In this document: positions 1-64,000 of the stretch, piece after piece
Position numbering within the stretch: the first letter of the stretch is position 1
Layout of the letters: each line of letters begins with the position of its first letter
Assembly: GCA_019638615.1 (NCBI GenBank)
Contig: JAHBTL010000009.1
Span: 157,800-221,799 of the forward strand
From: Chitinophagaceae bacterium
GTDB lineage: Bacteria > Bacteroidota > Bacteroidia > Chitinophagales > Chitinophagaceae
Length of the DNA: 64,000 nt
Direction: 5' to 3'
Program-made: the position numbers and the translations under genes
The notes under the pieces: model-generated
The model's input: the letters and a program-made list of their open reading frames with translations, nothing else
What the model was told of the DNA's origin: nothing
The model's database searches: none

Positions 1-2157
1 CCCGATAACCAGGGCAATGTCTGGAAATCCGGTTACGAATATACTTTAGGCAATGTGGGCGGGTTCAGTCATATACATTCCTGGACAATGTCCGGGTTAT
101 CCATTATGCCTACGGTTGGTGTACTGAATACTAAAATGGGGCCGGCAGACGGACCTACTACCGGCTGGACAACCGGCTATCGTTCACGGGTAGATAAGTC
201 CACCGAAAAAGCGAGCCCGGGTTATTATGCAGTTACGTTACTGAATGGCAACATTCATACTGAATTGACAAGTACTACCCGCGCAGGATTTTTTCGTTTC
301 ACTTACCCCGAGGCCGCAGAAACCAATATTCTTATGGACCTTGAATTTTTTACAGAATATACTCCTAAGATACTGGATGTACAACTGACAAAAGTGAGCG
401 ATACAGAGATTGAAGGCTATTCGAAGCAGCAGTCGGACTGGAATGAATATACCATACATTTTGTAGTGCGGTTTAATAAAAAGATAGAAGACTTCGGAGG
501 ATGGACAGGCAAAGAAATCCTAAAGCATGCTGCGCGTATAAATGGAAAAGGGGATGTGGGGGGATATGCTCATTTTACTACGAAGCCGGGCGAGCAGATA
601 TTAATGCAAACGGGAATATCGCTGGTAAGTATAGCACAGGCCAGGCTGAATCTTGAAACTGAAATGAACCCTTTTAACTGGGATTTTGAGGCAGTGCGGA
701 ATAACGCCCGTAATGTATGGAATGAGTTGCTGGGTAAAATACAGGTAGAAGGCGGAACAGAAGAGAACCGGAAGAAGTTCTATACCAACCTCTACCGTTC
801 GTATGTTGCCCGTACTATCTGGAGCGATGTAAATGGAAAATACATCGATGTATGTGAGCAGGAAAGGCAGGCAGCCCCCGATTCGCCGGTATATGGTTGT
901 GATGCATTCTGGAATACTTTCTGGAACCTGAATCAATTGTGGACATTGGTAAATCCTGACCTGGCAAGCACCTGGGTTCGATCCCTGCTGGAGATATACA
1001 AGCATGGCGGCTGGTTGCCTAAAGGCCCTGCCGGAATTGAATATTCTGGTATTATGGAGGCATCGCACGAAATTGCTTTAATTGTAAGCGCATACCAGAA
1101 AGGCATCCGGGATTTCGATGTAGAGACTGCTTTTAAAGCCCTGGTGCATCAGCAGTCAGTGCCGGGTGTAAAACATGAGTGCGGGGGCTTTGCGGGAAAC
1201 AAGTTTTTCGAATCATATCTTCAATTGGGATATGTGCCCGATGAAGAAGGGCAGGTAAGCAATACACTGGAATATGCCTACGACGACTGGTGCGTTGCAC
1301 AAATGGCAAAATCTCTCGGGAAGAAAAAAGAATATGAAACATTTATAAAACGTGCCGGTAATTATAAAAATGTTTTCGATACCCAAACCAAATACATCCG
1401 TATCAGGCACAGAGACGGCAGTTGGGTAAAGGATTGGAGCCCGTATTGCTGTACTTCGTTTAGTGGTTCCGGTTACCTGGAAGGAAATGCGTGGCAGTAT
1501 AGTTTTTTTAATCCGCATGATGTACAGGGCATATTAAACCTGATGGGGAAGGATGAATTCAACAACCGCCTGAACGAAGGTTTTGAAAAGTCTTCCAGGT
1601 TTAATTTTAATGCAGATGGCGATCTGTATGACCTTGTGCCCATCAATCATGGCAATCAGCCGAACATGCAGGCGGCGTGGTTGTTCAATTATTCAGGAAA
1701 ACCCTGGTTAACCCAAAAATGGACACGTGAAATCATGAATAAGTATTACGGATCAACGCCGATATATGGATGGTTGGGCGATGAAGATGAAGGGCAGATG
1801 GGCGCGTGGTTTGTAATGAGCGCTATGGGATTGTTTCAAACCGATGGCGGGACTTCTGTAAAACCATTTTATGAAATCGGCAGCCCTTTATTTGAAAAAA
1901 TAACCATTCATTTAAACAGTAAATATTATCCCGGCAAAACATTTACTATTGAAGCAAAGAATGTGTCCGACGCCAACAGGTATATTCAATCGGCTTTGCT
2001 GGACGGAAAACCGTTAACGCGTCCCTGGTTTTACCATAGTGATTTGGTGGACGGGGGCAGCCTGGTATTGGAAATGGGGGCGCAACCCAATGAAAAATGG
2101 GGAAGCGCCGATAACGATGCTCCGCCATCTATGTCTGCAAGAACAAAAACAAAATAA
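1..2157 (+). CDS. GH92 family alpha-1,2-mannosidase-like glycosidase, 5' end outside window
   Basis: The frame is open from base 1, so the N-terminus and signal peptide lie upstream of the window; 718 codons are visible. Recognised by several GH92 hallmarks: HIHSWTMSGL near the left edge, GCDAFWNTFWNLNQLW around nt 895-945, KHGGWLPKGP around nt 1000-1030, the HGNQPNMQAAWLFNY block around nt 1648-1695, and GDEDEGQMGAWFVMSAMGLF around nt 1777-1840, the segment that carries the family's acidic catalytic and calcium-binding residues. GH92 enzymes are calcium-dependent, inverting exo-alpha-mannosidases acting on N-glycan or yeast mannan in the periplasm. The visible part covers most of the catalytic (alpha/alpha)6 barrel and the C-terminal beta domain. 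The last residues (lysine and threonine rich) are low complexity. Linkage specificity cannot be told from sequence. Confidence 0.93.
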   Translation, partial: PDNQGNVWKSGYEYTLGNVGGFSHIHSWTMSGLSIMPTVGVLNTKMGPADGPTTGWTTGYRSRVDKSTEKASPGYYAVTLLNGNIHTELTSTTRAGFFRFTYPEAAETNILMDLEFFTEYTPKILDVQLTKVSDTEIEGYSKQQSDWNEYTIHFVVRFNKKIEDFGGWTGKEILKHAARINGKGDVGGYAHFTTKPGEQILMQTGISLVSIAQARLNLETEMNPFNWDFEAVRNNARNVWNELLGKIQVEGGTEENRKKFYTNLYRSYVARTIWSDVNGKYIDVCEQERQAAPDSPVYGCDAFWNTFWNLNQLWTLVNPDLASTWVRSLLEIYKHGGWLPKGPAGIEYSGIMEASHEIALIVSAYQKGIRDFDVETAFKALVHQQSVPGVKHECGGFAGNKFFESYLQLGYVPDEEGQVSNTLEYAYDDWCVAQMAKSLGKKKEYETFIKRAGNYKNVFDTQTKYIRIRHRDGSWVKDWSPYCCTSFSGSGYLEGNAWQYSFFNPHDVQGILNLMGKDEFNNRLNEGFEKSSRFNFNADGDLYDLVPINHGNQPNMQAAWLFNYSGKPWLTQKWTREIMNKYYGSTPIYGWLGDEDEGQMGAWFVMSAMGLFQTDGGTSVKPFYEIGSPLFEKITIHLNSKYYPGKTFTIEAKNVSDANRYIQSALLDGKPLTRPWFYHSDLVDGGSLVLEMGAQPNEKWGSADNDAPPSMSARTKTK

Positions 2158-2250
2158 AGGGCAGTTGGGGATGTGCGGCAACAAATTATAAATACCATGG
2201 CCTGTTTATGCATGCAGCCTGAAACAAACAAAGGCTTAACTTGCACGCAA

Positions 2251-2577
2251 ATGAATGCAGAGCAGATCCGGGAATATTGTCTTGCCAAAACCGGCGCCGG
2301 GGAATCCCTTCCTTTTGGCCCGGATGCATTGGTATTTAAAGTAGATGAAAAAATATTCCTGCTTTTATCGCTGGATACAAGTCCCGTGCAATTCAATGTA
2401 AAATGTGATCCTGTTAAAGCTGAAGAGCTCCGTGAAGCATATGCCTGTGTATTACCCGGCTACCATATGAATAAAAAGCACTGGAATACCGTTGTAATCG
2501 ACGGCTCCGTTCCAACAAAGCTTTTAAAAGAATGGATAGATCATTCATATGAACTGGTCAGAAAAAAAAGAAAGTAA
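2251..2577 (+). CDS. MmcQ/YjbR family protein
   Basis: A 108-residue protein of the MmcQ/YjbR fold (CyaY-like DNA-binding superfamily). The order NAEQIREYCLAKTGAGESLPFGPDALVFKV, then KIFLLLSLD, then KCDP, then LPGYHMNKKHWNTVVIDG, then a C-terminal helix ending in basic residues, matches the family. An upstream GTG at 2173 and an ATG at 2197 are in frame, but the ATG at 2251 puts the start exactly where family members begin, so it is preferred. Biochemical function is not established; members are small cytoplasmic proteins. It follows the GH92 gene by about 90 bp and may share its transcript. It is convergent with the Nramp-like gene. Confidence 0.85.
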   Translation: MNAEQIREYCLAKTGAGESLPFGPDALVFKVDEKIFLLLSLDTSPVQFNVKCDPVKAEELREAYACVLPGYHMNKKHWNTVVIDGSVPTKLLKEWIDHSYELVRKKRK

Positions 2578-2580
2578 AAA

Positions 2581-2635
2581 GTGTTTATGGTTTATGGTTT
2601 GAGGTTCTAAACAATAAACTACAAACAATAAACAC
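2581..2635. terminator. Bidirectional terminator-like inverted repeat
   Basis: Between two convergent genes lies an imperfect inverted repeat: GTGTTTATGG... at 2581 pairs with ...CAATAAACAC ending at 2635, with further GTTT/AAAC pairing (some G-T) inside. It has A- and T-rich flanks on both sides, as expected for a shared terminator. Confidence 0.45.
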
Positions 2636-2643
2636 ACAACATT

Positions 2644-3990
2644 TTACAGTAGCTGAACAATTCCGTATACCGCGACCAGCAAAATGCTCAGAATGCTTAT
2701 CCATAAAAGCGCATCGAACAACCTGCTGCTTTTAACGTGTTCCGGTGATCTATACCTGAAGCAGATGGCTGCATATACGATGATAAGCAGCAATACAGAG
2801 CCTACCACGCCCCCGGAAATGATCATCAAAACGGGGAGTTCAATGAACAGGTAGGCTATGGCCCATATCGCAGGAATAGAAAATGATAAAAGGGTGACCA
2901 GCTTTTTACGCTGCTGCGGATGACTGAAATTGATCCATCCTTTTTGCCCCGCTATGTCTGCAAACAACCTCGACCAGTATGCAAGGGTAGCAAATACGCT
3001 GGAAAATAAAACAAAAAATGCCCCCACCAGGAATATGATCCTGAAGCTTTCTCCCAAAGTTTGCGTATAAATATTGGCCAGCACATTGATCAGTTCATTG
3101 CCTTCAGGAACATGTTCCCTGCCATGCAGAATGCTTGCTCCGAGCAGGTAAAAAGCCGCAGTTACTGACGTATATACCACCATGGCTACTGTAGCGTCGA
3201 GGTACATTACTTTGATCCAGCCCCGGGCTCTTTCCTTCCAGGCTTCACTGCCATCCTGCATGCCTGTGTAAGAGGCATATCCTTTTTCTATACACCAGTA
3301 ATTATAGGAAATGATTTCATCACTGCCCACCCCGGTTATGCCAAACGCGCCGATAGCAAGCATTACCATAGCAGCAGGCAGCTCAAACGTTAAGCCGGTT
3401 GCAATGTCCTGCATGCTAAAAGCAAATGTTGTGAATTGCACTACCACCAGCGAAGCAATGGTGATGACGGTAAATATTACTATCATGAAAAGAGATGTCT
3501 TTTCAAGCAGGGGGTAATAGTTTTTATATACAAGCAATGATATAACAATGGCCAGGAAGATAGTCCAAACAGGTGTGGAAACCTGTGGCGCCAGCATATG
3601 CATTACAAGCGCCGAGCCCCCTAACATACCGCCCACCTGCACAATTTTAAGCAGGGTAAGCAATAGCACCGTCCATACCGACCAATGCATGGTGCGAATG
3701 CGTATTCCCGGTAATTTATTGAAGGAGCACATGACGGTTTCTCCCGTTACAATGGCCTGTTTCCCAAATTGAAGCTGTATCGCTACTTTTACAAAGCAGC
3801 TTACCAGTATGATCCAGAACATTACAAAGCCGGCTTTGGCCCCGAGCAGGGTAGTGGCGATCAATTCACCGGAACCTACAATAGAAGCTGAAAGAATAAA
3901 GCCCGGGCCTAAAAATTGCAGGCGCCCAAAGAACGTTGCGGGAGGTTGTTTGATGTGCTGTTTGTTAATGGTATAGTTGTCGGCAATCAT
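2644..3990 (-). CDS. Nramp-related divalent-cation transporter lacking the DPGN motif
   Basis: About 448 residues with eleven or so hydrophobic helices. The opening LGPGFILSAS, the GETV segment in the third helix region and overall hydropathy identify the Nramp (SLC11) superfamily. The helix-1 metal-binding motif, normally DPGN, is replaced by VGSG followed by E (residues about 38-42), and the helix-6 MPH motif is replaced by FGITGVGSDE. Both half-sites that bind manganese or iron in canonical Nramp are therefore altered, so the substrate may differ. A TTG at 4002 is in frame, but the ATG at 3990 is 8 bp past the upstream gene's TGA and is preferred. It is probably co-transcribed with the YD-repeat-like gene upstream. 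Confidence 0.85.
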   Translation of the reverse strand: MIADNYTINKQHIKQPPATFFGRLQFLGPGFILSASIVGSGELIATTLLGAKAGFVMFWIILVSCFVKVAIQLQFGKQAIVTGETVMCSFNKLPGIRIRTMHWSVWTVLLLTLLKIVQVGGMLGGSALVMHMLAPQVSTPVWTIFLAIVISLLVYKNYYPLLEKTSLFMIVIFTVITIASLVVVQFTTFAFSMQDIATGLTFELPAAMVMLAIGAFGITGVGSDEIISYNYWCIEKGYASYTGMQDGSEAWKERARGWIKVMYLDATVAMVVYTSVTAAFYLLGASILHGREHVPEGNELINVLANIYTQTLGESFRIIFLVGAFFVLFSSVFATLAYWSRLFADIAGQKGWINFSHPQQRKKLVTLLSFSIPAIWAIAYLFIELPVLMIISGGVVGSVLLLIIVYAAICFRYRSPEHVKSSRLFDALLWISILSILLVAVYGIVQLL

Positions 3991-3998
3991 TAAAGCAG

Positions 3999-4958
3999 TC
4001 AATATTGATATTCAATTCTACCCAGTAATTGTTTTTGTTTATTATAACAGAGCTCGCGTATTCTTAATCCTTTATCGTTGTATTCATATTTCCAGATCAG
4101 GTAGTCGCTTCCGTTTTGTACCGAAATCATCTGGGAAATACCGCCCCGGTCATTGTATTCGAATATATTGTCAGGCATTAATTTTTTTAAGCGATCGTTA
4201 TAACGCACAATATCGGTCATCCTGTTCTCTTTATCATAATAATAATGGGTGGTATTTTTAGATGAACCTTTGTAAAAAACTTCTTCTTCCGTCACGTTCC
4301 CCGTTTCATCTGTTTTAAACTGTACAATGCTGGTATCGTTCCCATTTTTGATCCATAGCATTTTTTGCGGCTTATTATGGGCATCGTATAGCCATATATG
4401 TGATTCAGACTGCTGATCCTTACCCTTTGCGGTGGCAGATATGCTGTGAGCGCTGGTCAGCATTCCGTTTTCGTTATAGGTGTAAGTGGAAGTGTGAACA
4501 TTTTCGGCCGAACTGTCTACCGACTTTACCGGTTTTCCATCCGGCAGGTAAAATGTGGTTAGCCACGAGGCGCCGCTTGCAGGAGAGCTGGTATAGGTGG
4601 CTGTTTTGCTGTATGCGGCATCCACACTTACCTCTCCGGCAAAGTTTTCAGAGCGTTCGCCTGTTGCTTCGTAACTGATTAGTTTAATTTCTCTTACCTG
4701 GTTGGCTTTATATAACTTCAACTGCTCTGTGTTTCGGCTTGTTAGCACAATATCAGTATAATAAAACTGCGCATTTCCGGTGAGCAAAGATAATACACCT
4801 ATATTTATCAGGCATAACCTGTTGAAAACAATCCGGCCGATGCCTCTGCATGCCGGCTTTGGCCAGGGATGTTTTTGTAGTTGGGCACGAAAAAATGAGA
4901 AACGCTTTGCATAGACTTTTTGCAAGAAAGGTATTGAAGGGAAGTTCATAGGGGACAA
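3999..4958 (-). CDS. Secreted YD-repeat-like protein of unknown function
   Basis: 319 residues from the first ATG. Residues about 65-319 contain repeated short beta hairpins with Y/N-D/E-x-G patterns (TYNENGMLT, YDAHNKP, YYYDKENRMTDIVRYND, FEYNDRGGI, YEYNDKGLRIRE), resembling the YD/Rhs-type repeats of wall-associated proteins but without an Rhs core. A hydrophobic segment, LCLINIGVLSLLTGNAQ, at about 48-64 looks like a signal peptide. It sits unusually far from the first Met, and I see no ATG, GTG or TTG closer to it, so the true start is uncertain. It is divergent from the DUF3667 gene with only 28 bp between starts and precedes the Nramp-like gene in the same direction. Confidence 0.6.
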   Translation of the reverse strand: MSPMNFPSIPFLQKVYAKRFSFFRAQLQKHPWPKPACRGIGRIVFNRLCLINIGVLSLLTGNAQFYYTDIVLTSRNTEQLKLYKANQVREIKLISYEATGERSENFAGEVSVDAAYSKTATYTSSPASGASWLTTFYLPDGKPVKSVDSSAENVHTSTYTYNENGMLTSAHSISATAKGKDQQSESHIWLYDAHNKPQKMLWIKNGNDTSIVQFKTDETGNVTEEEVFYKGSSKNTTHYYYDKENRMTDIVRYNDRLKKLMPDNIFEYNDRGGISQMISVQNGSDYLIWKYEYNDKGLRIRELCYNKQKQLLGRIEYQY

Positions 4959-4986
4959 AAGTATTATTTTTATTAAAATTTATTAA

Positions 4987-6246
4987 GTGTCTCATTTAAA
5001 AGAAAGAAAAGAGAAAAATTGTCTGAACTGTAATGCGGAGGTCGCGGGTCGCTATTGCCAGGTATGCGGTCAGGAGAATATTGAAACCAAAGAATCTTTC
5101 CGGCACCTCGTGATTCATTTTTTTAATGATATAACCCATTATGACGGGAAGTTTTTAAATACTGTTAAATATCTCTTATTGCGCCCCGGGTTTCTTACGG
5201 CCGAGTATACACGCGGCAGAAGGTTTACCTATCTTCATCCTATACGCATGTATGTTTTTACATCGGCATTCTTTTTTCTTATTTTTTTCAGTTTTATCAA
5301 AAAGCATGAAGTTGATAATGCAGGTCCGGATGGATTAAAAAAAGAACTTGCGAAGAAGAAAGACGAGTTGGAAAAACTCCAACACATGTCCGGGCGTACA
5401 TCCGATTCCGTAATGCTGAAGGCCATCCGGGCAAATATTATAAACCGCAAAAAAGAAATTGCGGATCTTTCAGCCAGGGTTGAAGAGCAGAACAATGAGC
5501 ATAAGAACGACGGGTTGGATGAACGCCTCGTTATTGACAGTGTCACCCGGAACAACATTAATTTACACGCTCCCTCTTTTGAGCAGGCGCTTGATTCAGC
5601 TCAAACCGTAATTAACTCTACATTGGAACGGGAGCAAAGAAAGGGAGACGCCCGTAAAGAAATAATAGATATAAGCGGCAGCAATTCCCCTGACATTGAA
5701 TTTTATGAGGATGAAGCTATTTACAGGGCAATTCAAAAGGAGTTGCCTCCCGAAAGAAGGGACGGAGTGCTGGAAGCTGCCCTTAAGCAGCGGCTTTTGC
5801 GCTGGCACGACCAACAGGAGGAGGGTGATCTAAAAGCGTTTCATACCTTGCTTGAGAAATTTGAACATTCATTTCCTACTATATTGTTTGTGTCGCTACC
5901 TATTTTTGCTTTTCTGTTGAAATTGTTATATATACGCAGAAGAAAGTTTTACTACGCAGATCATGGTATTTTTGCTATACATTCTTATTGTGCCATGTTC
6001 ATACTTATGTTATTGTATTACATGGCCGATGGACTCGATAAGAAATGGAACTGGTGGGGATTGGACATATTGAAAACAAGCGTTGTTTTATACATGATAT
6101 ATTACATATACAAGGCTATGAAAAACTATTATGCCCAGGGGAGATTTAAAACTATATTGAAATATATTTTCCTGGCGTGGATGACCCTGATCATTATGAC
6201 GACCCTGATTGTGATATTTTTTATTATAAGCGCTGCTAAAAACTAA
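4987..6246 (+). CDS. DUF3667 family zinc-ribbon membrane protein
   Basis: 419 residues, GTG start. An N-terminal zinc ribbon with Cys12, Cys15, Cys24 and Cys27 (CLNC...GRYCQVCGQ) precedes a membrane-proximal segment (FNDITHYDGKFLNTVKYLLLRPG, in part) typical of DUF3667. Hydrophobic helices occur near residues 84-102, 297-318, 328-346, 355-375 and 392-415. Residues about 115-260 form a charged, probably coiled-coil insert. The family is common in Bacteroidota, is an inner-membrane protein and has no proven function. It is followed 7 bp later by mazG and then the large kinase, apparently an operon. Confidence 0.8.
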   Translation: MSHLKERKEKNCLNCNAEVAGRYCQVCGQENIETKESFRHLVIHFFNDITHYDGKFLNTVKYLLLRPGFLTAEYTRGRRFTYLHPIRMYVFTSAFFFLIFFSFIKKHEVDNAGPDGLKKELAKKKDELEKLQHMSGRTSDSVMLKAIRANIINRKKEIADLSARVEEQNNEHKNDGLDERLVIDSVTRNNINLHAPSFEQALDSAQTVINSTLEREQRKGDARKEIIDISGSNSPDIEFYEDEAIYRAIQKELPPERRDGVLEAALKQRLLRWHDQQEEGDLKAFHTLLEKFEHSFPTILFVSLPIFAFLLKLLYIRRRKFYYADHGIFAIHSYCAMFILMLLYYMADGLDKKWNWWGLDILKTSVVLYMIYYIYKAMKNYYAQGRFKTILKYIFLAWMTLIIMTTLIVIFFIISAAKN

Positions 6247-6253
6247 AATACGG

Positions 6254-7030
6254 ATGGATACTACCGGGACAGCTTTTTTGAGATTGGTAAAAATTATGGA
6301 TGATTTGCGTGAGAAATGTCCCTGGGACAGGAAGCAAACGATTCATTCATTAAGATCTTTAACCATTGAAGAAACATACGAATTGGCGGATGCGATTACT
6401 GAAAACGATTGGAAAGGCATTAAAGAAGAGTTGGGCGATGTAATGCTGCACATGGTGTTTTATGCAAAGATAGGGCAGGAGCAGGGTGCCTTTTCCTTAA
6501 AAGAGGTATTAAACGGCGTATGTGAAAAGCTGATCGCACGGCATCCTCATATATATGGCGATGTAAAGGTGAATAATGAAGAGGATGTAAAACGCAACTG
6601 GGAAAAATTGAAATTAAAGGAAGGTAAGAAATCGGTACTGAGCGGAGTGCCTGTTTCGTTGCCTGCTACCGTAAAGGCTATAAGATTACAGGAAAAAGCA
6701 AAGCAAGTGGGTTTTGAGTGGGATGAAACCAGCCAGGTGTGGAATAAAGTGCAGGAAGAAATGAATGAGCTGCAGGAAGCCATTCAGCAGAATGATCAGC
6801 AGGCGATAGAAGCCGAGTATGGTGACCTGATATTTTCGCTTATCAACTATGCACGGTTTTTGCATGTTGATGCGGAGTCTGCGCTGGAAAGAACCAACAG
6901 GAAATTTATTAAGCGTTTTACGCAAATGGAAGAACAGGCGACCGCCGGGGGTAAGAATCTGCAGGATATGACCCTGGAAGAAATGGATGATTTGTGGAAC
7001 GAGGTTAAACGTCAAAACAAAGAATCTTGA
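6254..7030 (+). CDS. mazG: Nucleoside triphosphate pyrophosphohydrolase MazG
   Basis: 258 residues, the normal length for the two-domain MazG of enterobacteria. The first MazG domain shows LREKCPWDRKQT, then the metal-binding EETYELADAI with E39, E40 and E43, and EELGDVMLHMVFYAKIG with E58, E59 and D62. A second, more divergent MazG domain is visible at about 150-230 (EEMNELQEAI...EYGDLIFSLINYAR). The enzyme hydrolyses NTPs and dNTPs to the monophosphate and pyrophosphate in the cytoplasm, cleaning up non-canonical nucleotides and affecting (p)ppGpp responses. Its stop codon overlaps the start of the downstream kinase gene. Confidence 0.95.
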   Translation: MDTTGTAFLRLVKIMDDLREKCPWDRKQTIHSLRSLTIEETYELADAITENDWKGIKEELGDVMLHMVFYAKIGQEQGAFSLKEVLNGVCEKLIARHPHIYGDVKVNNEEDVKRNWEKLKLKEGKKSVLSGVPVSLPATVKAIRLQEKAKQVGFEWDETSQVWNKVQEEMNELQEAIQQNDQQAIEAEYGDLIFSLINYARFLHVDAESALERTNRKFIKRFTQMEEQATAGGKNLQDMTLEEMDDLWNEVKRQNKES

Positions 7031-10000
7031 AGAAATTCTGGTCCGATATTTTTTACAACAACGGTTACCTCCTTATAGGAGCTGCATGGCTGTTCACACT
7101 GTCCTTTATTTTCAGCAACTACTGGTCGTATACATCTTCTCCGGGAGGGGTAAAAAAAACACTCGAAAAGTATATTCACAGCAACGAGCAGGCTTTTGAT
7201 CTTTTCCTGAGAGACACCGCATTGATCGGCCGTTTAATCAATAAAGAGGAGTCGGAAGAGGAAGTAAAACAGATCACGCAAAAAGACTACAAAGTTTTTT
7301 TATATGAGGAATTGAATGATGATTACCGCCTCCTGTTCTGGAATACCCAATCGGTGGTGCCGGACGAACAACTGGTAAAAAATGAAATCATCAGGCATAT
7401 TGCATCCCTGCCGAACGGGCAATACGAGGTGATAAGAAAAAAAATAATTATTCATAATAAATCCATTATTGCGCTTTACTTATTGCCTGTGCGGAGGCAA
7501 TATGTGCTGGAGAGTGAGTATTTAAGAAATGGCTTTGTAAGCCATGAGAATATTGAGCGCAATTATTCCATGGTTTTTTCACCCACTGCCTTCCCTGTAA
7601 AAAGTACTAATGCCATAACATTGTTTTACCTTCAGCCTAAATCAAATGCCAATATTCACAGCAACGATTGGATAACGGTTTTGCTGCGCATACTGGGCTC
7701 GCTGTTGGTGCTTTTTTTCCTGCATAATGTAGCAGTAGCTGTGTCTAAAACAAGAGGGGCTTTGTGGGGCGTGGCATTTATGACTGTATTGCTGGTTGGA
7801 TTACGTATATTAAGCTATAATTTTCCGCTTCCGGCCAACTTCAGGCAATTTGAGCTTTTTGATCCAAGAATATACGGGTCCAATGTTGTATTGCGGTCAT
7901 TGGGCGATCTGCTCATCAACAGCGTGCTTTTTTTCTGGATCGTGTTATTTGCCCGTATACAGTTTTCCAGGAGGAATCTTTCCTTATATATAAAAAGCAA
8001 TTTTTGGCGAAGGATAATAGTTATTGCGTTATCATTCACGTTAATTCTTACCACTTTCGGCTGTGGGCATGTAATAAGAAGTCTCGTTGCCGATTCACAG
8101 ATATCCTTTGATGTAACCAATTTTTTCAGCTTAAATATTTACAGTGTTTTCGGGTTCATTGTACTGTGCTGTGTTTCGTTAGGATACTTCATTTTTTCGC
8201 AAACCATATTGAAGATCATGAGCATTTTGCTCGTTCGTGCACAGTTTTACCAGTGGGTAGTAATTGCCTTTTTGGGTTTGCTGGGACTAAGCCTGCGGAT
8301 GAATGGGCCATATATCCTGTTTGAGTTGTCGATGCTGGCGTGGTTGTTATCGTATGTATATCTCATGAACCGCGTTGAGCTCAGCCTTCGCAGGAGTAAT
8401 TTCCTGGTGGGTAATGCTTTGTTCTGGCTGTTTATTTTTTCCGTGTCTATTGCTTCTGTTATTTTTTATCAAAACAAGGTAAGAGAACTTGAGCTGAGAA
8501 AAAGAACCGCTGAAAAATTAGTATTGCAGGCAGACCCTTCGAGCGAAAGATTACTGAATATAGCTATCCAGGGGTTTACCAATAATTTTTTCCTCAGTAA
8601 TCTTCCCAGGTTATATAAGCCGCTCGAGGGAATGCGGTTTAAGGACAGCATTGTCAATGCGAACTTTGCACCCTATCTTAACAAGTACGATACGGAATTG
8701 TTTTTTTACAACCAGATGGAAGATCCTATCGGCTCGGGTGAAAGGCTGACCTATGACGAGATCAATACTATTTATTCAGTGCAGGGCAAAGTCACCGGCA
8801 TTCCGGGATTGAGGTATTATGAGACCGCATTTGATAAGTTCAGCTATGTATACCAGAAAGAAATAAAAGACAGTTCAAACAATACGAAAGCATATTTCTT
8901 CATGCTTGCCAATCCCAAGCGTTACCGCAGCGAGGCATTGTACCCCGAATTATTTAAGCAGGCCGAAGATTATTCATTTGAATATGCGCCGGATTACGCC
9001 TATGCCATTTATGAAAACGGAACACTGCTGGTTTATGTAAATGATTATAGTTTTCCCACATCGTTAACGGCAGGCGATATACCCCGGCAGGAGTTTGAAG
9101 AAAAAAAAGTAAATGGCTACAGTGAGTTGTGGTATAAAAGCGGCTCTAAAGTAATTATAATTACCAGGCGCAGTAATTTCATCATGGAGGCAATCACCTT
9201 ATTTGCCTACCTGTTCTGCTCCTTTTTATTGCTGATGGTAGCTTTCCAGGTCGCGAGTATTGTTATATTATCAGGTTTCAGGTGGAGCACTTTGAGGGAG
9301 ATATCTGAATTCAATATCCGATCGCAGATATACGGCACCGTTATATTTGTGAGTATTTTTTCATTCATAGTGGTAGGTGCCGCCACCATCATTTTCTTTA
9401 CCGCTTCCTATAATAAAAATAACCGCGATAAGCTGAGCTACTCCATACAGGATATCTCAACACAACTTAAGAACAAAGTGAGCGACCACCGTGTAGCCGG
9501 CGGCGTTATGCATGTGTTTGATTCTTCCTACAGCAAGATTTTGAGGCAGCAGATATCTGATATGGCGCAGTATCACAATGCCGATGTGAATCTTTACAAT
9601 GCCGATGGCTCATTGCAGATATCCTCCCAGCCATTTGTATACAATAAGGGCGTGCTGAGCCGGATGATGGATCCTCTCGCTTTTTATAATTTGAGCCATC
9701 AAAAGAAAATTCAGTATGTGCAGGAGGAGAAATATGGTAAAATGAACTACCTGAGCATATATGTACCCGTGCTCACCAAAGACAGGAAAGCGGTAGCCTA
9801 TATTAATATTCCGTATTTCAATTCACAAAGCAGGCTTAAACAGGAAATATCCAGCTTCCTGGTAACCATCATCAACCTGAATGCCTTTATTTTTTTACTG
9901 TCCGGAATTATCGCACTGTTTCTTACCAACAGGATTACGGGGTCGTTTACCCTCATCAGCGCCATGATGAAAGACGTAAATCTCGGCAAGCACAACGCCG

Positions 10001-10788
10001 AAATTGTATGGAAGAAAAAAGATGAAATCGGAGCATTGGTGAAAGAGTATAATAAAATGGTACAGAAACTGGAAGAGAGTGCGGCTGCACTGGCTAAAAC
10101 AGAAAGAGAAGGTGCCTGGCGCGAAATGGCAAGGCAGGTAGCCCATGAAATTAAAAATCCGCTCACCCCTATGAAGCTGAGCATTCAGTATTTGCAAAAA
10201 GCTATTTACAACAATGCCCCGAACGTAAAAGAGCTTTCTTCGAACGTAGCGCAAACGCTGGTTGAACAAATAGATCACCTGTCAAGGATTGCTGCAGAAT
10301 TTTCCCAGTTTGCCAATATTGGCAATGCCAGGAATGAAGTGTTTGATATGAATGCCATGATGAGCTCTTTGGTTTCGCTGCACGATGTACAGGAAAGGGT
10401 AAATCTTGAATGGCAGCCGGGGGAAGAACCGCTGCTGATCTTTGCCGATAAAACCCAAATCAACCGTTTGTTTACCAACCTGCTTCAAAATGCCATTGAA
10501 GCGATCCCTGAAGAGCAACACGGAACCGTAAATATCAGGGAAGAAAGGAATGCGCATAGTTTTATAGTAAGCATCCACGACAATGGAGGAGGAATACCAA
10601 AGTCGGTACGCAATAGTATTTTTACTCCTAACTTCACTACCAAAACATCGGGTACCGGGTTGGGTTTAGCTATTTGTAAAGGCATTGTGGAGCAGTCGAG
10701 AGGCAGTATATGGTTCGATACGGAAGAAGGAAAAGGTACTACTTTTTACGTGGAGCTTCCGCTTTATCAAAACAGCACCCCTGCCTAA
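7027..10788 (+). CDS. Very large NtrY-like membrane sensor histidine kinase
   Basis: 1253 residues with a TTG start overlapping the mazG stop (TTGA), suggesting translational coupling. A first transmembrane helix at about 16-36 is followed by an extracytoplasmic loop to about 212. A block of about nine helices runs from 213 to 490. A second outside region (about 490-720), helices near 722-745 and 772-796, a third outside region (about 800-940) and a helix near 945-965 follow. HAMP lies at about 966-1025. The kinase core starts with an H-box (VAHEIKNPLTP, H1040) preceded by AWREMARQ, the NtrY-like signature. The N-box (NLLQNAIEAI, about 1150), DNGGGIP and GTGLGLAICKGIV motifs follow. No cognate regulator is adjacent. 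The ligand is unknown; three separate outside regions are unusual. Confidence 0.9.
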   Translation: MKKFWSDIFYNNGYLLIGAAWLFTLSFIFSNYWSYTSSPGGVKKTLEKYIHSNEQAFDLFLRDTALIGRLINKEESEEEVKQITQKDYKVFLYEELNDDYRLLFWNTQSVVPDEQLVKNEIIRHIASLPNGQYEVIRKKIIIHNKSIIALYLLPVRRQYVLESEYLRNGFVSHENIERNYSMVFSPTAFPVKSTNAITLFYLQPKSNANIHSNDWITVLLRILGSLLVLFFLHNVAVAVSKTRGALWGVAFMTVLLVGLRILSYNFPLPANFRQFELFDPRIYGSNVVLRSLGDLLINSVLFFWIVLFARIQFSRRNLSLYIKSNFWRRIIVIALSFTLILTTFGCGHVIRSLVADSQISFDVTNFFSLNIYSVFGFIVLCCVSLGYFIFSQTILKIMSILLVRAQFYQWVVIAFLGLLGLSLRMNGPYILFELSMLAWLLSYVYLMNRVELSLRRSNFLVGNALFWLFIFSVSIASVIFYQNKVRELELRKRTAEKLVLQADPSSERLLNIAIQGFTNNFFLSNLPRLYKPLEGMRFKDSIVNANFAPYLNKYDTELFFYNQMEDPIGSGERLTYDEINTIYSVQGKVTGIPGLRYYETAFDKFSYVYQKEIKDSSNNTKAYFFMLANPKRYRSEALYPELFKQAEDYSFEYAPDYAYAIYENGTLLVYVNDYSFPTSLTAGDIPRQEFEEKKVNGYSELWYKSGSKVIIITRRSNFIMEAITLFAYLFCSFLLLMVAFQVASIVILSGFRWSTLREISEFNIRSQIYGTVIFVSIFSFIVVGAATIIFFTASYNKNNRDKLSYSIQDISTQLKNKVSDHRVAGGVMHVFDSSYSKILRQQISDMAQYHNADVNLYNADGSLQISSQPFVYNKGVLSRMMDPLAFYNLSHQKKIQYVQEEKYGKMNYLSIYVPVLTKDRKAVAYINIPYFNSQSRLKQEISSFLVTIINLNAFIFLLSGIIALFLTNRITGSFTLISAMMKDVNLGKHNAEIVWKKKDEIGALVKEYNKMVQKLEESAAALAKTEREGAWREMARQVAHEIKNPLTPMKLSIQYLQKAIYNNAPNVKELSSNVAQTLVEQIDHLSRIAAEFSQFANIGNARNEVFDMNAMMSSLVSLHDVQERVNLEWQPGEEPLLIFADKTQINRLFTNLLQNAIEAIPEEQHGTVNIREERNAHSFIVSIHDNGGGIPKSVRNSIFTPNFTTKTSGTGLGLAICKGIVEQSRGSIWFDTEEGKGTTFYVELPLYQNSTPA

Positions 10789-10888
10789 GTGCAAGCGGCT
10801 CATGGACGTCTTAACCATATTGGATAATATTTATTAATAGAGTTAGCCTGTGAATGTATATTTTTAGCATCCTAAACTTAAAGTAGTA

Positions 10889-13800
10889 ATGATGAATTCC
10901 GGTACAAAAAGAACCCACATCCTTTTATTCAGATGGATATTAACGATTGCTGTATTTACCTCCTGTCAATCGGATCAATCGGGAAAAGCCCCATTGCACA
11001 AGGGCTCCCACGTCATCCTGGTAGGAAACAACCTGGGATCCAGGATGATCAACTACGATTATTTTGAAACAGAAATGCAGTTACGCTTTCCCGATAGTTT
11101 GCTGTATTTCCGTAATATGTGCGATGGAGGCAATACCCCGGGATTTCGCCCTCATGCATCCCGTAAGGATCCCTGGGCCTTTCCCGGGGCGGAAAAATTT
11201 CAAACAGAACTGGCTACGCCTTCCGGCAGCGAAGGGTTTTACGAGTCGCCCGATCAGTGGCTGACCAGGCATAAGCCCGATATTATCGTGGCATTTTTTG
11301 GTTACAACGAGTCGTTCCAGGGACCAGCTGGGCTTGAAAACTATAAAGCCGAGCTCGATGCATTTATTAAACATACGCTTGGTCAGCATTACAAAGGAGA
11401 TTCCTCTACCGCTCATCTGGTCATCGTATCTCCTATTGCATTCGAAAATCTGTCGGGCAAATATGATTTGCCGGACGGAAAAAAGGAAAATGAAAACCTT
11501 TCCTTATACTCCAGGGCTATGAAAGAAGTAGCCGCTGATAATAAGGTGGCTTTTGTTGATGTGTTTACTCCTTCTAAAAAGTGGTTTGAATCTGCCAAAG
11601 AACCACTTACCATTGATGGTTCGCAATTGAACGAGGAAGGGTATAAAAAATTGGGTGTTTTGCTGGCAGACGAAATTTTCGGAAAACATGCCATTGCTTC
11701 CACATCCGATCCAAAACTGGTATATGATGCGGTGATGGAGAAAAACTGGATGTGGCACAGCGATTATAAAATCCCTAACGGTGTACATGTAAATGGGCGC
11801 AGATACAATCCTTTTGGACCGGATAACTATCCCGCGGAAATTGAAAAGATAAGACAAATGACTGCCATTCGCGACAGCGCCGTGTGGCTGGCAACCTCCA
11901 AAGGGGAAAAATTAGATCTTGCGGAAGCTGATAAGCATACCCTGCAATTGCAACCGGTGAAAACCAATTACAATCCAAAACAAAACGGCAGCCTTACCTA
12001 CCTGTATGGCGAGGAAGCGCTTAAAAAGCTAAAAGTTCCCCAGGGGTATAAAATAGAATTGTTTGCTTCTGAAGAGGAATTCCCCGAACTGGCAAAACCT
12101 ATGCAGATGTCGTTTGACAATAAGGGGCGTTTGTGGGTAGCCACTATGCCCAGCTATCCGCATTATAAACCCGGGGATCCCAAACCCAACGATAAAATTA
12201 TTATCCTGGAGGATACCAATAGCGACGGTAAAGCAGATAAACTTACTGTTTTTGCCGATCATCTTCACCTTCCCGTAGGTTTTGAAATAGCGCCTGAAGG
12301 AGTATATGTATCGCAGGGAACGAACTTTAAGCTTTTAAAAGATACCGATGGCGATGGCAAGGCCGACCAGGTAGAGATTTTGCTGAGCGGTTTTGATGAC
12401 CACGACACCCATCATAACATTCATGCTTTTACGGCAGACCCATCAGGAGCCATTTATATGGGTGAAGGAGTGTTTTTGCACACCAATGTAGAAACTTCGT
12501 ATGGCCCTGTACGTGGTACCAATGGTGGTTTTTACCGTTATGCCCCGCAGCGCCATATGTTGGAACGCACCGCCCAGCTTTCCATTCCCAATCCCTGGGG
12601 CATTGCTTTTGATGAATGGGGTCAGCCGTTTTTTGCTGAAACTTCCGGACCCGATGTGCGCTGGATGTTGCCGGGAACCGTAATGCCCCGTTATGGAGAA
12701 GCAACTCATAAATCGTTTAACCTGATAGAAGAGGCACACCGGGTAAGACCTACTTCAGGGCTTGAATTTATATACAGCCGTCATTTTCCCGATGAGGTGC
12801 AGGGGGATATGCTGATCAACAATACCATCGGCTTTTTAGGTACCAAAGAACATGTAATAGAAGATAGCGGAACCGGTTATGCAAGCCATCACAGGGTTGA
12901 CCTGGTAGTGAGTGAAGACCGGAATTTCAGGCCGGTAGATATGGAATTTGCGCCGGATGGTTCGTTGTACGTGATTGATTGGCATAATATCCTCATAGGA
13001 CATATGCAGCACAACGCGCGTGATCCTTTGCGCGACCACATGCATGGCAGAGTATACCGCATCACCTATCCTTCGCGCCCCCTGGTTACGCCTGCTAAAA
13101 TTGATGGTGCCACCATAGAGCAATTGCTTGATAACCTGAAATTGCCCGAATATCGCACCCGTTACAGAACGCGCCGGGAATTGAGGGGAAGAGATGTAAA
13201 CGAGGTTTTATCGAAGCTTAAAACATGGGTGAACGGTTTGGATAAGAACGATCCCCGTTACGAACACCACTTGTTGGAAGCCTTATGGGTGAGCTGGGGA
13301 CTGAACAAGATAGACCAGGATCTGCTGCGGCAGGTGTTAAAAGCAAAAGATTATCGTGCCCGTGCGGCGGCAGTGATGGTGGTGCGCTATACGGGACACC
13401 AGGTTGCCGACCAGGCGGATTTATTGATGCAGGCTGCCAGAGATGATAGTGGAAGGGTTCGCCTGGAAGCCATCGTAGCCGCTTCGTGGATAGGAAAAGA
13501 AAAAGGGTTGCCCATATTAGCCGAAGCCGCCAAAAAACCGCTGGACGAGTGGATGGTACATGCGCATGAGGCGGCTGTAGCCCATTTGAACGGTAAATCG
13601 GTGAAACAGCATAAGGAAGAAGTAATTGTTTCTTCGTTAAAGGGAAAAGACCTGGAACTGTTTATAAAAGGAAAAGAGATTTATTCCAGAGAAGGGTACT
13701 GCGCTACCTGCCACCAACCCGATGGTAAAGGGTTGGTAGCCTCAGGGTTCCCGCCGCTTGCCGGTTCAAAATGGGTAACAGGCAGCGAGGACAGGCTGAT

Positions 13801-14053
13801 TAAAGTGACCCTTAAAGGGTTGCAGGGACCGCTTGAGCTGAACGGCGTAAAATACCCCGGGCAGGTACCAATGACTCCTTTTGAGGGGCTGTTAAATGAC
13901 GAGGAAGTGGCTGCTGTACTTACTTTCGTAAGAAATTCATTTGGCAACCAGGCGCCGGCTATCAGCGCCGACCGGGTGAAAACAGTACGCGATGCAGTGA
14001 AAACCAAGAAAGATTTTTATTCGCCCGATGTGCTTTTGAAAGAGCATCCTTAG
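10889..14053 (+). CDS. PVC-type cytochrome c lipoprotein with N-terminal SGNH-like domain
   Basis: 1054 residues. The signal peptide ends in a lipobox (VFTSC, Cys26). Residues about 40-275 have an SGNH/GDSL-hydrolase outline, with GYNES (N140) at the block III position. Block I reads VGNNLGSR instead of GDS and block V reads DGSQLNEEGY, with Gln where the catalytic His is expected, so esterase activity is doubtful. Residues about 340-740 form a beta-propeller of the membrane-bound dehydrogenase type (PVC-type, TIGR02604-like) with D-x-D-x-D-G calcium loops (DTNSDGKAD, DTDGDGKAD). HEAT-like helices follow at about 750-905. A class I cytochrome c domain has CATCH at 938-942 and a probable Met ligand near 994. 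Likely an outer-membrane-anchored redox enzyme oxidising a sugar or polyol; the substrate is unknown. Confidence 0.88.
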   Translation: MMNSGTKRTHILLFRWILTIAVFTSCQSDQSGKAPLHKGSHVILVGNNLGSRMINYDYFETEMQLRFPDSLLYFRNMCDGGNTPGFRPHASRKDPWAFPGAEKFQTELATPSGSEGFYESPDQWLTRHKPDIIVAFFGYNESFQGPAGLENYKAELDAFIKHTLGQHYKGDSSTAHLVIVSPIAFENLSGKYDLPDGKKENENLSLYSRAMKEVAADNKVAFVDVFTPSKKWFESAKEPLTIDGSQLNEEGYKKLGVLLADEIFGKHAIASTSDPKLVYDAVMEKNWMWHSDYKIPNGVHVNGRRYNPFGPDNYPAEIEKIRQMTAIRDSAVWLATSKGEKLDLAEADKHTLQLQPVKTNYNPKQNGSLTYLYGEEALKKLKVPQGYKIELFASEEEFPELAKPMQMSFDNKGRLWVATMPSYPHYKPGDPKPNDKIIILEDTNSDGKADKLTVFADHLHLPVGFEIAPEGVYVSQGTNFKLLKDTDGDGKADQVEILLSGFDDHDTHHNIHAFTADPSGAIYMGEGVFLHTNVETSYGPVRGTNGGFYRYAPQRHMLERTAQLSIPNPWGIAFDEWGQPFFAETSGPDVRWMLPGTVMPRYGEATHKSFNLIEEAHRVRPTSGLEFIYSRHFPDEVQGDMLINNTIGFLGTKEHVIEDSGTGYASHHRVDLVVSEDRNFRPVDMEFAPDGSLYVIDWHNILIGHMQHNARDPLRDHMHGRVYRITYPSRPLVTPAKIDGATIEQLLDNLKLPEYRTRYRTRRELRGRDVNEVLSKLKTWVNGLDKNDPRYEHHLLEALWVSWGLNKIDQDLLRQVLKAKDYRARAAAVMVVRYTGHQVADQADLLMQAARDDSGRVRLEAIVAASWIGKEKGLPILAEAAKKPLDEWMVHAHEAAVAHLNGKSVKQHKEEVIVSSLKGKDLELFIKGKEIYSREGYCATCHQPDGKGLVASGFPPLAGSKWVTGSEDRLIKVTLKGLQGPLELNGVKYPGQVPMTPFEGLLNDEEVAAVLTFVRNSFGNQAPAISADRVKTVRDAVKTKKDFYSPDVLLKEHP

Positions 14054-14073
14054 GGTTTATCCATCCATTTTAT

Positions 14074-14104
14074 AAGGCGCTTCCCCCGGAAAGCGCCTTT
14101 TTTT
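14074..14104 (+). terminator. Rho-independent terminator
   Basis: A perfect stem, AAGGCGCTT (14074-14082) with AAGCGCCTT (14091-14099), and a short C/G loop is followed by seven T. It lies 20 bp after the stop of the PVC-type cytochrome gene. Confidence 0.9.
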
Positions 14105-14260
14105 CGCCTGTAGAAGCCATTCGTGAACGACAATTCAACCACGATACTCACCTGATATCCCCATTTATAACAATGGTGGAAAAATATGTATACATACATG
14201 AACTTATTTCACTAGCTTACGTGCCACAATCATTAAATTACTCATATCCAATTAACAATT

Positions 14261-14665
14261 ATGGCAGCAAAAACCAAAAAAGCGGCGCCAAAGAAAGCCG
14301 CTAAAAAAGCTCCTGCAAAAGCAGCAAAAAAAGCAGTGAAGAAAGCCGCTCCAAAAAAAGCCGCTAAAAAAGCTCCTGCAAAAGCAGCAAAAAAAGCCGC
14401 AAAAAAATCAACCCGTAAACCTAACGCAGCCTTTATGGCGCCACTAACGCCAAGTGCGGCTCTGGGCGATGTTATCGGAAGCAAACCTTTGCCAAGAACA
14501 GAGGTGATCAAAAAAATATGGGAATATATCCGCAAGAACAAACTGCAGGATAGCACGAACAAAAGAATGATCAATGCAGACGATAAGCTGAAAACGCTCT
14601 TTGGCGGTAAGTCGCAGATTTCAATGTTTGACCTTGCCAAGATTGTAAGCAATCACCTGAAATAG
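14261..14665 (+). CDS. SWIB domain protein with histone-H1-like lysine/alanine tail
   Basis: 134 residues. Residues 1-52 are almost only Lys, Ala and Pro in KKAAPKKAAKKAPAKAA-type units resembling the C-terminal tail of histone H1. Residues about 58-134 are a SWIB/MDM2 domain (FMAPLTPSAALGDVIG, PLPRTEVIKKIWEYIRKNKLQ, INADDKLKTLFGGK, MFDLAKIVSNHL). Such fusions occur in Bacteroidota and Chlamydiota and are thought to bind DNA or organise the nucleoid; the SWIB domain suggests protein contacts. The tail is encoded by a DNA tandem repeat (separate entry), so its length may vary between strains. It stands alone between two terminators. Confidence 0.92.
   Translation: MAAKTKKAAPKKAAKKAPAKAAKKAVKKAAPKKAAKKAPAKAAKKAAKKSTRKPNAAFMAPLTPSAALGDVIGSKPLPRTEVIKKIWEYIRKNKLQDSTNKRMINADDKLKTLFGGKSQISMFDLAKIVSNHLK
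14294..14397 (+). repeat. In-gene direct repeat coding the Lys/Ala tail
   Basis: Two identical 41-bp copies (14294-14334 and 14357-14397) with a 63-bp period, i.e. 21 codons. They start AAAGCCGCTAAAAAAGCTCC. They lie in frame within the SWIB gene and could expand or contract by slippage or recombination. Confidence 0.9.
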
Positions 14666-14691
14666 TTTATAATATAGCATTGCAGAGCTTT

Positions 14692-14739
14692 ATGCCGCAA
14701 ACCCATGAGGTTGATGCCTTCCTGGTTTGTGGCATTTTT
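14692..14739 (+). terminator. Rho-independent terminator
   Basis: ATGCCGCAAACC (14692-14703) pairs with GGTTTGTGGCAT (14724-14735), 12 pairs with one G-T, followed by TTTT. It lies 26 bp after the SWIB gene. Confidence 0.8.
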
Positions 14740-15108
14740 CTTTCCGGTTCATCATGAAATGCGGCAAACGCATTACAATCCCGCTTCCCCCCGGATAAAA
14801 ACAACTGCCGGATCGCCCGGCAGTCAGTAATTGTAATTGGTCTGAAATATTGTTCGTTGTTTTACTGGTTGTAAATCTTATTCAACTTAATTCAATGTTG
14901 AAAAGACGCACTGTTCGCAAAGCCGAAAAATCGATGATTCAGCTTTGTGCAGGTTCAATGCTGCATGCGACAGTTCATGAGTATTGGAAAAATAGAGAGC
15001 GTGCTTTAGGCGTGCAGTAAGTGATAATGATATAGCACCTGCAAAATCCGGGCGAATCTAGTTCAATCATCATTCAATACCTGTTCCGGATATATTAATT
15101 ACCAAATA
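14740..15108. other. Intergenic stretch without a recognised gene
   Basis: About 370 bp between the SWIB gene's terminator and the DUF4293 stop. A perfect 8-bp hairpin, ACTGCCGG (14804-14811) with CCGGCAGT (14817-14824), is followed on the minus strand by TTGTTTTTAT. It could terminate the glyA/DUF4293 transcript, though it lies about 285 bp past the last stop. No known structured RNA was recognised in the remainder. Confidence 0.4.
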
Positions 15109-15525
15109 TCAACGCAAACGATCTATGCTTTTTACCAGCTTCTGATCCCTGTAAATGCTCTTGATCGCCAGTAACAGGCATACCGGGATCAAAAAGAAAA
15201 ATACAGACGTAAGGCTGAATGCACCGTCGGAAAAATTTTTGATTTGCAGGTAATACAAACCCGCGGAAAGGATGTACAGCGCCAAAGCTGCAAAGCCTAA
15301 CTTTATTTGCAGGCTTCTGTTCTTATACAAAAAAATGGCGATCAAAGCTACCAGCGCCGATGCAATAGTGCTTATCAACAGGAAGAAATTGCTGCCGGCA
15401 GTAAGCACAGCGTATTCGTTGCCATTATTTATTTGCGTGGTGCCGGTATATACAGCAAACCGGATGGTAAGGAAAGCGAATGTTCCGGCAAGTAACAGCC
15501 ATACTGATTGCATACGTTGCAGCAT
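15109..15525 (-). CDS. DUF4293 family membrane protein
   Basis: 138 residues opening with MLQRMQSVWLLLAG, the characteristic DUF4293 start, then four hydrophobic helices at about 8-24, 46-66, 74-92 and 101-120 and a basic C-terminus. It is an inner-membrane protein of unknown function, seen in Bacteroidota. It starts 32 bp after the glyA stop on the same strand and is probably the second gene of that transcript. Confidence 0.82.
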   Translation of the reverse strand: MLQRMQSVWLLLAGTFAFLTIRFAVYTGTTQINNGNEYAVLTAGSNFFLLISTIASALVALIAIFLYKNRSLQIKLGFAALALYILSAGLYYLQIKNFSDGAFSLTSVFFFLIPVCLLLAIKSIYRDQKLVKSIDRLR

Positions 15526-15557
15526 ATTGCTCGTTTTATAGTTTAATAAATCCCGGA

Positions 15558-16838
15558 TTAACCCAACTCAGGGTACAAGGGGAACCTGCTTATAAATGAA
15601 TGCACCTGGTTCTTTACCTCGTTTATTTTTTCTTCGTTCCCGGCATTTGATAAAACAGTATCGATCATTTCTACAATGGGCTCCATATCTGTTTCAAGCA
15701 ATCCCCTGGTAGTAACAGCCGGTACGCCTACCCGGATACCGGAGGTGATAAAGGGACTTTTATCATCAAAAGGAACGGCATTTTTATTCAAAGTAATATG
15801 CGCTTTGTCAAGCGTTTCCTGCGCTTTTTTGCCGGTAAGGTTTTTATTTCTCAGGTCAATCAGCATTAAATGATTGTCGGTGCCATTGCTGATGAGGTTA
15901 TAGCCGCGTTTTACAAAAGCTGCAGACATTGCCTGAGCATTTTTAATGATCTGCCTGGCATATATTGTATACTCATCGGTAAGTATTTCACCAAACGAAA
16001 CCCCTTTGGCTGCAATGACATGCTCCAGCGGGCCGCCCTGCATACCCGGGAAAACCGCCAGATCCAGCAAGGCGCTCATGGGTCTTGTGTTTCCTTTTGG
16101 ATCTTTAACACCGAACGGGTTGTCAAAATCGTGACGCATCATAATAATGCCACCACGGGGGCCCCTTAAAGTTTTATGCGTGGTAGATGATACAATATGA
16201 CAGTGCTCAAAAGGGTCGTTTAATAATCCTTTGGCAATCAGGCCTGCAGGGTGAGCGATATCAGCCAGTACAAGGGCTCCAATCTGGTCGGCAATGGCAC
16301 GAACGCGTTGGTAATCCCAGTCGCGGCTATACGCCGAAGCGCCGCAGATGATCATTTTAGGCTTTTCAGCTTTAGCCGTTGCTTCCAGCTGGTCATAATC
16401 TATCGTACCTGTATCTTTTTTAACACCATAAAAAAGCGCCTGGTAATTTTTGCCGCTAAAATTGGCAGGACTGCCGTGCGTAAGATGTCCGCCCATGCTC
16501 AGGTCAAGTCCGAGTATTTTATCGCCCGGCTTCAAGCATGCCAGAAATACCGCCGTATTTGCCTGTGCTCCGCTGTGAGGTTGAACGTTTGCCCAACCGG
16601 CATTGAATATTTTTTTCAGTCTTTCGATTGCAAGCGTTTCAATTTCGTCTATTACCTCGCACCCCCCGTAAAAGCGTTTGCCGGGGTAACCTTCGGCATA
16701 CTTGTTGGTAGGTACGGAACCCATTGCCTGCATTACCTGCAGCGAAGTGAAGTTTTCAGAAGCGATCAGTTCAATACCATTTCGTTGACGCTCCAGCTCT
16801 TTATGTATAAGATCAAATACCTGTGTGTCTCTTTGCAT
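15558..16838 (-). CDS. glyA: Serine hydroxymethyltransferase
   Basis: 426 residues from the ATG at 16838. PLP-dependent conversion of serine and tetrahydrofolate to glycine and methylene-tetrahydrofolate in the cytoplasm, the main source of one-carbon units. Visible hallmarks: IELIASENF near the start, [33 protein letters not shown] and the PLP-lysine block [14 protein letters not shown] with K222. An in-frame TTG at 16856 is rejected: it lies inside the -7 element, whereas the ATG at 16838 fits the family N-terminus ([11 protein letters not shown]). The promoter is described separately. Confidence 0.97.
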
Positions 16839-16842
16839 GGCG

Positions 16843-16873
16843 CAAAAATAGGACAACGACAGAGTATTTCAAA
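16843..16873 (-). promoter_or_regulatory. Bacteroidota-type promoter of glyA
   Basis: On the minus strand, TTTG (16873-16870) is separated by 19 bp from TATTTTTG (16850-16843), an exact TAnnTTTG -7 box at standard spacing. Only 4 bp separate it from the glyA ATG, so the transcript would start at or just inside the start codon and be leaderless, or the start would be used with almost no leader. Confidence 0.7.
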
Positions 16874-16889
16874 TTTTGAGTTTGGTTGA

Positions 16890-16995
16890 GGGGCTGACCA
16901 AAAAGGTCGTTGAACGATAACGGTTTAAGTATTTCGGGATTGCTTCTCCCAACCTTCGGTCGGGATCGCAATGACGACCTTTTGGGTCAACCTCC
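16890..16995. repeat. Compact inverted-end intergenic repeat (element A)
   Basis: A 106-bp unit with imperfect terminal inverted repeats. The left end is GGGGCTGACC then AAAAAGGTCGTT. The right end, read on the minus strand, is GGAGGTTGACCCAAAAGG then TCGTCATTGCG. The core includes GGGATTGCTTCTCCCAACC and GGATCGCAATGACG, resembling the widespread bacterial GTCATTGCGA...GCAATC dispersed repeats. Related sequence forms the ends of elements B (22142) and C (49127). It lies between the glyA promoter and the DUF2200 stop. Confidence 0.8.
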
Positions 16996-17008
16996 GGCAA
17001 TTTCTGTT

Positions 17009-17359
17009 TTACTTCCTTAAAATTTTATCCATCGCCTTTCCTTTTGCCAGTTCATCAACCAGCTTGTCCAGGTAACGTATCTTTCGCATGAGCGCGTCCT
17101 GTATTTCTTCCACACGGTAACCGCAGATGACGCCGGTGATCTTTGAAACATTCGGGTTTATTTGAGGCGCCCGGGCAAAAAAGGTTTCAAAGCTGGTTTT
17201 GTTGTCGATGTGTTGCTGCAGTGCCTCCTGATCATATCCTGTCAGCCAGGAAATGATTTCATCCACTTCCTCTTTTGTACGTCCCTTTTTCTCCGCTTTT
17301 TGAATATAATGCGGATAAACGCCTGCAAAAGACATTTTATATACCCGTGTATTATCCAT
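17009..17359 (-). CDS. DUF2200 family protein
   Basis: 116 residues. The block [20 protein letters not shown] then [17 protein letters not shown] and the C-terminal [29 protein letters not shown] match the DUF2200 family, small cytoplasmic proteins of unknown function found in many bacteria. It lies 69 bp downstream of the LytTR regulator gene on the same strand; co-transcription is possible but not shown. Confidence 0.85.
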
Positions 17360-17428
17360 TTTGCCTGTTATTAATTGTTGAGATGAATGCTCACAAGTTA
17401 GCCCGGTTTAATGGCTTATGGCTCAATA

Positions 17429-18181
17429 TTATTGAAAGGCTTCCAAAAATTGCTCTTTATAAGCCGGCGATAATTCCACTTCAGCGCCGTCATTCATTAC
17501 TACATAGCCTCCCGCACTTTTATGGTATGCCTTTACAAAATGAACGTTGATTACATGCGATTTGTGTATACGTATAAAAGGGAAAGGTAAAATATCTGTA
17601 AAATGTTTCAAAAAACGGCAAACCATCCTTTTGGTACCGTCTTTTAAATGTACGTCTGTAAAATTTCCATTGCCCCTTAACCGGACAATATCTTCCATCC
17701 TTACTACCTCAAAACCATCGGTGGTGGGTAAAATAACCTGTTGTTTTTCAACCTTGCTTTCCTTACTGTTTTCAACAATAACGCGGTTGCGGTCAATCAA
17801 CCGCTGGTCCTGTAATTGTTGCTGCACTTTGTTTACAGCAATGATCAGCTCTTCTATGCTGATGGGCTTTAATAAATAATAAGCTGCACTTTGGTTAAGC
17901 GCCTTTAATGAGTATTCGGAAAAAGCGGTTACAAAAATTGTTTCAAATTGCAGATCCTGGCATCCGTCCAGCACATCAAAAGCATTTCCAAAAGGCATTT
18001 CTACATCCAGGAAAACCAATTGCGGCTGCAACAGGTGCAATACTTTAATGGCTTCCTTGCAGTTTTGGGCTGTGCCTGCAATTTCCACCTGCGGGCAAAA
18101 TTTCCGTATATAGCTGTCCAGCGCCGAAATCGCGGCCTCTTCATCTTCTACAATTACAGCTTTTATTTTTTGTATCTGCAT
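17429..18181 (-). CDS. LytTR-family response regulator
   Basis: 250 residues. Receiver domain at 1-120 with acidic pair EDE (12-14), phospho-acceptor D59 in VFLDVEMP, Thr in FVTAFSEYS and Lys in YYLLKPIS. A linker is followed by a LytTR DNA-binding domain at about 150-250 (VRMEDIVRLRGNGNFTDVHL, in part; FIRIHKSHVINVHFV). Its ATG directly follows the TAA of the sensor kinase gene (no spacing), so the two are surely a pair. LytTR regulators bind direct repeats as dimers. Confidence 0.95.
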   Translation of the reverse strand: MQIQKIKAVIVEDEEAAISALDSYIRKFCPQVEIAGTAQNCKEAIKVLHLLQPQLVFLDVEMPFGNAFDVLDGCQDLQFETIFVTAFSEYSLKALNQSAAYYLLKPISIEELIIAVNKVQQQLQDQRLIDRNRVIVENSKESKVEKQQVILPTTDGFEVVRMEDIVRLRGNGNFTDVHLKDGTKRMVCRFLKHFTDILPFPFIRIHKSHVINVHFVKAYHKSAGGYVVMNDGAEVELSPAYKEQFLEAFQ

Positions 18182-19996
18182 TTATCTTTTTGTAATGATG
18201 GGAACATTTATGATCACACGCGTGCCGGTAATATTCTCTTCTTTTATTTCTTCTATTTTTAATGAAATTTCAGTTTTATACACTTTGTTTAATAAGCCGA
18301 TCCTTTCCATGGTATTGCTGATCCCCCTGGACTGATACTGCTTTTGATTGTCTGTTTTCAACAACCTGCTTTGCGCGATCCCAATGCCATCGTCTGTAAT
18401 GATTACAACAATCGTTTTACCTTTTTTCTGAAATTGCAGCAAAAGCTTTCCTTTACCGGGCCTGTATCTCAATCCATGCCATACCGCGTTTTCCAGGTGG
18501 GGCTGTATGAGCATGTTGGGTATTAATATTGCTTCCGCATCAATTTCCTCTGGCAGATCGATCGTATAATCAAACTTTTCGCTGAACCGCTGGTGTTCAA
18601 GCTCAAGGTATCTTTTTAGCTGATCTATTTCAACGCTCAGCGGTACGAGGTCCTTACCCGAATTTTCCATTACATTTCGCATCAGGCTGCTATAGGAGGT
18701 AAGATACTTATTGGCTTCCAGTTCATTGTTTTCTGCTATGTATTGATTTACGCTGTTAAGGCTGTTAAATATGAAATGCGGGTTCATTTCCCTGCGTAAG
18801 GATTGCAAGGCGATTTTTTTGTTCTTTATACGGATAGCAGACAAAGCGCGCGCGATGAATATTAATAGTAACGTCATTAATACAACAGAGCCGATCAGGA
18901 AGTAGTTGAACCTGGTTTTCTTTTGCATTAATTCATTTTGCAGGACTTTTTCTTTTTCAAGCTCCTTAATCCGTTCTTCGGTTACTTCAAAAAGTTTGCT
19001 ATCTACCAGGGAACTGTCTTTCTTTATTATGGAATCCAGGTTGTTTAAGAAAGTTTGGTACGTTCTGGTGGCATCTTCATTCCTGTTTTGTGTTTTGTAA
19101 AATGCAGCCAGCAGCAGCGCGCTTGTTTTTGCTTTACCGGTATTGCCCGATGCCACTGCCAGGTTGTATGCTTCCTGCAGCAACATGTCAGCGTGCTTAA
19201 AGTTTTTATGCTGTTGATAGTATTCTGACAATATATGCAACTGGTCAATCTGCTGTTCTGTATCACCCCCTTTTTTAGCTTCAGCCAGTACGGTTTCCGA
19301 TAAAGCGATGGCTTTGTCCAGCTCATTACCGGCGGCATATACGCCGGCTATTTTATTATTAAGGGATGCTATTTCTTTGGGATCGGGGCTGACTTCTATG
19401 GCCTTCTTAAAATTGCCAATAGCTTCGGTTGTATTGTTTTGGAGCACCTGCGATTCGGCTACCTGCCTGTAAGCATTGGAGGCTTCTTCTTTTTTACCTT
19501 CTTTTTCAAAAATGACCGCGTTGTCCTGTGCCAGGGCTTCTTGTTTTTGAGGGTTGTCGGTACGCAGGCGACCGGCATCGTTTAAGTTAGCCCGTTCAAG
19601 ATTACTGTCCCGGGTTTTTTTGGCCGCCGACTCGTAGTTCTCAATAGCAAGCTTTGTTTTTTCCTGCAGTTCCTGCACTTTGGCCAGATCACGCGTAACG
19701 GCAGCCACCTTATCTTCCCGCTTTAAGCGTTGGTAAATGCTTTTTGCTTTGGTAAGATAATCTTCCGCTTTACTGTAATCACCTTTGTTGATCAGTTCAT
19801 TTGCCAGTGTTTCATATTCCCTGGCCATATTTTCTTCATCATCGGTGGCCAACGCCTTTTTCAGGTTATCGGCTGCCTTTTTTACTTTAGAGGATTTTTT
19901 TTCACGGGGACTGTATGACGAGTCCCGCTTCTGGGCAGACAGGTCCATGCTTAATAAGCAGGCAGCCAAACAACATATGATAACAGTATAGCGCAT
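18182..19996 (-). CDS. TPR-sensor histidine kinase of the LytS/YehU type
   Basis: 604 residues from the ATG at 19996. Longer in-frame starts up to 20104 are rejected because MRYTVIICCLAACLLSMDLSAQ is a complete signal peptide. About seven TPR-like helix pairs at residues 30-340 lie in the periplasm. A transmembrane helix at about 372-394 precedes a His_kinase core (pfam06580 type) with phospho-acceptor H407 in REMNPHFIFNSLNS. A C-terminal ATPase has DDGIGI. This architecture is common in Bacteroidota, where the TPR domain senses unknown periplasmic proteins or ligands. It is paired with the LytTR regulator immediately downstream. Confidence 0.93.
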   Translation of the reverse strand: MRYTVIICCLAACLLSMDLSAQKRDSSYSPREKKSSKVKKAADNLKKALATDDEENMAREYETLANELINKGDYSKAEDYLTKAKSIYQRLKREDKVAAVTRDLAKVQELQEKTKLAIENYESAAKKTRDSNLERANLNDAGRLRTDNPQKQEALAQDNAVIFEKEGKKEEASNAYRQVAESQVLQNNTTEAIGNFKKAIEVSPDPKEIASLNNKIAGVYAAGNELDKAIALSETVLAEAKKGGDTEQQIDQLHILSEYYQQHKNFKHADMLLQEAYNLAVASGNTGKAKTSALLLAAFYKTQNRNEDATRTYQTFLNNLDSIIKKDSSLVDSKLFEVTEERIKELEKEKVLQNELMQKKTRFNYFLIGSVVLMTLLLIFIARALSAIRIKNKKIALQSLRREMNPHFIFNSLNSVNQYIAENNELEANKYLTSYSSLMRNVMENSGKDLVPLSVEIDQLKRYLELEHQRFSEKFDYTIDLPEEIDAEAILIPNMLIQPHLENAVWHGLRYRPGKGKLLLQFQKKGKTIVVIITDDGIGIAQSRLLKTDNQKQYQSRGISNTMERIGLLNKVYKTEISLKIEEIKEENITGTRVIINVPIITKR

Positions 19997-20106
19997 TGTT
20001 ATGATCCCGGCTGTAAAAATAGCATATTTAAAATGTATGCACCCTGGTTTCACCCAGTCGCAAGGCCATTTCACCAAGTGATACAAAAACAAAAAAATAG
20101 CCATTC

Positions 20107-20114
20107 TATTTTTG
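20107..20114 (+). promoter_or_regulatory. Candidate -7 box of the vWA gene
   Basis: TATTTTTG matches TAnnTTTG 24 bp before the ATG at 20139. A clear TTTG -33 box is not seen at the usual distance, so this is tentative. Confidence 0.35.
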
Positions 20115-20138
20115 ATTCATCATCATAAAATATTTGTT

Positions 20139-21314
20139 ATGAAAGTAAGATCAATAACAGCAGTCATTTTATTATCGTCTACCATCACGTTTGGCAATTG
20201 CCGGTTGCCATCCACCAGGGCCCAGGATCATACAGGGACGGGTATAAACAAGCAACCGGAAAAGAACAAAGCCGACAATACCAAAATACAGGTGGTGTTG
20301 CTGCTTGATACTTCCAATAGCATGGATGGATTGATTGAACAGGCAAAATCCCGGTTATGGAATATCATTAATACCATTACCACGCTTAAATACCAGGGTA
20401 AAGAACCGGTAGTGGAAATAGCTTTATATGAATATGGCAATGACGGTTTGTCGAAGCAATCGAATTATATCCGCCAGGTAACGCCATTGGTAACCGATCT
20501 TGACCTGATCTCGGAAAAGCTGTTCTCCTTGCGTACCAATGGCGGCAGTGAATATTGCGGCGCAGTAATAAATGAAGCTGTAAAAAAGCTTTCCTGGGGT
20601 AAAGAAAAAGCAGACATGAAGCTGATTTACATCGCGGGTAATGAGGACTTTAACCAGGGGAGCATCAGTTATAAAGAAAGCATTTCCGCGGCGATGAGCC
20701 AGGATATATTTGTAAATACCATTTATTGCGGCGATAGAAAGGAAGGGATCAACATTTTATGGAAGGATGGAGCAGACAGGGGTGGAGGTAAATATTTCAA
20801 TATTGATTCCGACCAAAGGATCAGATTCGTTGAAACACCTTATGATGCGCAGATTGAAGCCTGCGATATCCGCATCAACAATACGTATATCGGTTATGGG
20901 GGGCAGGGGCGACTGAAAAAAGAGAACCAGGTTTTGCAGGACAATAATGCCAAATCCATTCACAAAGGAAATTACACGGAAAGGGCGGTCAGTAAATCCA
21001 AATCAGCCTATAAAAATCAAAGCTGGGATATGGTTGATCTGGCAAAAGAAGATAAAGCAGCGTTGAAAAACCTGAGAGAGGAAGATCTACCTGCCGAATT
21101 GAAAGGGAAAGCAAAAGTAGAAATAGAAGCCATAGTTGCTGAAAAAACGAAAGAAAGAGAAGCGATACAAAAGGAAATAGCGGCTTTATCTGTTAAGCGC
21201 CAGCAATACATTGATGAGCAGGTTAAAAAGAATCCCGAAGCAGATGATCTGGGAGAAGCGATCAATAAGTCTATCCGGGAGGTAGCGGTTAAAAAGGGCT
21301 ATACGATACGGTAA
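20139..21314 (+). CDS. Secreted von Willebrand factor A domain protein
   Basis: 391 residues from the ATG at 20139; the TTG at 20112 would place extra residues before a signal peptide (MKVRSITAVILLSSTITFGNC), possibly a lipoprotein signal. The vWA domain at about 40-240 has a MIDAS start, VVLLLDTSNSM (DxSxS), and conserved acidic/Thr positions further on. The C-terminal third (about 290-391) is charged and helical, ending in AVKKGYTI. The role is probably metal-dependent protein binding at the cell surface or periplasm; the partner is unknown. It is divergent from the LytS kinase gene. Confidence 0.85.
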   Translation: MKVRSITAVILLSSTITFGNCRLPSTRAQDHTGTGINKQPEKNKADNTKIQVVLLLDTSNSMDGLIEQAKSRLWNIINTITTLKYQGKEPVVEIALYEYGNDGLSKQSNYIRQVTPLVTDLDLISEKLFSLRTNGGSEYCGAVINEAVKKLSWGKEKADMKLIYIAGNEDFNQGSISYKESISAAMSQDIFVNTIYCGDRKEGINILWKDGADRGGGKYFNIDSDQRIRFVETPYDAQIEACDIRINNTYIGYGGQGRLKKENQVLQDNNAKSIHKGNYTERAVSKSKSAYKNQSWDMVDLAKEDKAALKNLREEDLPAELKGKAKVEIEAIVAEKTKEREAIQKEIAALSVKRQQYIDEQVKKNPEADDLGEAINKSIREVAVKKGYTIR

Positions 21315-21370
21315 TGCAGGTAAATCTGTTAGGCGACAGTGCAGATGTTGAGCATTAGTACAAATGTCAG

Positions 21371-21437
21371 GCAGATCTCTCCTGCGCGAAAAGGTAATTA
21401 AATTACAGTGTTCGCGTTGGCTCAGTCGAGATGACGG
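21371..21437. repeat. REP-like intergenic sequence
   Basis: GCAGATCTCTCCTGCGCG at 21371 and GGCTCAGTCGAGATGACGG ending at 21437 frame a short stretch that resembles the GAGATT...TCGAAATGACG class of dispersed bacterial repeats. It lies inside the artificial 5' extension of the next reading frame, arguing that this extension is not coding. Confidence 0.4.
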
Positions 21438-21486
21438 AAACCGTGAACGTCAACCTCTGTTAGCTGCAACCCTACAATATCAGCGT

Positions 21487-22134
21487 ATGAAACAAATAGT
21501 AATGACATTTCTTTTTTCTGCAACAGTATCAACCTGGGCGCTTGGACAAAAGCCGGGCAAAGACGAAGTAAATCTTTCAGACCCGTTCCAGATTGATAGC
21601 TCTGACTATTTCTTAATTCCTGAACTTATTGATAATGACAATCAACAGGCATATGGAAAGGGAAAAGGTTATTTGCCATGGGGCAATTATAGCCACATAA
21701 TTTTTTACAACGCCAAGACAAATCAAAGTAAAAAATTATTCAAAGGTCAATTGGCATTAATTGCTCCATTTTACTCAGGAAGATACTATTACGACGATGA
21801 CAGGGAAAAAGAGGTACCTGCAAACATCTTGTCTAAACATATTGTTTATTTAGCCAGGACAGACAACTTTAATGGTGATCATGCCCTGGACACAGACGAC
21901 CCGGTATATTTATACATATCCACTAAGGCAGGCGATAATTTAAAACAAATTACACCGAAGGGATTTAATGTAATTTCATGGACAGTTTCCAAAGACAGGA
22001 AAATGCTTTTGGTAAAAGGACAGAACGATAAAAACGGGAATAAAAAGTTTGGGAATGGCGATGATGAATTGTATTACAGGATTGATTTGGATGACGACGT
22101 CTCCAAAATACAGTGCTACCAAATAAACTTGTAA
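21487..22134 (+). CDS. Secreted hypothetical protein with Asp-rich loops
   Basis: 215 residues. The frame is open from 21364, but residues before the Met at 21487 read through a repeat-like sequence, and MKQIVMTFLFSATVSTWALGQ is a clear signal peptide, so 21487 is chosen. The mature part is rich in beta strands and acidic loops (DNFNGDHALDTDDPVYLY; NDKNGNKKFGNGDDELYY), which could bind calcium in a propeller-like fold. Not recognised as a named family. It is followed immediately by element B. Confidence 0.65.
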   Translation: MKQIVMTFLFSATVSTWALGQKPGKDEVNLSDPFQIDSSDYFLIPELIDNDNQQAYGKGKGYLPWGNYSHIIFYNAKTNQSKKLFKGQLALIAPFYSGRYYYDDDREKEVPANILSKHIVYLARTDNFNGDHALDTDDPVYLYISTKAGDNLKQITPKGFNVISWTVSKDRKMLLVKGQNDKNGNKKFGNGDDELYYRIDLDDDVSKIQCYQINL

Positions 22135-22141
22135 ATGAAGT

Positions 22142-22946
22142 GGGGCTGACCAAAAGGTCGTCATTGCGGGTTATTAATTAGGCGGGTCTCAATCATAGCG
22201 GTAATGACGTTGAGTTAACAGCAGCCGTAAATGTAGAGATTGCTTCGCCACACATCAGTCCTGATTTTTAGAATACATACGGCGGCTGCCAATGACATGT
22301 TATCCAGTTTGATGTTTATCAACCGGTTGTGAACTTCAATTTGTTGTTGCACAAACTCAGTTCTCCTTTCAACTACAATTCCTCCGCTTTTTTCTGTTAC
22401 TTTTTTGCGGAAAAAAGTAACCCAAAAGCCGCCGAAATCCCTGCCAGCCGGCAGGCTGGGACTACGGCCGATTTCGGGAACGCTCTGATGAAGCTTTAGT
22501 ACTACTGTGAATTCAGCAACAGAACCCTGATACGTTTGCTGATAACTTAGCCGACTTAGGATACTTACAAATCAGAAAGCTGTAACAAGCAAATGCAACA
22601 TGTCATATCTTCATTGATTTGGCCCCTAATTTTTTACTCGCAAAGACGGGTAAGAGGTTGAGCTAATGTATACTTTGCTTTGGTGCTGGTTGTAAACCCA
22701 AAACAATTTTAGCGTCATTGCGATCCCGCCCACAGGTTGTGTTGAATTAAGCGCATATCGCGGCGGTAGAAGCAATCTCCTGATAGCATTTGGTAATTAA
22801 CTATTTGGGTAATACGTCATTGGCACCCGCCGCCGCAGAGAAGCAATCTATAACACATAAATTTATATCATTCAATGAGATTGCTTTCCCGCCAGAAGCG
22901 GGGATTCCTTCCGCAAAGACATTCAACGGACTTTTTGGTCAGCTCA
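22142..22946. repeat. Compound intergenic repeat (element B)
   Basis: About 805 bp with no ordinary gene. The left end is GGGGCTGACC then AAAAGGTCGTCATTGCGGG; the right end is ATTCAACGGACTTTTTGGTC then AGCTC, an inverted match. Sub-blocks include further GTCATTGCGATCC, GAAGCAATCT and AATGAGATTGCTT copies at 22680-22900. Between about 22285 and 22632 lies an inner module whose reverse complement matches 49163-49495 in element C. The module carries the GTTACTTTTTT/AAAAAAGTAAC palindrome and a CCTGCCAGCCGGCAGG palindrome. It separates a secreted protein gene from the polysaccharide utilisation locus. Confidence 0.75.
22215..22480 (-). other. Short conserved reading frame inside element B
   Basis: On the minus strand a frame reads ...GGFWVTFFRKKVTEKS... 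then ERRTEFVQQQIEVHNRLINI and continues to a TAA at 22217-22215. The same frame exists in element C (GGFLVTFFRKKVTEKS... ERKVEFIHQQIEFYDQLINI). The substitutions between copies keep the frame and are often conservative. No start codon is convincing and the upstream part shifts frame by one base between copies, so it may be a decayed gene fragment. Confidence 0.35.
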
Positions 22947-23053
22947 CCAGAGGGAAGTGTTCCAGCCTAAAAAATCGAAACCGTTCCGTAAAAAAGCTGG
23001 AAACACAAATGTTTAACCGTTCGCTACCATAGCCGATTGCTTACAGCCTTCGG

Positions 23054-25417
23054 CTATTTCGTTTTCAGTTCAATATTCAACAGTTGCTGGTTTCGGATCA
23101 CAGTAAGAGGTATGTGCCCCGTCCAGTTCAGTGTCTGGTAAGTATCTATCAGTTGTTTTACATCCTTTACAGGTTTTCCACCGGCAGAACGGATCACATC
23201 TTTGCTTTGCAATCCCGACTGAGCGAGCAGGCTGTTGTTTTCCACAGATAATATGATAACACCTGTTTCGTCGGGCAGCCCGTACGCCGAACGATCGCCC
23301 AACCCATCTACTGATTTTATCATCCCTCCTAAAAAGCTGACAGCAATCGATTTATCTGCCAGCCCCGCGTCGGTGATCAATACAGGTATCTGGGGTTGCT
23401 GGGATATTTTTTTGAGGGAAGGCTTCTGTACTCCAAACTCATTCATCGGAAAATTTTTAAAGCCCAATGCCAATGCAGGCGAGTTGGGCGATACGGTATA
23501 GTCTCCATTCGCGGGGTTTACGAACAGGGGATCACCTGCTATGCTGTTTTTATCGGTACCCCTTGATTGCGCGTCATGCAACGCAGCTGTATCAGGGAAC
23601 AGGTTGTTATCAATTTTCCTGCCCCAGTCGTTTACCTGTATCGGGGCGTATTTTTTCATTACGATATTCTTTTCAAAAACATCACCGCTGTTCCTGAACC
23701 ATACGTGCGGATGAAAAGAATTGTTGATCATAATATTGTTTTCAACGATGCGGTAAAAGCCCTCCCGTAATTTGAGCCCGCCGTTCAGACACAGGTTGTT
23801 GTAAATATGGTAGTTGGAGGAACCGTCGTCCAGGTCTATGTCCCAGCCGTGATCACAACGGAAACGGTTGTTGCGTATGATGGTTTGCTTTTGCGCGTCC
23901 AGCAGGATCAGCTCAGGATGCGCTGCCGCAAGACTGTCCATGTATTTTCTGCCGGGTGCCCAAAACCGGTCGCGTCCCCAGGAATTAAATGACCCGTGAT
24001 CTCCTGTTTCTCTCACCGTATTAAAAACATCATTGAACTCAATAATATGCCCGCCGAAAGCGCCATCGCCAATGTTAATTCCCGCACGGGAAGTTTGATA
24101 AATGCTGTTATGACTAACTGTAATTTCAGATGCTACCTGTATCTGCACACCCGTGGCTTGTTTTTCAATATCGCCAAGATCGTGCAAAAGATTACCGGAT
24201 ACTGCGCAGTTCTGCGGAAAGTTGTTGGTGAGTGGTCCGGGCGTTTTATCCAACTGGTTATAAGGAACAAAATTTTCGTAGCCGAACGACGGAGAACGTA
24301 CCGCCTTTGTATCGCCGATAAAGCAAACCGCGTTCGCCCCTGTATTATAAATATGGCAGCCGGTAATGGTATCGTATTGATTATAGTTGCTTACCATAAC
24401 AGCATTTCCGCCAATGCCTTCAAATACACAATCGGCTATCTTGCAATATTCAGTACCGTCCAGTAAAATAGTGCCGCCACGGTATATGGTCCAATCGCTG
24501 CGCAGCAACGGCTCTTTGGTATCCATGAAGCTTCTTTCATTATGCGCGAAGCGTATGCCTGTGATCCGTATATGTTTGAGAGGAAGGGCTTCCGTTCCCT
24601 TTAATTCGATGGTATTTTTTAGTTGAGCTACTTCAATAGTTGCTTTTGTTATATCAGTTCCCTGGGGGGGATAATAATAAAGAATGTTTTTGCTTTTGTC
24701 CAGCCACCATTCTCCAGGGGAGTCCAGTTCTTCAAAAATATTTTCAACAAAGCGGTATTTTTCATGCATTTTGTTGGGACGGTTGTTCTGCCAGCCTCCT
24801 TCCATTTGCAGGTTGCCTTCACTATCGGCGCCGGTTATGCGATAATGGAAGCCGCCCCACTCGTAGGCATGCAGCGCGTGGACATACCCTCCTGCGGGGG
24901 CTTTCCATTTTTTTACCCTTTCCGGTGCAATGGCGTCTGCTGCGGTGCCATGAAATATCCTGGCTGTAGAATCGTAATTGGGATACCGTGCCAGCGGTTG
25001 CAGCGTATTGTTGACGTACATTCTTTCAAAAGAAATACCGGCGGGAACATTGGCCATATACATCCCGTTCTTCCAGGGCTTCCACTGCAGTTGCAGCCTT
25101 TTACCGGCGCTGATGGTCACCACTTCGTTGTTATAAGCGGTTATTTGTAAAGAAGCTGGCTGAAAACGGGTAGCATCGATCGTAATGGTTTTGCCTGTGT
25201 AGTAAATGCCTTTCCGTAAAGCGATGGTTACATCTTTCGACTTTATTTGCGAAGCTGCTTCCAGGGCGTGGTGCAGGGTTTTAAAAGGCTTGTTAACAGA
25301 GCCGTTATTCCTGTCGTTACCATTGGGAGATACAAAAAAGTTTACCTGTGCAGTCAGGGTAAAAGAAAAGATTATTAAAGCAGCACACAGGGAGTATCTT
25401 TTTAATAATGTAGGCAT
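23054..25417 (-). CDS. Secreted parallel beta-helix protein with C-terminal PDZ domain (possible GH141-like)
   Basis: 787 residues. Signal peptide MPTLLKRYSLCAALIIFSFTLTAQ is cut before VNFFVSPNGNDRNNGS, the usual start of Bacteroidota right-handed beta-helix enzymes. Residues about 25-640 are beta-helix coils (repeats such as CKIADCVFEGIGGNAVMVSN and HSIYQTSRAGINIGDGAFGG) with the conserved GDHGSFNSWGRDRFW. Residues about 700-787 are a PDZ-like domain (GVIILSVENNSLLAQSGLQ, KDVIRSAGGKPV). The fold and the early SFERMYVNNTLQPLARYP segment resemble GH141 fucosidase/xylanase proteins, but assignment to that family is inference. It is the last gene of the FecR-controlled locus. A hairpin (23029-23036 with 23050-23057) overlaps the stop. 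Confidence 0.8.
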   Translation of the reverse strand: MPTLLKRYSLCAALIIFSFTLTAQVNFFVSPNGNDRNNGSVNKPFKTLHHALEAASQIKSKDVTIALRKGIYYTGKTITIDATRFQPASLQITAYNNEVVTISAGKRLQLQWKPWKNGMYMANVPAGISFERMYVNNTLQPLARYPNYDSTARIFHGTAADAIAPERVKKWKAPAGGYVHALHAYEWGGFHYRITGADSEGNLQMEGGWQNNRPNKMHEKYRFVENIFEELDSPGEWWLDKSKNILYYYPPQGTDITKATIEVAQLKNTIELKGTEALPLKHIRITGIRFAHNERSFMDTKEPLLRSDWTIYRGGTILLDGTEYCKIADCVFEGIGGNAVMVSNYNQYDTITGCHIYNTGANAVCFIGDTKAVRSPSFGYENFVPYNQLDKTPGPLTNNFPQNCAVSGNLLHDLGDIEKQATGVQIQVASEITVSHNSIYQTSRAGINIGDGAFGGHIIEFNDVFNTVRETGDHGSFNSWGRDRFWAPGRKYMDSLAAAHPELILLDAQKQTIIRNNRFRCDHGWDIDLDDGSSNYHIYNNLCLNGGLKLREGFYRIVENNIMINNSFHPHVWFRNSGDVFEKNIVMKKYAPIQVNDWGRKIDNNLFPDTAALHDAQSRGTDKNSIAGDPLFVNPANGDYTVSPNSPALALGFKNFPMNEFGVQKPSLKKISQQPQIPVLITDAGLADKSIAVSFLGGMIKSVDGLGDRSAYGLPDETGVIILSVENNSLLAQSGLQSKDVIRSAGGKPVKDVKQLIDTYQTLNWTGHIPLTVIRNQQLLNIELKTK

Positions 25418-25463
25418 GTGATTGTACTGTTTTGTTACGGGTGGCTGAATGTGGGTGAAATTA

Positions 25464-26927
25464 CTATTTAGCCGGCACTAAGCTTTCTTTTACGTGTTTA
25501 AGCAGGGTAAGCGTTTCCGGTGAAATGGTTCCGTCCTGGTATATCTGCACATTCATTACCGGGAGGTTCTTTCTGAGCCTGGCTTCTTTCACAATGTTCG
25601 CCAGCGAATCGGACGAAAGTAAAGGAGGCGGAATGACCTGGTTAGGCTCTGTATGTGTCCAGTCGCCGGGCTCCAGCAGTCCGCAAAACGTAGCTTTTAA
25701 CCCCTGCTGCGGTCCTGAAATAAAATATCCGTCACCGCCAACGGGTAAGTACGGATTACCAACGCCGGCAGCATGAAGCGTAATACCATGTTCTCCGCCA
25801 TAGAAGTCCTGGAAGTCGGTGAATCTCGGGTATATCCAGGAATTATAACAAACGATCATGTTTTTATCGTTTTGTTTGATCGCCGACGTGATAGCCTTAA
25901 AAGGGGCATTATAAGGATACAGCCCCATTCCATCATCAATCCAAACGCCTGCTATTTTATTCGCATAACGCTTTCCTATTTCATCATAAATTGAAATAAG
26001 CCGATCAAAAAATACTTTATTCCCTCCCCGGACAAGCCTGTCTTCTTTTTTCCAGCCCAGCCTGTTGATCCTGAAGTTGCAATATACAATCAGTTGAATG
26101 TCGTTCTGTAGCAGCGCTTCTGCCATGTCTGCTACCAGGTCTCTTTGGGTAGTATTGCCCGGAAGCAACCGGTCGAGTGTTGTTAACGGAGCCGGGAAAG
26201 TTTGCAGATCCCAACTGGTAGTGAGGATGATGAAGTCAGCCCCGGTGCTTTTTACTAATTGGGCGAAAGCCGAAACATCAAAATCGTTTACGGCGTCGGC
26301 ATATGATTTTGCCTTTCCTGTTTCAGGTTGGCTGCGTGCGTTCCAGTGAAAAAAAAGCCCATACATGGCATTGTTAAGCCAGGCGGGTTTGCTGCGTAAT
26401 TTTTCAGCTTCCTTTGTTTGCTCAGCCCATGCCTCTTCTGTCGCCATTTCAATTGAATAGATATCCAGCACTATTTTTTGTTCACCGGGCATCGAGGTAA
26501 TTTGCAGTCGCAATTGCTGAACGTCTGTATCCAGTTTGATGGAGCCGGGAAAAAATATTTTGTTCCAGCCTTTATTGTTTACCTGTAGGGTAATATTGGT
26601 TTTGCCTGCAGAAAGTCTTAATTCAACCGGTGAATGAACATTGGTTTTAAGATTGATCAAAGCAGCAGCTTTGTAAAGTCCCTGCCTGGGTATATGTACG
26701 TTCCAGCTACACGTTTGTTCTTTGCCCGACCAATTTTCAATGGCAAATACTTTAGGGTCTTTGTCGAGATCTTGATAACGGTGAATGGATAATCCACCAG
26801 TAAGTGTGGCTTCCGCAGCAGGCAGATTGGTCACTTCGTTAAACCTAAGGGATATTGTTGGTTGTGAAAACGAGTTGTAATGTAAGAGCAAAAGGGTACA
26901 GAGCCGGAGTCCATTCATTATTTTCAT
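25464..26927 (-). CDS. Secreted GH29-like (alpha-L-fucosidase-type) glycosidase
   Basis: 487 residues from the ATG at 26927, where MKIMNGLRLCTLLLLHYNSF then SQ makes a signal peptide; an in-frame start at 26954 is less likely. Residues about 20-165 are a beta-sandwich, carbohydrate-binding-like module (WSGKEQTCSWNVHIPRQGLY). Residues about 180-480 form a TIM barrel with MYGLFFHWNARS, the GH29 signature region, STGADFIILTTSWD, and GVWIDDGMG with D331/D332 at the nucleophile position. The usual His pair of fucosidases (HxxH-type) is not clear, so activity on fucose is probable but unproven. It lies between susD and the beta-helix gene. Confidence 0.75.
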   Translation of the reverse strand: MKIMNGLRLCTLLLLHYNSFSQPTISLRFNEVTNLPAAEATLTGGLSIHRYQDLDKDPKVFAIENWSGKEQTCSWNVHIPRQGLYKAAALINLKTNVHSPVELRLSAGKTNITLQVNNKGWNKIFFPGSIKLDTDVQQLRLQITSMPGEQKIVLDIYSIEMATEEAWAEQTKEAEKLRSKPAWLNNAMYGLFFHWNARSQPETGKAKSYADAVNDFDVSAFAQLVKSTGADFIILTTSWDLQTFPAPLTTLDRLLPGNTTQRDLVADMAEALLQNDIQLIVYCNFRINRLGWKKEDRLVRGGNKVFFDRLISIYDEIGKRYANKIAGVWIDDGMGLYPYNAPFKAITSAIKQNDKNMIVCYNSWIYPRFTDFQDFYGGEHGITLHAAGVGNPYLPVGGDGYFISGPQQGLKATFCGLLEPGDWTHTEPNQVIPPPLLSSDSLANIVKEARLRKNLPVMNVQIYQDGTISPETLTLLKHVKESLVPAK

Positions 26928-27011
26928 AACCGGAAAGAATATTGAAATGAACAATAACCGGCCACCTGTTCATGATCAGACAGGCGGCCGGTTTGTATTA
27001 ATAATTAAAGC

Positions 27012-28460
27012 TTATTCGTATGCAGGGTTTTGCAGAATATTATTGTTGGTGATCTCATTATCTGGTATATACCAGGTATTATTGTATGTTCCGATAGGAT
27101 GCACCAGTTCCAAGCCCCTTATTGTTTGTATCCGGCCCAATGTGTTGGTCCTTTTCAGGTCGTACCAGGCATTCCCTTCTAAATGCAGCTCCCATTTTCT
27201 TTCCATCATAACCGCCTCTCTGAAAGTTTCTTTGGTAAGTCCTGCCAGGTCGGGCACATGAGTTGGATCCGATTTGTTCACGCGGGCTCTCCATCTTATC
27301 TTATTGATGTATTGATAAGCATTCCCCGGTCCATCTATTTCATTTTCTGCTTCTGCCGCTATCAAATACATTTCTGCCAGCCTTAATAACGGCACTGTAT
27401 ATTCCAGTCTTCCTGCATTGGCAGTAATTACTCCTTCATCAATCCAGTTGAGATCTACAAATTTGTGAAAGAAGGGAGCGAGTGTTCCGCTGGGAGCTGT
27501 ATAGTTTTCTTTAATGCCCCATGCCTTTCTTTGGTCACCGTTTGCAAAGCTGTTGATGAACCATGTGGCAGGCGTAAGTATATATACGTACCCGGGAGCA
27601 GTAGCGCTGTTTTGCATCAGGGGGTTGCCACCTACTCCGGGTTGATAGGTTTGCTCCCAGATACTTTCTGAAGTATAGGTTGTTTTATGAAACGTTTCCG
27701 CGTAATCATCATTCAGTGTAAACTTTCCTGAATTAATAACGGCGAGCGCCTTGTCCCTGGCGTTGCTGTAATATTGTGTTTGATTGAGCGGGTTGCCTGC
27801 CATTGTAAGATATACTTTTGCCAGTAAGGCTGTTGCTGCGAGTTTATATGCTCTTCCTGCGGCGGCGTTATCCGGTAAGTTGAGTTCCGCATAAGTGAGG
27901 TCTTCTACAACCAGGTTATATACCTCCTGTTGCGAGCTTCTTTCAATTTGAACATTGGTCAGGTCTTCCAGCGGCGCTGTACGCAGCGGCACATCCCCAA
28001 ATAACTGAACCAGTTGAAAATAAGCATACGCCCTCAGGAAGCGGGCCTCGGCCGAAAAGGAGCTTTTTTGAGCCTCCGATAAAATAGCGGATTCCCCTAT
28101 TTTTTTCAGGATAAAGTTGGCGTCTTTAACTATGGCGTAATGATTGGCCCATAATCCTCTTACATTGTAAAAGAAGGGTTGGTGATTGTTTTGGTAAACA
28201 GGCAGCCCCTGTTCATATGCACCAGACACGGTTCCGATGATATCACTAAAGCTTTCTCTTGTTAGCCAGTTGTTACCGCCAAGTGTGGAAGGGATTGTTC
28301 TGTAAATGCCCATTACCGTGAGTTCGTAACTTGAGGGACTTGTATAAAAAGCGTTAGGGCTTACAAATGTTTTAGGTTTTTCTTCCAGTATTTTTTTACA
28401 GCCGGGCAATATCCATATTGCCAGCAGGACATAAGTAATTATTTTGAAAGTAGCTTTCAT
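27012..28460 (-). CDS. SusD/RagB-type glycan-binding outer-membrane lipoprotein
   Basis: 482 residues. Lipoprotein signal with lipobox LPGC (Cys21). N-terminal SusD-like region with NAFYTSPSSYELTVMGIYRT, TPR-like helices with AEARFLRAYAYFQLVQLFGDVPL at about 135-160, and the C-terminal RagB block LRLAEMYLIAAEAENEI, WRARVNKSDP and REAVMMERKWELHLEGNAWYDLKRT. It caps the SusC transporter and captures glycan at the cell surface. It starts 17 bp after susC ends, on the same strand. Confidence 0.96.
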   Translation of the reverse strand: MKATFKIITYVLLAIWILPGCKKILEEKPKTFVSPNAFYTSPSSYELTVMGIYRTIPSTLGGNNWLTRESFSDIIGTVSGAYEQGLPVYQNNHQPFFYNVRGLWANHYAIVKDANFILKKIGESAILSEAQKSSFSAEARFLRAYAYFQLVQLFGDVPLRTAPLEDLTNVQIERSSQQEVYNLVVEDLTYAELNLPDNAAAGRAYKLAATALLAKVYLTMAGNPLNQTQYYSNARDKALAVINSGKFTLNDDYAETFHKTTYTSESIWEQTYQPGVGGNPLMQNSATAPGYVYILTPATWFINSFANGDQRKAWGIKENYTAPSGTLAPFFHKFVDLNWIDEGVITANAGRLEYTVPLLRLAEMYLIAAEAENEIDGPGNAYQYINKIRWRARVNKSDPTHVPDLAGLTKETFREAVMMERKWELHLEGNAWYDLKRTNTLGRIQTIRGLELVHPIGTYNNTWYIPDNEITNNNILQNPAYE

Positions 28461-28477
28461 AACAATGCATTTAGCAA

Positions 28478-31400
28478 TTAAAAATTAATTTTCACTCCAC
28501 CCGTTACGGCCTTGGTTGCAGGATAGTTGCCGCGATCCCATCCATTGATGGTTGCCGACTGCCACGACGCCTCTGGGTCATAGCCTGAATACTTTGTGAT
28601 TGTCAGCAGGTTCTGCGCGCTCACATATAATTGCAGAGAAGATATCTTTAAGCTGTTCGTAATGTTTACAGGAAAATCATACGCCAGTGTGATATCACGT
28701 AAACGTATATACGATCCGTCTTCCACCCATAAGCTGTTGGCATAATCTCTTATATCGTTTCCGCTATTGGCGCTGGGCTTATCAAACACATTGGTTCCTT
28801 TACCTGTTTGCCAGCGGTTTTCAAAAGCTTCCCTGCTGGGCGCCCATTTTCCATTAAGTGTTATATTGTATTTCCTGAATTCGTTGGCTATATCGTTGCC
28901 GTAAGATCCCACAAAGAGGAAGGATAAGCTGAGGTTCCTGTATGAAAGGTTATTGCCAAAGCCAAATGTAAACTTAGGCTCAAAGCGTGTAAGGATGATA
29001 CGGTCGTCGCCGTCAACAACGCCGTTGCCATCTGTATCCTGGAATTTATAATTGCCTGCTTTTTTGGTAGGCTCTCCATTTGCAACCGCTTCGTCATCGG
29101 TTTGATACACACCCAGGACCTTGTATCCATACAATTGTTGCATGGAGTTGCCGATTATCATGGGGAACCAGTTGCCGCCGGTGCCTACTTCTTTATACGT
29201 AATTGGGTTGCCGAGCGCGTCCTTTCCCAGGTCTATTAATTTTGTTCTGTTGCTGGTAAGGTTAACTGTAGATGTCCAGTTTACGCCTTCTCCTCTTAGT
29301 ATGGTTGCACTTACCTGGAATTCGAAGCCTTTGTTCCCGGTTGCTCCCGCGTTTTGTAAAACACTTCCAAAGCCTGTGTTGGGAGGCAGGGTTACGTTCA
29401 GCAGGAGATCTGTTGTTTTTTTACTGTAATAGTCTGCTGTAATCTGCAGCCTGTCGTTAAATAAACCCAGATCCAGGCCAATGTCAAACTGGCTGGTGGT
29501 TTCCCATTTCAACGACCGGTTTTCAAGCCGGCTTGAATAATAGGTGGTGGTAGGTGTATTATTAACTATAATGTTGGTGTTAGATAACTGACCGAGTGTT
29601 TGGTAAGGGGCGATTGCCTGGTTACCCGATATGCCGTAGCTTGCCCTGACTTTAAGATTGGATACAGCTCTCAGGCTTTCCATGAAGGACTCTTCCGAAA
29701 TTCTCCACGCAACCGCACCCGATGGGAAAAAGGCGTATTGGCTGTTTTCGCTGAACTTGGAAGAGCCGTCGTATCTGCCCGTTACCGTAAAAAGATATTT
29801 ACCATCAAAAGAGTAATTGACGCGACCCAGGTAAGACAACAGCCTGAAATCTGTTAGTCCTGAATTGGTATTGGTAGGGCGCACGCTTGCTGCTGCTAAA
29901 TTATTATTCAGGTAAATGTCTGTCAAAAAGCCCGTGAAGGTCCCGCTGTTCAGGTTTTCCGACCTGTTTTCCTGGAATGTAATCCCTCCCAGCGCATCCA
30001 GGTTGTGTTTCCCAAATTTCTTTGTATAGGTGAGAAGGTTTTCGTTAACAAAAGCGCTGGAATTCCCATAATTTTTAGAGGCGCCTCCGTTCACATATAA
30101 ACTGAGGGTGCTTGGCGCATAATAGTCCGATTTAGACCAGTTGTTGTCAATGCCTGCGCTCAGTCTTAGCTTCAGGTCTTTGGTAATGGCGTAAGAGAGC
30201 GCAACATTGCCAATGATCCGTAGCGATTTGTTAGGGCGGTACTCTTCCTTCGACATGCCATATGGGTTGGTTTGTCCCCAGGGTACACCTGTAAAAATGG
30301 TATACCTGCCGTTTGCGTCGTATATGCCTTGTGTAGGAGGCATTACCATGGTAGTAAAAGGCACACCGCCATTGCCATCGGCATTAAAGTAGTTATTTTG
30401 AAAATAGTTGGATTGCTGTAAAGACAGGCTCACATTCGCGCTTATTTTTTCGCTGATCTTTTGATCCAGGTTAGTCCGGAATGAGAACCGTTTAAAGTTG
30501 GAGTTTTGTATGATTCCGTCCTGGTCGAAATAACCAACCGAGGTATAGTATTTTGTTCCCGCGGTTCCGCCGGATACGGAAAGGTCGTGATTGTGTACGG
30601 GAGCGGTATTGTATACCAGGTCCTGCCAGTCTGTTCCCTTGCCGGCCAGCGAATCAATCTGCATTTGCGTCCAAACCAGCGGTTGCCCGTCGTTAGCGGC
30701 TACCTCGTTTTGCAGCGTGGCGAACTCCTGCGCATTAATGATATCCATTTTTTTGCGCAGCGATTGTACTCCGTAATAGCCGTTATAGGATACCCGCGCT
30801 TTTCCCTCCTTTCCTTTTTTTGTGGTGATCATGATCACTCCATTGGCTCCCCTTGAACCATAGATGGCGGTTGATGAAGCGTCTTTTAATATTTCAATTG
30901 TTTCAATGTCAGCAGGGTTAAGCTGGGCGGTCAGCCCGTCGAGCGGAAGCCCGTCTACTACGTATAAAGGGTCATTGCCGGCTTGTATAGAATTGGTTCC
31001 ACGTATCTTGATTGAAACGCCTTCTCCCGGCTGGCCGGAGCGCTGCATGACCTGTACTCCGGGTGCGCGTCCCTGCAATGCACCTGCAATATTAGATACC
31101 CCTTTTACTCCCATTATTTTGTCGGCAGAAACGGAAGAGACGGCGCCTGTAAGATCAGATTTTTTTACGGATCCGTATGCGATCACAACTACTTCATCTG
31201 CCTGCTTATTATCAGGTTCCAGCGCTATTCTCAAATCCAACCTGCCGGCAGTATTGATCTCCCGGGTAACAAAGCCAACAAAAGATATGACAAGCGTGCC
31301 CGAGTTGCCCGGAATATTTAAATTAAACCTGCCGTTGTCGTCGGTTGTGGTGCCTGTATTGCTACCTTTTAACCTTATGGAGGCTCCCTCCAATGGTTTC

Positions 31401-31837
31401 CCTTCGTTATCGGTGACCAAACCTGTTATATTAATGGTTGGAGGAGGTAATGTTTCTGCTTGTTGCAAAACCTGATCTTTTTGCTTAACTATTACCATCT
31501 TATTAAGAATAGTATAGGTGAGCGGCTGATCACGAAAACATGCTTCAAGAGCTACTTCGAGTGGAGCTTTGCTCAATGCTATGGTAACCTTTTTTGATTT
31601 TTGAAGCAAAGCATCGGTGTAAATAAAAGTGTAGCCGGTTTGCTTTTTTATCTCTTTAAATACTTTTTCTAATCCTGCATTTCTTTGAGATAGATTTACC
31701 TGTTGAGCGAACCCGTTACCGTGAGCGCTAAGGCAAAAACTCCATAATAGAAAAGTAAAGAATTTCATAAACAGAAGTTTTCTTAAGAAAACTGTTTGGT
31801 CTGACCTCCACGCTTGGAGACAAGCAATTAATTGCAT
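28478..31837 (-). CDS. SusC/RagA-type TonB-dependent transporter with N-terminal STN domain
   Basis: 1119 residues. A signal peptide is best seen from the internal Met at 31768 (MKFFTFLLWSFCLSAHGNGF then AQ); the ATG at 31837 gives a 23-residue basic leader and is also possible. STN domain at about 50-120 (NAGLEKVFKEIKKQTGYTFI), the part that signals to an anti-sigma factor. Carboxypeptidase-like beta sandwich at about 135-215 (ITGLVTDNEGKPLEGASIRL), TonB box/plug with DEVVVIAYG and SSTAIYGSRGANGVIMITTKKG, then a 22-strand barrel. The STN domain fits the sigma/FecR genes directly upstream: ligand uptake would trigger transcription of the whole locus. Confidence 0.96.
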   Translation of the reverse strand: MQLIACLQAWRSDQTVFLRKLLFMKFFTFLLWSFCLSAHGNGFAQQVNLSQRNAGLEKVFKEIKKQTGYTFIYTDALLQKSKKVTIALSKAPLEVALEACFRDQPLTYTILNKMVIVKQKDQVLQQAETLPPPTINITGLVTDNEGKPLEGASIRLKGSNTGTTTDDNGRFNLNIPGNSGTLVISFVGFVTREINTAGRLDLRIALEPDNKQADEVVVIAYGSVKKSDLTGAVSSVSADKIMGVKGVSNIAGALQGRAPGVQVMQRSGQPGEGVSIKIRGTNSIQAGNDPLYVVDGLPLDGLTAQLNPADIETIEILKDASSTAIYGSRGANGVIMITTKKGKEGKARVSYNGYYGVQSLRKKMDIINAQEFATLQNEVAANDGQPLVWTQMQIDSLAGKGTDWQDLVYNTAPVHNHDLSVSGGTAGTKYYTSVGYFDQDGIIQNSNFKRFSFRTNLDQKISEKISANVSLSLQQSNYFQNNYFNADGNGGVPFTTMVMPPTQGIYDANGRYTIFTGVPWGQTNPYGMSKEEYRPNKSLRIIGNVALSYAITKDLKLRLSAGIDNNWSKSDYYAPSTLSLYVNGGASKNYGNSSAFVNENLLTYTKKFGKHNLDALGGITFQENRSENLNSGTFTGFLTDIYLNNNLAAASVRPTNTNSGLTDFRLLSYLGRVNYSFDGKYLFTVTGRYDGSSKFSENSQYAFFPSGAVAWRISEESFMESLRAVSNLKVRASYGISGNQAIAPYQTLGQLSNTNIIVNNTPTTTYYSSRLENRSLKWETTSQFDIGLDLGLFNDRLQITADYYSKKTTDLLLNVTLPPNTGFGSVLQNAGATGNKGFEFQVSATILRGEGVNWTSTVNLTSNRTKLIDLGKDALGNPITYKEVGTGGNWFPMIIGNSMQQLYGYKVLGVYQTDDEAVANGEPTKKAGNYKFQDTDGNGVVDGDDRIILTRFEPKFTFGFGNNLSYRNLSLSFLFVGSYGNDIANEFRKYNITLNGKWAPSREAFENRWQTGKGTNVFDKPSANSGNDIRDYANSLWVEDGSYIRLRDITLAYDFPVNITNSLKISSLQLYVSAQNLLTITKYSGYDPEASWQSATINGWDRGNYPATKAVTGGVKINF

Positions 31838-31990
31838 AGATTTGTATGGTTTGGTTAAACAATAAGAGCTGTTACGAGGTTTGATTTGTATTAACTAAAT
31901 ATTTGCCGGTAGTGTTAGCGCACTCCCGGTTTTTAATTGATACAGTATTGCTGATTTAAGTAGGCTTGGGATTGATCATAAAGAGCAGTT

Positions 31991-33277
31991 TTAATTCACA
32001 ATTATTTTTCTGTTTTCTATTGTAAAATGGACAACGCCTGTAAGCTCCAGCGCTTTTAATGCGTCTGACAGCATTGTATTCATAGGTATGTCGGCATAAA
32101 ACCTGTCATTTATTTTTCGTTTAAAAACCACGTCTGCATCATACCATCTGCTCAATTGTCTTAGTACAATCTCCAGTTCACATCCTTCAAAGTGAAAAAA
32201 GCCATTCTTCCAGGCTATTACATCATTTACTTTTACATCCTCCAGCACTTTCATACCTTCCTGTGGAGAAAATACAGCCTGCTGTCCCGGCGCCAGTTTT
32301 TTTGAGTTACCGTTATTGTTGTAAACAACAGCTCCTTCCAGCAAGGTTGTTCGTGTCTCATTCTCTTCAGGATAAGCCATAATATTAAAGTGTGTTCCGA
32401 GTACATTTACTTCGCCACCATTTCCCGATGCCGGGTTGATCTTTACAATGAAAGGGATTTTATCTTTTGACCCTGTTTTGGCCAGGGAGGCAACTTCAAA
32501 ATACACTTCACCCGTAATTTCAACCACTCTTTCCTCTGCTCCGAAAAAAGTGGGAAAGCGTATAGATGAAGCAGCATTTAACCAGACTTTTGTGCCATCG
32601 GATAATTCAATGGCATATTGTCCTCCACGCGGTGTAATAATGGTATTGTATGCAGCATTACCGGTTTTAGCATTTACGGATTGGTAGTTAAGCTTTTCTC
32701 CCGATTTTACGATGTTGACATTCCCTTCCCGGGCAAGTATCCCGTTTTCAGCGTAGTCGAGTATTACATTTGATCCATCTTCCAACAACAAGGTGGCCTT
32801 GTTGGTACCAGGCGGGATGTCCTCATCCGGTTTCTTATTTTCGGTATTATCTGCCTCGACAATCTGTTGGCGGGGGTGTTCAGAGGATAAAAAATATCCC
32901 ATTAGCAGGAAAAATAATATAACAGAAGCTGCTGCCAGCCCATGCTTCCAGAACCTTATGACCGAAGCTTTTTTTCCTGGCAGGGTGATACCCGCTTTTT
33001 CGTGGATCAGTTGCAATATTTCCCCCGGATCATATAGTGGTGCGCTTTCCTCATTTTGTATGCCTGATTCAAATTGCTGCTGCAGTATAGCCTGCAGCTC
33101 TTCACTTTCCGTCTTTTCCAGGTAATCTAAAAGCCATTTCTTTTCTTCTTCGGTGCAGGTTCGCTTAGCCAATAACTCTGCCAACTTGTTATTAGGGGCA
33201 CTGCTGTTATTTTTTCCCACTGTTTTAATATTAGTTTTTGAGCTGATGAACAAATTCTCTGGTTTCAGCTGCTTCAC
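31991..33277 (-). CDS. FecR-family anti-sigma factor
   Basis: 428 residues, longer than the typical 320-390 because of an extended N-terminus. N-terminal cytoplasmic helices (AELLAKRTCTEEEKKWLLDY) bind the sigma factor. A transmembrane helix at about 108-127 is followed by a periplasmic FecR domain at about 205-300 (TPRGGQYAIELSDGTKVWLN, ASSIRFPTFF) and a DUF4974 C-terminal domain at about 358-428 (FHFEGCELEIVLRQLSRWYD), structurally like the STN partner. It lies 18 bp after the sigma gene and about 150 bp before susC, the classic sigma/anti-sigma/transducer order. Confidence 0.95.
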   Translation of the reverse strand: MKQLKPENLFISSKTNIKTVGKNNSSAPNNKLAELLAKRTCTEEEKKWLLDYLEKTESEELQAILQQQFESGIQNEESAPLYDPGEILQLIHEKAGITLPGKKASVIRFWKHGLAAASVILFFLLMGYFLSSEHPRQQIVEADNTENKKPDEDIPPGTNKATLLLEDGSNVILDYAENGILAREGNVNIVKSGEKLNYQSVNAKTGNAAYNTIITPRGGQYAIELSDGTKVWLNAASSIRFPTFFGAEERVVEITGEVYFEVASLAKTGSKDKIPFIVKINPASGNGGEVNVLGTHFNIMAYPEENETRTTLLEGAVVYNNNGNSKKLAPGQQAVFSPQEGMKVLEDVKVNDVIAWKNGFFHFEGCELEIVLRQLSRWYDADVVFKRKINDRFYADIPMNTMLSDALKALELTGVVHFTIENRKIIVN

Positions 33278-33295
33278 TAAGTAATACGGGAATAT

Positions 33296-33901
33296 TTAAA
33301 AACGGGGGGGATAAAAAACAAATAATATAAGAAAAATTGAAATTAGCGACTGTGGCTGATGATGGATATAATCTTTTATATGGATAGTTGCCGCTGTGAG
33401 GTATTCTTTAACCGTATGCTTTGAAATGTTTAATTCCCGGGCTGTTTCTTCATAAGTCTTCCCGTTAAGCTTGCATAATTCAAAAACTTTTCTCTTTTTG
33501 GGAGACAGATCACTTATTGCCTGCTGTAATAATTGCAGTCGCTTCTCCTGCTCCATCTTTATGAAGCCTGCCGGCTCATCTGCGATGATCATTTCTTCCA
33601 CCAAAAGAGGTTTAGCAGTAATACACCTTAAATAATCAATGCATTTGCGATGAGCTGTAGTAAACAACCACCCTGCGATACTCTTGTCAGGATTTAAAGC
33701 TGTTCTTTTAATCCATAAGGTAATGAATACTTCCTGCAGGATGTCTTTTGAAGCCTCCTGATCTTTTATGAGCCTCAGGATATTTGTATAGACAGACTTG
33801 TGATATTTCCAATATAATACATCAAACGCTGAAGCATCACCGTTTCCAATATCTCTCACAAGCTTTTGTTCATCGCTGTTTGCGGGTTTCATAAATGACA
33901 A
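33296..33901 (-). CDS. ECF RNA polymerase sigma factor
   Basis: 201 residues. Region 2 at about 20-90 (AFDVLYWKYHKSVYTNILRL, DILQEVFITLWIKR, GWLFTTAHRKCIDYLR) and region 4 at about 128-180 (LSPKKRKVFELCKLNGKTYE, ETARELNISKHTVKEYL). A short hydrophobic tail (SLISIFLILFVF) ends the protein, as in many Bacteroidota FecI-like sigma factors. An in-frame Met four codons later is an alternative start. First gene of the operon; expected to be held by the FecR protein and released when the SusC transporter is loaded. Confidence 0.95.
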   Translation of the reverse strand: MSFMKPANSDEQKLVRDIGNGDASAFDVLYWKYHKSVYTNILRLIKDQEASKDILQEVFITLWIKRTALNPDKSIAGWLFTTAHRKCIDYLRCITAKPLLVEEMIIADEPAGFIKMEQEKRLQLLQQAISDLSPKKRKVFELCKLNGKTYEETARELNISKHTVKEYLTAATIHIKDYIHHQPQSLISIFLILFVFYPPRF

Positions 33902-34017
33902 GCAGTAAGTCTGAAAAATAGATCAGGTTCAATTTATATAAAAACACTATTGCCCGACTAAGGTATAAAAAAATTCAGTTTGCGGTGTTAACAGTTAAAT
34001 TAACCACAGGACCTGGA

Positions 34018-34072
34018 TTTGCTTTAGAAAGCAAAACAGCAGGCGCCGGGCGTTGCAACGCCGGCTGTTTTT
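34018..34072 (+). promoter_or_regulatory. Two stacked hairpins in the leader of the kinase-murQ genes (attenuator candidate)
   Basis: TTTGCTTT-AG-AAAGCAAA (34018-34035) is a perfect 8-bp hairpin. Just after it, CCGG(G)CGTTGCAACGCCGG (34046-34064) is a GC-rich palindrome followed by CTGTTTTTAT. This has the look of a terminator, but it sits upstream of the plus-strand gene at 34166 with no plus-strand gene before it, so it may regulate read-through into that gene. Confidence 0.4.
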
Positions 34073-34165
34073 ATAGGTGCAATTTCCTTATTTATCGGAA
34101 ACCAATTTTTAAGCGTAACTTCAACCTGATTATAATAATATTCAGCACTGCATTTTGGCGATAAG

Positions 34166-35152
34166 ATGAGTGATTTTTCTGTAATTGTTTCAACCATTTC
34201 TCCTGCTGATATAGCGAGATTCGTTCGTAAGACATATCCTGTAACGCAAAATACAACGTGCAGGCTTCTGAAAACAGGCATCAATCACACCTACCGCATT
34301 GATACGGAAAAAGAAAGCTATATTTTCAGAATATACTGTCACAACTGGCGCTCCAGGGAAGAAATATCCGAAGAGATTGATTTATTGCGGCATTTAAGCC
34401 AAAAAAACATTCCTGTTTCTTACCCGGTTGCAGACAATTCGGGAAGATATATACAGGAAATACAGGCTCCCGAAGGACTGCGTTTTGCAGTGCTGTTTTC
34501 TTTCGCGCCGGGGCAGAAAATACTTACTTACAGTAAAGAGATCCATTTTGAGGTAGGTAAATTAATGGCCCGGGTGCATGGTGTAACAAAGGGGCTGGAA
34601 CAAAAGCGCGTTACGTATACTGTGGATGTTTTATTAAATCAGTCATTTGAGTATTTCCGGCCGTTCCTTCCCGAAAATACAGAGGAAATGCAGTTTTTGA
34701 TGAAGACCAGGCCTTTGCTGGAAGAAGAGCTGTTAAATGCCGACCTGCATGGTTTACGGAACGGGATAGTGCATTTGGACATATGGTTTGACAACCTGAA
34801 TATTTCTGGTCATACCATCACCCTTTTTGATTTCGACCTTTGCGGAAACGGCTGGCTGTGCTTAGACGTGGCCTATTACGTATTGCAATTGTATAACACC
34901 GAAAAAGATGCTTCGGAGCGGGCCGGGAAAATACAGGCCTTCTACAGCGGATATGAAGCGATAGAGAAAATCAGCGATGAAGAAAGAAGGCTCATGCCTG
35001 TTGCAGGAATGTCTCTCTATTATTTTTATATGGGACTTTTATGCAGGCGGTTCAACGACTGGTCTGGTACATTTTTGAACGAGGTCTATCTGAAAAGATA
35101 TGTCAATACACTGATCCGGCCTTATTATGAAGCAACAAAAATGCTGTTTTGA
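34166..35152 (+). CDS. APH-fold small-molecule kinase (phosphotransferase family)
   Basis: 328 residues with the aminoglycoside phosphotransferase/choline kinase fold. N-lobe with GINHTYRI and YIFRIY, catalytic loop IVHLDIWFDN (D205, N210; the usual HGD reads HLD), and metal-binding DFD at 222-224 in LFDFDLCGNGWLCLDVAYYV. Family members phosphorylate homoserine, choline, methylthioribose, amino sugars or proteins. It lies 173 bp upstream of murQ on the same strand; since MurNAc/GlcNAc kinases of the AmgK type share this fold, an amino-sugar kinase is a reasonable guess, not shown by sequence alone. Confidence 0.8.
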   Translation: MSDFSVIVSTISPADIARFVRKTYPVTQNTTCRLLKTGINHTYRIDTEKESYIFRIYCHNWRSREEISEEIDLLRHLSQKNIPVSYPVADNSGRYIQEIQAPEGLRFAVLFSFAPGQKILTYSKEIHFEVGKLMARVHGVTKGLEQKRVTYTVDVLLNQSFEYFRPFLPENTEEMQFLMKTRPLLEEELLNADLHGLRNGIVHLDIWFDNLNISGHTITLFDFDLCGNGWLCLDVAYYVLQLYNTEKDASERAGKIQAFYSGYEAIEKISDEERRLMPVAGMSLYYFYMGLLCRRFNDWSGTFLNEVYLKRYVNTLIRPYYEATKMLF

Positions 35153-35325
35153 TATCCCGGCAGATTCTACAGGCAGGCATCATCACCCCAGCTATAAATC
35201 CGGCTTTTTCAGCCCATCGTGCGTAATATAAGTTCAAAAGCATATAAAATTTCAGGTTTGTCAAATTATGCATGTATATTTGATAAATAAATGCAAAAAA
35301 CAGCAAAAATTGCATTTTAATTGCT

Positions 35326-36147
35326 ATGCAAAAAATAACAGAACAAAAGTCGCCTTACAGACACCTGGATAAAATGAGCATAGAACAGATCACCGCCTGT
35401 ATAAACCAGGAGGACAAGGGCGTACCGCTTGCCATTGAGAAGGCTTTGCCGCAGATAAACAGACTGATTGAAAAGATAGTTGCCACATTAAAAAGCGAAG
35501 GGCGCCTGTTTTATGTAGGTGCCGGAAGCGGAGGGCGGCTTTCTGTACTCGATGTAATTGAGCTGCCTACCACTTACGGGATATCAAAGGGAGTGGTAAA
35601 TGTGATACTGGCAGGCGGAACAGACCATTTGGTGGAAGCTTTGGAGGAAAAGGAAGATGACACTACGGGTGCATGGGAGGAGATGAAAAAACAGAACATA
35701 AGCTCCAAAGATATGGTGGTAGGTATTTCCGCCAGCGGCACCACGCCATTTGTGCTGGCTGCGTTACAGCAATGCAAAGCCCATGGCATTGCTACCGGCT
35801 GCATCGTAAGTAACCCGGGGTCGCCTATTGCCGGTTATTCAGATTTCCCTGTAGAAGTGATTACGGGACCGGAATTTGTGAGTGGAAGCACAAGAATGAA
35901 ATGTGGCTCAGCTCAAAAAATGATCTTCGATATGATCAGCACAACGGCTATGATCCAGTTAGGCAGGGTTGAAGACAACAGTATGGTGAATGTAAAGCTT
36001 ATCAATAATAAAATTATTGACCGGGCCGTGAAAATGCTCATGGAGAAAACACAGATTTCGGATTACAACCAGGCTAAATCATTGCTGATTGAAAACGGGA
36101 GCGTAAAAGCAGCTTACGAGTTTGCAACTGCCCGGCGCAATATATGA
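35326..36147 (+). CDS. murQ: N-acetylmuramic acid 6-phosphate etherase
   Basis: 273 residues, a little shorter than the E. coli enzyme (298). SIS-domain fold with GRLFYVGAGSGGRLSVLDVIEL (in part), where E79 sits at the catalytic Glu position, the ISASGTTPFVLAAL sugar-phosphate loop, NPGSPI, and the family block FVSGSTRMKCGSAQKMIFDM. It cleaves the lactyl ether of MurNAc-6-phosphate to give GlcNAc-6-phosphate and D-lactate in the cytoplasm, the key step in recycling or using cell-wall muramic acid. The ELPTTYG motif replaces the common ECPPTYG. It is convergent (6 bp apart) with the DeoR-type regulator gene. Confidence 0.93.
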   Translation: MQKITEQKSPYRHLDKMSIEQITACINQEDKGVPLAIEKALPQINRLIEKIVATLKSEGRLFYVGAGSGGRLSVLDVIELPTTYGISKGVVNVILAGGTDHLVEALEEKEDDTTGAWEEMKKQNISSKDMVVGISASGTTPFVLAALQQCKAHGIATGCIVSNPGSPIAGYSDFPVEVITGPEFVSGSTRMKCGSAQKMIFDMISTTAMIQLGRVEDNSMVNVKLINNKIIDRAVKMLMEKTQISDYNQAKSLLIENGSVKAAYEFATARRNI

Positions 36148-36153
36148 TCTTAC

Positions 36154-36903
36154 TCAGACCACCGTCAGGTTATCGTTTCGGAACGCCACCAGCCTGTTGT
36201 CATCGGGCGGCAATTCCGTGATCAGGTAATTGACCTGGTTGAAATCACATATTTTGATTCGCTGCGTGGTATTCAGCTTTTCAGAAATGGTAAGAACCGC
36301 TACTTTTTTAGAGGAACGGATGATCGCTTTCTTTACCTGTACCATTTCCCAGTCAATGTCTGTAAGCCCGTCCTGTACCGAAAAGGCGTTAGCGCCCAGC
36401 AGGCACAGATCTACTTTGAATTCCGAGAGCTGATTCACAACGCTTGCACCCACATGCAGGTATGCGTTCTTATTCAGCTTGCCCCCGATCGTCATGATGT
36501 TAAGGTTGGTATGCTCCGATAGCGTAATGGCAATATGGGGGCTGATTGTGAGAAAAGTACAATTCAGGTAGGGGGGGATGGATTTTGCCAGCTCAAGCAA
36601 TGTGGTTCCTCCTTCCGTCAGGATCACCATTTCGTTTTTCAGGAGCCCAATGGCTTTTTCTGCAATTTTTTGCTTGGCATCCTGCGCATATACATCGTTT
36701 TTACCTCTGAACGGGGCCACGAGCGATTTGCTGATGGCCCCGCTATGCACCTTTAATATTTTTCCTTCCTGTGCAAGTTCTTTCAGGTCTCTGCGTACCG
36801 TATCGATGGATACATTTAAAAGCAGGCTCAAATCGTTAGAAAGGACTTTGTTATGCAGGTTTATCTCCCGCATGATCAGCTTGTGTCGTTCTTCTTTTAG
36901 CAT
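36154..36903 (-). CDS. DeoR/GlpR-family sugar-phosphate-responsive repressor
   Basis: 249 residues. N-terminal DeoR helix-turn-helix at 1-58 (LKEERHKLIMREINLHNKV, VSIDTVRRDLKELAQEGKI). C-terminal DeoRC sensor domain with ILTEGGTTLLELAKSI, LTISPHIAITL, MTIGGKLNKNAYLHVGASV and LGANAFSVQDGLTD, which binds a phosphorylated sugar. It is divergent from the second SusC gene across a 205-bp AT-rich region that contains an inverted repeat (36946-36988), a natural operator. Likely represses the susCD operon and perhaps itself. Confidence 0.92.
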   Translation of the reverse strand: MLKEERHKLIMREINLHNKVLSNDLSLLLNVSIDTVRRDLKELAQEGKILKVHSGAISKSLVAPFRGKNDVYAQDAKQKIAEKAIGLLKNEMVILTEGGTTLLELAKSIPPYLNCTFLTISPHIAITLSEHTNLNIMTIGGKLNKNAYLHVGASVVNQLSEFKVDLCLLGANAFSVQDGLTDIDWEMVQVKKAIIRSSKKVAVLTISEKLNTTQRIKICDFNQVNYLITELPPDDNRLVAFRNDNLTVV

Positions 36904-36945
36904 TTTTATCTGGAGTTTGATTGTGTGAACTTAATACTCACCTGA

Positions 36946-36988
36946 AATTATTTTTTAAGAAATTACCACAATTTCTTTTTTAATAATT
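36946..36988. promoter_or_regulatory. Inverted repeat between the DeoR gene and susC2, operator candidate
   Basis: AATTATT-tttt-AAGAAATT, 5-bp centre, AATTTCTT-tttt-AATAATT: both 15-base halves match in inverted order. It lies 43 bp upstream of the regulator ATG and 120 bp upstream of the susC2 ATG. AT-richness raises the chance of coincidence. Confidence 0.5.
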
Positions 36989-37108
36989 CTTTTTGCATTA
37001 TTTTAGCTTTAATAACAGCATAAAACAGAATTCAATAAACTCTCATAAATAATAAATTTTAAATATTTTAATCAATAATCCTCTTATTAATAACCAAAAC
37101 TAAAGCAA

Positions 37109-40100
37109 ATGAATGAAAATAACAGGCTTTTAGAAAAAAGGTCACCTTTCCGTTTTCTGTCTTTTTGCAGTTTTACAGTCTATTTTTTGCTTCTTTCCAT
37201 CTCTTGTGCTGCAAAAATGCAAAATACTGGCCATTACGCCGGTAAAAATTTGCTTAAAAACGCAAACTATGGTTTAAGGGGCAAGGTAGTGGAGTCAAAC
37301 GGGACGCCTGTTGCAGGCGCTACCATTACGGTGAAGTCAACCAATAGCTCAGCCATTGCCGATGATGAAGGAAACTTTGAAGTAGAAGTAAACGAAAATG
37401 ATTCGTTGATTGTTACTGCTGTGGGTTATATCTCACAAACAGTCCGGTTAGGAAAGCAAAAAGCGATCAACATTACGCTTGAACCCGACCAGGAAACCAG
37501 GAAAATGCAGGAAGTAGTGGTGGTGGGATATGGTACACAGAAGAGGGTTAACGTTACCGGGGCAATTTCCACCATGGGAGCCAAACAATTGTCTGTTGTG
37601 CCTGCCGGCAATACTGCCAATTTATTGGCCGGCCAGTTGCCGGGTTTAATTGCAGTACAACGAAGCAGTGAGCCGGGTAATGACCAGCCCGAGTTATACA
37701 TCAGGGGCTTTGGCAGCCCGCTGGTGGTGGTAGATGGTATAGTAGGCAGATCTTTCGCCCGTTTGGACCCGAATGAAATAGAAAGCATCACCATATTAAA
37801 AGATGCGGCTTCTACGGCGGTGTACGGTGTAAATGGAGGAAACGGTGTGATTCTCGTAACAACAAAAAAGGGAACCCGCAATAAACCGGAGTTGAATTAT
37901 ACATTTAATTATGGAGTACAGCATGTTACCGAATATCCCCGTTTTGTTAATTCGGCTGAATTTGCTGAATTAAAAAACGAAGCTTCTTATAACATTGGTG
38001 GGGCCGGAGTATACTCTGATGAAGAAATTCAAAAATTTAAAGACGGCAGCGACCCGTTAAATTATCCAAATTTTGATTATTATAATTATTTCGTAAAAGA
38101 CTATACACCGCAAAAGGAGCATAACCTTTCCATTAGAGGCGGAGGAGAAAACGTCAGGTATTTTTTTATGGTGAGCAAGTTTGACCAGGAAGCGATGTGG
38201 AAAGGAGGCAATCAAAACTATGGACGTTATAATTTCCGGTCGAATGTGGAAGCCAGTATAGGGAACAACCTTACCATCAACGTGGATCTGGGCGGCAGAA
38301 CGGAAGATCGCAACAATCTGGTACAGGATGCTTACCTGATGGCATCCTGGATGCAGTATCAATGGCCAATATCCAATCCTTTAACACCCGATGGCAAGAT
38401 CAACAATGCTAATTATGGTTTAAGCGCTTATCTGAATACCGACCTGACAGGTTATATTCAAAACAGGATCAATGCCTACCAGGCCAATGTAACGGTGAAT
38501 TATAAAATCCCTTTTGTCCCCGGCTTGAGCGCCAAAGTTACCGGAGCGCATGATATATATGTGGAAGACAGAAAGCACTGGATGAAAGAATATGGTTTGT
38601 ATACATGGGATCCTGCTGCAGAAACTTCTGTTAGAACCGGAGGAAGGGAATCGAATTTCCTGAATTTAAGCAATACAAAAATTACCAATACGCGGATACA
38701 GGCTTCATTGAATTACATTCGCCGGTTCGCCGAAAAGCACAATGTAACGGGGTTGCTGTTGTATGAAGAAATGGAAGACAGGACAACCTCATTGACCGGT
38801 CAGCGGATCGGATATGTGGTACCTATAGACCAGATATTTGCCGGACCGGCATTGAACCAAACCAACGGCGGTACCGCCAGCGACATGGGCAGAAGAAGTT
38901 ATGTTGGAAGAGCCACTTACGATTACCTGGGTAAATACCTGCTGGAATACAGCTTCCGTTACGACGGATCTCCCCTCTTTCCCGAAGCCGGGCGCTGGGG
39001 CTATTTCTCCGGCTATTCTGCAGGATGGAGAGTATCTGACGAAAGTTTTTTCAAAGACAATGTGAAAGTGCTGGATTACCTGAAGCTGCGTGCTTCCTAT
39101 GGAACAACCGGTTGGGATGGAATTCCTGCATTCCAGTACCTGGCTGGTTACAACTATCCCTCCGGAACTTATGTGTATGGCGGAACAACTGTGTCTCAGG
39201 GCTTCACAGATGCAGGTATTCCTAATCCTGCTGTTACCTGGCAGCAAATGAAAACTGCCAATATTGGGGCTGAGCTCGGATTCTGGAATCGCATGCTGGA
39301 ACTGGAAATAGATGTTTTTCAACGCAATCAGTCTGGCTTGTTTGGCAATCGTTCTACCCAGATACCCAGTACGTTCGGTGCATCGTTGCCGCAGGAAAAT
39401 ATTAATTCAGATATTGTAAAGGGTTTTGAAGTTGTAGTAAGACATACCCACCAGGTCAATAAGCTGCAATACAATGTTTCTGCCAATGTATCCTTCAGCA
39501 AACGGAAATGGAATCATTTTGAAACGCGTGAATTTACGTCAGATTATGACAAGTGGATGAACGATGTAAACGGGCGATATACGAACCGGGCTGTAGGCTT
39601 CCTTAGGGCGATCGGACAGTTCCAAAGCCAGGAAGAAATCAATAATTCCCCTATACAGGATGGCAATGGAAACAGAACATTATTACCGGGTGATATTAAG
39701 TTTGATGACTTTAATGGCGACGGCATTATTGATAACCGGGACATTCAGCCTACCGGTTTGGGTACAACTCCGGAAATTATGTATGGCCTCAATCTGAATG
39801 CTTCCTGGAAAAAATTTAATCTTACCATGAACTGGCAGGGAGCCGCCAACTTCCAGGTACACCTGCAGCATTTCCTGATCCAGCCGTTCGCCAACGATAT
39901 GAACACCTATGCCTACTGGCTTGACAGGTGGCGCCGGGCTGACCCCAAGGATCCTAATTCGGAATGGATACCCGGCAAGTATCCTGCTACGCGCAACGAC
40001 GGCACTCCCAATAATAACAGGGCTTCTACCTTCTGGCTCAAAAATGCAGCGTACTTCAGGTTAAAAGCATTAAATATTGGTTATACGATCGATCATCCCT

Positions 40101-40264
40101 GGTTGGGCAAAGCCGCTATAAAAGCGATCAACATTTTTGTCAGTGGGCAGAACCTCCTCACATTTACCGGACTTGAGTATATAGATCCTGAAACTCCTTC
40201 AGGAAGATTATCGGTATACCCTTTAATGAAAACCTACAATGCCGGTATTAATGTAACATTCTAA
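37109..40264 (+). CDS. SusC/RagA-type TonB-dependent transporter (no STN domain)
   Basis: 1051 residues. A long N-terminal region with a hydrophobic export segment (FTVYFLLLSISCAA) is followed directly by the carboxypeptidase-like domain at about 53-125 (LRGKVVESNGTPVAGATITV). The TonB box region has MQEVVVVGYGTQKRVNVTGA. The plug has STAVYGVNGGNGVILVTTKK and a 22-strand barrel follows, ending in TYNAGINVTF. Lacking STN, it should not signal to a FecR, which fits control by the adjacent DeoR regulator. First gene of the 37109-51012 operon. Confidence 0.96.
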   Translation: MNENNRLLEKRSPFRFLSFCSFTVYFLLLSISCAAKMQNTGHYAGKNLLKNANYGLRGKVVESNGTPVAGATITVKSTNSSAIADDEGNFEVEVNENDSLIVTAVGYISQTVRLGKQKAINITLEPDQETRKMQEVVVVGYGTQKRVNVTGAISTMGAKQLSVVPAGNTANLLAGQLPGLIAVQRSSEPGNDQPELYIRGFGSPLVVVDGIVGRSFARLDPNEIESITILKDAASTAVYGVNGGNGVILVTTKKGTRNKPELNYTFNYGVQHVTEYPRFVNSAEFAELKNEASYNIGGAGVYSDEEIQKFKDGSDPLNYPNFDYYNYFVKDYTPQKEHNLSIRGGGENVRYFFMVSKFDQEAMWKGGNQNYGRYNFRSNVEASIGNNLTINVDLGGRTEDRNNLVQDAYLMASWMQYQWPISNPLTPDGKINNANYGLSAYLNTDLTGYIQNRINAYQANVTVNYKIPFVPGLSAKVTGAHDIYVEDRKHWMKEYGLYTWDPAAETSVRTGGRESNFLNLSNTKITNTRIQASLNYIRRFAEKHNVTGLLLYEEMEDRTTSLTGQRIGYVVPIDQIFAGPALNQTNGGTASDMGRRSYVGRATYDYLGKYLLEYSFRYDGSPLFPEAGRWGYFSGYSAGWRVSDESFFKDNVKVLDYLKLRASYGTTGWDGIPAFQYLAGYNYPSGTYVYGGTTVSQGFTDAGIPNPAVTWQQMKTANIGAELGFWNRMLELEIDVFQRNQSGLFGNRSTQIPSTFGASLPQENINSDIVKGFEVVVRHTHQVNKLQYNVSANVSFSKRKWNHFETREFTSDYDKWMNDVNGRYTNRAVGFLRAIGQFQSQEEINNSPIQDGNGNRTLLPGDIKFDDFNGDGIIDNRDIQPTGLGTTPEIMYGLNLNASWKKFNLTMNWQGAANFQVHLQHFLIQPFANDMNTYAYWLDRWRRADPKDPNSEWIPGKYPATRNDGTPNNNRASTFWLKNAAYFRLKALNIGYTIDHPWLGKAAIKAINIFVSGQNLLTFTGLEYIDPETPSGRLSVYPLMKTYNAGINVTF

Positions 40265-40276
40265 AACAAACTGATT

Positions 40277-42046
40277 ATGCGATATAAAATCCTTTTAATT
40301 GTAATGATTATAGCTTTTTCGGGATGTCTCAAAAATGTGCTCGACAGAAAGCCTTTGAACAGGATCTCTGATGCGGATGTATGGTATTCTGCCACATTGG
40401 CCGAACTGTATCTTGTGCCGGTTTATGACGCTTTACCCATTGGGTTTGACCGTGGCGGATCTGTTCATGAATCAAATATGACGGATGAAGCTTCACAGCC
40501 CTATGCCGGGGTAACTGTAGTGAACAATTATGGTAATTTGGGACTTGCTTTAAACACAGGAGCATATACTCCTATCCGGAGGGTCAATTATTATCTCCAG
40601 ATGATCGGCACAGGCAGCCTGACCGCAGACCAGGTAAAACAATTAAGCGCCGAAGCAAGATTTTTAAGGGCGTACTTTTATTTTGACCTGGCAAAAAAAT
40701 ATGGTGGCATGCCCATCATCACGGAAGCTCAGAGCAAAGACGATGAGTTGGAAACCCTGCAGGTATCCCGCAACAAAGAAGATGAAGTGTATGGTTTTGT
40801 ATTATCTGAGCTGGATGCAGCGGTTGCCGACCTGCCGGAAAGCAGGGATGCTGCCAACCGCAACCGTGCGGTGAAAACAACCGCGCTTGCATTAAAGGCA
40901 AGAGCTGCATTGTATGCTGCATCCATTGCTAAATTTGGTGCTGTGCAGTTGAACGGGCTGGTGGGGATTCCCCAGGAAAAAGCTGCGTTTTACTATACCG
41001 AGGCATTCAATGCATCCAAAGCTGTGATTGAGAGCGATAAGTACCAGTTATATACAAAACAATACGACCCGCAAACGGCAACAGGTGATGCTTCAGCTAA
41101 TTTTACATCCATATTCACCGACAGGGATAATGAAGAGATCATTTTTCAAAAAAGCTACAGTAAGCCTGCCAAAATGCATTCTTACGACACCTATAACTAC
41201 CCGCAGAGTTTTAAGCCCGGCTGTTGCGGCAACGCGCAGGCGCCTACGCTCGAAATGGTAGAATCTTTTGAATTTGTGGACAATGTAAACGGTACCCTGA
41301 ACGTAGCCGGAAAGGAATTCAATACTCCTGATGAAGTGTTCGCTAAAAAAGACCCCCGTTTCGAAGGTACCATTATGCGGTCTGAAACGCCATTGCTGGG
41401 CAGAACCGTACAGATCTACCGTGGTATTTACGACCAGGGAGGTACGTTATATGAGGTAGCCAATACGCCCTTTCCTGCCGACCCCTCTATGGCACAGGTA
41501 GGTCGCGACGGTCCTTATACACTGGGTGATGTAGGCAAAACCGGGTTTTATGTAAAAAAATATCTCACTACTTCAGAAATAACCCCGGAAAGCCAGTCCT
41601 GGCAGAATTATATCGACTTCCGTTTGGCTGAAATGTATCTCACCCTGGCGGAAGCTGCTTTCGAAGGCAACCTGGATCAGGCTGCCGGGCTGAATGCCAT
41701 CAACGCGGTTAGAAAAAGAGCCGGTATGCCTGAGTTAACAGCAGTTGATTTTACGAGGGAAAGAATCAGGAACGAAAGAAAAGTAGAACTGGCTTATGAA
41801 GACAAACGTTTTTGGGATATAAGAAGATGGCGTATAGGGACCACGTTGTTCCAGAATACCAGTATACATGGATTGTGGCCATATCTTAAATATACAGGCT
41901 CGGGCTATAAGTGGACATATGTAAAGAAAAGCGGAGCACCGCTCGATAATGGCCAGGCGAGGGTATTCCTGGAAAGAGACTATTATAGTAATCTTTCAGG
42001 GTATATCGCTACAAATCCCAAAATTGAAAATAATCCAGGTTGGTAA
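40277..42046 (+). CDS. SusD/RagB-type outer-membrane lipoprotein
   Basis: 589 residues. Lipobox FSGC (Cys17). LSAEARFLRAYFYFDLAKKYGG (in part) and the C-terminal DFRLAEMYLTLAEAAFEG, INAVRKRAGMPELTAVDF and RIRNERKVELAYEDKRFWDI blocks are typical of RagB/SusD. It starts 12 bp after susC2. It is expected to form the lid of that transporter and bind its glycan or peptide-glycan ligand. Confidence 0.96.
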   Translation: MRYKILLIVMIIAFSGCLKNVLDRKPLNRISDADVWYSATLAELYLVPVYDALPIGFDRGGSVHESNMTDEASQPYAGVTVVNNYGNLGLALNTGAYTPIRRVNYYLQMIGTGSLTADQVKQLSAEARFLRAYFYFDLAKKYGGMPIITEAQSKDDELETLQVSRNKEDEVYGFVLSELDAAVADLPESRDAANRNRAVKTTALALKARAALYAASIAKFGAVQLNGLVGIPQEKAAFYYTEAFNASKAVIESDKYQLYTKQYDPQTATGDASANFTSIFTDRDNEEIIFQKSYSKPAKMHSYDTYNYPQSFKPGCCGNAQAPTLEMVESFEFVDNVNGTLNVAGKEFNTPDEVFAKKDPRFEGTIMRSETPLLGRTVQIYRGIYDQGGTLYEVANTPFPADPSMAQVGRDGPYTLGDVGKTGFYVKKYLTTSEITPESQSWQNYIDFRLAEMYLTLAEAAFEGNLDQAAGLNAINAVRKRAGMPELTAVDFTRERIRNERKVELAYEDKRFWDIRRWRIGTTLFQNTSIHGLWPYLKYTGSGYKWTYVKKSGAPLDNGQARVFLERDYYSNLSGYIATNPKIENNPGW

Positions 42047-42064
42047 CTATTAAAGAGATTTACA

Positions 42065-42739
42065 ATGAAAAATTTGTTCTATATATGTTGCGTGGTATTG
42101 TCATTGACCGGTTGCAAGGTAGATAACTACGAAGGACCTAATGCAGTTATTTCAGGTAAAATCATTGACAATGAAACAAAGGACCTAGTTCCCTCCGGTG
42201 GTTCTGTATCCGGTACTATTGTACGGTTTTATCAAAACAATGCTACCCAGCCTTTGAATTTTACAACTTTTCCGGACGGAACATTTACCAATAAAGCCTC
42301 TTTTACAGGAAGCTATACTTATACGGCAGAGGGGCCATTCACCTTGGTGAACAGTGCTCCTCAGAGCGTAACGGTTACGTCTCAAACGGAAGTTGATGTT
42401 CCTGTGGTTCCTAATATCCGGCTTTCCGCTCAGCAGACGCAAACTGGTGGGTCAACAGCTACTTATAAAGTTTCGTACGAAAAGCTGACGAACGATCAGG
42501 ATATGATAGAAATTGGTATTTCATGGGCAGACTATAAAAATCCTAACAGGATAGTATATGCCGGGGGAAAAAACCTGTTGGAAAATGTAGCAGGCCAGGG
42601 ACTGGTTAGCGGAGATGAGGATTTTGAGATAACGGGACTGGAGTCAGGAAAAATTTATTATATCAGGGCGTTTGCCCGCACCAACAATCCCGGCGGCTAT
42701 TATAACTATTCACAGCAGGTGGAACTGCATATTCCCTGA
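42065..42739 (+). CDS. DUF3823-type surface lipoprotein
   Basis: 224 residues. Lipobox LTGC (Cys17). Residues about 25-110 form a beta sandwich of the DUF3823 type (ISGKIIDNETKDLVPSGG, TIVRFYQN), and residues about 125-224 a fibronectin-III-like domain (ETGLESGKIYYIRAFARTN-like). Such proteins commonly follow susCD pairs and are thought to be surface glycan-binding proteins. 18 bp after susD2. A hairpin terminator candidate follows at 42776. Confidence 0.82.
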   Translation: MKNLFYICCVVLSLTGCKVDNYEGPNAVISGKIIDNETKDLVPSGGSVSGTIVRFYQNNATQPLNFTTFPDGTFTNKASFTGSYTYTAEGPFTLVNSAPQSVTVTSQTEVDVPVVPNIRLSAQQTQTGGSTATYKVSYEKLTNDQDMIEIGISWADYKNPNRIVYAGGKNLLENVAGQGLVSGDEDFEITGLESGKIYYIRAFARTNNPGGYYNYSQQVELHIP

Positions 42740-42775
42740 TCTGTTGGTGAAAAGGCTTATACGGGGTACAGCCAG

Positions 42776-42806
42776 ACCGGTTAAAAATGTTTTAACGACC
42801 GGTTTT
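42776..42806 (+). terminator. Terminator-like hairpin after the DUF3823 gene
   Basis: ACCGGTTAAAA (42776-42786) pairs with TTTTAAC-GA-CCGGT (42790-42803) with a two-base bulge, followed by TTTTAT. It may partially end the susCD transcript before the DegT gene, giving higher expression of the transporter. Confidence 0.5.
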
Positions 42807-42893
42807 ATGGATATAAGGTTTGTTTATACACTGTTTTTATCTAAGTTGTAGAACTAAATTCAGTAACTCACATTATAATTAATTTATTACAAA

Positions 42894-44243
42894 ATGAGCA
42901 AAAAAATAATCAGGCGGGATTTTATTAATAGTGTTGCGCTGGCCGGCGCGGGAATAGCGATGGGAGTTCCTAATATATCTACCGGCAAAACACTGAATGG
43001 AAAACCTGCCATATTAGGAGGAGCAAAATCACACACAGGCGCATTTCCGGGTTGGCCTTTTTTTGATAAAACCGAAGAAACCGGGCTTGCCGATGTTTTA
43101 AAAAGCAAAGCATGGGGGAGATTGAATGGAGGTGTAGTAGCCAGGTTCGAAAAGGAATACAGCCAGATGCTGGGCGCAAAATACAGCCTGGGAGTTTCCA
43201 GCGGTACCAGTGCATTAACTACTATACTGGGTGCGCTTGAGGTTGGTCCTGGCGATGAAATCATTATACCGGTGTATACATTCGTAGCTACCTACAATGT
43301 GGTGGTATTGAATTATGCGCTGCCTATCCTGGCCGATACAGACATTGAATCATTTCAGATGGATGCTACGAAAGTGCAGGCTGCTATTACACCGCAAACC
43401 AAAGCGATCATGCCGGTACATATAGGCGGATCGCCGGCAGATATCGATGCCTTTGTGGAATTAGGTAAAAAAAACAATCTTCCCATTATTGAAGATGCCT
43501 GCCAGGCCCATCTGGCTGAATGGAAAGGAAAGAAGGTAGGCAATTTTGGTATAGCAGGGGCATTTAGTTTTCAGTCTTCCAAAAATTTAAACTGCGCGGA
43601 AGGCGGAGCGATCACCACCAACGATGAAGCTTTTATCCGTAACTGTTATAATTTCCATAACCAGGGACAGGGTGGGAAAACTACTGCTTATACACCCGGT
43701 GTGGGAACAAGGGCAACCAATTTGCGGTTGACTGAATTTCAGGGGAGCCTGTTACTATCGCAAATGACAAGGGTAGCAGAGCAGAGCAACCGCCGTTGGG
43801 AAAATGCGCAGTACCTCACACAATTGTTGAAAGAAATACCGGGTATTATCCCGGCTAAGCTTTATCCCGGTACAACCCGGAGTGCTTATCATTTATATAT
43901 GTTCCGCTACGATAAAAATCATTTTGCGGGTTTGAGCAGGTCAAAGTTTTTAGAAGCGCTTTCTGCTGAAGGCGTTCCTAATTCGGTAGGTTATGGACAA
44001 ATGAATAAAGACAGCTATGTAACAGGCCTCGCGAAGAATAAACACTATCTTAAAATTTACGGCGAAAAAACAATGCAGGAATGGCTGGAGCGTAATCAAT
44101 GCCCGCAAAATGATGCCCTTACATCGGAGCAATCGGTGTGGCTGTTTCAGAACATGTTGCTGGGAACCAAAAAGGAAATGGAGCAGATAGCGGAGGGGAT
44201 CCGGAAAATTCAAAAATATGCTGCGGAGATCGCGAAAAAATAA
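42894..44243 (+). CDS. Tat-exported DegT/DnrJ/EryC1/StrS-family PLP aminotransferase
   Basis: 449 residues. The N-terminus KKIIRRDFINSVALAGAGIA is a twin-arginine signal (R7, R8). Residues about 36-440 are a complete DegT-family fold: AWGRLNGGVVARFEKEY, LGVSSGTSALT, VYTFVAT, PVHIGGSPADIDAF, EDACQAH (D201), SFQSSKNLNCAEGGAI with PLP-lysine K230, and FHNQGQG. Cytoplasmic relatives transaminate keto sugars or keto-cyclitols; Tat export would carry the folded, PLP-loaded enzyme to the periplasm, which is unusual for this family. It is directly followed (no gap) by the PVC cytochrome gene, hinting that oxidation and transamination are linked. Confidence 0.88.
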   Translation: MSKKIIRRDFINSVALAGAGIAMGVPNISTGKTLNGKPAILGGAKSHTGAFPGWPFFDKTEETGLADVLKSKAWGRLNGGVVARFEKEYSQMLGAKYSLGVSSGTSALTTILGALEVGPGDEIIIPVYTFVATYNVVVLNYALPILADTDIESFQMDATKVQAAITPQTKAIMPVHIGGSPADIDAFVELGKKNNLPIIEDACQAHLAEWKGKKVGNFGIAGAFSFQSSKNLNCAEGGAITTNDEAFIRNCYNFHNQGQGGKTTAYTPGVGTRATNLRLTEFQGSLLLSQMTRVAEQSNRRWENAQYLTQLLKEIPGIIPAKLYPGTTRSAYHLYMFRYDKNHFAGLSRSKFLEALSAEGVPNSVGYGQMNKDSYVTGLAKNKHYLKIYGEKTMQEWLERNQCPQNDALTSEQSVWLFQNMLLGTKKEMEQIAEGIRKIQKYAAEIAKK

Positions 44244-47207
44244 ATGATGATCCGTTATTTCTTATTCTTTTTTTGCAGCGTAATAATATACGCTTGCCAG
44301 CCGGCGCCTGTATCTCCTTTTAGCCATTCAGCTATTGAAGCGCTTGCTACTTTCGAGATAGCGGAGGGATTTAAAATTGAATTGATGGCAAGTGAACCAC
44401 TTGTTCGCGACCCTTGTGATATGATGATAGATGAATATGGGCGCCTGTATGTAGTAGAGATGTCTGGTGTTCCTTTGAATAAATCAAATGCAGGTAAGAT
44501 CGTACTGCTGTCAGATAGAGATGGTGATGGCAGGATGGATTCAAGTACTGTATTTGCCGATTCCCTGATCATGCCTTCGGGAATTATGCGTTGGAAAAAA
44601 GGAGTAATGGTTACCGACCCTCCAAACCTGTATTACCTGGAAGACACAGATCAGGATGGTATAGCTGATGTAAAAGAAATTATGCTCTCCGGCTTTGATA
44701 CTTCCAATCTGGAAGCGAATGTCAATAACCCCGAGTATGCATTGGATAACTGGATTTACATGGCGGCGCTTCCTATCCGTGGCAAAAGTAAGATCCATTT
44801 TGCAGGCGATACAGTTGGTGTAAATATCCTGGAAAGCTCATTAAGATTCCGGCCGGATACGAGGCAATTGGAACCCTTATCCGGGCAGTCTCAGTTCGGT
44901 CATACTTTTGACGAATGGGGCCATCATCTGATGGTAAGCAGTGGAAACCATATATATCAGTCGGTAATGCCATTCCGTTATTTACAACGAAACCCCGATA
45001 TGGTCATACCCAGGTCAACAGAAACGCTGGCTGATCATATAGATGTTTTTCCGATCACTAAAAATCCCGAATATCAAATGCTCACGGATGTAGGCGTGTT
45101 TACTTCCGCCTGTGGTCTGACCGCTTATCTCGGGGGAGCATTTCCGGAAGAATACAATAAGAATGTCACTTTTGTTTGTGAGCCGGTAAGCAATATCGTA
45201 CATGCAGATTATCATATACCCAATGGAGTGACTTCCATAGCAAAGCGGATGCAGGAACGAAAGGAATTCCTGGCATCAACAGATCCTTATTCAAGGCTGG
45301 TTAACCTGTATATTGGTCCGGATGGTTCATTATACGTGCTGGATTTTTACAGGCAGATCATCGAAGGCCCTGAGTATATGGCAAAGGAAGTACTGGATAC
45401 GGTGGATCTCTATAACGGGGTAGATAAAGGAAGGATTTACCGTATAAGCGCTAAAAATGCGGGCCCGCCGGAATGGACCAAAGGGCTGCAGTTGGGGGAT
45501 GCTTCGGATGAACAACTGGTAGAAAAATTAGCAGATAAAAATATATGGTGGAGAATGAATGCACAAAGGCTCCTGGTAGACCGCCAGGGCAACGGGGCGA
45601 TACCTGCCCTGAAAGAAATGGCAAAGAATGGTCGTTCTTCTCCGGGTAAACTTCATGCTTTATGGACCCTGGAAGGAAAACAGCAGCTTACTTCAGATAT
45701 TATTGAGTTTGCCTTAAATGATTCCTCTGCAGGCATAAGGGAAAATGCTGTCAGGCTGGCTGAGATGCATTTACATGCCGACAGTGGTTTGGTTGCTTCT
45801 TTGTTAAAGCTCCAAAACGATGCTGCCCCGGGAGTGAGATTTCAATTGCTTTTAACCTTAGGATATATTTCTATGCCGGAAGTGAATAAAGTGAGGGAGC
45901 AATTGCTTTTTAAAGACATCAATGATCAATGGATGCAGATAGCGGCTTTAAGCGCTTCTTCCTCTCAATCGGCCGGGTTACTGAATGCTGTTCTGTCCGT
46001 ATTTGATCCGGCAAATAAGGCACATGCATCATTGATACAACGTTTGAGCGCTATACTGGGAACGAGTCAGCCCGTAGGAGTGATCGAGGAACTTATTAAA
46101 AAAGCTACTGTTGTTTCAGGGAAGCAGGATGAGCAATGGAAGGCGCCTGTGCTGGAAGGGTTGGCGCAGGGTCTTAAAAGCAGGAAGTCCCTGCCTGCCG
46201 GGTTAGTACGGAACCGCTCTCTGCTCATTCAAAGTTGCCTGGAAAATCCTTCTACTCCAATCAGGAAATCCTGTTTGCAGATATTACAGGTCATGGGGCT
46301 TCCTGAAGCATCACAAATATTACCTGCTGCACAAAAGGCAATTCAGCTGGCAGCAAATGTTCAGTTACCTGAAGAGCAGCGATCGTGCGCAATAGATTTA
46401 ATTGGCTGGCTGGATCCCGTGCGCCATGCTTCTTTTTTGAAAAGCCTGGTGAATCCACGGGAACCATTCCAGGTTCAATCGTCCGCTCTCAATGCGTTAA
46501 AGCAGATACCAGGCATTGATATTTGCGTTTATTTTCTTGCAAAATGGACTTCTTTATCTCCCGGTATGCAAAGTGCCGTAATAAATGCATGCATGATGAC
46601 AGATGAGAGAATCCGGTTGTTGCTGGATGCGGTTGAATCCGGTAAAATGAATATAAGCGATATCAATTGGGGACAAAGCGTTCGTCTCAGATCCCTGGGT
46701 AACCTGGCGCTTCGTGAACGGGCAAGAGCACTTTTTTCCGCAAAAAATAACGTGTCAAAAAGTATAGTACAGGAATATCAATTGGCCCTGGAAACAACAG
46801 GAGATGCCGAAAAAGGCAGGACCCTGTTTCAGGTACATTGCGCTGTATGCCATCAGGTAGGAGGGAAGCTGGGCAGGCCGTATGGTCCTGACCTGGGAAC
46901 AGTGCATGCGTGGCCGCCGGCAGATATTATGACCAATATACTGGATCCCAACCGGTCTATTGCCAATGGATATAATTCCTGGGAAGTTGTTTTGAATACC
47001 GGTGAGTCTTTTCAGGGGATCATTTCGGCAGAAACTCCTACAGCCATTACAATGACTGATGCAAATGGACAAGCAAAAGATATTGCAAGACAGGATATAA
47101 AAACATTACAGTCGTTGGGAATTTCTGCCATGCCAGAGAGATGGGAAGAAAAAATCAGTAAGTCGCAGATGGCCGATCTGCTCGCCTTTCTTAAAAAGGG
47201 AGGATGA
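44244..47207 (+). CDS. PVC-type cytochrome c lipoprotein (membrane-bound dehydrogenase type)
   Basis: 987 residues; a second in-frame ATG follows at once. Lipobox IYAC (Cys18). Beta-propeller at about 35-400 with FKIELMASEPLVRDPCDMMI, D-x-D-x-D-G loops (DRDGDGRMD, DTDQDGIAD) and GPDGSLYVLDFYRQIIEGPE. HEAT-like helices at about 410-840. Class I cytochrome c with CAVCH at 866-870 and a C-terminal PVC-type heme module (GRPYGPDLGTVHAW; a YNSWEVVLNTGESFQGII segment). Unlike the protein at 10889 it lacks the SGNH-like N-domain. It is probably a surface or periplasmic dehydrogenase passing electrons via its heme; it starts right after the DegT gene stop. Confidence 0.88.
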   Translation: MMIRYFLFFFCSVIIYACQPAPVSPFSHSAIEALATFEIAEGFKIELMASEPLVRDPCDMMIDEYGRLYVVEMSGVPLNKSNAGKIVLLSDRDGDGRMDSSTVFADSLIMPSGIMRWKKGVMVTDPPNLYYLEDTDQDGIADVKEIMLSGFDTSNLEANVNNPEYALDNWIYMAALPIRGKSKIHFAGDTVGVNILESSLRFRPDTRQLEPLSGQSQFGHTFDEWGHHLMVSSGNHIYQSVMPFRYLQRNPDMVIPRSTETLADHIDVFPITKNPEYQMLTDVGVFTSACGLTAYLGGAFPEEYNKNVTFVCEPVSNIVHADYHIPNGVTSIAKRMQERKEFLASTDPYSRLVNLYIGPDGSLYVLDFYRQIIEGPEYMAKEVLDTVDLYNGVDKGRIYRISAKNAGPPEWTKGLQLGDASDEQLVEKLADKNIWWRMNAQRLLVDRQGNGAIPALKEMAKNGRSSPGKLHALWTLEGKQQLTSDIIEFALNDSSAGIRENAVRLAEMHLHADSGLVASLLKLQNDAAPGVRFQLLLTLGYISMPEVNKVREQLLFKDINDQWMQIAALSASSSQSAGLLNAVLSVFDPANKAHASLIQRLSAILGTSQPVGVIEELIKKATVVSGKQDEQWKAPVLEGLAQGLKSRKSLPAGLVRNRSLLIQSCLENPSTPIRKSCLQILQVMGLPEASQILPAAQKAIQLAANVQLPEEQRSCAIDLIGWLDPVRHASFLKSLVNPREPFQVQSSALNALKQIPGIDICVYFLAKWTSLSPGMQSAVINACMMTDERIRLLLDAVESGKMNISDINWGQSVRLRSLGNLALRERARALFSAKNNVSKSIVQEYQLALETTGDAEKGRTLFQVHCAVCHQVGGKLGRPYGPDLGTVHAWPPADIMTNILDPNRSIANGYNSWEVVLNTGESFQGIISAETPTAITMTDANGQAKDIARQDIKTLQSLGISAMPERWEEKISKSQMADLLAFLKKGG

Positions 47208-47245
47208 TACTTTGCCTTTGCATAAAATCTATAAAGTTCAAGAAC

Positions 47246-49093
47246 ATGAAAAGAATTGTATCACATTTTAAAGCTCATCCTGCTAAGCCTGTAATGTTAT
47301 TCTTTTTTTGCTGGTGCATCGTGCTGTTCTTTCCGGGCAATACTTTATTTGCTCAGCCAAACGGAATGGTATCTAAAGTGATGGAAGCAGGAGTTGCCAG
47401 TGTAGACATTACTCCTGACATTCCTGTTCGTATGGCCGGATATGCTTCCCGGAAAAGCAGGGGAGCGGATAGTATATTACACAGCTTGTCGGCTAAAGCG
47501 CTTGCATTAGGAAGTGACGGGCAGCACCCTTCGATATTGATTACAGTGGACTTGCTGTATATAACCTGGAGAATTACCCAACAGGTTTCAGACTTTCTTT
47601 CACAAGAAATGGGAATTGATCCGGCCCAGATCGTAATATGTGCTTCGCATACACATGGAGGCCCTGAACTATTTGCCAGCAATGTGCTGCAATACCGGGG
47701 TGATTACTTTTCCGATTCGCTGCTTGCTTTAAACCAGTTGATCCAGATTGCTGAATATACGGAAGCGCTTACGCAGAAATTGAAAAATGTTGCGGTCGCC
47801 GCATTAAAAAACAGGCGCCCTTCATTTGTTTCATGGGGGCAGGGGCAGGCATTATTTGCCGCTAACCGGAGGACAGAAAACGGGCCGGTGGATGTGGCAT
47901 TGCCCGTATTAAAAGTTACCGATACCGATGGTTCTGTAAGAGCTGTTTTTTTGAATTACGCCTGCCATGGAACCACGCTTGAGGGAAATACCTATAAAAT
48001 TCATGGAGACTGGATTGGAGAAGCACAAAAAATGATTGAGGCCCGCCATGCGGGTATGACCGCATTGATCGCGCTCGGATGTGCCGGAGATGCGAACCCC
48101 TCACCAAGAGGCAAGCTTGAGCATATTACGTTGCACGGTAAGGAAATTGCTGACAATGTAGACAAGTTGCTTACTGCCTCATTGGTTCCGCTGGCTGCTC
48201 CTCCGCTTGGTAAAATGAAATGGATCAAATTACCTTTCTCAAAATTGCCAACAGTGCCCGAATTGATCGGGTTGTCGAAAGATAAAACGGTGAAAGGTTA
48301 TAATGCCCGGCGTACACTGGAACGCGTTCTGAATGGGGAAGTTATTCCCGCGTCAGTGGATTATCCTGTGCAGGTATGGAGCTTCGATGATAAAATGGCA
48401 ATGGTAAACCTTGCAGGGGAAGTTGTAGTTGACTATTCTATACGGTTAAAGGATATGTATGGCGCTGAAAACCTTTGGGTCAACGGCTATTCAAATGATG
48501 TTCCCTGTTATATTGCTTCCCGCCGGGTAATAGGAGAGGGAGGATACGAAGGTGAAAGCAGCATGTACTGGTATAATAAACTGGCGCCATTGGCTCCGGA
48601 GGCTGAGGATATGATTGTAGGTGCTGTTAATGAATTAATGCCTGCAGTGTTCAGGGAGAAACGGCCGGTTGTCAATAACCAGGAGCTTGTTCAAAAAGGA
48701 GAGGATAATACTTACTATCTGTCTGCCTGGCAGGCCGGCACTATGGGGAAGAACATAAAGTATATGCCGGAATGGAAGGCGTTTGGTTGGTTTGATGTAG
48801 GGGATCAGGCAATGTGGAAAGTAGATATTATTGAACCAGGCTTGTACGATGTTTATTTTGAATGGTCGGTTTCGGATAAGGAAGCAGGCAAAAGCTTTTT
48901 GTTACAGGCTGGTAATAAAAAATTAAAAGGAAAAATAAGTCCGACCGGGTCGTGGTTTACCTATAAAACGAAAAAAGCAGGAACCATCCGTTTGTCTGCA
49001 GGAATACAGGAAATAGTTTTAAAATCCGGGTTACCCGCGGAAAAAGGACCTTTATTTGATTTGCGTGCGCTTACATTGGTGCCTGTAAAATAA
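47246..49093 (+). CDS. Neutral ceramidase-like amidohydrolase with C-terminal beta-sandwich
   Basis: 615 residues from the ATG at 47246, which gives a proper signal peptide (hydrophobic MLFFFCWCIVLFFPGNTLFA); an ATG at 47204 overlaps the upstream stop (ATGA) and is the alternative. Residues about 45-475 match the neutral/alkaline ceramidase N-domain: ASVDITPDIPVRMAGYASR, SHTHGGP (H135, H137), NYACHGTTLEG, IHGDWIGEA, GCAGDANPSPRG, and NGYSNDVPCYIASRRVIGEG. Residues about 485-615 form a carbohydrate-binding-like sandwich. Ceramidase-fold enzymes are zinc amidases; in glycan loci they may cleave N-acyl or amide groups. Its paralogue lies at 49669. Confidence 0.87.
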   Translation: MKRIVSHFKAHPAKPVMLFFFCWCIVLFFPGNTLFAQPNGMVSKVMEAGVASVDITPDIPVRMAGYASRKSRGADSILHSLSAKALALGSDGQHPSILITVDLLYITWRITQQVSDFLSQEMGIDPAQIVICASHTHGGPELFASNVLQYRGDYFSDSLLALNQLIQIAEYTEALTQKLKNVAVAALKNRRPSFVSWGQGQALFAANRRTENGPVDVALPVLKVTDTDGSVRAVFLNYACHGTTLEGNTYKIHGDWIGEAQKMIEARHAGMTALIALGCAGDANPSPRGKLEHITLHGKEIADNVDKLLTASLVPLAAPPLGKMKWIKLPFSKLPTVPELIGLSKDKTVKGYNARRTLERVLNGEVIPASVDYPVQVWSFDDKMAMVNLAGEVVVDYSIRLKDMYGAENLWVNGYSNDVPCYIASRRVIGEGGYEGESSMYWYNKLAPLAPEAEDMIVGAVNELMPAVFREKRPVVNNQELVQKGEDNTYYLSAWQAGTMGKNIKYMPEWKAFGWFDVGDQAMWKVDIIEPGLYDVYFEWSVSDKEAGKSFLLQAGNKKLKGKISPTGSWFTYKTKKAGTIRLSAGIQEIVLKSGLPAEKGPLFDLRALTLVPVK

Positions 49094-49301
49094 AATGAAT
49101 ATTGCCCTGGCAGCCACACTCGCTCGGGGGCTGACCAAAAAAGTCGTCATTGCGAGTTAACAATTAGGGGACTTAATCATTGAGCCGTGACAAGTTGTAT
49201 TCGTATTTTGCAGTTTTTGTATACGTCCTGGTTCGGAGAAAATATATCAGGATTCCGTTGCTGAGTTCACAGTAGTACCAAAGCTTAATCGATCCCGCTT
49301 T

Positions 49302-49496
49302 TTGCGGGACCCGAAATCGGCCGTAGTCCCAGCCTGCCGGCTGGCAGGGATTTCGGGCGGCTTTTTGGTTACTTTTTTCCGCAAAAAAGTAACAGAAAAA
49401 AGCAAAAGGTCTGTAATTGAAAGGAAGGTAGAATTTATACATCAACAAATTGAATTTTATGACCAATTGATAAACATCAAACTGAATAATATGTGA
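49302..49496 (+). other. Short conserved reading frame inside element C
   Basis: A TTG-started frame of 64 codons containing GGFLVTFFRKKVTEKSK... then ERKVEFIHQQIEFYDQLINI and ending at TGA (49494-49496). The homologous frame in element B (minus strand) differs by in-frame, largely conservative changes and has no internal stop. It could be a genuine tiny protein or the relic of a gene; the first 20 codons run through a GC-rich palindrome and are probably not coding. Confidence 0.35.
49370..49395. repeat. Perfect palindrome of the inner module (element C copy)
   Basis: GTTACTTTTTT-ccgc-AAAAAAGTAAC: an 11-bp perfect stem with a four-base loop. The same palindrome occurs in element B near 22387-22412. 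An adjacent CCTGCCGGCTGGCAGG palindrome within CCCGAAATC...GATTTCGGG makes a second large hairpin. Confidence 0.8.
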
Positions 49497-49668
49497 TTGG
49501 CATCCTGACCAAAGGTTGGGAGAAGCAATCTCAAATACTAAAACCGTTATCGCTCAATGAGATTGCTTCGGTCGTTCCTAGAATACGTTCAACGACCTTT
49601 TGGGTCAGTCCCCGACAATTTTAAATGCACCCGTAGCCACAGGCTGTTAAGACAATTAAATTTTTACA

Positions 49669-51012
49669 ATGAAAAAATATACCAGTCTTTTTTTTCTGCT
49701 CTTTGTATTATCGGTAATGCACATTCAGGCATCTGCACAGTCGCTGAAAGCAGGCATTGGAAGAAAAGTCATTACACCTACAGATCCTGCATGGCTCAAT
49801 GGCTACGCTTCACCCAAAAGGTTTAGCCCCGCCGAAGGCAAAGACCACGATCTGTGGGCCAAAGCCATCGTATTGGAGGATGCAGGAAAAAAACGTGTTG
49901 TAATTGTTACGACCGATGTGCTGGGATTGTCGCATGAGATATCGGAAGACGTTGGCCGGAAGGTAATGGAGAAATATGGTATACCCAGGTCGCAGGTATT
50001 GCTCAATTCTTCGCATACGCATTCAGGCCCTATGGTATGGCCCTCTGCCGGCATGTTTGATTATGATACTAAAAATATGATTGTTGTAGCCGAATATGCG
50101 CAAAAGTTGACCAATGATATTGTAGAAGCTGTTGGCAGCGCTATTGCAGTAATGCATCCCGTAAAGCTGGCGAGTGGTAACGGCAACGCAACGTTTGGCA
50201 TTAACAGGCGCAGCCCCGAAATTAAAATACGTCCTGTTGATCATGATGTGCCGGTGCTTACCATCAGCGATCTGCAGGGTAAGCTGGAAGCTGTTTTGTT
50301 TGGATACGCGTGTCACAATACTACGCTTGGCGGCGATTATATGAAGATCAACGGAGATTACGCCGGTTATGCCCAATTAGAGATGGAAGCAAGTTATCCG
50401 GGAATTACGGCGTTGTTTTTCCAGGGTTGTGCCGGCGATATAAATCCTGAACCCAGGGGCACGGTGGAACTTGCTGAGCAGCACGGAAAAACATTGTCTG
50501 CTGCAGTGCAAAAAGTGATCAATAATAGCATGACACCTGTAGATGGTTTGATCAGGGCGAATTTGATAGAAGTGCCTCTTGAGTTCCCGCCATTGGACGT
50601 GCAGCAATACCAACGCGAGATCCTGAGTGAAGATCAGTATCTCCAGCGCAGGGCTAAGTTAATGTTAAGCGCTTATAATAAAAGATGGGATGTTACAACC
50701 TATAAATATCCGATACAGGCGATCAGGTTTGGAAAGAGCCTGTCTATACTCGCAATGGCAGGAGAAACAGTGGTTGATTATTCGTTATGGGCAAAAAAGC
50801 AATACAGTAAAGAAAATCTTTTTGTGGCCGGCTATAGCAATGAAGTGATGTGTTATATACCTACCAAACGTATTATCGGAGAAGGCGGGTATGAACCTAA
50901 TTCAAGCATGATCTATTATGTAATGCCCGGCCCGTTTTCGGAAAATGTGGAAGAAAAGATATTAAAAGGCATTCAGGCTGTAATGAAAAACGTGGGCATA
51001 AAGCCCGAATAG
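49669..51012 (+). CDS. Neutral ceramidase-like amidohydrolase (single domain)
   Basis: 447 residues. Signal peptide MKKYTSLFFLLFVLSVMHIQ then ASAQ. The mature enzyme shows KAGIGRKVITPTDPAWLNGY, SSHTHSGP (H116, H118), GYACHNTTLGGDYMKINGDY, FFQGCAGDINPEPRG and VAGYSNEVMCYIPTKRIIGE, the same zinc-amidase set as the gene at 47246, but without a C-terminal binding module. It has probably arisen by duplication; element C now separates the two copies, so this gene may need its own promoter. Likely periplasmic; the substrate is unknown and need not be ceramide. Confidence 0.88.
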   Translation: MKKYTSLFFLLFVLSVMHIQASAQSLKAGIGRKVITPTDPAWLNGYASPKRFSPAEGKDHDLWAKAIVLEDAGKKRVVIVTTDVLGLSHEISEDVGRKVMEKYGIPRSQVLLNSSHTHSGPMVWPSAGMFDYDTKNMIVVAEYAQKLTNDIVEAVGSAIAVMHPVKLASGNGNATFGINRRSPEIKIRPVDHDVPVLTISDLQGKLEAVLFGYACHNTTLGGDYMKINGDYAGYAQLEMEASYPGITALFFQGCAGDINPEPRGTVELAEQHGKTLSAAVQKVINNSMTPVDGLIRANLIEVPLEFPPLDVQQYQREILSEDQYLQRRAKLMLSAYNKRWDVTTYKYPIQAIRFGKSLSILAMAGETVVDYSLWAKKQYSKENLFVAGYSNEVMCYIPTKRIIGEGGYEPNSSMIYYVMPGPFSENVEEKILKGIQAVMKNVGIKPE

Positions 51013-51090
51013 CCTGCAGTTTTATTTGTTTGCTATTGATCAGTGTATGGTTCAAAAGGCATGCCCGTTGATTCTTCCGTTGTGCCAGGT

Positions 51091-51426
51091 TCAGGTATTA
51101 TTTTTTTTGTAGATTTCCTCTACTTCTTTCATAAATGTATCAACCCTGGTGTCGGCATACGGACCAAACGCATCTACCAAAGTGCCCTTGATGCCATCGC
51201 GGGTTTCTATGGCGTATAAGATGGAGTTATCAGCAGGATCGCTGGCGCCTTCAAAGCGATAAAAATCTACCACTTTTATTTCTTCCGATGCGTATATCCT
51301 TTCACTTTTTAAGGAAACAAGTCCATTGGCAGTCGCTTTAAAATCTTCGGTATATCCTTCACTCACCAGTTTGTTCAACGAGAGCGCCATTGTTTTCATA
51401 TCTTCTGTGCTGGCATTACGTATCAT
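51091..51426 (-). CDS. Small conserved Bacteroidota protein (often mislabelled phosphoribosylpyrophosphate synthetase)
   Basis: 111 residues. The pattern LVSEGYTEDFKA, then DFYRFEGASDPADNSILYAI, then GIKGTLVDAFGPYAD and a C-terminal helix belongs to a small family frequent in Bacteroidota and named, without good reason, after PRPP synthetase. It has no PRPP-binding motif. Function is unknown; homologues occur among stress genes, and the neighbour is a PA2169-type protein. Confidence 0.75.
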   Translation of the reverse strand: MIRNASTEDMKTMALSLNKLVSEGYTEDFKATANGLVSLKSERIYASEEIKVVDFYRFEGASDPADNSILYAIETRDGIKGTLVDAFGPYADTRVDTFMKEVEEIYKKNNT

Positions 51427-51445
51427 ACATTTACTGTTTAGAGGT

Positions 51446-51486
51446 AAAAAAGAAAAAGGGAGATGTTACTTTTACATCATCTCCCT
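51446..51486 (-). terminator. Rho-independent terminator of the PA2169-type gene
   Basis: AGGGAGATG (51457-51465) and CATCTCCCT (51478-51486) form a perfect 9-bp stem. Read on the minus strand, it is followed by TTTTTCTTTTTT. It lies 13 bp past the stop at 51499. Confidence 0.88.
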
Positions 51487-51498
51487 ATATCGACCGTT

Positions 51499-51963
51499 TT
51501 AAGCAGGCTGAGCATCTCTCATGGCTTTGATCCGATCATGAGATTTCCTTAACTTATTTTTCTGCTCGGTTATCACGTGCCTTACATCCGCAGACAAACG
51601 GTTTTCTGAATCAGATTCCAATGCCGATTTATATGCTTTCTGTGCAGCATCTTCTCCATATTCGCATGCTTCAAGAATGGATTTCCTGTCATTGCCGCTA
51701 AAAGTGGCTTTTATATCCATCCACGCGCGGTATATTTTGCCACTTACTGTAGTGTTGTCTGTAGCAGCCCCGCCCTGGTTTATATACCGGTTCAGTTCAT
51801 TGGCATAAGTACGGCTTTCGGAAGCCATGCTATTGAAAATACTGCGTAAGTCCGCGTCAATCGCTGTTGTTTGGCCAGCTGCTTTTTCGTAGCCGGCAAC
51901 CCTGTCGTTGTTAATTTTAATCAGATCATTCAGCACTTCTACATTTTTTTCATTTGTTTTCAT
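51499..51963 (-). CDS. PA2169/DUF2383 family ferritin-like four-helix protein
   Basis: 154 residues, all helical. NEKNVEVLNDLIKINNDRVA and GYEKAA, then DLRSIFNSMASESRTYANEL, KIYRAWMDIKATFSGNDRKS and ILEACEYGEDAAQKAY form the DUF2383 pattern with E/H-type positions of a ferritin-like bundle. Family members are small general-stress proteins whose metal binding is not established. It ends in a strong terminator and stands apart from the 111-residue gene. Confidence 0.85.
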   Translation of the reverse strand: MKTNEKNVEVLNDLIKINNDRVAGYEKAAGQTTAIDADLRSIFNSMASESRTYANELNRYINQGGAATDNTTVSGKIYRAWMDIKATFSGNDRKSILEACEYGEDAAQKAYKSALESDSENRLSADVRHVITEQKNKLRKSHDRIKAMRDAQPA

Positions 51964-52376
51964 AATTGTAAGTTTTCGATGAAAAATAATTGGCTAACAA
52001 TGGCTTTAGTGTAGTGTTGGAATTTTAAAAAACGTACCAAAATCCCAATAGCTTTTAAAATTCAATGAAACCTGTAAAGAAGGGGCATGTAAATGCGGAT
52101 TGCGGGTAATATATTCTACAAACTTTATGGCAGCAACTTTGATGGTATACCAAAATTGTTTGTGCTCCTTTGCCGGGCTTGCCAAAAGTCCGTCATTGTG
52201 AGTACGATCTTTCTTTTGGTCGCCTTGTTCATTTTTTCTCATATAGCAGGAAGCGAGCTTACCACGTTTGTGCTGTTTCACACATGCATCGAAAAATAAG
52301 ATTTGAGATATTGTACTTTCTATCCCGAAAATATCCTACTTTGAAGTTATCTTTCAAATTTATAACCTATCGAAAG
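51964..52376. other. Divergent intergenic region
   Basis: 413 bp between two divergent starts. It contains a degenerate copy of the inverted-end repeat (52175-52226, separate entry). No gene is convincing: open frames here lack support, and the frame starting at 52170 runs through the repeat remnant. Confidence 0.5.
52175..52226. repeat. Degenerate short copy of the inverted-end repeat (element D)
   Basis: GGGCTTGCCAAAAGTCCGTC then ATTGTGAG, followed by TCTTTCTTTTGGTCGCC. The order matches the GGGGCTGACCAAAAAGGTCG, TCATTGCGAG and TTTTGGTC ends of elements A-C with several substitutions. Confidence 0.5.
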
Positions 52377-52928
52377 ATGAAAATGCTATCAAAACCCAGG
52401 CTAACATTTGGTTTGATCCTGCTTTGTTTATCTGCTCTCCTTTTATTCTATTTCTTTTTTTCCAGCCAAAAGATCTCCTATGTTGACTCCGGGAAGCTCA
52501 TGACGGGGTACAAGGCTATGGTGGAAGCCAGGAGCGCCTTTGAAAAGAAACGACAGACCTGGCAATCCAACGTGGATTCTCTTACGCAGGAGGTGCAGAA
52601 CGCTATTTCCTCATATGAAAAAATACTGGCTGCAGGTACCGAAAATGAAAAGAAATTAAGCCGGGAGCTCATCACAACCCGACAAAAGCAGTTGTACGAT
52701 TACCAGGCTGCCGTCGCCCAGAATTCAGACCAGGAAGAACAACGGCTCACCCAGCCCGTTCTGTCCACTATAAACGCTTACCTGCTGCGATATGGTAAAA
52801 AGTATGGCTATAAGCTGATACTTGTTGCCACCAACGGTAATATCGCTTATGCTGATCCTTCTATGGACATAACCGATATCATTGTGGAAAACCTGAACAA
52901 GGAGTACAGTCATCCCTCCAAACCATAA
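52377..52928 (+). CDS. OmpH/Skp-like periplasmic coiled-coil protein
   Basis: 183 residues from the ATG at 52377; the open frame extends to 52170 but that part crosses a repeat remnant. An N-terminal uncleaved-looking anchor (LTFGLILLCLSALLLFYFFF) is followed by KISYVDSGKLMTGYKAMVEA, a long coiled coil (about 50-120), and a C-terminal beta part (YGYKLILVATNGNIAYADPS, MDITDIIVENLNKEY), the Skp/OmpH layout. Skp-type chaperones carry unfolded outer-membrane proteins. It is 13 bp upstream of the lipoprotein gene and near the giant Rhs genes, so it may help to export them. Confidence 0.78.
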   Translation: MKMLSKPRLTFGLILLCLSALLLFYFFFSSQKISYVDSGKLMTGYKAMVEARSAFEKKRQTWQSNVDSLTQEVQNAISSYEKILAAGTENEKKLSRELITTRQKQLYDYQAAVAQNSDQEEQRLTQPVLSTINAYLLRYGKKYGYKLILVATNGNIAYADPSMDITDIIVENLNKEYSHPSKP

Positions 52929-52941
52929 TCCTCTGAACAAT

Positions 52942-53577
52942 ATGCAACCTGTTGTGAAAGTCATAATACTATTCCTTGCTGCGCAGGCGCTGGTATGTTG
53001 CAACCGTCCTCCTGCCAGTCTTTCAAAGCAAGAGCTGCTCAAATACATTGCCGATAAGCAAAACAGGCTTTGGCTGGAACAGGAGGTCAACGGCATTACG
53101 GTACGGCTCAGCTACCAGCCCGCTCCCCTTTTGGCTTTGCAGGAAATGGAGGCTTATGACAATAAAAGAAGCGATAGCCTGCTCTACAAAACACTAGAAG
53201 AGAAATACAATAAAAATTATTACTTCCTCCTCAAATTCTCAAAGAACAGCAAGGAAGCCATTCGCCAGTTAGGTGGTTTTGACCGCTACAGCGAAATACT
53301 GCAAGTGCTGTCTTTCAGAATGGGGAACTTCCTTTATGTAACGACCCATCAGAGAGATACGCTTCCCCTTTCGGATTATTATTTTGACCAGTCGTACGGG
53401 ATGACCGATGGCAATACCCTGCTGCTCGTCTTCGACCGGTTGCGTTTGAAGGACGAAAAACAGTTTGATATCCATTTGCAGGAATGCGGACTCGGAACGG
53501 GTGATTTAAGTTTCCGGTTTTTAAGAAGAGATCTCTTACAAGTTCCTCACCTGGAGGCGAAGCTGTATGATTATTAA
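52942..53577 (+). CDS. Hypothetical lipoprotein upstream of the Rhs genes
   Basis: 211 residues. Lipoprotein-type signal VKVIILFLAAQALVCCN, with Cys19/Cys20 in the lipobox region. The mature part is alpha/beta with SKQELLKYIADKQNRLWLEQ, a central YNKNYYFLLKFSKNSKEAIR, and LLLVFDRLRLKDEKQFDIHL. I do not recognise a named family. It follows the OmpH-like gene by 13 bp and precedes the 1916-residue protein by 212 bp; a role in the assembly or surface display of that protein is possible. Confidence 0.65.
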   Translation: MQPVVKVIILFLAAQALVCCNRPPASLSKQELLKYIADKQNRLWLEQEVNGITVRLSYQPAPLLALQEMEAYDNKRSDSLLYKTLEEKYNKNYYFLLKFSKNSKEAIRQLGGFDRYSEILQVLSFRMGNFLYVTTHQRDTLPLSDYYFDQSYGMTDGNTLLLVFDRLRLKDEKQFDIHLQECGLGTGDLSFRFLRRDLLQVPHLEAKLYDY

Positions 53578-53724
53578 CTCATATGGATTGGCTAATAAAT
53601 TCATATAATGGTTTACCATTATCAAAATAAAGATAGTTTATTTATTATTTTATTAAAAATTATATTTTAGATTTACTTTTAGATTGACCGCCGGAACTCT
53701 TTTCTCATTCAATTTTCAGACAGC

Positions 53725-53752
53725 TTGACGCTGCCGGAACACCGTACTTTAT
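53725..53752 (+). promoter_or_regulatory. Candidate promoter of the Rhs operon
   Basis: TTG (53725-53727) and TACTTTAT (53745-53752) with 17 bp between approximate the TTTG/TAnnTTTG promoter, 37 bp before the ATG at 53790. The upstream 53578-53700 region is strongly AT-rich. Confidence 0.3.
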
Positions 53753-53789
53753 AAGAACACATCCTGATCATTTCAAAAACAGAAATAGT

Positions 53790-56700
53790 ATGCTCTTATT
53801 CAGTACTTCGAACCGTAAGCATGTTGCTGCCTTTCTTACATTGGTCATGCTGACCGATATTTTTATTCCTGTATGCTCCTATGGTCTCACGTCGGGGCCT
53901 ACCGCACCTGAAGCCACCAGCTTTGAGCCCATTGATACAACCGATATGGTTAATTTGCAAACCGGCGAGTTCACTTACAATATGCCGCTGCTGGAAGTCC
54001 CCGGACCGGAGGGCGGCTATCCGTTATCGTTATCCTACCATGCAGGCATACAGCCCAATGAGGACGCCAGTTGGGTGGGCCTGGGATGGACGCTTAACCC
54101 GGGCGCCGTCAGCAGAAACGTTAACGGTTACCCCGATGATTGGTATAACCCGCAAAATAACAGCCATGTGTACATGGAAGAAGGAGTAACAAAAACGTAT
54201 AATGTAGGCGTAAATATAGGTATTGCCAACACACCGGCTACAGTAGGAGTAGATCTTTCCTTTTCGCAGGATACTTACAGGGGGTTCGGAGTTGGGGGAA
54301 GTGTAAGCATCGGAAAGAGCTGGAAATTAGGAAAGATAGCAAATATAGGCGCCAGTATCGGTATCGGCATTTCTCCATATGGCAGTGATGCATATGTTTT
54401 TGGAGGAGTGGGTGTAGGCATTGGCTTGTCAGAAAAATTAGGTGCTTCTGTTGGCATAGGGTTCAGTACCAATTTTGAGTCCGTTAACGCAGGCGCTTCA
54501 GGAGGTATTGATTATAGTCTTGCCCAATCGAAAAAGAACAGACATCACGGCTTCAAGGGCTCGCTGTTACGGGCATCTATCAGCACCGGCGGCGGCAAAC
54601 CCTCCTTAAGCGCAGCCGGGATCACATCATCGGTAAGCGCATCGGAGGAAGCAGAGGTGGAATATGATCGTTCATCTTTTTCCATTGACGTACCGGTATA
54701 TTATTTTAATGTCTCTTTAGGCTATAGTAAAACACGATACTGGATTGATAAATCTACAAACGTATACACACATGGAAGCATATATGGTTCGGGCTGGGGC
54801 GAGATATCCGAAACAATAGGTGGAAATTCCATGACCAACATGGTGGCCTACGACAGAGCCTTTGATACCTATGCATTGCTGGAAGATCCCGATGAAAAAA
54901 ATATTGTTGACAACCCCGACCCCAACCGGGTGCAGGGTGGCGCTTACCCGGATTTTGACGATTACCGTGTGGTGGCGCAGGGCTTGGGAGGCAGCATGCG
55001 CCCCTATCTGTTCCAGGGGGAAGTGCTGGGACAGAACAGGAAAAAGGCAGATGGTTCCAGGTCTGTTAATTATTATTCCCCGGGAGCGACCAATACAACA
55101 CCACAGTTCCGCTTCGACGGGGATTTCTCCAATTCTTACAGGCAGAATTTTAACGCCTACTCCAATCCGGCCCTGAATTTAAGATTGGTTGCCCCACCTT
55201 TTGCCACACCCGTGTATGGCGACGGAGACGGAAGCTATGGTTATTCCGGAGGGAAGCTTGCCGGCACAAAGCATATAGATATTGGGCCTGCCATTAAACC
55301 AAGTAATCCTAAGGGGTATAACAAAGCAGACCGTTACTTATCCAATATGATAGAAGGCTTTTCCATTACCAATGAATCAGGAGTAACCTATCATTACGGG
55401 CTACCCGCCTATAGCTGGGGAGAAGAGAACTACCAGGAAAAAGTAAAGAACAGCGGGTTCAATAAGGTTTATTTTAACCGGGGTACCAAAGCTACTCCCT
55501 ACGCCTATACATGGTATCTTACCACAGTTACCGGTCCCGATTTTGTGGATCGAAACAGCAATGGTATAGCCGACGGCAACGATTGGGGTTATTGGGTGAA
55601 TTTTGAGTATGGCAAGTGGTCGAACAACTATGTATGGCGTAATCCTTCCGAAGGATACCACAGGGATGTAGACAATGAGTTCCAGACCTGCTCTATGGGA
55701 ACAAAGGAAGTGTATTATTTAAACGCCATCCGCACGCGGTCGCATATTGCGTTGTTTGAAAAAGATATCAGGTTGGACGGCAAGGGAGCTTCACCCTCAG
55801 TATTCAGTAAAAATACCAAACAGGATTATATGTATGCAGGGCTTTTTAACGGCAGTTCCGCCCAGAGCCTGCGGTTGGACAAGATTTATTTGCTAAATGC
55901 TTCAGACAGCCTTTTTGTACTGCCATCTTCGGGCAACAACAATGCATATAGCCCAAATGTACTGGATAAGACGGATGTGGACGCGGTAAACCGGTATGCG
56001 CTGGAAGACAAAGCGATCAGGATTATAGATTTCAGCTACGACTATTCTTTATGCCCTTATACTGCAAATAGCTTCAATATTAATACGCCAACAGAGAAAA
56101 GCGGTAAGCTTACGCTTAAAAATATATTATTCAGGGGTAAAGGAGGATCGAGCCTTATACCTCCTGTCAGGCTGGAATATGAACTACCAGGCACGAGCAG
56201 AGTTGTACAAAATAGTGTTACCATGTCAACTACAAACTTTACAACCAATAATGCAAATTTTCAGGTGGGAGATATGGTTGAGTCCCTCGTGGGGCACATG
56301 AATTATGGGGTAATTACGGGGAAAGCAGGTCCATCCGGAGGTATATACACCTATAGTCTCGCTAACAATGCTTATTCGGGGGGTACAACAACTGCCCACA
56401 TACAAACAACCAAAAACCCTGATTATAACAAGGACAGATTTGATCATTGGGGGCTTTACAAATCCGATGCTGATACTGCAACAATACGGGAGAATGAAAA
56501 CAAAGGTCGCGTAACGACTGACATCTCGGGTAAAATGACAGATGCATGGTCATTGCGAAGAATTATCTCAAGCACAGGAAGCATTATTGACATCGAATAT
56601 GAATCTAAAGTATACAAATCTGTGTTGAATAGCATTGTTGGCTTAGACGTAGTAATTAACAATTCAGTAGACGGATTTGTAGAATTATATTTTCCAGACA

Positions 56701-59540
56701 TAAATGACTTTGTATATGCATCTTCATATTTTGCCATTAATAGCAAAATAAGTTTTGTTGCTCTTTATACAATGTTGCTTCCCTCTATAGGAAAAGTAAT
56801 GGACACCCGGGTGTCATTCCCCAATATGAAAGTAACCTCCGTGCCCCTGGTTGCAACAATAATTAAAACGAATATTCCCTATGCTACTTATAGTGACTCT
56901 CTGAATACATATAATGATTTTCGGGTAGCTAATGTCTTTTGCGGAAGACAAGACTATAAGACAGGCGGAGGCATACGGGTAAAGCAACTCACTATAAATG
57001 ATAATGCGGGTAGTATTTATTCAACTACTTATAATTACAAAGATCCTGCTACCGGTAAAGAGAGCGGGGTTTCTTCATATGAACCCAATCTGCTTGACGT
57101 GCGTTCTTTTCCGGGCGGAATAAGTGAAGATGCAAAAAAGAAATATAAAGCCCGGCTATACTATGAAATGAATTCCCTGCTGCGAATATCAAGAGAGATA
57201 CCTCCACCCGGTGTTATACATGAATATGTACGCGTAACATCAGGTGTCAAGAACAGTTCCGAATCAGCGGCAAGAACTGTGGCAGGGGGAGTACAGTACC
57301 AGTTTGAGGTGTTCCGGGAAAATATGATCTACCGCAATACGCGAGAGACGCCCTATACCCACCATGAAATTACACAGGGCACCATAGATTCACGGAATAT
57401 ATCCGTAAAAAAATTCCTGCATAGCCTTGGTGAGATAAAACGCAAAATACAATACGACAAAGACGGCAAAAAGCTCAGTGAGACGATCAATCATTTTTTA
57501 CACGACGGATTGGAGAACTTATCGGACTCCTTGTTTTTTGTGAACTACAAAGGGCGGCTGTCCTCTTACAATTATCTGGGGCATGCGTATGATGTAAAGT
57601 ACCAGGGACTGATCCAGGAGCGCTATTCGGAGGTGAAAACAGTGGATGAACAGGGATGGACATCCGCCTCGCAGGTGAAAGCTACCCTGTCTGCACGGGA
57701 AGACTATCCCTGCGTGCCGTTGGGTCAAACAGTGATCAACTACGTAAATGGCGCTCAAACCACCTCTCAAACCCTGGGGTTTGATTTTTACAACGGGATG
57801 CCTGTTAAGTCGGTAGAAACCGACGCCTATGGTAATCGTTTTATGACAGAAACCACGCCTGCTTACAGAAAATATTCTTCCATGGGTGTGAAAGTGGGGA
57901 CATCCTCCAATAAGCACATGCTTACCCAAACCACGGCAACCGCTGTGTATAAAGTAAACGCGTCCAACACTAAGCTGGGGCTGGCATCTGCCGGTGCAGA
58001 GGTATGGAGCAATAGCGTTCCTTCGCTGGATATGGCAGGAGCGCAGGTTGTTCAAAGCGGAGGCAGTAACGGCAATGTATGGCGCCTGAAAAGCAGCTAC
58101 CTCTGGATGCCGGTCAATGCCACAACAGACGGGTTAACGCCCACAGGAAGCTTTTCAGAGTTCAACTTTGCCACACCCGGGTCGTCGCATGCCAACTGGA
58201 AAAAAACATCGGAGATTACGTTGAATGATGTATACTCCAAAGCGCTGGAGGGTGCCGATATCAACAATAATTACACCGCAACGCGGCTGAATCATCAAAG
58301 CCGTAAAGTGGAGCTGAGCGGGGCTCCCGCCAAATATTACGAGATCGCTTTCAGCGGCGCCGAGGATGACAATTTGAGCCAGACAGCCAACGGGTTTGTG
58401 AAGAAAGCAGACGGCACAGTGGCCAGCGCAGCAGGTGTGGCGCATACAGGAAGTAAAAGTTTGAAGCTGGGTACTTCGGGTAAGAAGGGATTTATATATA
58501 CCATTGAATGCAATAAGCTGACTCCCGGCAGGGACTATATGGCCAGCGTTTGGGTGAAGCCGGTAAGCGGAAGCGCCTCGGATGTGAAGCTGTATTACGA
58601 TAAAGGAGGGGCAGCATTAGGCAATTCCATATCATCGGGCGCCAGTACAAAAACGGCGGGTAGCTGGAAGTTGATCAATCTAAAGATAAACGGATCGGAT
58701 ATAACGGCAGGGGCTACGGTCAATATAGGCTGCCGGAATGATCATGCTACGGTGGAAGCCTATGTGGATGATTTCCGCTTCCAGCCGTTAAATGCCGGTA
58801 CAACGGCTTACGTGTACGATAGCTTTAGCGGTGAGCTCACCCATATGTTAGACAACAGCAACCTGTATACCCGCTTTGAATATGACGCCGCCGGAAGACT
58901 GACAGCGGTTTACTGGGAGAAGCTGGGCGTAGGAGAATACAGGACCAGTGAGTACCAGCAAAACTTTAGCGCACCAAGATATACCTCTTCGCTCAGCAGT
59001 TATATCGCAAGCAGGGATAATTGCCCGGCGGGTTATACAACAACGCCTATAACTGTTCCTATCCCGGCGGGCAGGTTTGTAAGCTATACATCGGTAGCCG
59101 ATGCCAACCAGCAGGCCATTGCCTATGCACAGGCGGAAGCCAACCGCCTGGGCGTATGTACTTCTCCCTCCAATTTGCAGTTGAGAAATAATATCGCTGC
59201 CGATGCCGATTATTATACGGACGCGTTGCTAAACCAGGTACAGTTCCGGCAAAGCGGAGTGCTAAAGTACACTTTCACCTGGCCGACAGGGCCCGGTTCA
59301 AGAGAGGCGTCTGCTTTCGTAAATGTAGCGCCGGGAGATTATACGCTGGATTTTGATGTGCTTGTAGGAGAACCTGAAACGGCCAGGTATTACGGCTTTA
59401 AACAGTCATCAGGCGGCACAATAACCAAATGGACACGAAGCAATTCAAATGAGCACTATGGTCCAACCAGTACTATTACGGTAAGTGCCGGGACGAACTA
59501 TACATTAACCGTAGCAAGCAAAAGTAGTTTGAATAACTGA
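53790..59540 (+). CDS. Giant SpvB/TcB-like Rhs-family surface protein, first of a pair
   Basis: 1916 residues. A signal peptide-like start (HVAAFLTLVMLTDIFIPVCS) is followed by the typical Bacteroidota block FEPIDTTDMVNLQTGEFTYN, PLLEVPGPEGGYPLSLSYHA and DASWVGLGWTLNPGAVSRNV. A glycine-rich repeat region occupies about 125-245 (GIGISPYG, GVGVGIGL). The middle is a long beta-rich shell with YD-like repeats (YEYDAAGRLTAVYWEKL-type near 1690). Near 1745-1790 a DUF5977-like segment (DNCPAGYTTTPITVPIPAGR) precedes a C-terminal beta domain. It lacks the Rhs core and a toxin tail, which sit in the next gene. Likely forms the shell that encloses or delivers the Rhs tip. Confidence 0.87.
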   Translation: MLLFSTSNRKHVAAFLTLVMLTDIFIPVCSYGLTSGPTAPEATSFEPIDTTDMVNLQTGEFTYNMPLLEVPGPEGGYPLSLSYHAGIQPNEDASWVGLGWTLNPGAVSRNVNGYPDDWYNPQNNSHVYMEEGVTKTYNVGVNIGIANTPATVGVDLSFSQDTYRGFGVGGSVSIGKSWKLGKIANIGASIGIGISPYGSDAYVFGGVGVGIGLSEKLGASVGIGFSTNFESVNAGASGGIDYSLAQSKKNRHHGFKGSLLRASISTGGGKPSLSAAGITSSVSASEEAEVEYDRSSFSIDVPVYYFNVSLGYSKTRYWIDKSTNVYTHGSIYGSGWGEISETIGGNSMTNMVAYDRAFDTYALLEDPDEKNIVDNPDPNRVQGGAYPDFDDYRVVAQGLGGSMRPYLFQGEVLGQNRKKADGSRSVNYYSPGATNTTPQFRFDGDFSNSYRQNFNAYSNPALNLRLVAPPFATPVYGDGDGSYGYSGGKLAGTKHIDIGPAIKPSNPKGYNKADRYLSNMIEGFSITNESGVTYHYGLPAYSWGEENYQEKVKNSGFNKVYFNRGTKATPYAYTWYLTTVTGPDFVDRNSNGIADGNDWGYWVNFEYGKWSNNYVWRNPSEGYHRDVDNEFQTCSMGTKEVYYLNAIRTRSHIALFEKDIRLDGKGASPSVFSKNTKQDYMYAGLFNGSSAQSLRLDKIYLLNASDSLFVLPSSGNNNAYSPNVLDKTDVDAVNRYALEDKAIRIIDFSYDYSLCPYTANSFNINTPTEKSGKLTLKNILFRGKGGSSLIPPVRLEYELPGTSRVVQNSVTMSTTNFTTNNANFQVGDMVESLVGHMNYGVITGKAGPSGGIYTYSLANNAYSGGTTTAHIQTTKNPDYNKDRFDHWGLYKSDADTATIRENENKGRVTTDISGKMTDAWSLRRIISSTGSIIDIEYESKVYKSVLNSIVGLDVVINNSVDGFVELYFPDINDFVYASSYFAINSKISFVALYTMLLPSIGKVMDTRVSFPNMKVTSVPLVATIIKTNIPYATYSDSLNTYNDFRVANVFCGRQDYKTGGGIRVKQLTINDNAGSIYSTTYNYKDPATGKESGVSSYEPNLLDVRSFPGGISEDAKKKYKARLYYEMNSLLRISREIPPPGVIHEYVRVTSGVKNSSESAARTVAGGVQYQFEVFRENMIYRNTRETPYTHHEITQGTIDSRNISVKKFLHSLGEIKRKIQYDKDGKKLSETINHFLHDGLENLSDSLFFVNYKGRLSSYNYLGHAYDVKYQGLIQERYSEVKTVDEQGWTSASQVKATLSAREDYPCVPLGQTVINYVNGAQTTSQTLGFDFYNGMPVKSVETDAYGNRFMTETTPAYRKYSSMGVKVGTSSNKHMLTQTTATAVYKVNASNTKLGLASAGAEVWSNSVPSLDMAGAQVVQSGGSNGNVWRLKSSYLWMPVNATTDGLTPTGSFSEFNFATPGSSHANWKKTSEITLNDVYSKALEGADINNNYTATRLNHQSRKVELSGAPAKYYEIAFSGAEDDNLSQTANGFVKKADGTVASAAGVAHTGSKSLKLGTSGKKGFIYTIECNKLTPGRDYMASVWVKPVSGSASDVKLYYDKGGAALGNSISSGASTKTAGSWKLINLKINGSDITAGATVNIGCRNDHATVEAYVDDFRFQPLNAGTTAYVYDSFSGELTHMLDNSNLYTRFEYDAAGRLTAVYWEKLGVGEYRTSEYQQNFSAPRYTSSLSSYIASRDNCPAGYTTTPITVPIPAGRFVSYTSVADANQQAIAYAQAEANRLGVCTSPSNLQLRNNIAADADYYTDALLNQVQFRQSGVLKYTFTWPTGPGSREASAFVNVAPGDYTLDFDVLVGEPETARYYGFKQSSGGTITKWTRSNSNEHYGPTSTITVSAGTNYTLTVASKSSLNN

Positions 59541-59562
59541 TCATTAAAGCTAAACCTAACAT

Positions 59563-62500
59563 ATGGAAAAGGTAAAAAAAATACTGATCAACATTACAAC
59601 GGTTGTTGTATGGATGATAAACGGGGCTTATGCCCAGGTTCCTGCTCCGACCAATAGTACGGGTTCGGAGGACCTGACCCGTAACTGGACGCTTTCAAAA
59701 AATTTTGATGTAAGCGGCAATGTGGTAGCGGAAAGCAAGCAGTTCTTCGACGATAACGGTCGCGCCGTTCAATCCCAGTTTAAAGTAAAATACCGGAAGG
59801 ATGCCGGCACCGTTTATACACATGTATTCGCCAGCCAGCCGATCCGCGATGCCTACAGCCGGGATGCATTGACAACACTGGCGGCGCCCATTGACAACAG
59901 CGCCTTTAAGTACACCGATAACTTTATCCGCAACCCATCGGGTACCGCTTACAGCTTTGCTAATTTTGACCTGTACACCAATGGCGCCACCAATACCGAC
60001 AAAACCAACAACCCCGATGCCATGGGCTCCAAAACGGTAAAGGGAACGCTGGGCTGGTATTACAGCACCAACAACACCTGGGAGCCTTATACGGCTACGA
60101 CGGACTATCCCTTTGCCCGGCAAACATTTTACAGTGACGGCACCGGCAATCCAAAAAAATCGGCTGCCCCGGGGGAGCTGTATAAAATGGGCAGCGGGCA
60201 CGAGGGCATCACCGTTATCACACCCGTTCTCAATGAGCTTAACGAGTATTGCACCATACGCAATAAATATTTTCCTGCAGCCGTGTCCGGTGCTGTTCCC
60301 GCTACCCTGGCCGGCGAAGCCATACAGTCCGTTGGTCGCGATGCCAACGGCCGGGAAGCCGTAGTAATACAGGACAAAGACGGCAGAACGCTGATGGTTG
60401 CCCGGCCGGGCAGTGAGCTAAGCGTGGCCAACGTGCTTCCCGTGGGAGGAACTTCCAACCCCGGTAAGACGATCCATTATTTTAAGTTATTTGCAGCCTC
60501 CACCATCACCCTCACCGGCAGCGGATCCCATACGCTTTATAATATGGATACGGAGCAGCCCATAGCAGGCGTCTCCCTGCCGGCCGGCTATTTTAAGCTG
60601 GTCAATACAGGCACTACAGACAAAGGGCTGGGATATACCACCGGATACGCCGATATCAGCTACCGCTTTTACAACCAGTTGGGACAACTGATAGCGACCA
60701 TAGCGCCCGAAGGAGTTAAAAAGCTGCACGGTACCGGTATTAATAATTACGCCACCAAAACAAATGTGCCTTTTATTACCCTGTATGAATATGATACCCA
60801 GGGAAGGCTGACCGCCACACAAAGCGCTGAAACAGGCAGAACAGAATATGTGTACCGCAAAGATGGCCTGATCCGCTTTTCCAGGAATGCCGAACAGCAG
60901 GCTGCCGGAAAATACAGCTATACCAATTATAACAGTTTTGGCAGACCGGTAGAGAGCGGCGAGTACCAGCCCGATGGCAGCGGTATCGCCTTCAACAGCA
61001 ACCTGGCTGCCACTACCAACCCTATGCGCGACATACTGGAAAACGTGACAGCTACAGGCGGGCTTACCACCGGCACTAAAAGAGACGTAGTGGTTACTGT
61101 GTATGACAATGCAGACGCTGCGTTACCCGGTTATGTAAGCGGTTATACGCAGGATGTTTTCTATTCGGCAGGTGCGGTAACAGTTACAAAAAAGTATAGC
61201 AGCATAGTCAATAACTCACCTGTTGCGGCAAATTTGTTAAGCGCTACCTGGTATAATTATGACGAAGAAGGTAAATTATTATGGCATGTACAGTATATCA
61301 AAGATCTCGGTTATAAAACCACTGATTATACTTATGATTTAAACGGAAGGCTGACAGAACGCGTATATCAGAAGAACACAGCCACTGAATATTTTGCCCA
61401 TAAATACGAATACGACCCTGCCACTACCAACCTGTGGAAAGTATATACCCGCACCAGTTCCGGAGGAGCCTGGATGCAGCAGGCAGCCTATACCTATTAC
61501 CTGCATGGCCCACTGAAAAGAATAGACCTGTCAGAAAGCCTGCAGGGTATAGACTATACCTATACACTGCAGGGAGCATTAAAAGCCATTAATAACAGTG
61601 ATAAAACCAAAGACCCCGGACAGGACGGCATCAGCGGAGTGAATGCCGCTGTAAAACCGGATGCCTTTGGCATGGTGCTGGATTATTATACGAATGACTA
61701 TTTGAACGCCCGAAGCGGAATACAAGCCATCAAGGGTGTAAATACTACCAGCACCATAGCCTCGGATAATTTTACAGGCAATATAAAAGCAATGAGCTGG
61801 TACAGCAAAAAGCCTGTAAATACACCTATCATACCTGAAGATCCGGTAGCGTATGTATACCAGTACGATGACAAGGACCAGTTGACAGAAGCCAACTGGG
61901 GTAACAATTTGAACTTCGCCAATACACCGGCAAGTTTAACAATAACAAATTTTAACAAGGAAAAGATCAAACCCTTCAGTGGCAGTACACCCGGTTATGA
62001 TGCCAATGGCAATATATTGTTTTTGGAAAGAACCAATGCTGCGGGTACTACCACCGAAAAATTCCAGTACAATTATGCAACGAATAAAAACCAGTTGCAG
62101 AGCATTACCAATGCGCTGACCAGTACGCAGTATGCAGGTTACACATATGATGCATTGGGACAGTTAACATATGAAAATACAGCCGTAGCTGCACAGAAGA
62201 AATACATTAAATATGATGTTACAGGCAAGGTGGTATTGATATCAAGAAATGCAGCGTTTACAGAGCCCGTAGTAGAGTATGTATACAATGAGCTTGGACA
62301 AAGAATAATAAAGAAGCTGTACAACAGCAGCTACGTAGAAATAAGCAGGACTTACTATGTGGGTAATGTGATCTACACGCAGCCGGTTACAGGCGGAACG
62401 CCAGGCGCTGCTACGGTACAGGAATATGAGATAGATGGCGGGGGTGGCAGGATAGGAATATACTACCGCCCGTCCAACATTTATGCCTACCAGTTAACGG

Positions 62501-63459
62501 ATCATCTGGGCAATGTGAGAGCAGTGGTAGCAAAGAGCGGCACCAACCTGCAGATCAGGTTGTATAATGATTATTACCCGTATGGCATGGTGATAACACC
62601 TGTTACTACAGGTACAAATGATTACCGGTATGGTTACCAGGGACAGTATGCGGAGAAAGACCCGGAGACAGACTGGAATGCATTTGAACTTAGAATGTAT
62701 GACGCGAAAATTGCAAGATGGTTGAGTGTTGATCCGAAAGGGCAATTCTACTCTCCGTATGTGGGTATGGGTAATAACCCGGTTAGCGGAGTAGATCCGG
62801 ATGGGGGAAAGGTGGATGGCGAGTTTGAACTAGACAAAAAAACCAATACCTGGACAAAGGTTTCAACTAAAGGTGATGACATGGGCGTAGATTTTTATCA
62901 TATGGATCAAGTAGACATGCAAGGTAATTCAATGCAGCTTACATATGTTACCGATAGAAATGGGAATTGGAATGTTATTAGAGATGGAAGAAAGTTTTTG
63001 GGAGGAGAAGTCAGAGGCAATATGGTTGACTGGTCAACGATAACATCTGAGTTTTTAAATGGTACCGGACCAGAGACTAGCTTTTTTGGCAATACCCATC
63101 TTTCAACAGCTTGGATCCAAGTGTCTTATTTATATAAAAAGGCATATACAAACTTTATCAATAGTGGAGAGGTCAAAAAAGGAACGGGAATAGATTTTGG
63201 GTTAATCGACGTATTAGGTTCAAGTGATAACATGCAAATTGAAATGATGGGTAGTTTTGCAGTAAGCTTCTACAAGCTTGGAGATAAAACCTTAGTTTTG
63301 GCTAACGATTCAAAAAGTAAAAAATCACTCTACTATCATTTGCCAGTGGATAATTATCATCGAAATGAGTTATTTTATGATCCAAATGTAGCAGGATGGA
63401 GAGTTGATAACAGGAAATCTAATACATATCAAAATTATCTTTTTTGGCACAATAATTAG
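59563..63459 (+). CDS. Rhs protein with RHS core and variable C-terminal (putative effector) domain
   Basis: 1298 residues. Signal peptide at 1-25 (MEKVKKILINITTVVVWMIN then GAYAQ). A DUF6443-like N-region (NRT/NWTLSKNFDVSGNVVAES, KQFFDDNGRAVQSQFKVK) is followed by many YD repeats (YDTQGRLT, YDLNGRLTERV, YDANGNILFLE). The RHS core at about 965-1080 has DHLGNVRAVV, YNDYYPYGMV, YRYGYQGQYAEKD, FELRMYDAKIARWLSVDP and NNPVSGVDPDG. The last about 215 residues have no similarity I recognise and become visibly AT-rich in DNA. This is the layout of polymorphic toxins, where the tail after the core is the exchangeable effector. It starts 22 bp after the partner gene and is followed by a putative immunity gene. 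Confidence 0.9.
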   Translation: MEKVKKILINITTVVVWMINGAYAQVPAPTNSTGSEDLTRNWTLSKNFDVSGNVVAESKQFFDDNGRAVQSQFKVKYRKDAGTVYTHVFASQPIRDAYSRDALTTLAAPIDNSAFKYTDNFIRNPSGTAYSFANFDLYTNGATNTDKTNNPDAMGSKTVKGTLGWYYSTNNTWEPYTATTDYPFARQTFYSDGTGNPKKSAAPGELYKMGSGHEGITVITPVLNELNEYCTIRNKYFPAAVSGAVPATLAGEAIQSVGRDANGREAVVIQDKDGRTLMVARPGSELSVANVLPVGGTSNPGKTIHYFKLFAASTITLTGSGSHTLYNMDTEQPIAGVSLPAGYFKLVNTGTTDKGLGYTTGYADISYRFYNQLGQLIATIAPEGVKKLHGTGINNYATKTNVPFITLYEYDTQGRLTATQSAETGRTEYVYRKDGLIRFSRNAEQQAAGKYSYTNYNSFGRPVESGEYQPDGSGIAFNSNLAATTNPMRDILENVTATGGLTTGTKRDVVVTVYDNADAALPGYVSGYTQDVFYSAGAVTVTKKYSSIVNNSPVAANLLSATWYNYDEEGKLLWHVQYIKDLGYKTTDYTYDLNGRLTERVYQKNTATEYFAHKYEYDPATTNLWKVYTRTSSGGAWMQQAAYTYYLHGPLKRIDLSESLQGIDYTYTLQGALKAINNSDKTKDPGQDGISGVNAAVKPDAFGMVLDYYTNDYLNARSGIQAIKGVNTTSTIASDNFTGNIKAMSWYSKKPVNTPIIPEDPVAYVYQYDDKDQLTEANWGNNLNFANTPASLTITNFNKEKIKPFSGSTPGYDANGNILFLERTNAAGTTTEKFQYNYATNKNQLQSITNALTSTQYAGYTYDALGQLTYENTAVAAQKKYIKYDVTGKVVLISRNAAFTEPVVEYVYNELGQRIIKKLYNSSYVEISRTYYVGNVIYTQPVTGGTPGAATVQEYEIDGGGGRIGIYYRPSNIYAYQLTDHLGNVRAVVAKSGTNLQIRLYNDYYPYGMVITPVTTGTNDYRYGYQGQYAEKDPETDWNAFELRMYDAKIARWLSVDPKGQFYSPYVGMGNNPVSGVDPDGGKVDGEFELDKKTNTWTKVSTKGDDMGVDFYHMDQVDMQGNSMQLTYVTDRNGNWNVIRDGRKFLGGEVRGNMVDWSTITSEFLNGTGPETSFFGNTHLSTAWIQVSYLYKKAYTNFINSGEVKKGTGIDFGLIDVLGSSDNMQIEMMGSFAVSFYKLGDKTLVLANDSKSKKSLYYHLPVDNYHRNELFYDPNVAGWRVDNRKSNTYQNYLFWHNN

Positions 63460-63466
63460 CAACTAT

Positions 63467-63814
63467 ATGAAACTGAGAACTTTAATATCATTCTTAATAT
63501 TAATTTCTTTAGCGTTATATTTTTATAACAACTTTTTTACTTCAAAAATGTTAAAAGGAATCTATATAAATAAAAACTATGAAAACTCAATTTTCGGAGG
63601 AAGTGCTTTAGATACTTTAATTATATTTGGAAACAATCAATTTGATAGTAAATATTGGGGAAGCGGTCGTTTCGATCTTTCGTATTCTTTAAGAGGTACC
63701 ACTATTAATATGCATAGCAACAATAGTTTGACAACTTCTGTGTATAGGTCATGGTTTTCTAATCCAAGAATAATGATTATGAAAGACTTAGATACATATT
63801 ATGAAAGACAATAG
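63467..63814 (+). CDS. Small membrane-anchored protein, putative immunity partner of the Rhs tail
   Basis: 115 residues from the ATG at 63467, 7 bp after the Rhs stop; the frame is open from 63404, but that start lies inside the Rhs gene and before the anchor. An N-terminal hydrophobic anchor (LISFLILISLALYFYNNFF) is followed by LKGIYINKNYENSIFGGSAL and DTLIIFGNNQFDSKYWGSGR, a beta-rich domain ending in LDTYYERQ. The DNA is markedly AT-rich, like the tail before it. Position and composition suggest an immunity protein; similar proteins of this pattern seem to occur after Rhs genes in Bacteroidota (from memory, not verified). Confidence 0.6.
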   Translation: MKLRTLISFLILISLALYFYNNFFTSKMLKGIYINKNYENSIFGGSALDTLIIFGNNQFDSKYWGSGRFDLSYSLRGTTINMHSNNSLTTSVYRSWFSNPRIMIMKDLDTYYERQ

Positions 63815-64000
63815 TTAACACATGTTAGCAGTCAAAAGAGAAGTCGCACTTAATCTTGATAAGTGAATGGCTCGGTCTGGCGCAGGGTGTGCTGTAGAAG
63901 TTGTATAAAAGATTGGTAGTAGGTATACCATCCCAACAGCTATCGGGACTGTGCAAGCGGTGGCTGTAAACCACCACTTTCTTCTCTGACGAGCCTCTAT
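63815..64000. other. Sequence after the Rhs block, no gene recognised
   Basis: 186 bp to the window edge. CATCCCAACAGCTATCGGGA (63928-63947) is an imperfect palindrome of the CCCGATAGC/GCTATCGGG type, and GGTGGCTGTAAACCACC near 63960-63976 is a hairpin. Neither has a T tract. It may be an intergenic repeat or the start of the next cassette. Confidence 0.3.

What the first reader, a model, noticed from the sequence alone, without database searches (positions are those of the whole stretch)
34166..51012. Candidate undescribed amino-glycan utilisation system combining murQ, susCD, Tat-aminotransferase, PVC cytochrome and ceramidase-like amidases
A SusCD importer under a sugar-phosphate repressor is linked to an outside oxidising heme protein, an exported PLP aminotransferase and two zinc amidases, and to cytosolic APH-type kinase and MurQ functions. 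No classical glycoside hydrolase is present. One model: amidases deacylate, the heme enzyme oxidises and the aminotransferase exchanges amino and keto groups on a sugar or cyclitol outside the cell before import; kinase and MurQ process the muramate-like product. This gene set is not a known pathway to me.
Basis: inference. Interest (0 to 1): 0.78.

Follow-up and report, generated by a model that had tools for sequence, protein, structure and literature searches.

The report
Amino-sugar locus with exported aminotransferase
A Bacteroidota genome carries a sugar-uptake gene cluster in which an aminotransferase with an export signal sits beside ceramidase-like amidases; this pairing recurs in related bacteria and may mark an undescribed way of breaking down amino-sugar-type molecules.

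Summary
The genes are there as described. Homologues show that the core is a pair, Tat-DegT aminotransferase + ceramidase-fold amidase: a ceramidase-like gene lies in 11 of 15 close DegT loci and 8 of 15 distant ones, against 0 of 20 arbitrary stretches. Two other lineages (Parapedobacter L027; L166) add SusCD, a MurQ-like enzyme and a NagP-like transporter, on a scaffold that in L092 carries GH20/GH89-type hexosaminidases. So the locus looks like an amino-sugar PUL. The PVC protein is a second module paired with ceramidases; its propeller resembles PQQ sugar dehydrogenases and one published relative hydrolyses lactose. Heme-bearing PVC proteins join DegT and ceramidase in only 2 of 30 loci. 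The APH kinase has no support (0 of 53 DegT or MurQ loci). Against two relatives the window holds two extra blocks, so it is a mosaic. Corrections: this 'MurQ' is of a clade below the MurQ equivalog cut-off (8 of 8 tested) that 5 of 5 housekeeping copies pass, so MurNAc is not secured; the 'ceramidases' keep the metal site but have Asn at the Ser354 position. New variant of a known kind; substrate and direction of transamination are unproven.

The parts
34166..35152 (+). APH-type phosphotransferase (closest solved: amicoumacin kinase 6sui, homoserine kinase 2ppq)
   Evidence: PF01636 78.9 bits; PDB phmmer; absent from the 53 DegT or MurQ loci: membership in the system unsupported
35326..36147 (+). 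MurQ-like SIS protein of the clade called MurQ2 here; Glu79 and Glu107 kept
   Evidence: NF003915 317.6 (cut-off 168) but TIGR00274 260.5 (cut-off 302); tree; clade-specific changes
36154..36903 (-). DeoR-family repressor, divergent from susC
   Evidence: PF00455/PF08220; 54-71% identical copies in 7 of 18 MurQ2 loci
37109..40264 (+). SusC/RagA TonB-linked outer-membrane protein
   Evidence: TIGR04056 832.6 bits; 50% identical SusC in L101
40277..42046 (+). SusD-family lipoprotein
   Evidence: PF07980 137.7 bits
42065..42739 (+). 224-aa lipoprotein-like protein, perhaps a surface accessory (inference from position)
   Evidence: no Pfam or NCBIfam hit
42894..44243 (+). Tat-type DegT/DnrJ/EryC1 aminotransferase (core)
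   Evidence: PF01041 293.8 bits; twin-arginine in 31 of 35 homologue rows and PLP lysine motif in 35 of 35; closest solved AHBA synthase 1b9h
44244..47207 (+). PVC-type protein: DUF7133 propeller + HEAT repeats + cytochrome c (CxxCH at residue 866)
47204..49093 (+). CerA: ceramidase-fold protein with C-terminal CBM6-like stretch
   Evidence: PF04734 43.9 bits; CBM_6 22.7, below its cut-off 28.9; metal-site residues kept
49669..51012 (+). CerB: ceramidase-fold protein, next to DegT in the two nearest relatives
34004..43001 (.). block without counterpart in relatives L022 and L036 (APH, MurQ, DeoR, SusCD, lipoprotein, start of DegT); limits are where blastn alignments end
44246..49734 (.). second block without counterpart in L022 and L036 (PVC, CerA, most of the 575-bp gap)
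23054..33901 (-). neighbouring PUL: sigma, FecR, SusC, SusD, GH29-like, GH141-like; the DegT-CerB pair adjoins it in L022 (no GH29-like) and L036 too

Best explanation
It is a polysaccharide-utilisation-type locus for an N-acylated amino-sugar (or close amino-sugar-like) compound. SusCD imports the compound. Beyond the cytoplasmic membrane a metal-dependent, ceramidase-fold amidase (CerA/CerB) removes or opens an N-acyl group. A PLP enzyme exported folded through Tat (DegT) exchanges amino and keto groups on the freed, non-nucleotide sugar. The PVC protein is an accessory that oxidises or cleaves the glycan through its dehydrogenase-like propeller, with electrons going to its cytochrome c domain. 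The freed sugar enters the cytosol and, once phosphorylated, joins GlcNAc-6-phosphate metabolism through the MurQ-like enzyme and NagA/NagB. Shown: the genes, the recurring DegT-ceramidase linkage, folds and conserved residues. Inferred: export itself, substrate, order of steps, direction of transamination, kinase and inner-membrane transporter.
For: Tat-DegT + ceramidase-like gene: 11 of 15 close loci, 8 of 15 distant, 0 of 20 stretches at round-number coordinates (Fisher p 3e-6 for the close set); in these 19 loci both genes are on the same strand and in 17 they are 1-2 genes apart. DegT + MurQ-like + ceramidase-like + SusCD + NagP-like transporter in two other lineages: Parapedobacter L027 and L166, which also has a NagK-like kinase. 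The order DeoR<, SusC, SusD, BT3987-N, X, MurQ, (GH20), CerLong, NagP is shared by L092 (X = NAGLU) and L027 (X = DegT). MurQ2 loci: NagP-like 11, GH20 10, NagK-like 7, DeoR 7 of 18. A second Tat-DegT locus of the same genome (L021) has a CerA 67% identical and NagB-like and inositol-dehydrogenase-like genes. In this genome 7 of 8 PF04734 genes (6 of the 8 over the cut-off) lie within 7 kb of one of 22 TIGR02604 genes (the 7-kb limit was set after seeing the distances, 1.7-6.1 kb). Metal and catalytic residues invariant in 31 of 31. PVC propeller resembles PQQ sugar dehydrogenases. NagA is in the genome. Tat-exported PLP transaminases are known (PtaA, PvdN; PMC6206403 passages).
Against: MurQ is beside DegT in 2 of 15 close loci and 0 of 15 distant ones. 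PVC-family genes are in 2 and 7 of 15, and of the 7 only L019 shows CxxCH; L013, L014, L018, L168 lack it, L017 and L021 are cut by the stretch end; the PVC relative in L101 lacks it too. 4 of 15 close DegT loci have no ceramidase-like gene in the DNA held (L023, L024, L029, L030). The window blocks are separable. MurQ2 fails the MurQ equivalog cut-off. Pfam and NCBIfam found no NagP-like transporter and no BadF-type kinase among the ten proteins of the interval. No substrate or expression data. The 20 controls come from three genomes of one genus; the distant set is not 15 independent cases.
Confidence: 0.48

Rival explanations
1. Mosaic without one pathway: separate modules (APH-MurQ2; DeoR-SusCD; DegT-CerB attached to the fucosidase-type neighbour PUL; PVC-CerA) happen to lie together in this lineage.
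For: Two relatives have DegT-CerB next to the sigma/FecR/SusCD/GH141-like genes and lack both extra blocks; PVC-CerA stands as a pair without DegT in the stretches L114, L117, L118 (in L114's contig a DegT lies about 20 kb further on); MurQ and DeoR converge and a 575-bp gap precedes CerB.
Against: DegT, MurQ-like, ceramidase-like and SusCD come together in L027 and L166 in a different order; DegT-PVC-CerA is tightly packed here (gaps 0 and -4).
Confidence: 0.3
2. Aminocyclitol catabolism (inosamine- or aminoglycoside-like compounds): DegT removes or installs the amino group on a free cyclitol outside the cytoplasm; Gfo/Idh and a cytosolic DegT finish the job.
For: Nearest solved relatives of DegT are AHBA synthase and glutamine--scyllo-inositol transaminase; the DegT2 of L031, without a signal, is closest to 2-deoxy-scyllo-inosose aminotransferase (4e-71), and a Gfo/Idh gene precedes DegT2 in L028, L030, L031; L021 has an inositol-2-dehydrogenase-like gene, far below the model's cut-off.
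Against: ArnB-type and perosamine enzymes score nearly as well for the window DegT; NagP, NagK, NagB and MurQ links favour hexosamines.
Confidence: 0.12
3. Ordinary MurNAc/peptidoglycan salvage PUL: the ceramidase-like enzymes cut the lactyl-peptide amide and MurQ acts on MurNAc-6-P.
For: MurQ family and both Glu kept; L166 has transporter, kinase and MurQ, as Tannerella murTKQ does (PMC5790795 passages); an M55 D-aminopeptidase in L013/L014.
Against: The MurQ of the other clade in this genome sits elsewhere beside a NagK-like gene (L108) and passes TIGR00274; 8 of 8 MurQ2 tested do not; MurQ2 loci carry GH20 in 10 of 18; no role for DegT.
Confidence: 0.07
4. Sphingolipid or lipid A degradation, with true ceramidases.
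Against: The Ser354 position is Asn in 29 of 31 and never Ser; NF041649 scores 31.1 against 1200 for CerB; the CerB match ends at 2zws residue 487 of a 630-residue chain; neighbours are sugar genes.
Confidence: 0.03

Closest known systems
Bacteroidota amino-sugar PULs (SusCD with GH20/NAGLU, NagP-like, NagK-like, DeoR, MurQ-like), e.g. L092 and L101 here
   Same: same regulator family, SusCD, MurQ-like and ceramidase-like relatives; same gene order around MurQ in L092 and L027
   Different: the window interval has no GH20, NAGLU, NagP or NagK; it has Tat-DegT, PVC cytochrome and APH instead
Tannerella forsythia murTKQ (MurNAc uptake, BadF-type kinase, etherase; PMC5790795, passages seen)
   Same: MurQ family; L166 has a transporter-kinase-MurQ set
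   Different: MurT is a sodium symporter, NagP-like is MFS; the window MurQ is of a clade below the MurQ equivalog cut-off; the operon described there is murT, murK, murQ only
Periplasmic PLP enzymes PtaA and PvdN (PMC6206403, passages seen)
   Same: PLP enzyme exported folded by Tat
   Different: they tailor pyoverdine; here DegT family, in a PUL, with ceramidase-like partners
Neutral ceramidase (2zws, 4wgk)
   Same: fold, metal ligands, catalytic Arg and Tyr
   Different: Asn at the Ser354 position, shorter chain in CerB, sugar-gene context
Lac161_ORF7 beta-galactosidase (TIGR02604 + HEAT_2 + cytochrome c; PMC5342196, section 15 read)
   Same: same three-domain architecture as the PVC protein
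   Different: from a cosmid assigned to Verrucomicrobia; sequence not compared here; activity of the window protein unknown
AHBA synthase / scyllo-inosose aminotransferases (1b9h, 7b0d, 2c7t)
   Same: DegT family and catalytic lysine; among the nearest solved sequences
   Different: biosynthetic enzymes (recalled); here with a Tat signal in an uptake locus

Membership tests
Polysaccharide utilisation locus (SusCD-based) | adjacent susC/susD pair with local regulator | tested here: met
   TIGR04056 832.6, PF07980 137.7, DeoR divergent
Polysaccharide utilisation locus (SusCD-based) | glycan-cleaving enzyme in the same operon | tested here: inconclusive
   no GH or PL family hit in the interval; a protein of the PVC architecture hydrolyses lactose
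MurQ (MurNAc-6-P etherase) | MurQ subfamily model over cut-off | tested here: met
   NF003915 317.6 vs 168
MurQ (MurNAc-6-P etherase) | TIGR00274 equivalog cut-off 302 | tested here: not met
   window 260.5; L027 261.6; L166 257.6; five other MurQ2 251.8-270.8; 5 of 5 copies of the other clade 310.8-324.7
MurQ (MurNAc-6-P etherase) | two catalytic Glu | tested here: met
   Glu in 31 of 31 at both columns; that these are the catalytic pair is recalled
Neutral ceramidase | metal ligands and catalytic His/Arg/Tyr | tested here: met
   H116, H118, R180, H216, E366, Y396, Y408 invariant in 31 of 31; mapped by eye on the print; His196, Arg257, Tyr579, Tyr591 from PMC6952831, the metal ligands recalled
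Neutral ceramidase | active-site Ser (human Ser354) | tested here: not met
   Asn 29, Asp 1, Val 1 of 31
Neutral ceramidase | NCBIfam neutral ceramidase equivalog | tested here: not met
   CerB 31.1 vs cut-off 1200; CerA no hit
DegT/DnrJ/EryC1 aminotransferase | family model and PLP lysine | tested here: met
   PF01041 293.8; lysine motif in 35 of 35 homologue rows
Tat-exported PLP enzyme | twin-arginine signal and a Tat system in the genome | tested here: met
   twin-Arg in the window protein and 31 of 35 homologue rows; TatC
Tat-exported PLP enzyme | export and periplasmic activity | not testable with these tools
   needs an experiment
PQQ-dependent sugar dehydrogenase (AA12/sGDH) | propeller fold | tested here: met
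PQQ-dependent sugar dehydrogenase (AA12/sGDH) | bound PQQ and catalytic base | not testable with these tools
   residue-level structural alignment not available
murTKQ-type MurNAc system | BadF-type MurNAc kinase with the etherase | tested here: not met
   the window has APH and no BadF hit in the interval; NagK-like is present in L166

The most novel reading that the evidence does not exclude
Tat-DegT plus ceramidase-fold amidase is an undescribed extracytoplasmic pathway that removes an N-acyl group and then moves the amino group by transamination on a free amino sugar, such as a 2,3-diamino sugar or an aminocyclitol. The PUL-linked MurQ2 clade is a new lyase or epimerase specificity on a 3-substituted GlcNAc-6-phosphate other than MurNAc-6-P.
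Probability: 0.28. Interest if true: 0.78.

Novelty: new variant of a known kind. Interest (0 to 1): 0.55.

Why it matters
Sugar aminotransferases of the DegT family are thought of as cytosolic biosynthetic enzymes (recalled). A conserved lineage with Tat signals, tied to a hydrolase inside sugar-uptake loci, would be amino-group chemistry done outside the cytoplasm for catabolism. It would give a function to proteins annotated as 'ceramidase' and 'PVC-type heme-binding' in Bacteroidota, and would warn against reading every MurQ hit as MurNAc recycling. The pairing makes it testable with two purified proteins.

Tried and rejected
The strict trio test (DegT + ceramidase + PVC protein) mostly fails: 2 of 15 close and 4 of 15 distant loci, and with a CxxCH motif shown only the 2 close ones, L035 and L036. 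This check came late; it made me call the PVC protein an accessory and lower the main confidence from 0.50 to 0.48 and raise the mosaic from 0.28 to 0.30. APH as MurNAc kinase was rejected as unsupported: its 8 nearest kin loci hold none of DegT, ceramidase, MurQ or PVC genes, and 7 neighbours scanned in 3 of those 8 loci were GH18, bestrophin, LytTR regulator, sigma-70, photolyase, transpeptidase and MTHFR. True ceramidase function was rejected on Ser354 and the equivalog score. At first I read Ser354 to Asn as loss of the nucleophile; the passage in PMC6952831 says Ser354 sits at the pocket base and steadies Arg257, so I dropped the claim of inactivity. Literature: ten searches of an open-licence library listed no paper that I recognised as describing exported DegT enzymes or PF04734 proteins in PULs; for only 15 of 342 hits were listed. 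PDB sequence search gave only weak hits for CerA. Foldseek on the whole PVC model was led by helical-repeat proteins, so I relied. Rows left out of the counts: L012 (same gene as L036), L102 (no MurQ ORF found), the window itself; L034 (53%) was counted with the distant set. L017/L018 overlap on one contig, L013/L014 are one genus, L019/L020 (and L016) share a genome, so the distant set is not 15 independent cases. For the MurQ tree, 5 of 14 loci L053-L066 gave a recognised ORF; L053 and L106 are the same gene, so the 10-row clade has 9 distinct genes; the root is a drawing midpoint and the L166 row is long, its place unsure.


Full report
Observation. The ten genes of 34166-51012 are intact and belong to the families named. 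The assembly has 7.18 Mb; a genome of the same genus (G123) has a contig of the same length and gene order as the Chitinophagaceae MAG record of L036, so I place the window in Chitinophagaceae (inference). SusC to CerA is tightly packed (gaps 12, 18, 154, 0, -4); CerB follows after 575 bp; APH-MurQ converges on DeoR.

Linkage. A scan of genome contigs with DegT gave 15 loci; a family sample gave 7 of 147 genomes at 1e-60 and a class sample 7 of 395 at 1e-100, the window's own genome included in both, so the lineage is rare. In 15 close loci (63% identity or more) a ceramidase-like gene is present in 11, NagP-like in 5, MurQ-like in 2, PVC-family in 2; in 15 distant Tat-DegT loci the counts are 8, 1, 0 and 7, with amidohydrolase-2 genes in 7 and NagB-like in 3; in 20 arbitrary stretches of three genomes of the genus all these are 0. 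The PVC-family genes of the distant loci are shorter (560-756 aa, two of them cut by the stretch end) and only L019 shows CxxCH. Ceramidase-like and TIGR02604 genes are tied to each other in this genome: 7 of 8 PF04734 genes within 7 kb of one of 22 TIGR02604 genes (limit set after seeing the distances), and PVC-CerA pairs with a heme motif stand in L114, L117 and L118.

Amino-sugar scaffold. L027 (Parapedobacter) reads DeoR<, SusC, SusD, BT3987-N protein, DegT, MurQ, CerLong, NagP-like; L092 reads DeoR<, SusC, SusD, BT3987-N, NAGLU, MurQ, GH20, CerLong, NagP-like, NagK-like. L166 reads sigma, FecR, SusC, SusD, MurQ, DegT, CerLong, NagK-like, NagP-like (models). So in L027 DegT takes the slot that NAGLU holds in L092. 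The NagP-like proteins of L027, L101 and L168 pass the gluP subfamily cut-off but not the NagP equivalog cut-off; that of L166 passes neither. A second Tat-DegT locus of the same genome (L021) carries CerA, a shorter PVC-family gene, a NagB-like gene and an inositol-dehydrogenase-like gene, the last two below their equivalog cut-offs. NagA is present.

MurQ2. A MurQ search found 108 of 147 genomes positive at 1e-40. Thirty-one sequences split into a 10-row clade, which I call housekeeping because its members sit beside a NagK-like gene in 5 of 5 loci seen, and a 21-row clade that holds the window, L027 and L166 copies (support 100/100). All 5 housekeeping copies tested pass TIGR00274 (310.8-324.7 against 302); 8 of 8 MurQ2 proteins tested do not (251.8-270.8). 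The differences include GAG-TS-GR to GAG-SG-GR (Gly in 21 of 21) and, around Glu79, Ser78 to Ile (18 of 21), Cys80 to Leu (21 of 21) and Pro82 to Thr (19 of 21), each fixed the other way in 10 of 10. I infer altered specificity; both Glu stay in 31 of 31. Not every MurQ2 is in a PUL: L089-L091 sit beside topoisomerase-type genes.

Mosaic. Against L022 the window is collinear over 27012-34003, 43002-44245 and 49735-52204; between them 34004-43001 and 44246-49734 correspond to 414 and 145 bp, and L036 also lacks both blocks. Two relatives lacking the blocks favour gain in this lineage, though loss is possible.

Verdict. One pathway around amino sugars is the better reading (0.48), a loose mosaic the main rival (0.30). 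Exported PLP transaminases have precedent in PtaA and PvdN (PMC6206403 passages); I found no report of one in a sugar-uptake locus in the ten searches of the open library.

Noticed in passing
window 10889-14053 (+): A second TIGR02604 protein (1054 aa) lies in the window; the genome has 22 TIGR02604 genes over the cut-off.
   Followed up: partly
window 49155-49505 and 22556-22631: Intergenic stretches in the gap before CerB match L022:15006-15125, which also matches another place in the window: perhaps dispersed repeats at the edge of an extra block.
   Followed up: no
L091 (G000:C41), L089, L090: A MurQ2 copy sits beside genes of topoisomerase type in three genomes of the genus (families scanned in L090 only), without a PUL.
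   Followed up: partly
L028, L030, L031: A second DegT without a signal follows a Gfo/Idh oxidoreductase, downstream of Tat-DegT; the L031 copy is closest to 2-deoxy-scyllo-inosose aminotransferase.
   Followed up: partly
L013, L014: Tat-DegT and two ceramidase-like genes lie with an FGGY kinase, an M55 D-aminopeptidase, two amidohydrolase-2 genes and a heme-less PVC-family gene.
   Followed up: no
L013, L014, L016, L019, L021, L033, L169, L171: Two amidohydrolase-2 genes of distinct type recur as a pair near Tat-DegT.
   Followed up: no
L101, L115, L116: Heme-less PVC-family proteins of about 700 aa are each followed by a 114-125-aa protein with a twin-arginine start; these belong to one small family.
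   Followed up: no
window 23054-26954 (-): GH141-like beta-helix and GH29-like genes belong to a PUL that adjoins DegT-CerB also in L022 and L036; L022 lacks the GH29-like gene.
   Followed up: partly
window 53790-59540 (+): A 1916-aa ORF downstream, with a short similarity to an ORF in L024; not annotated here.
   Followed up: no
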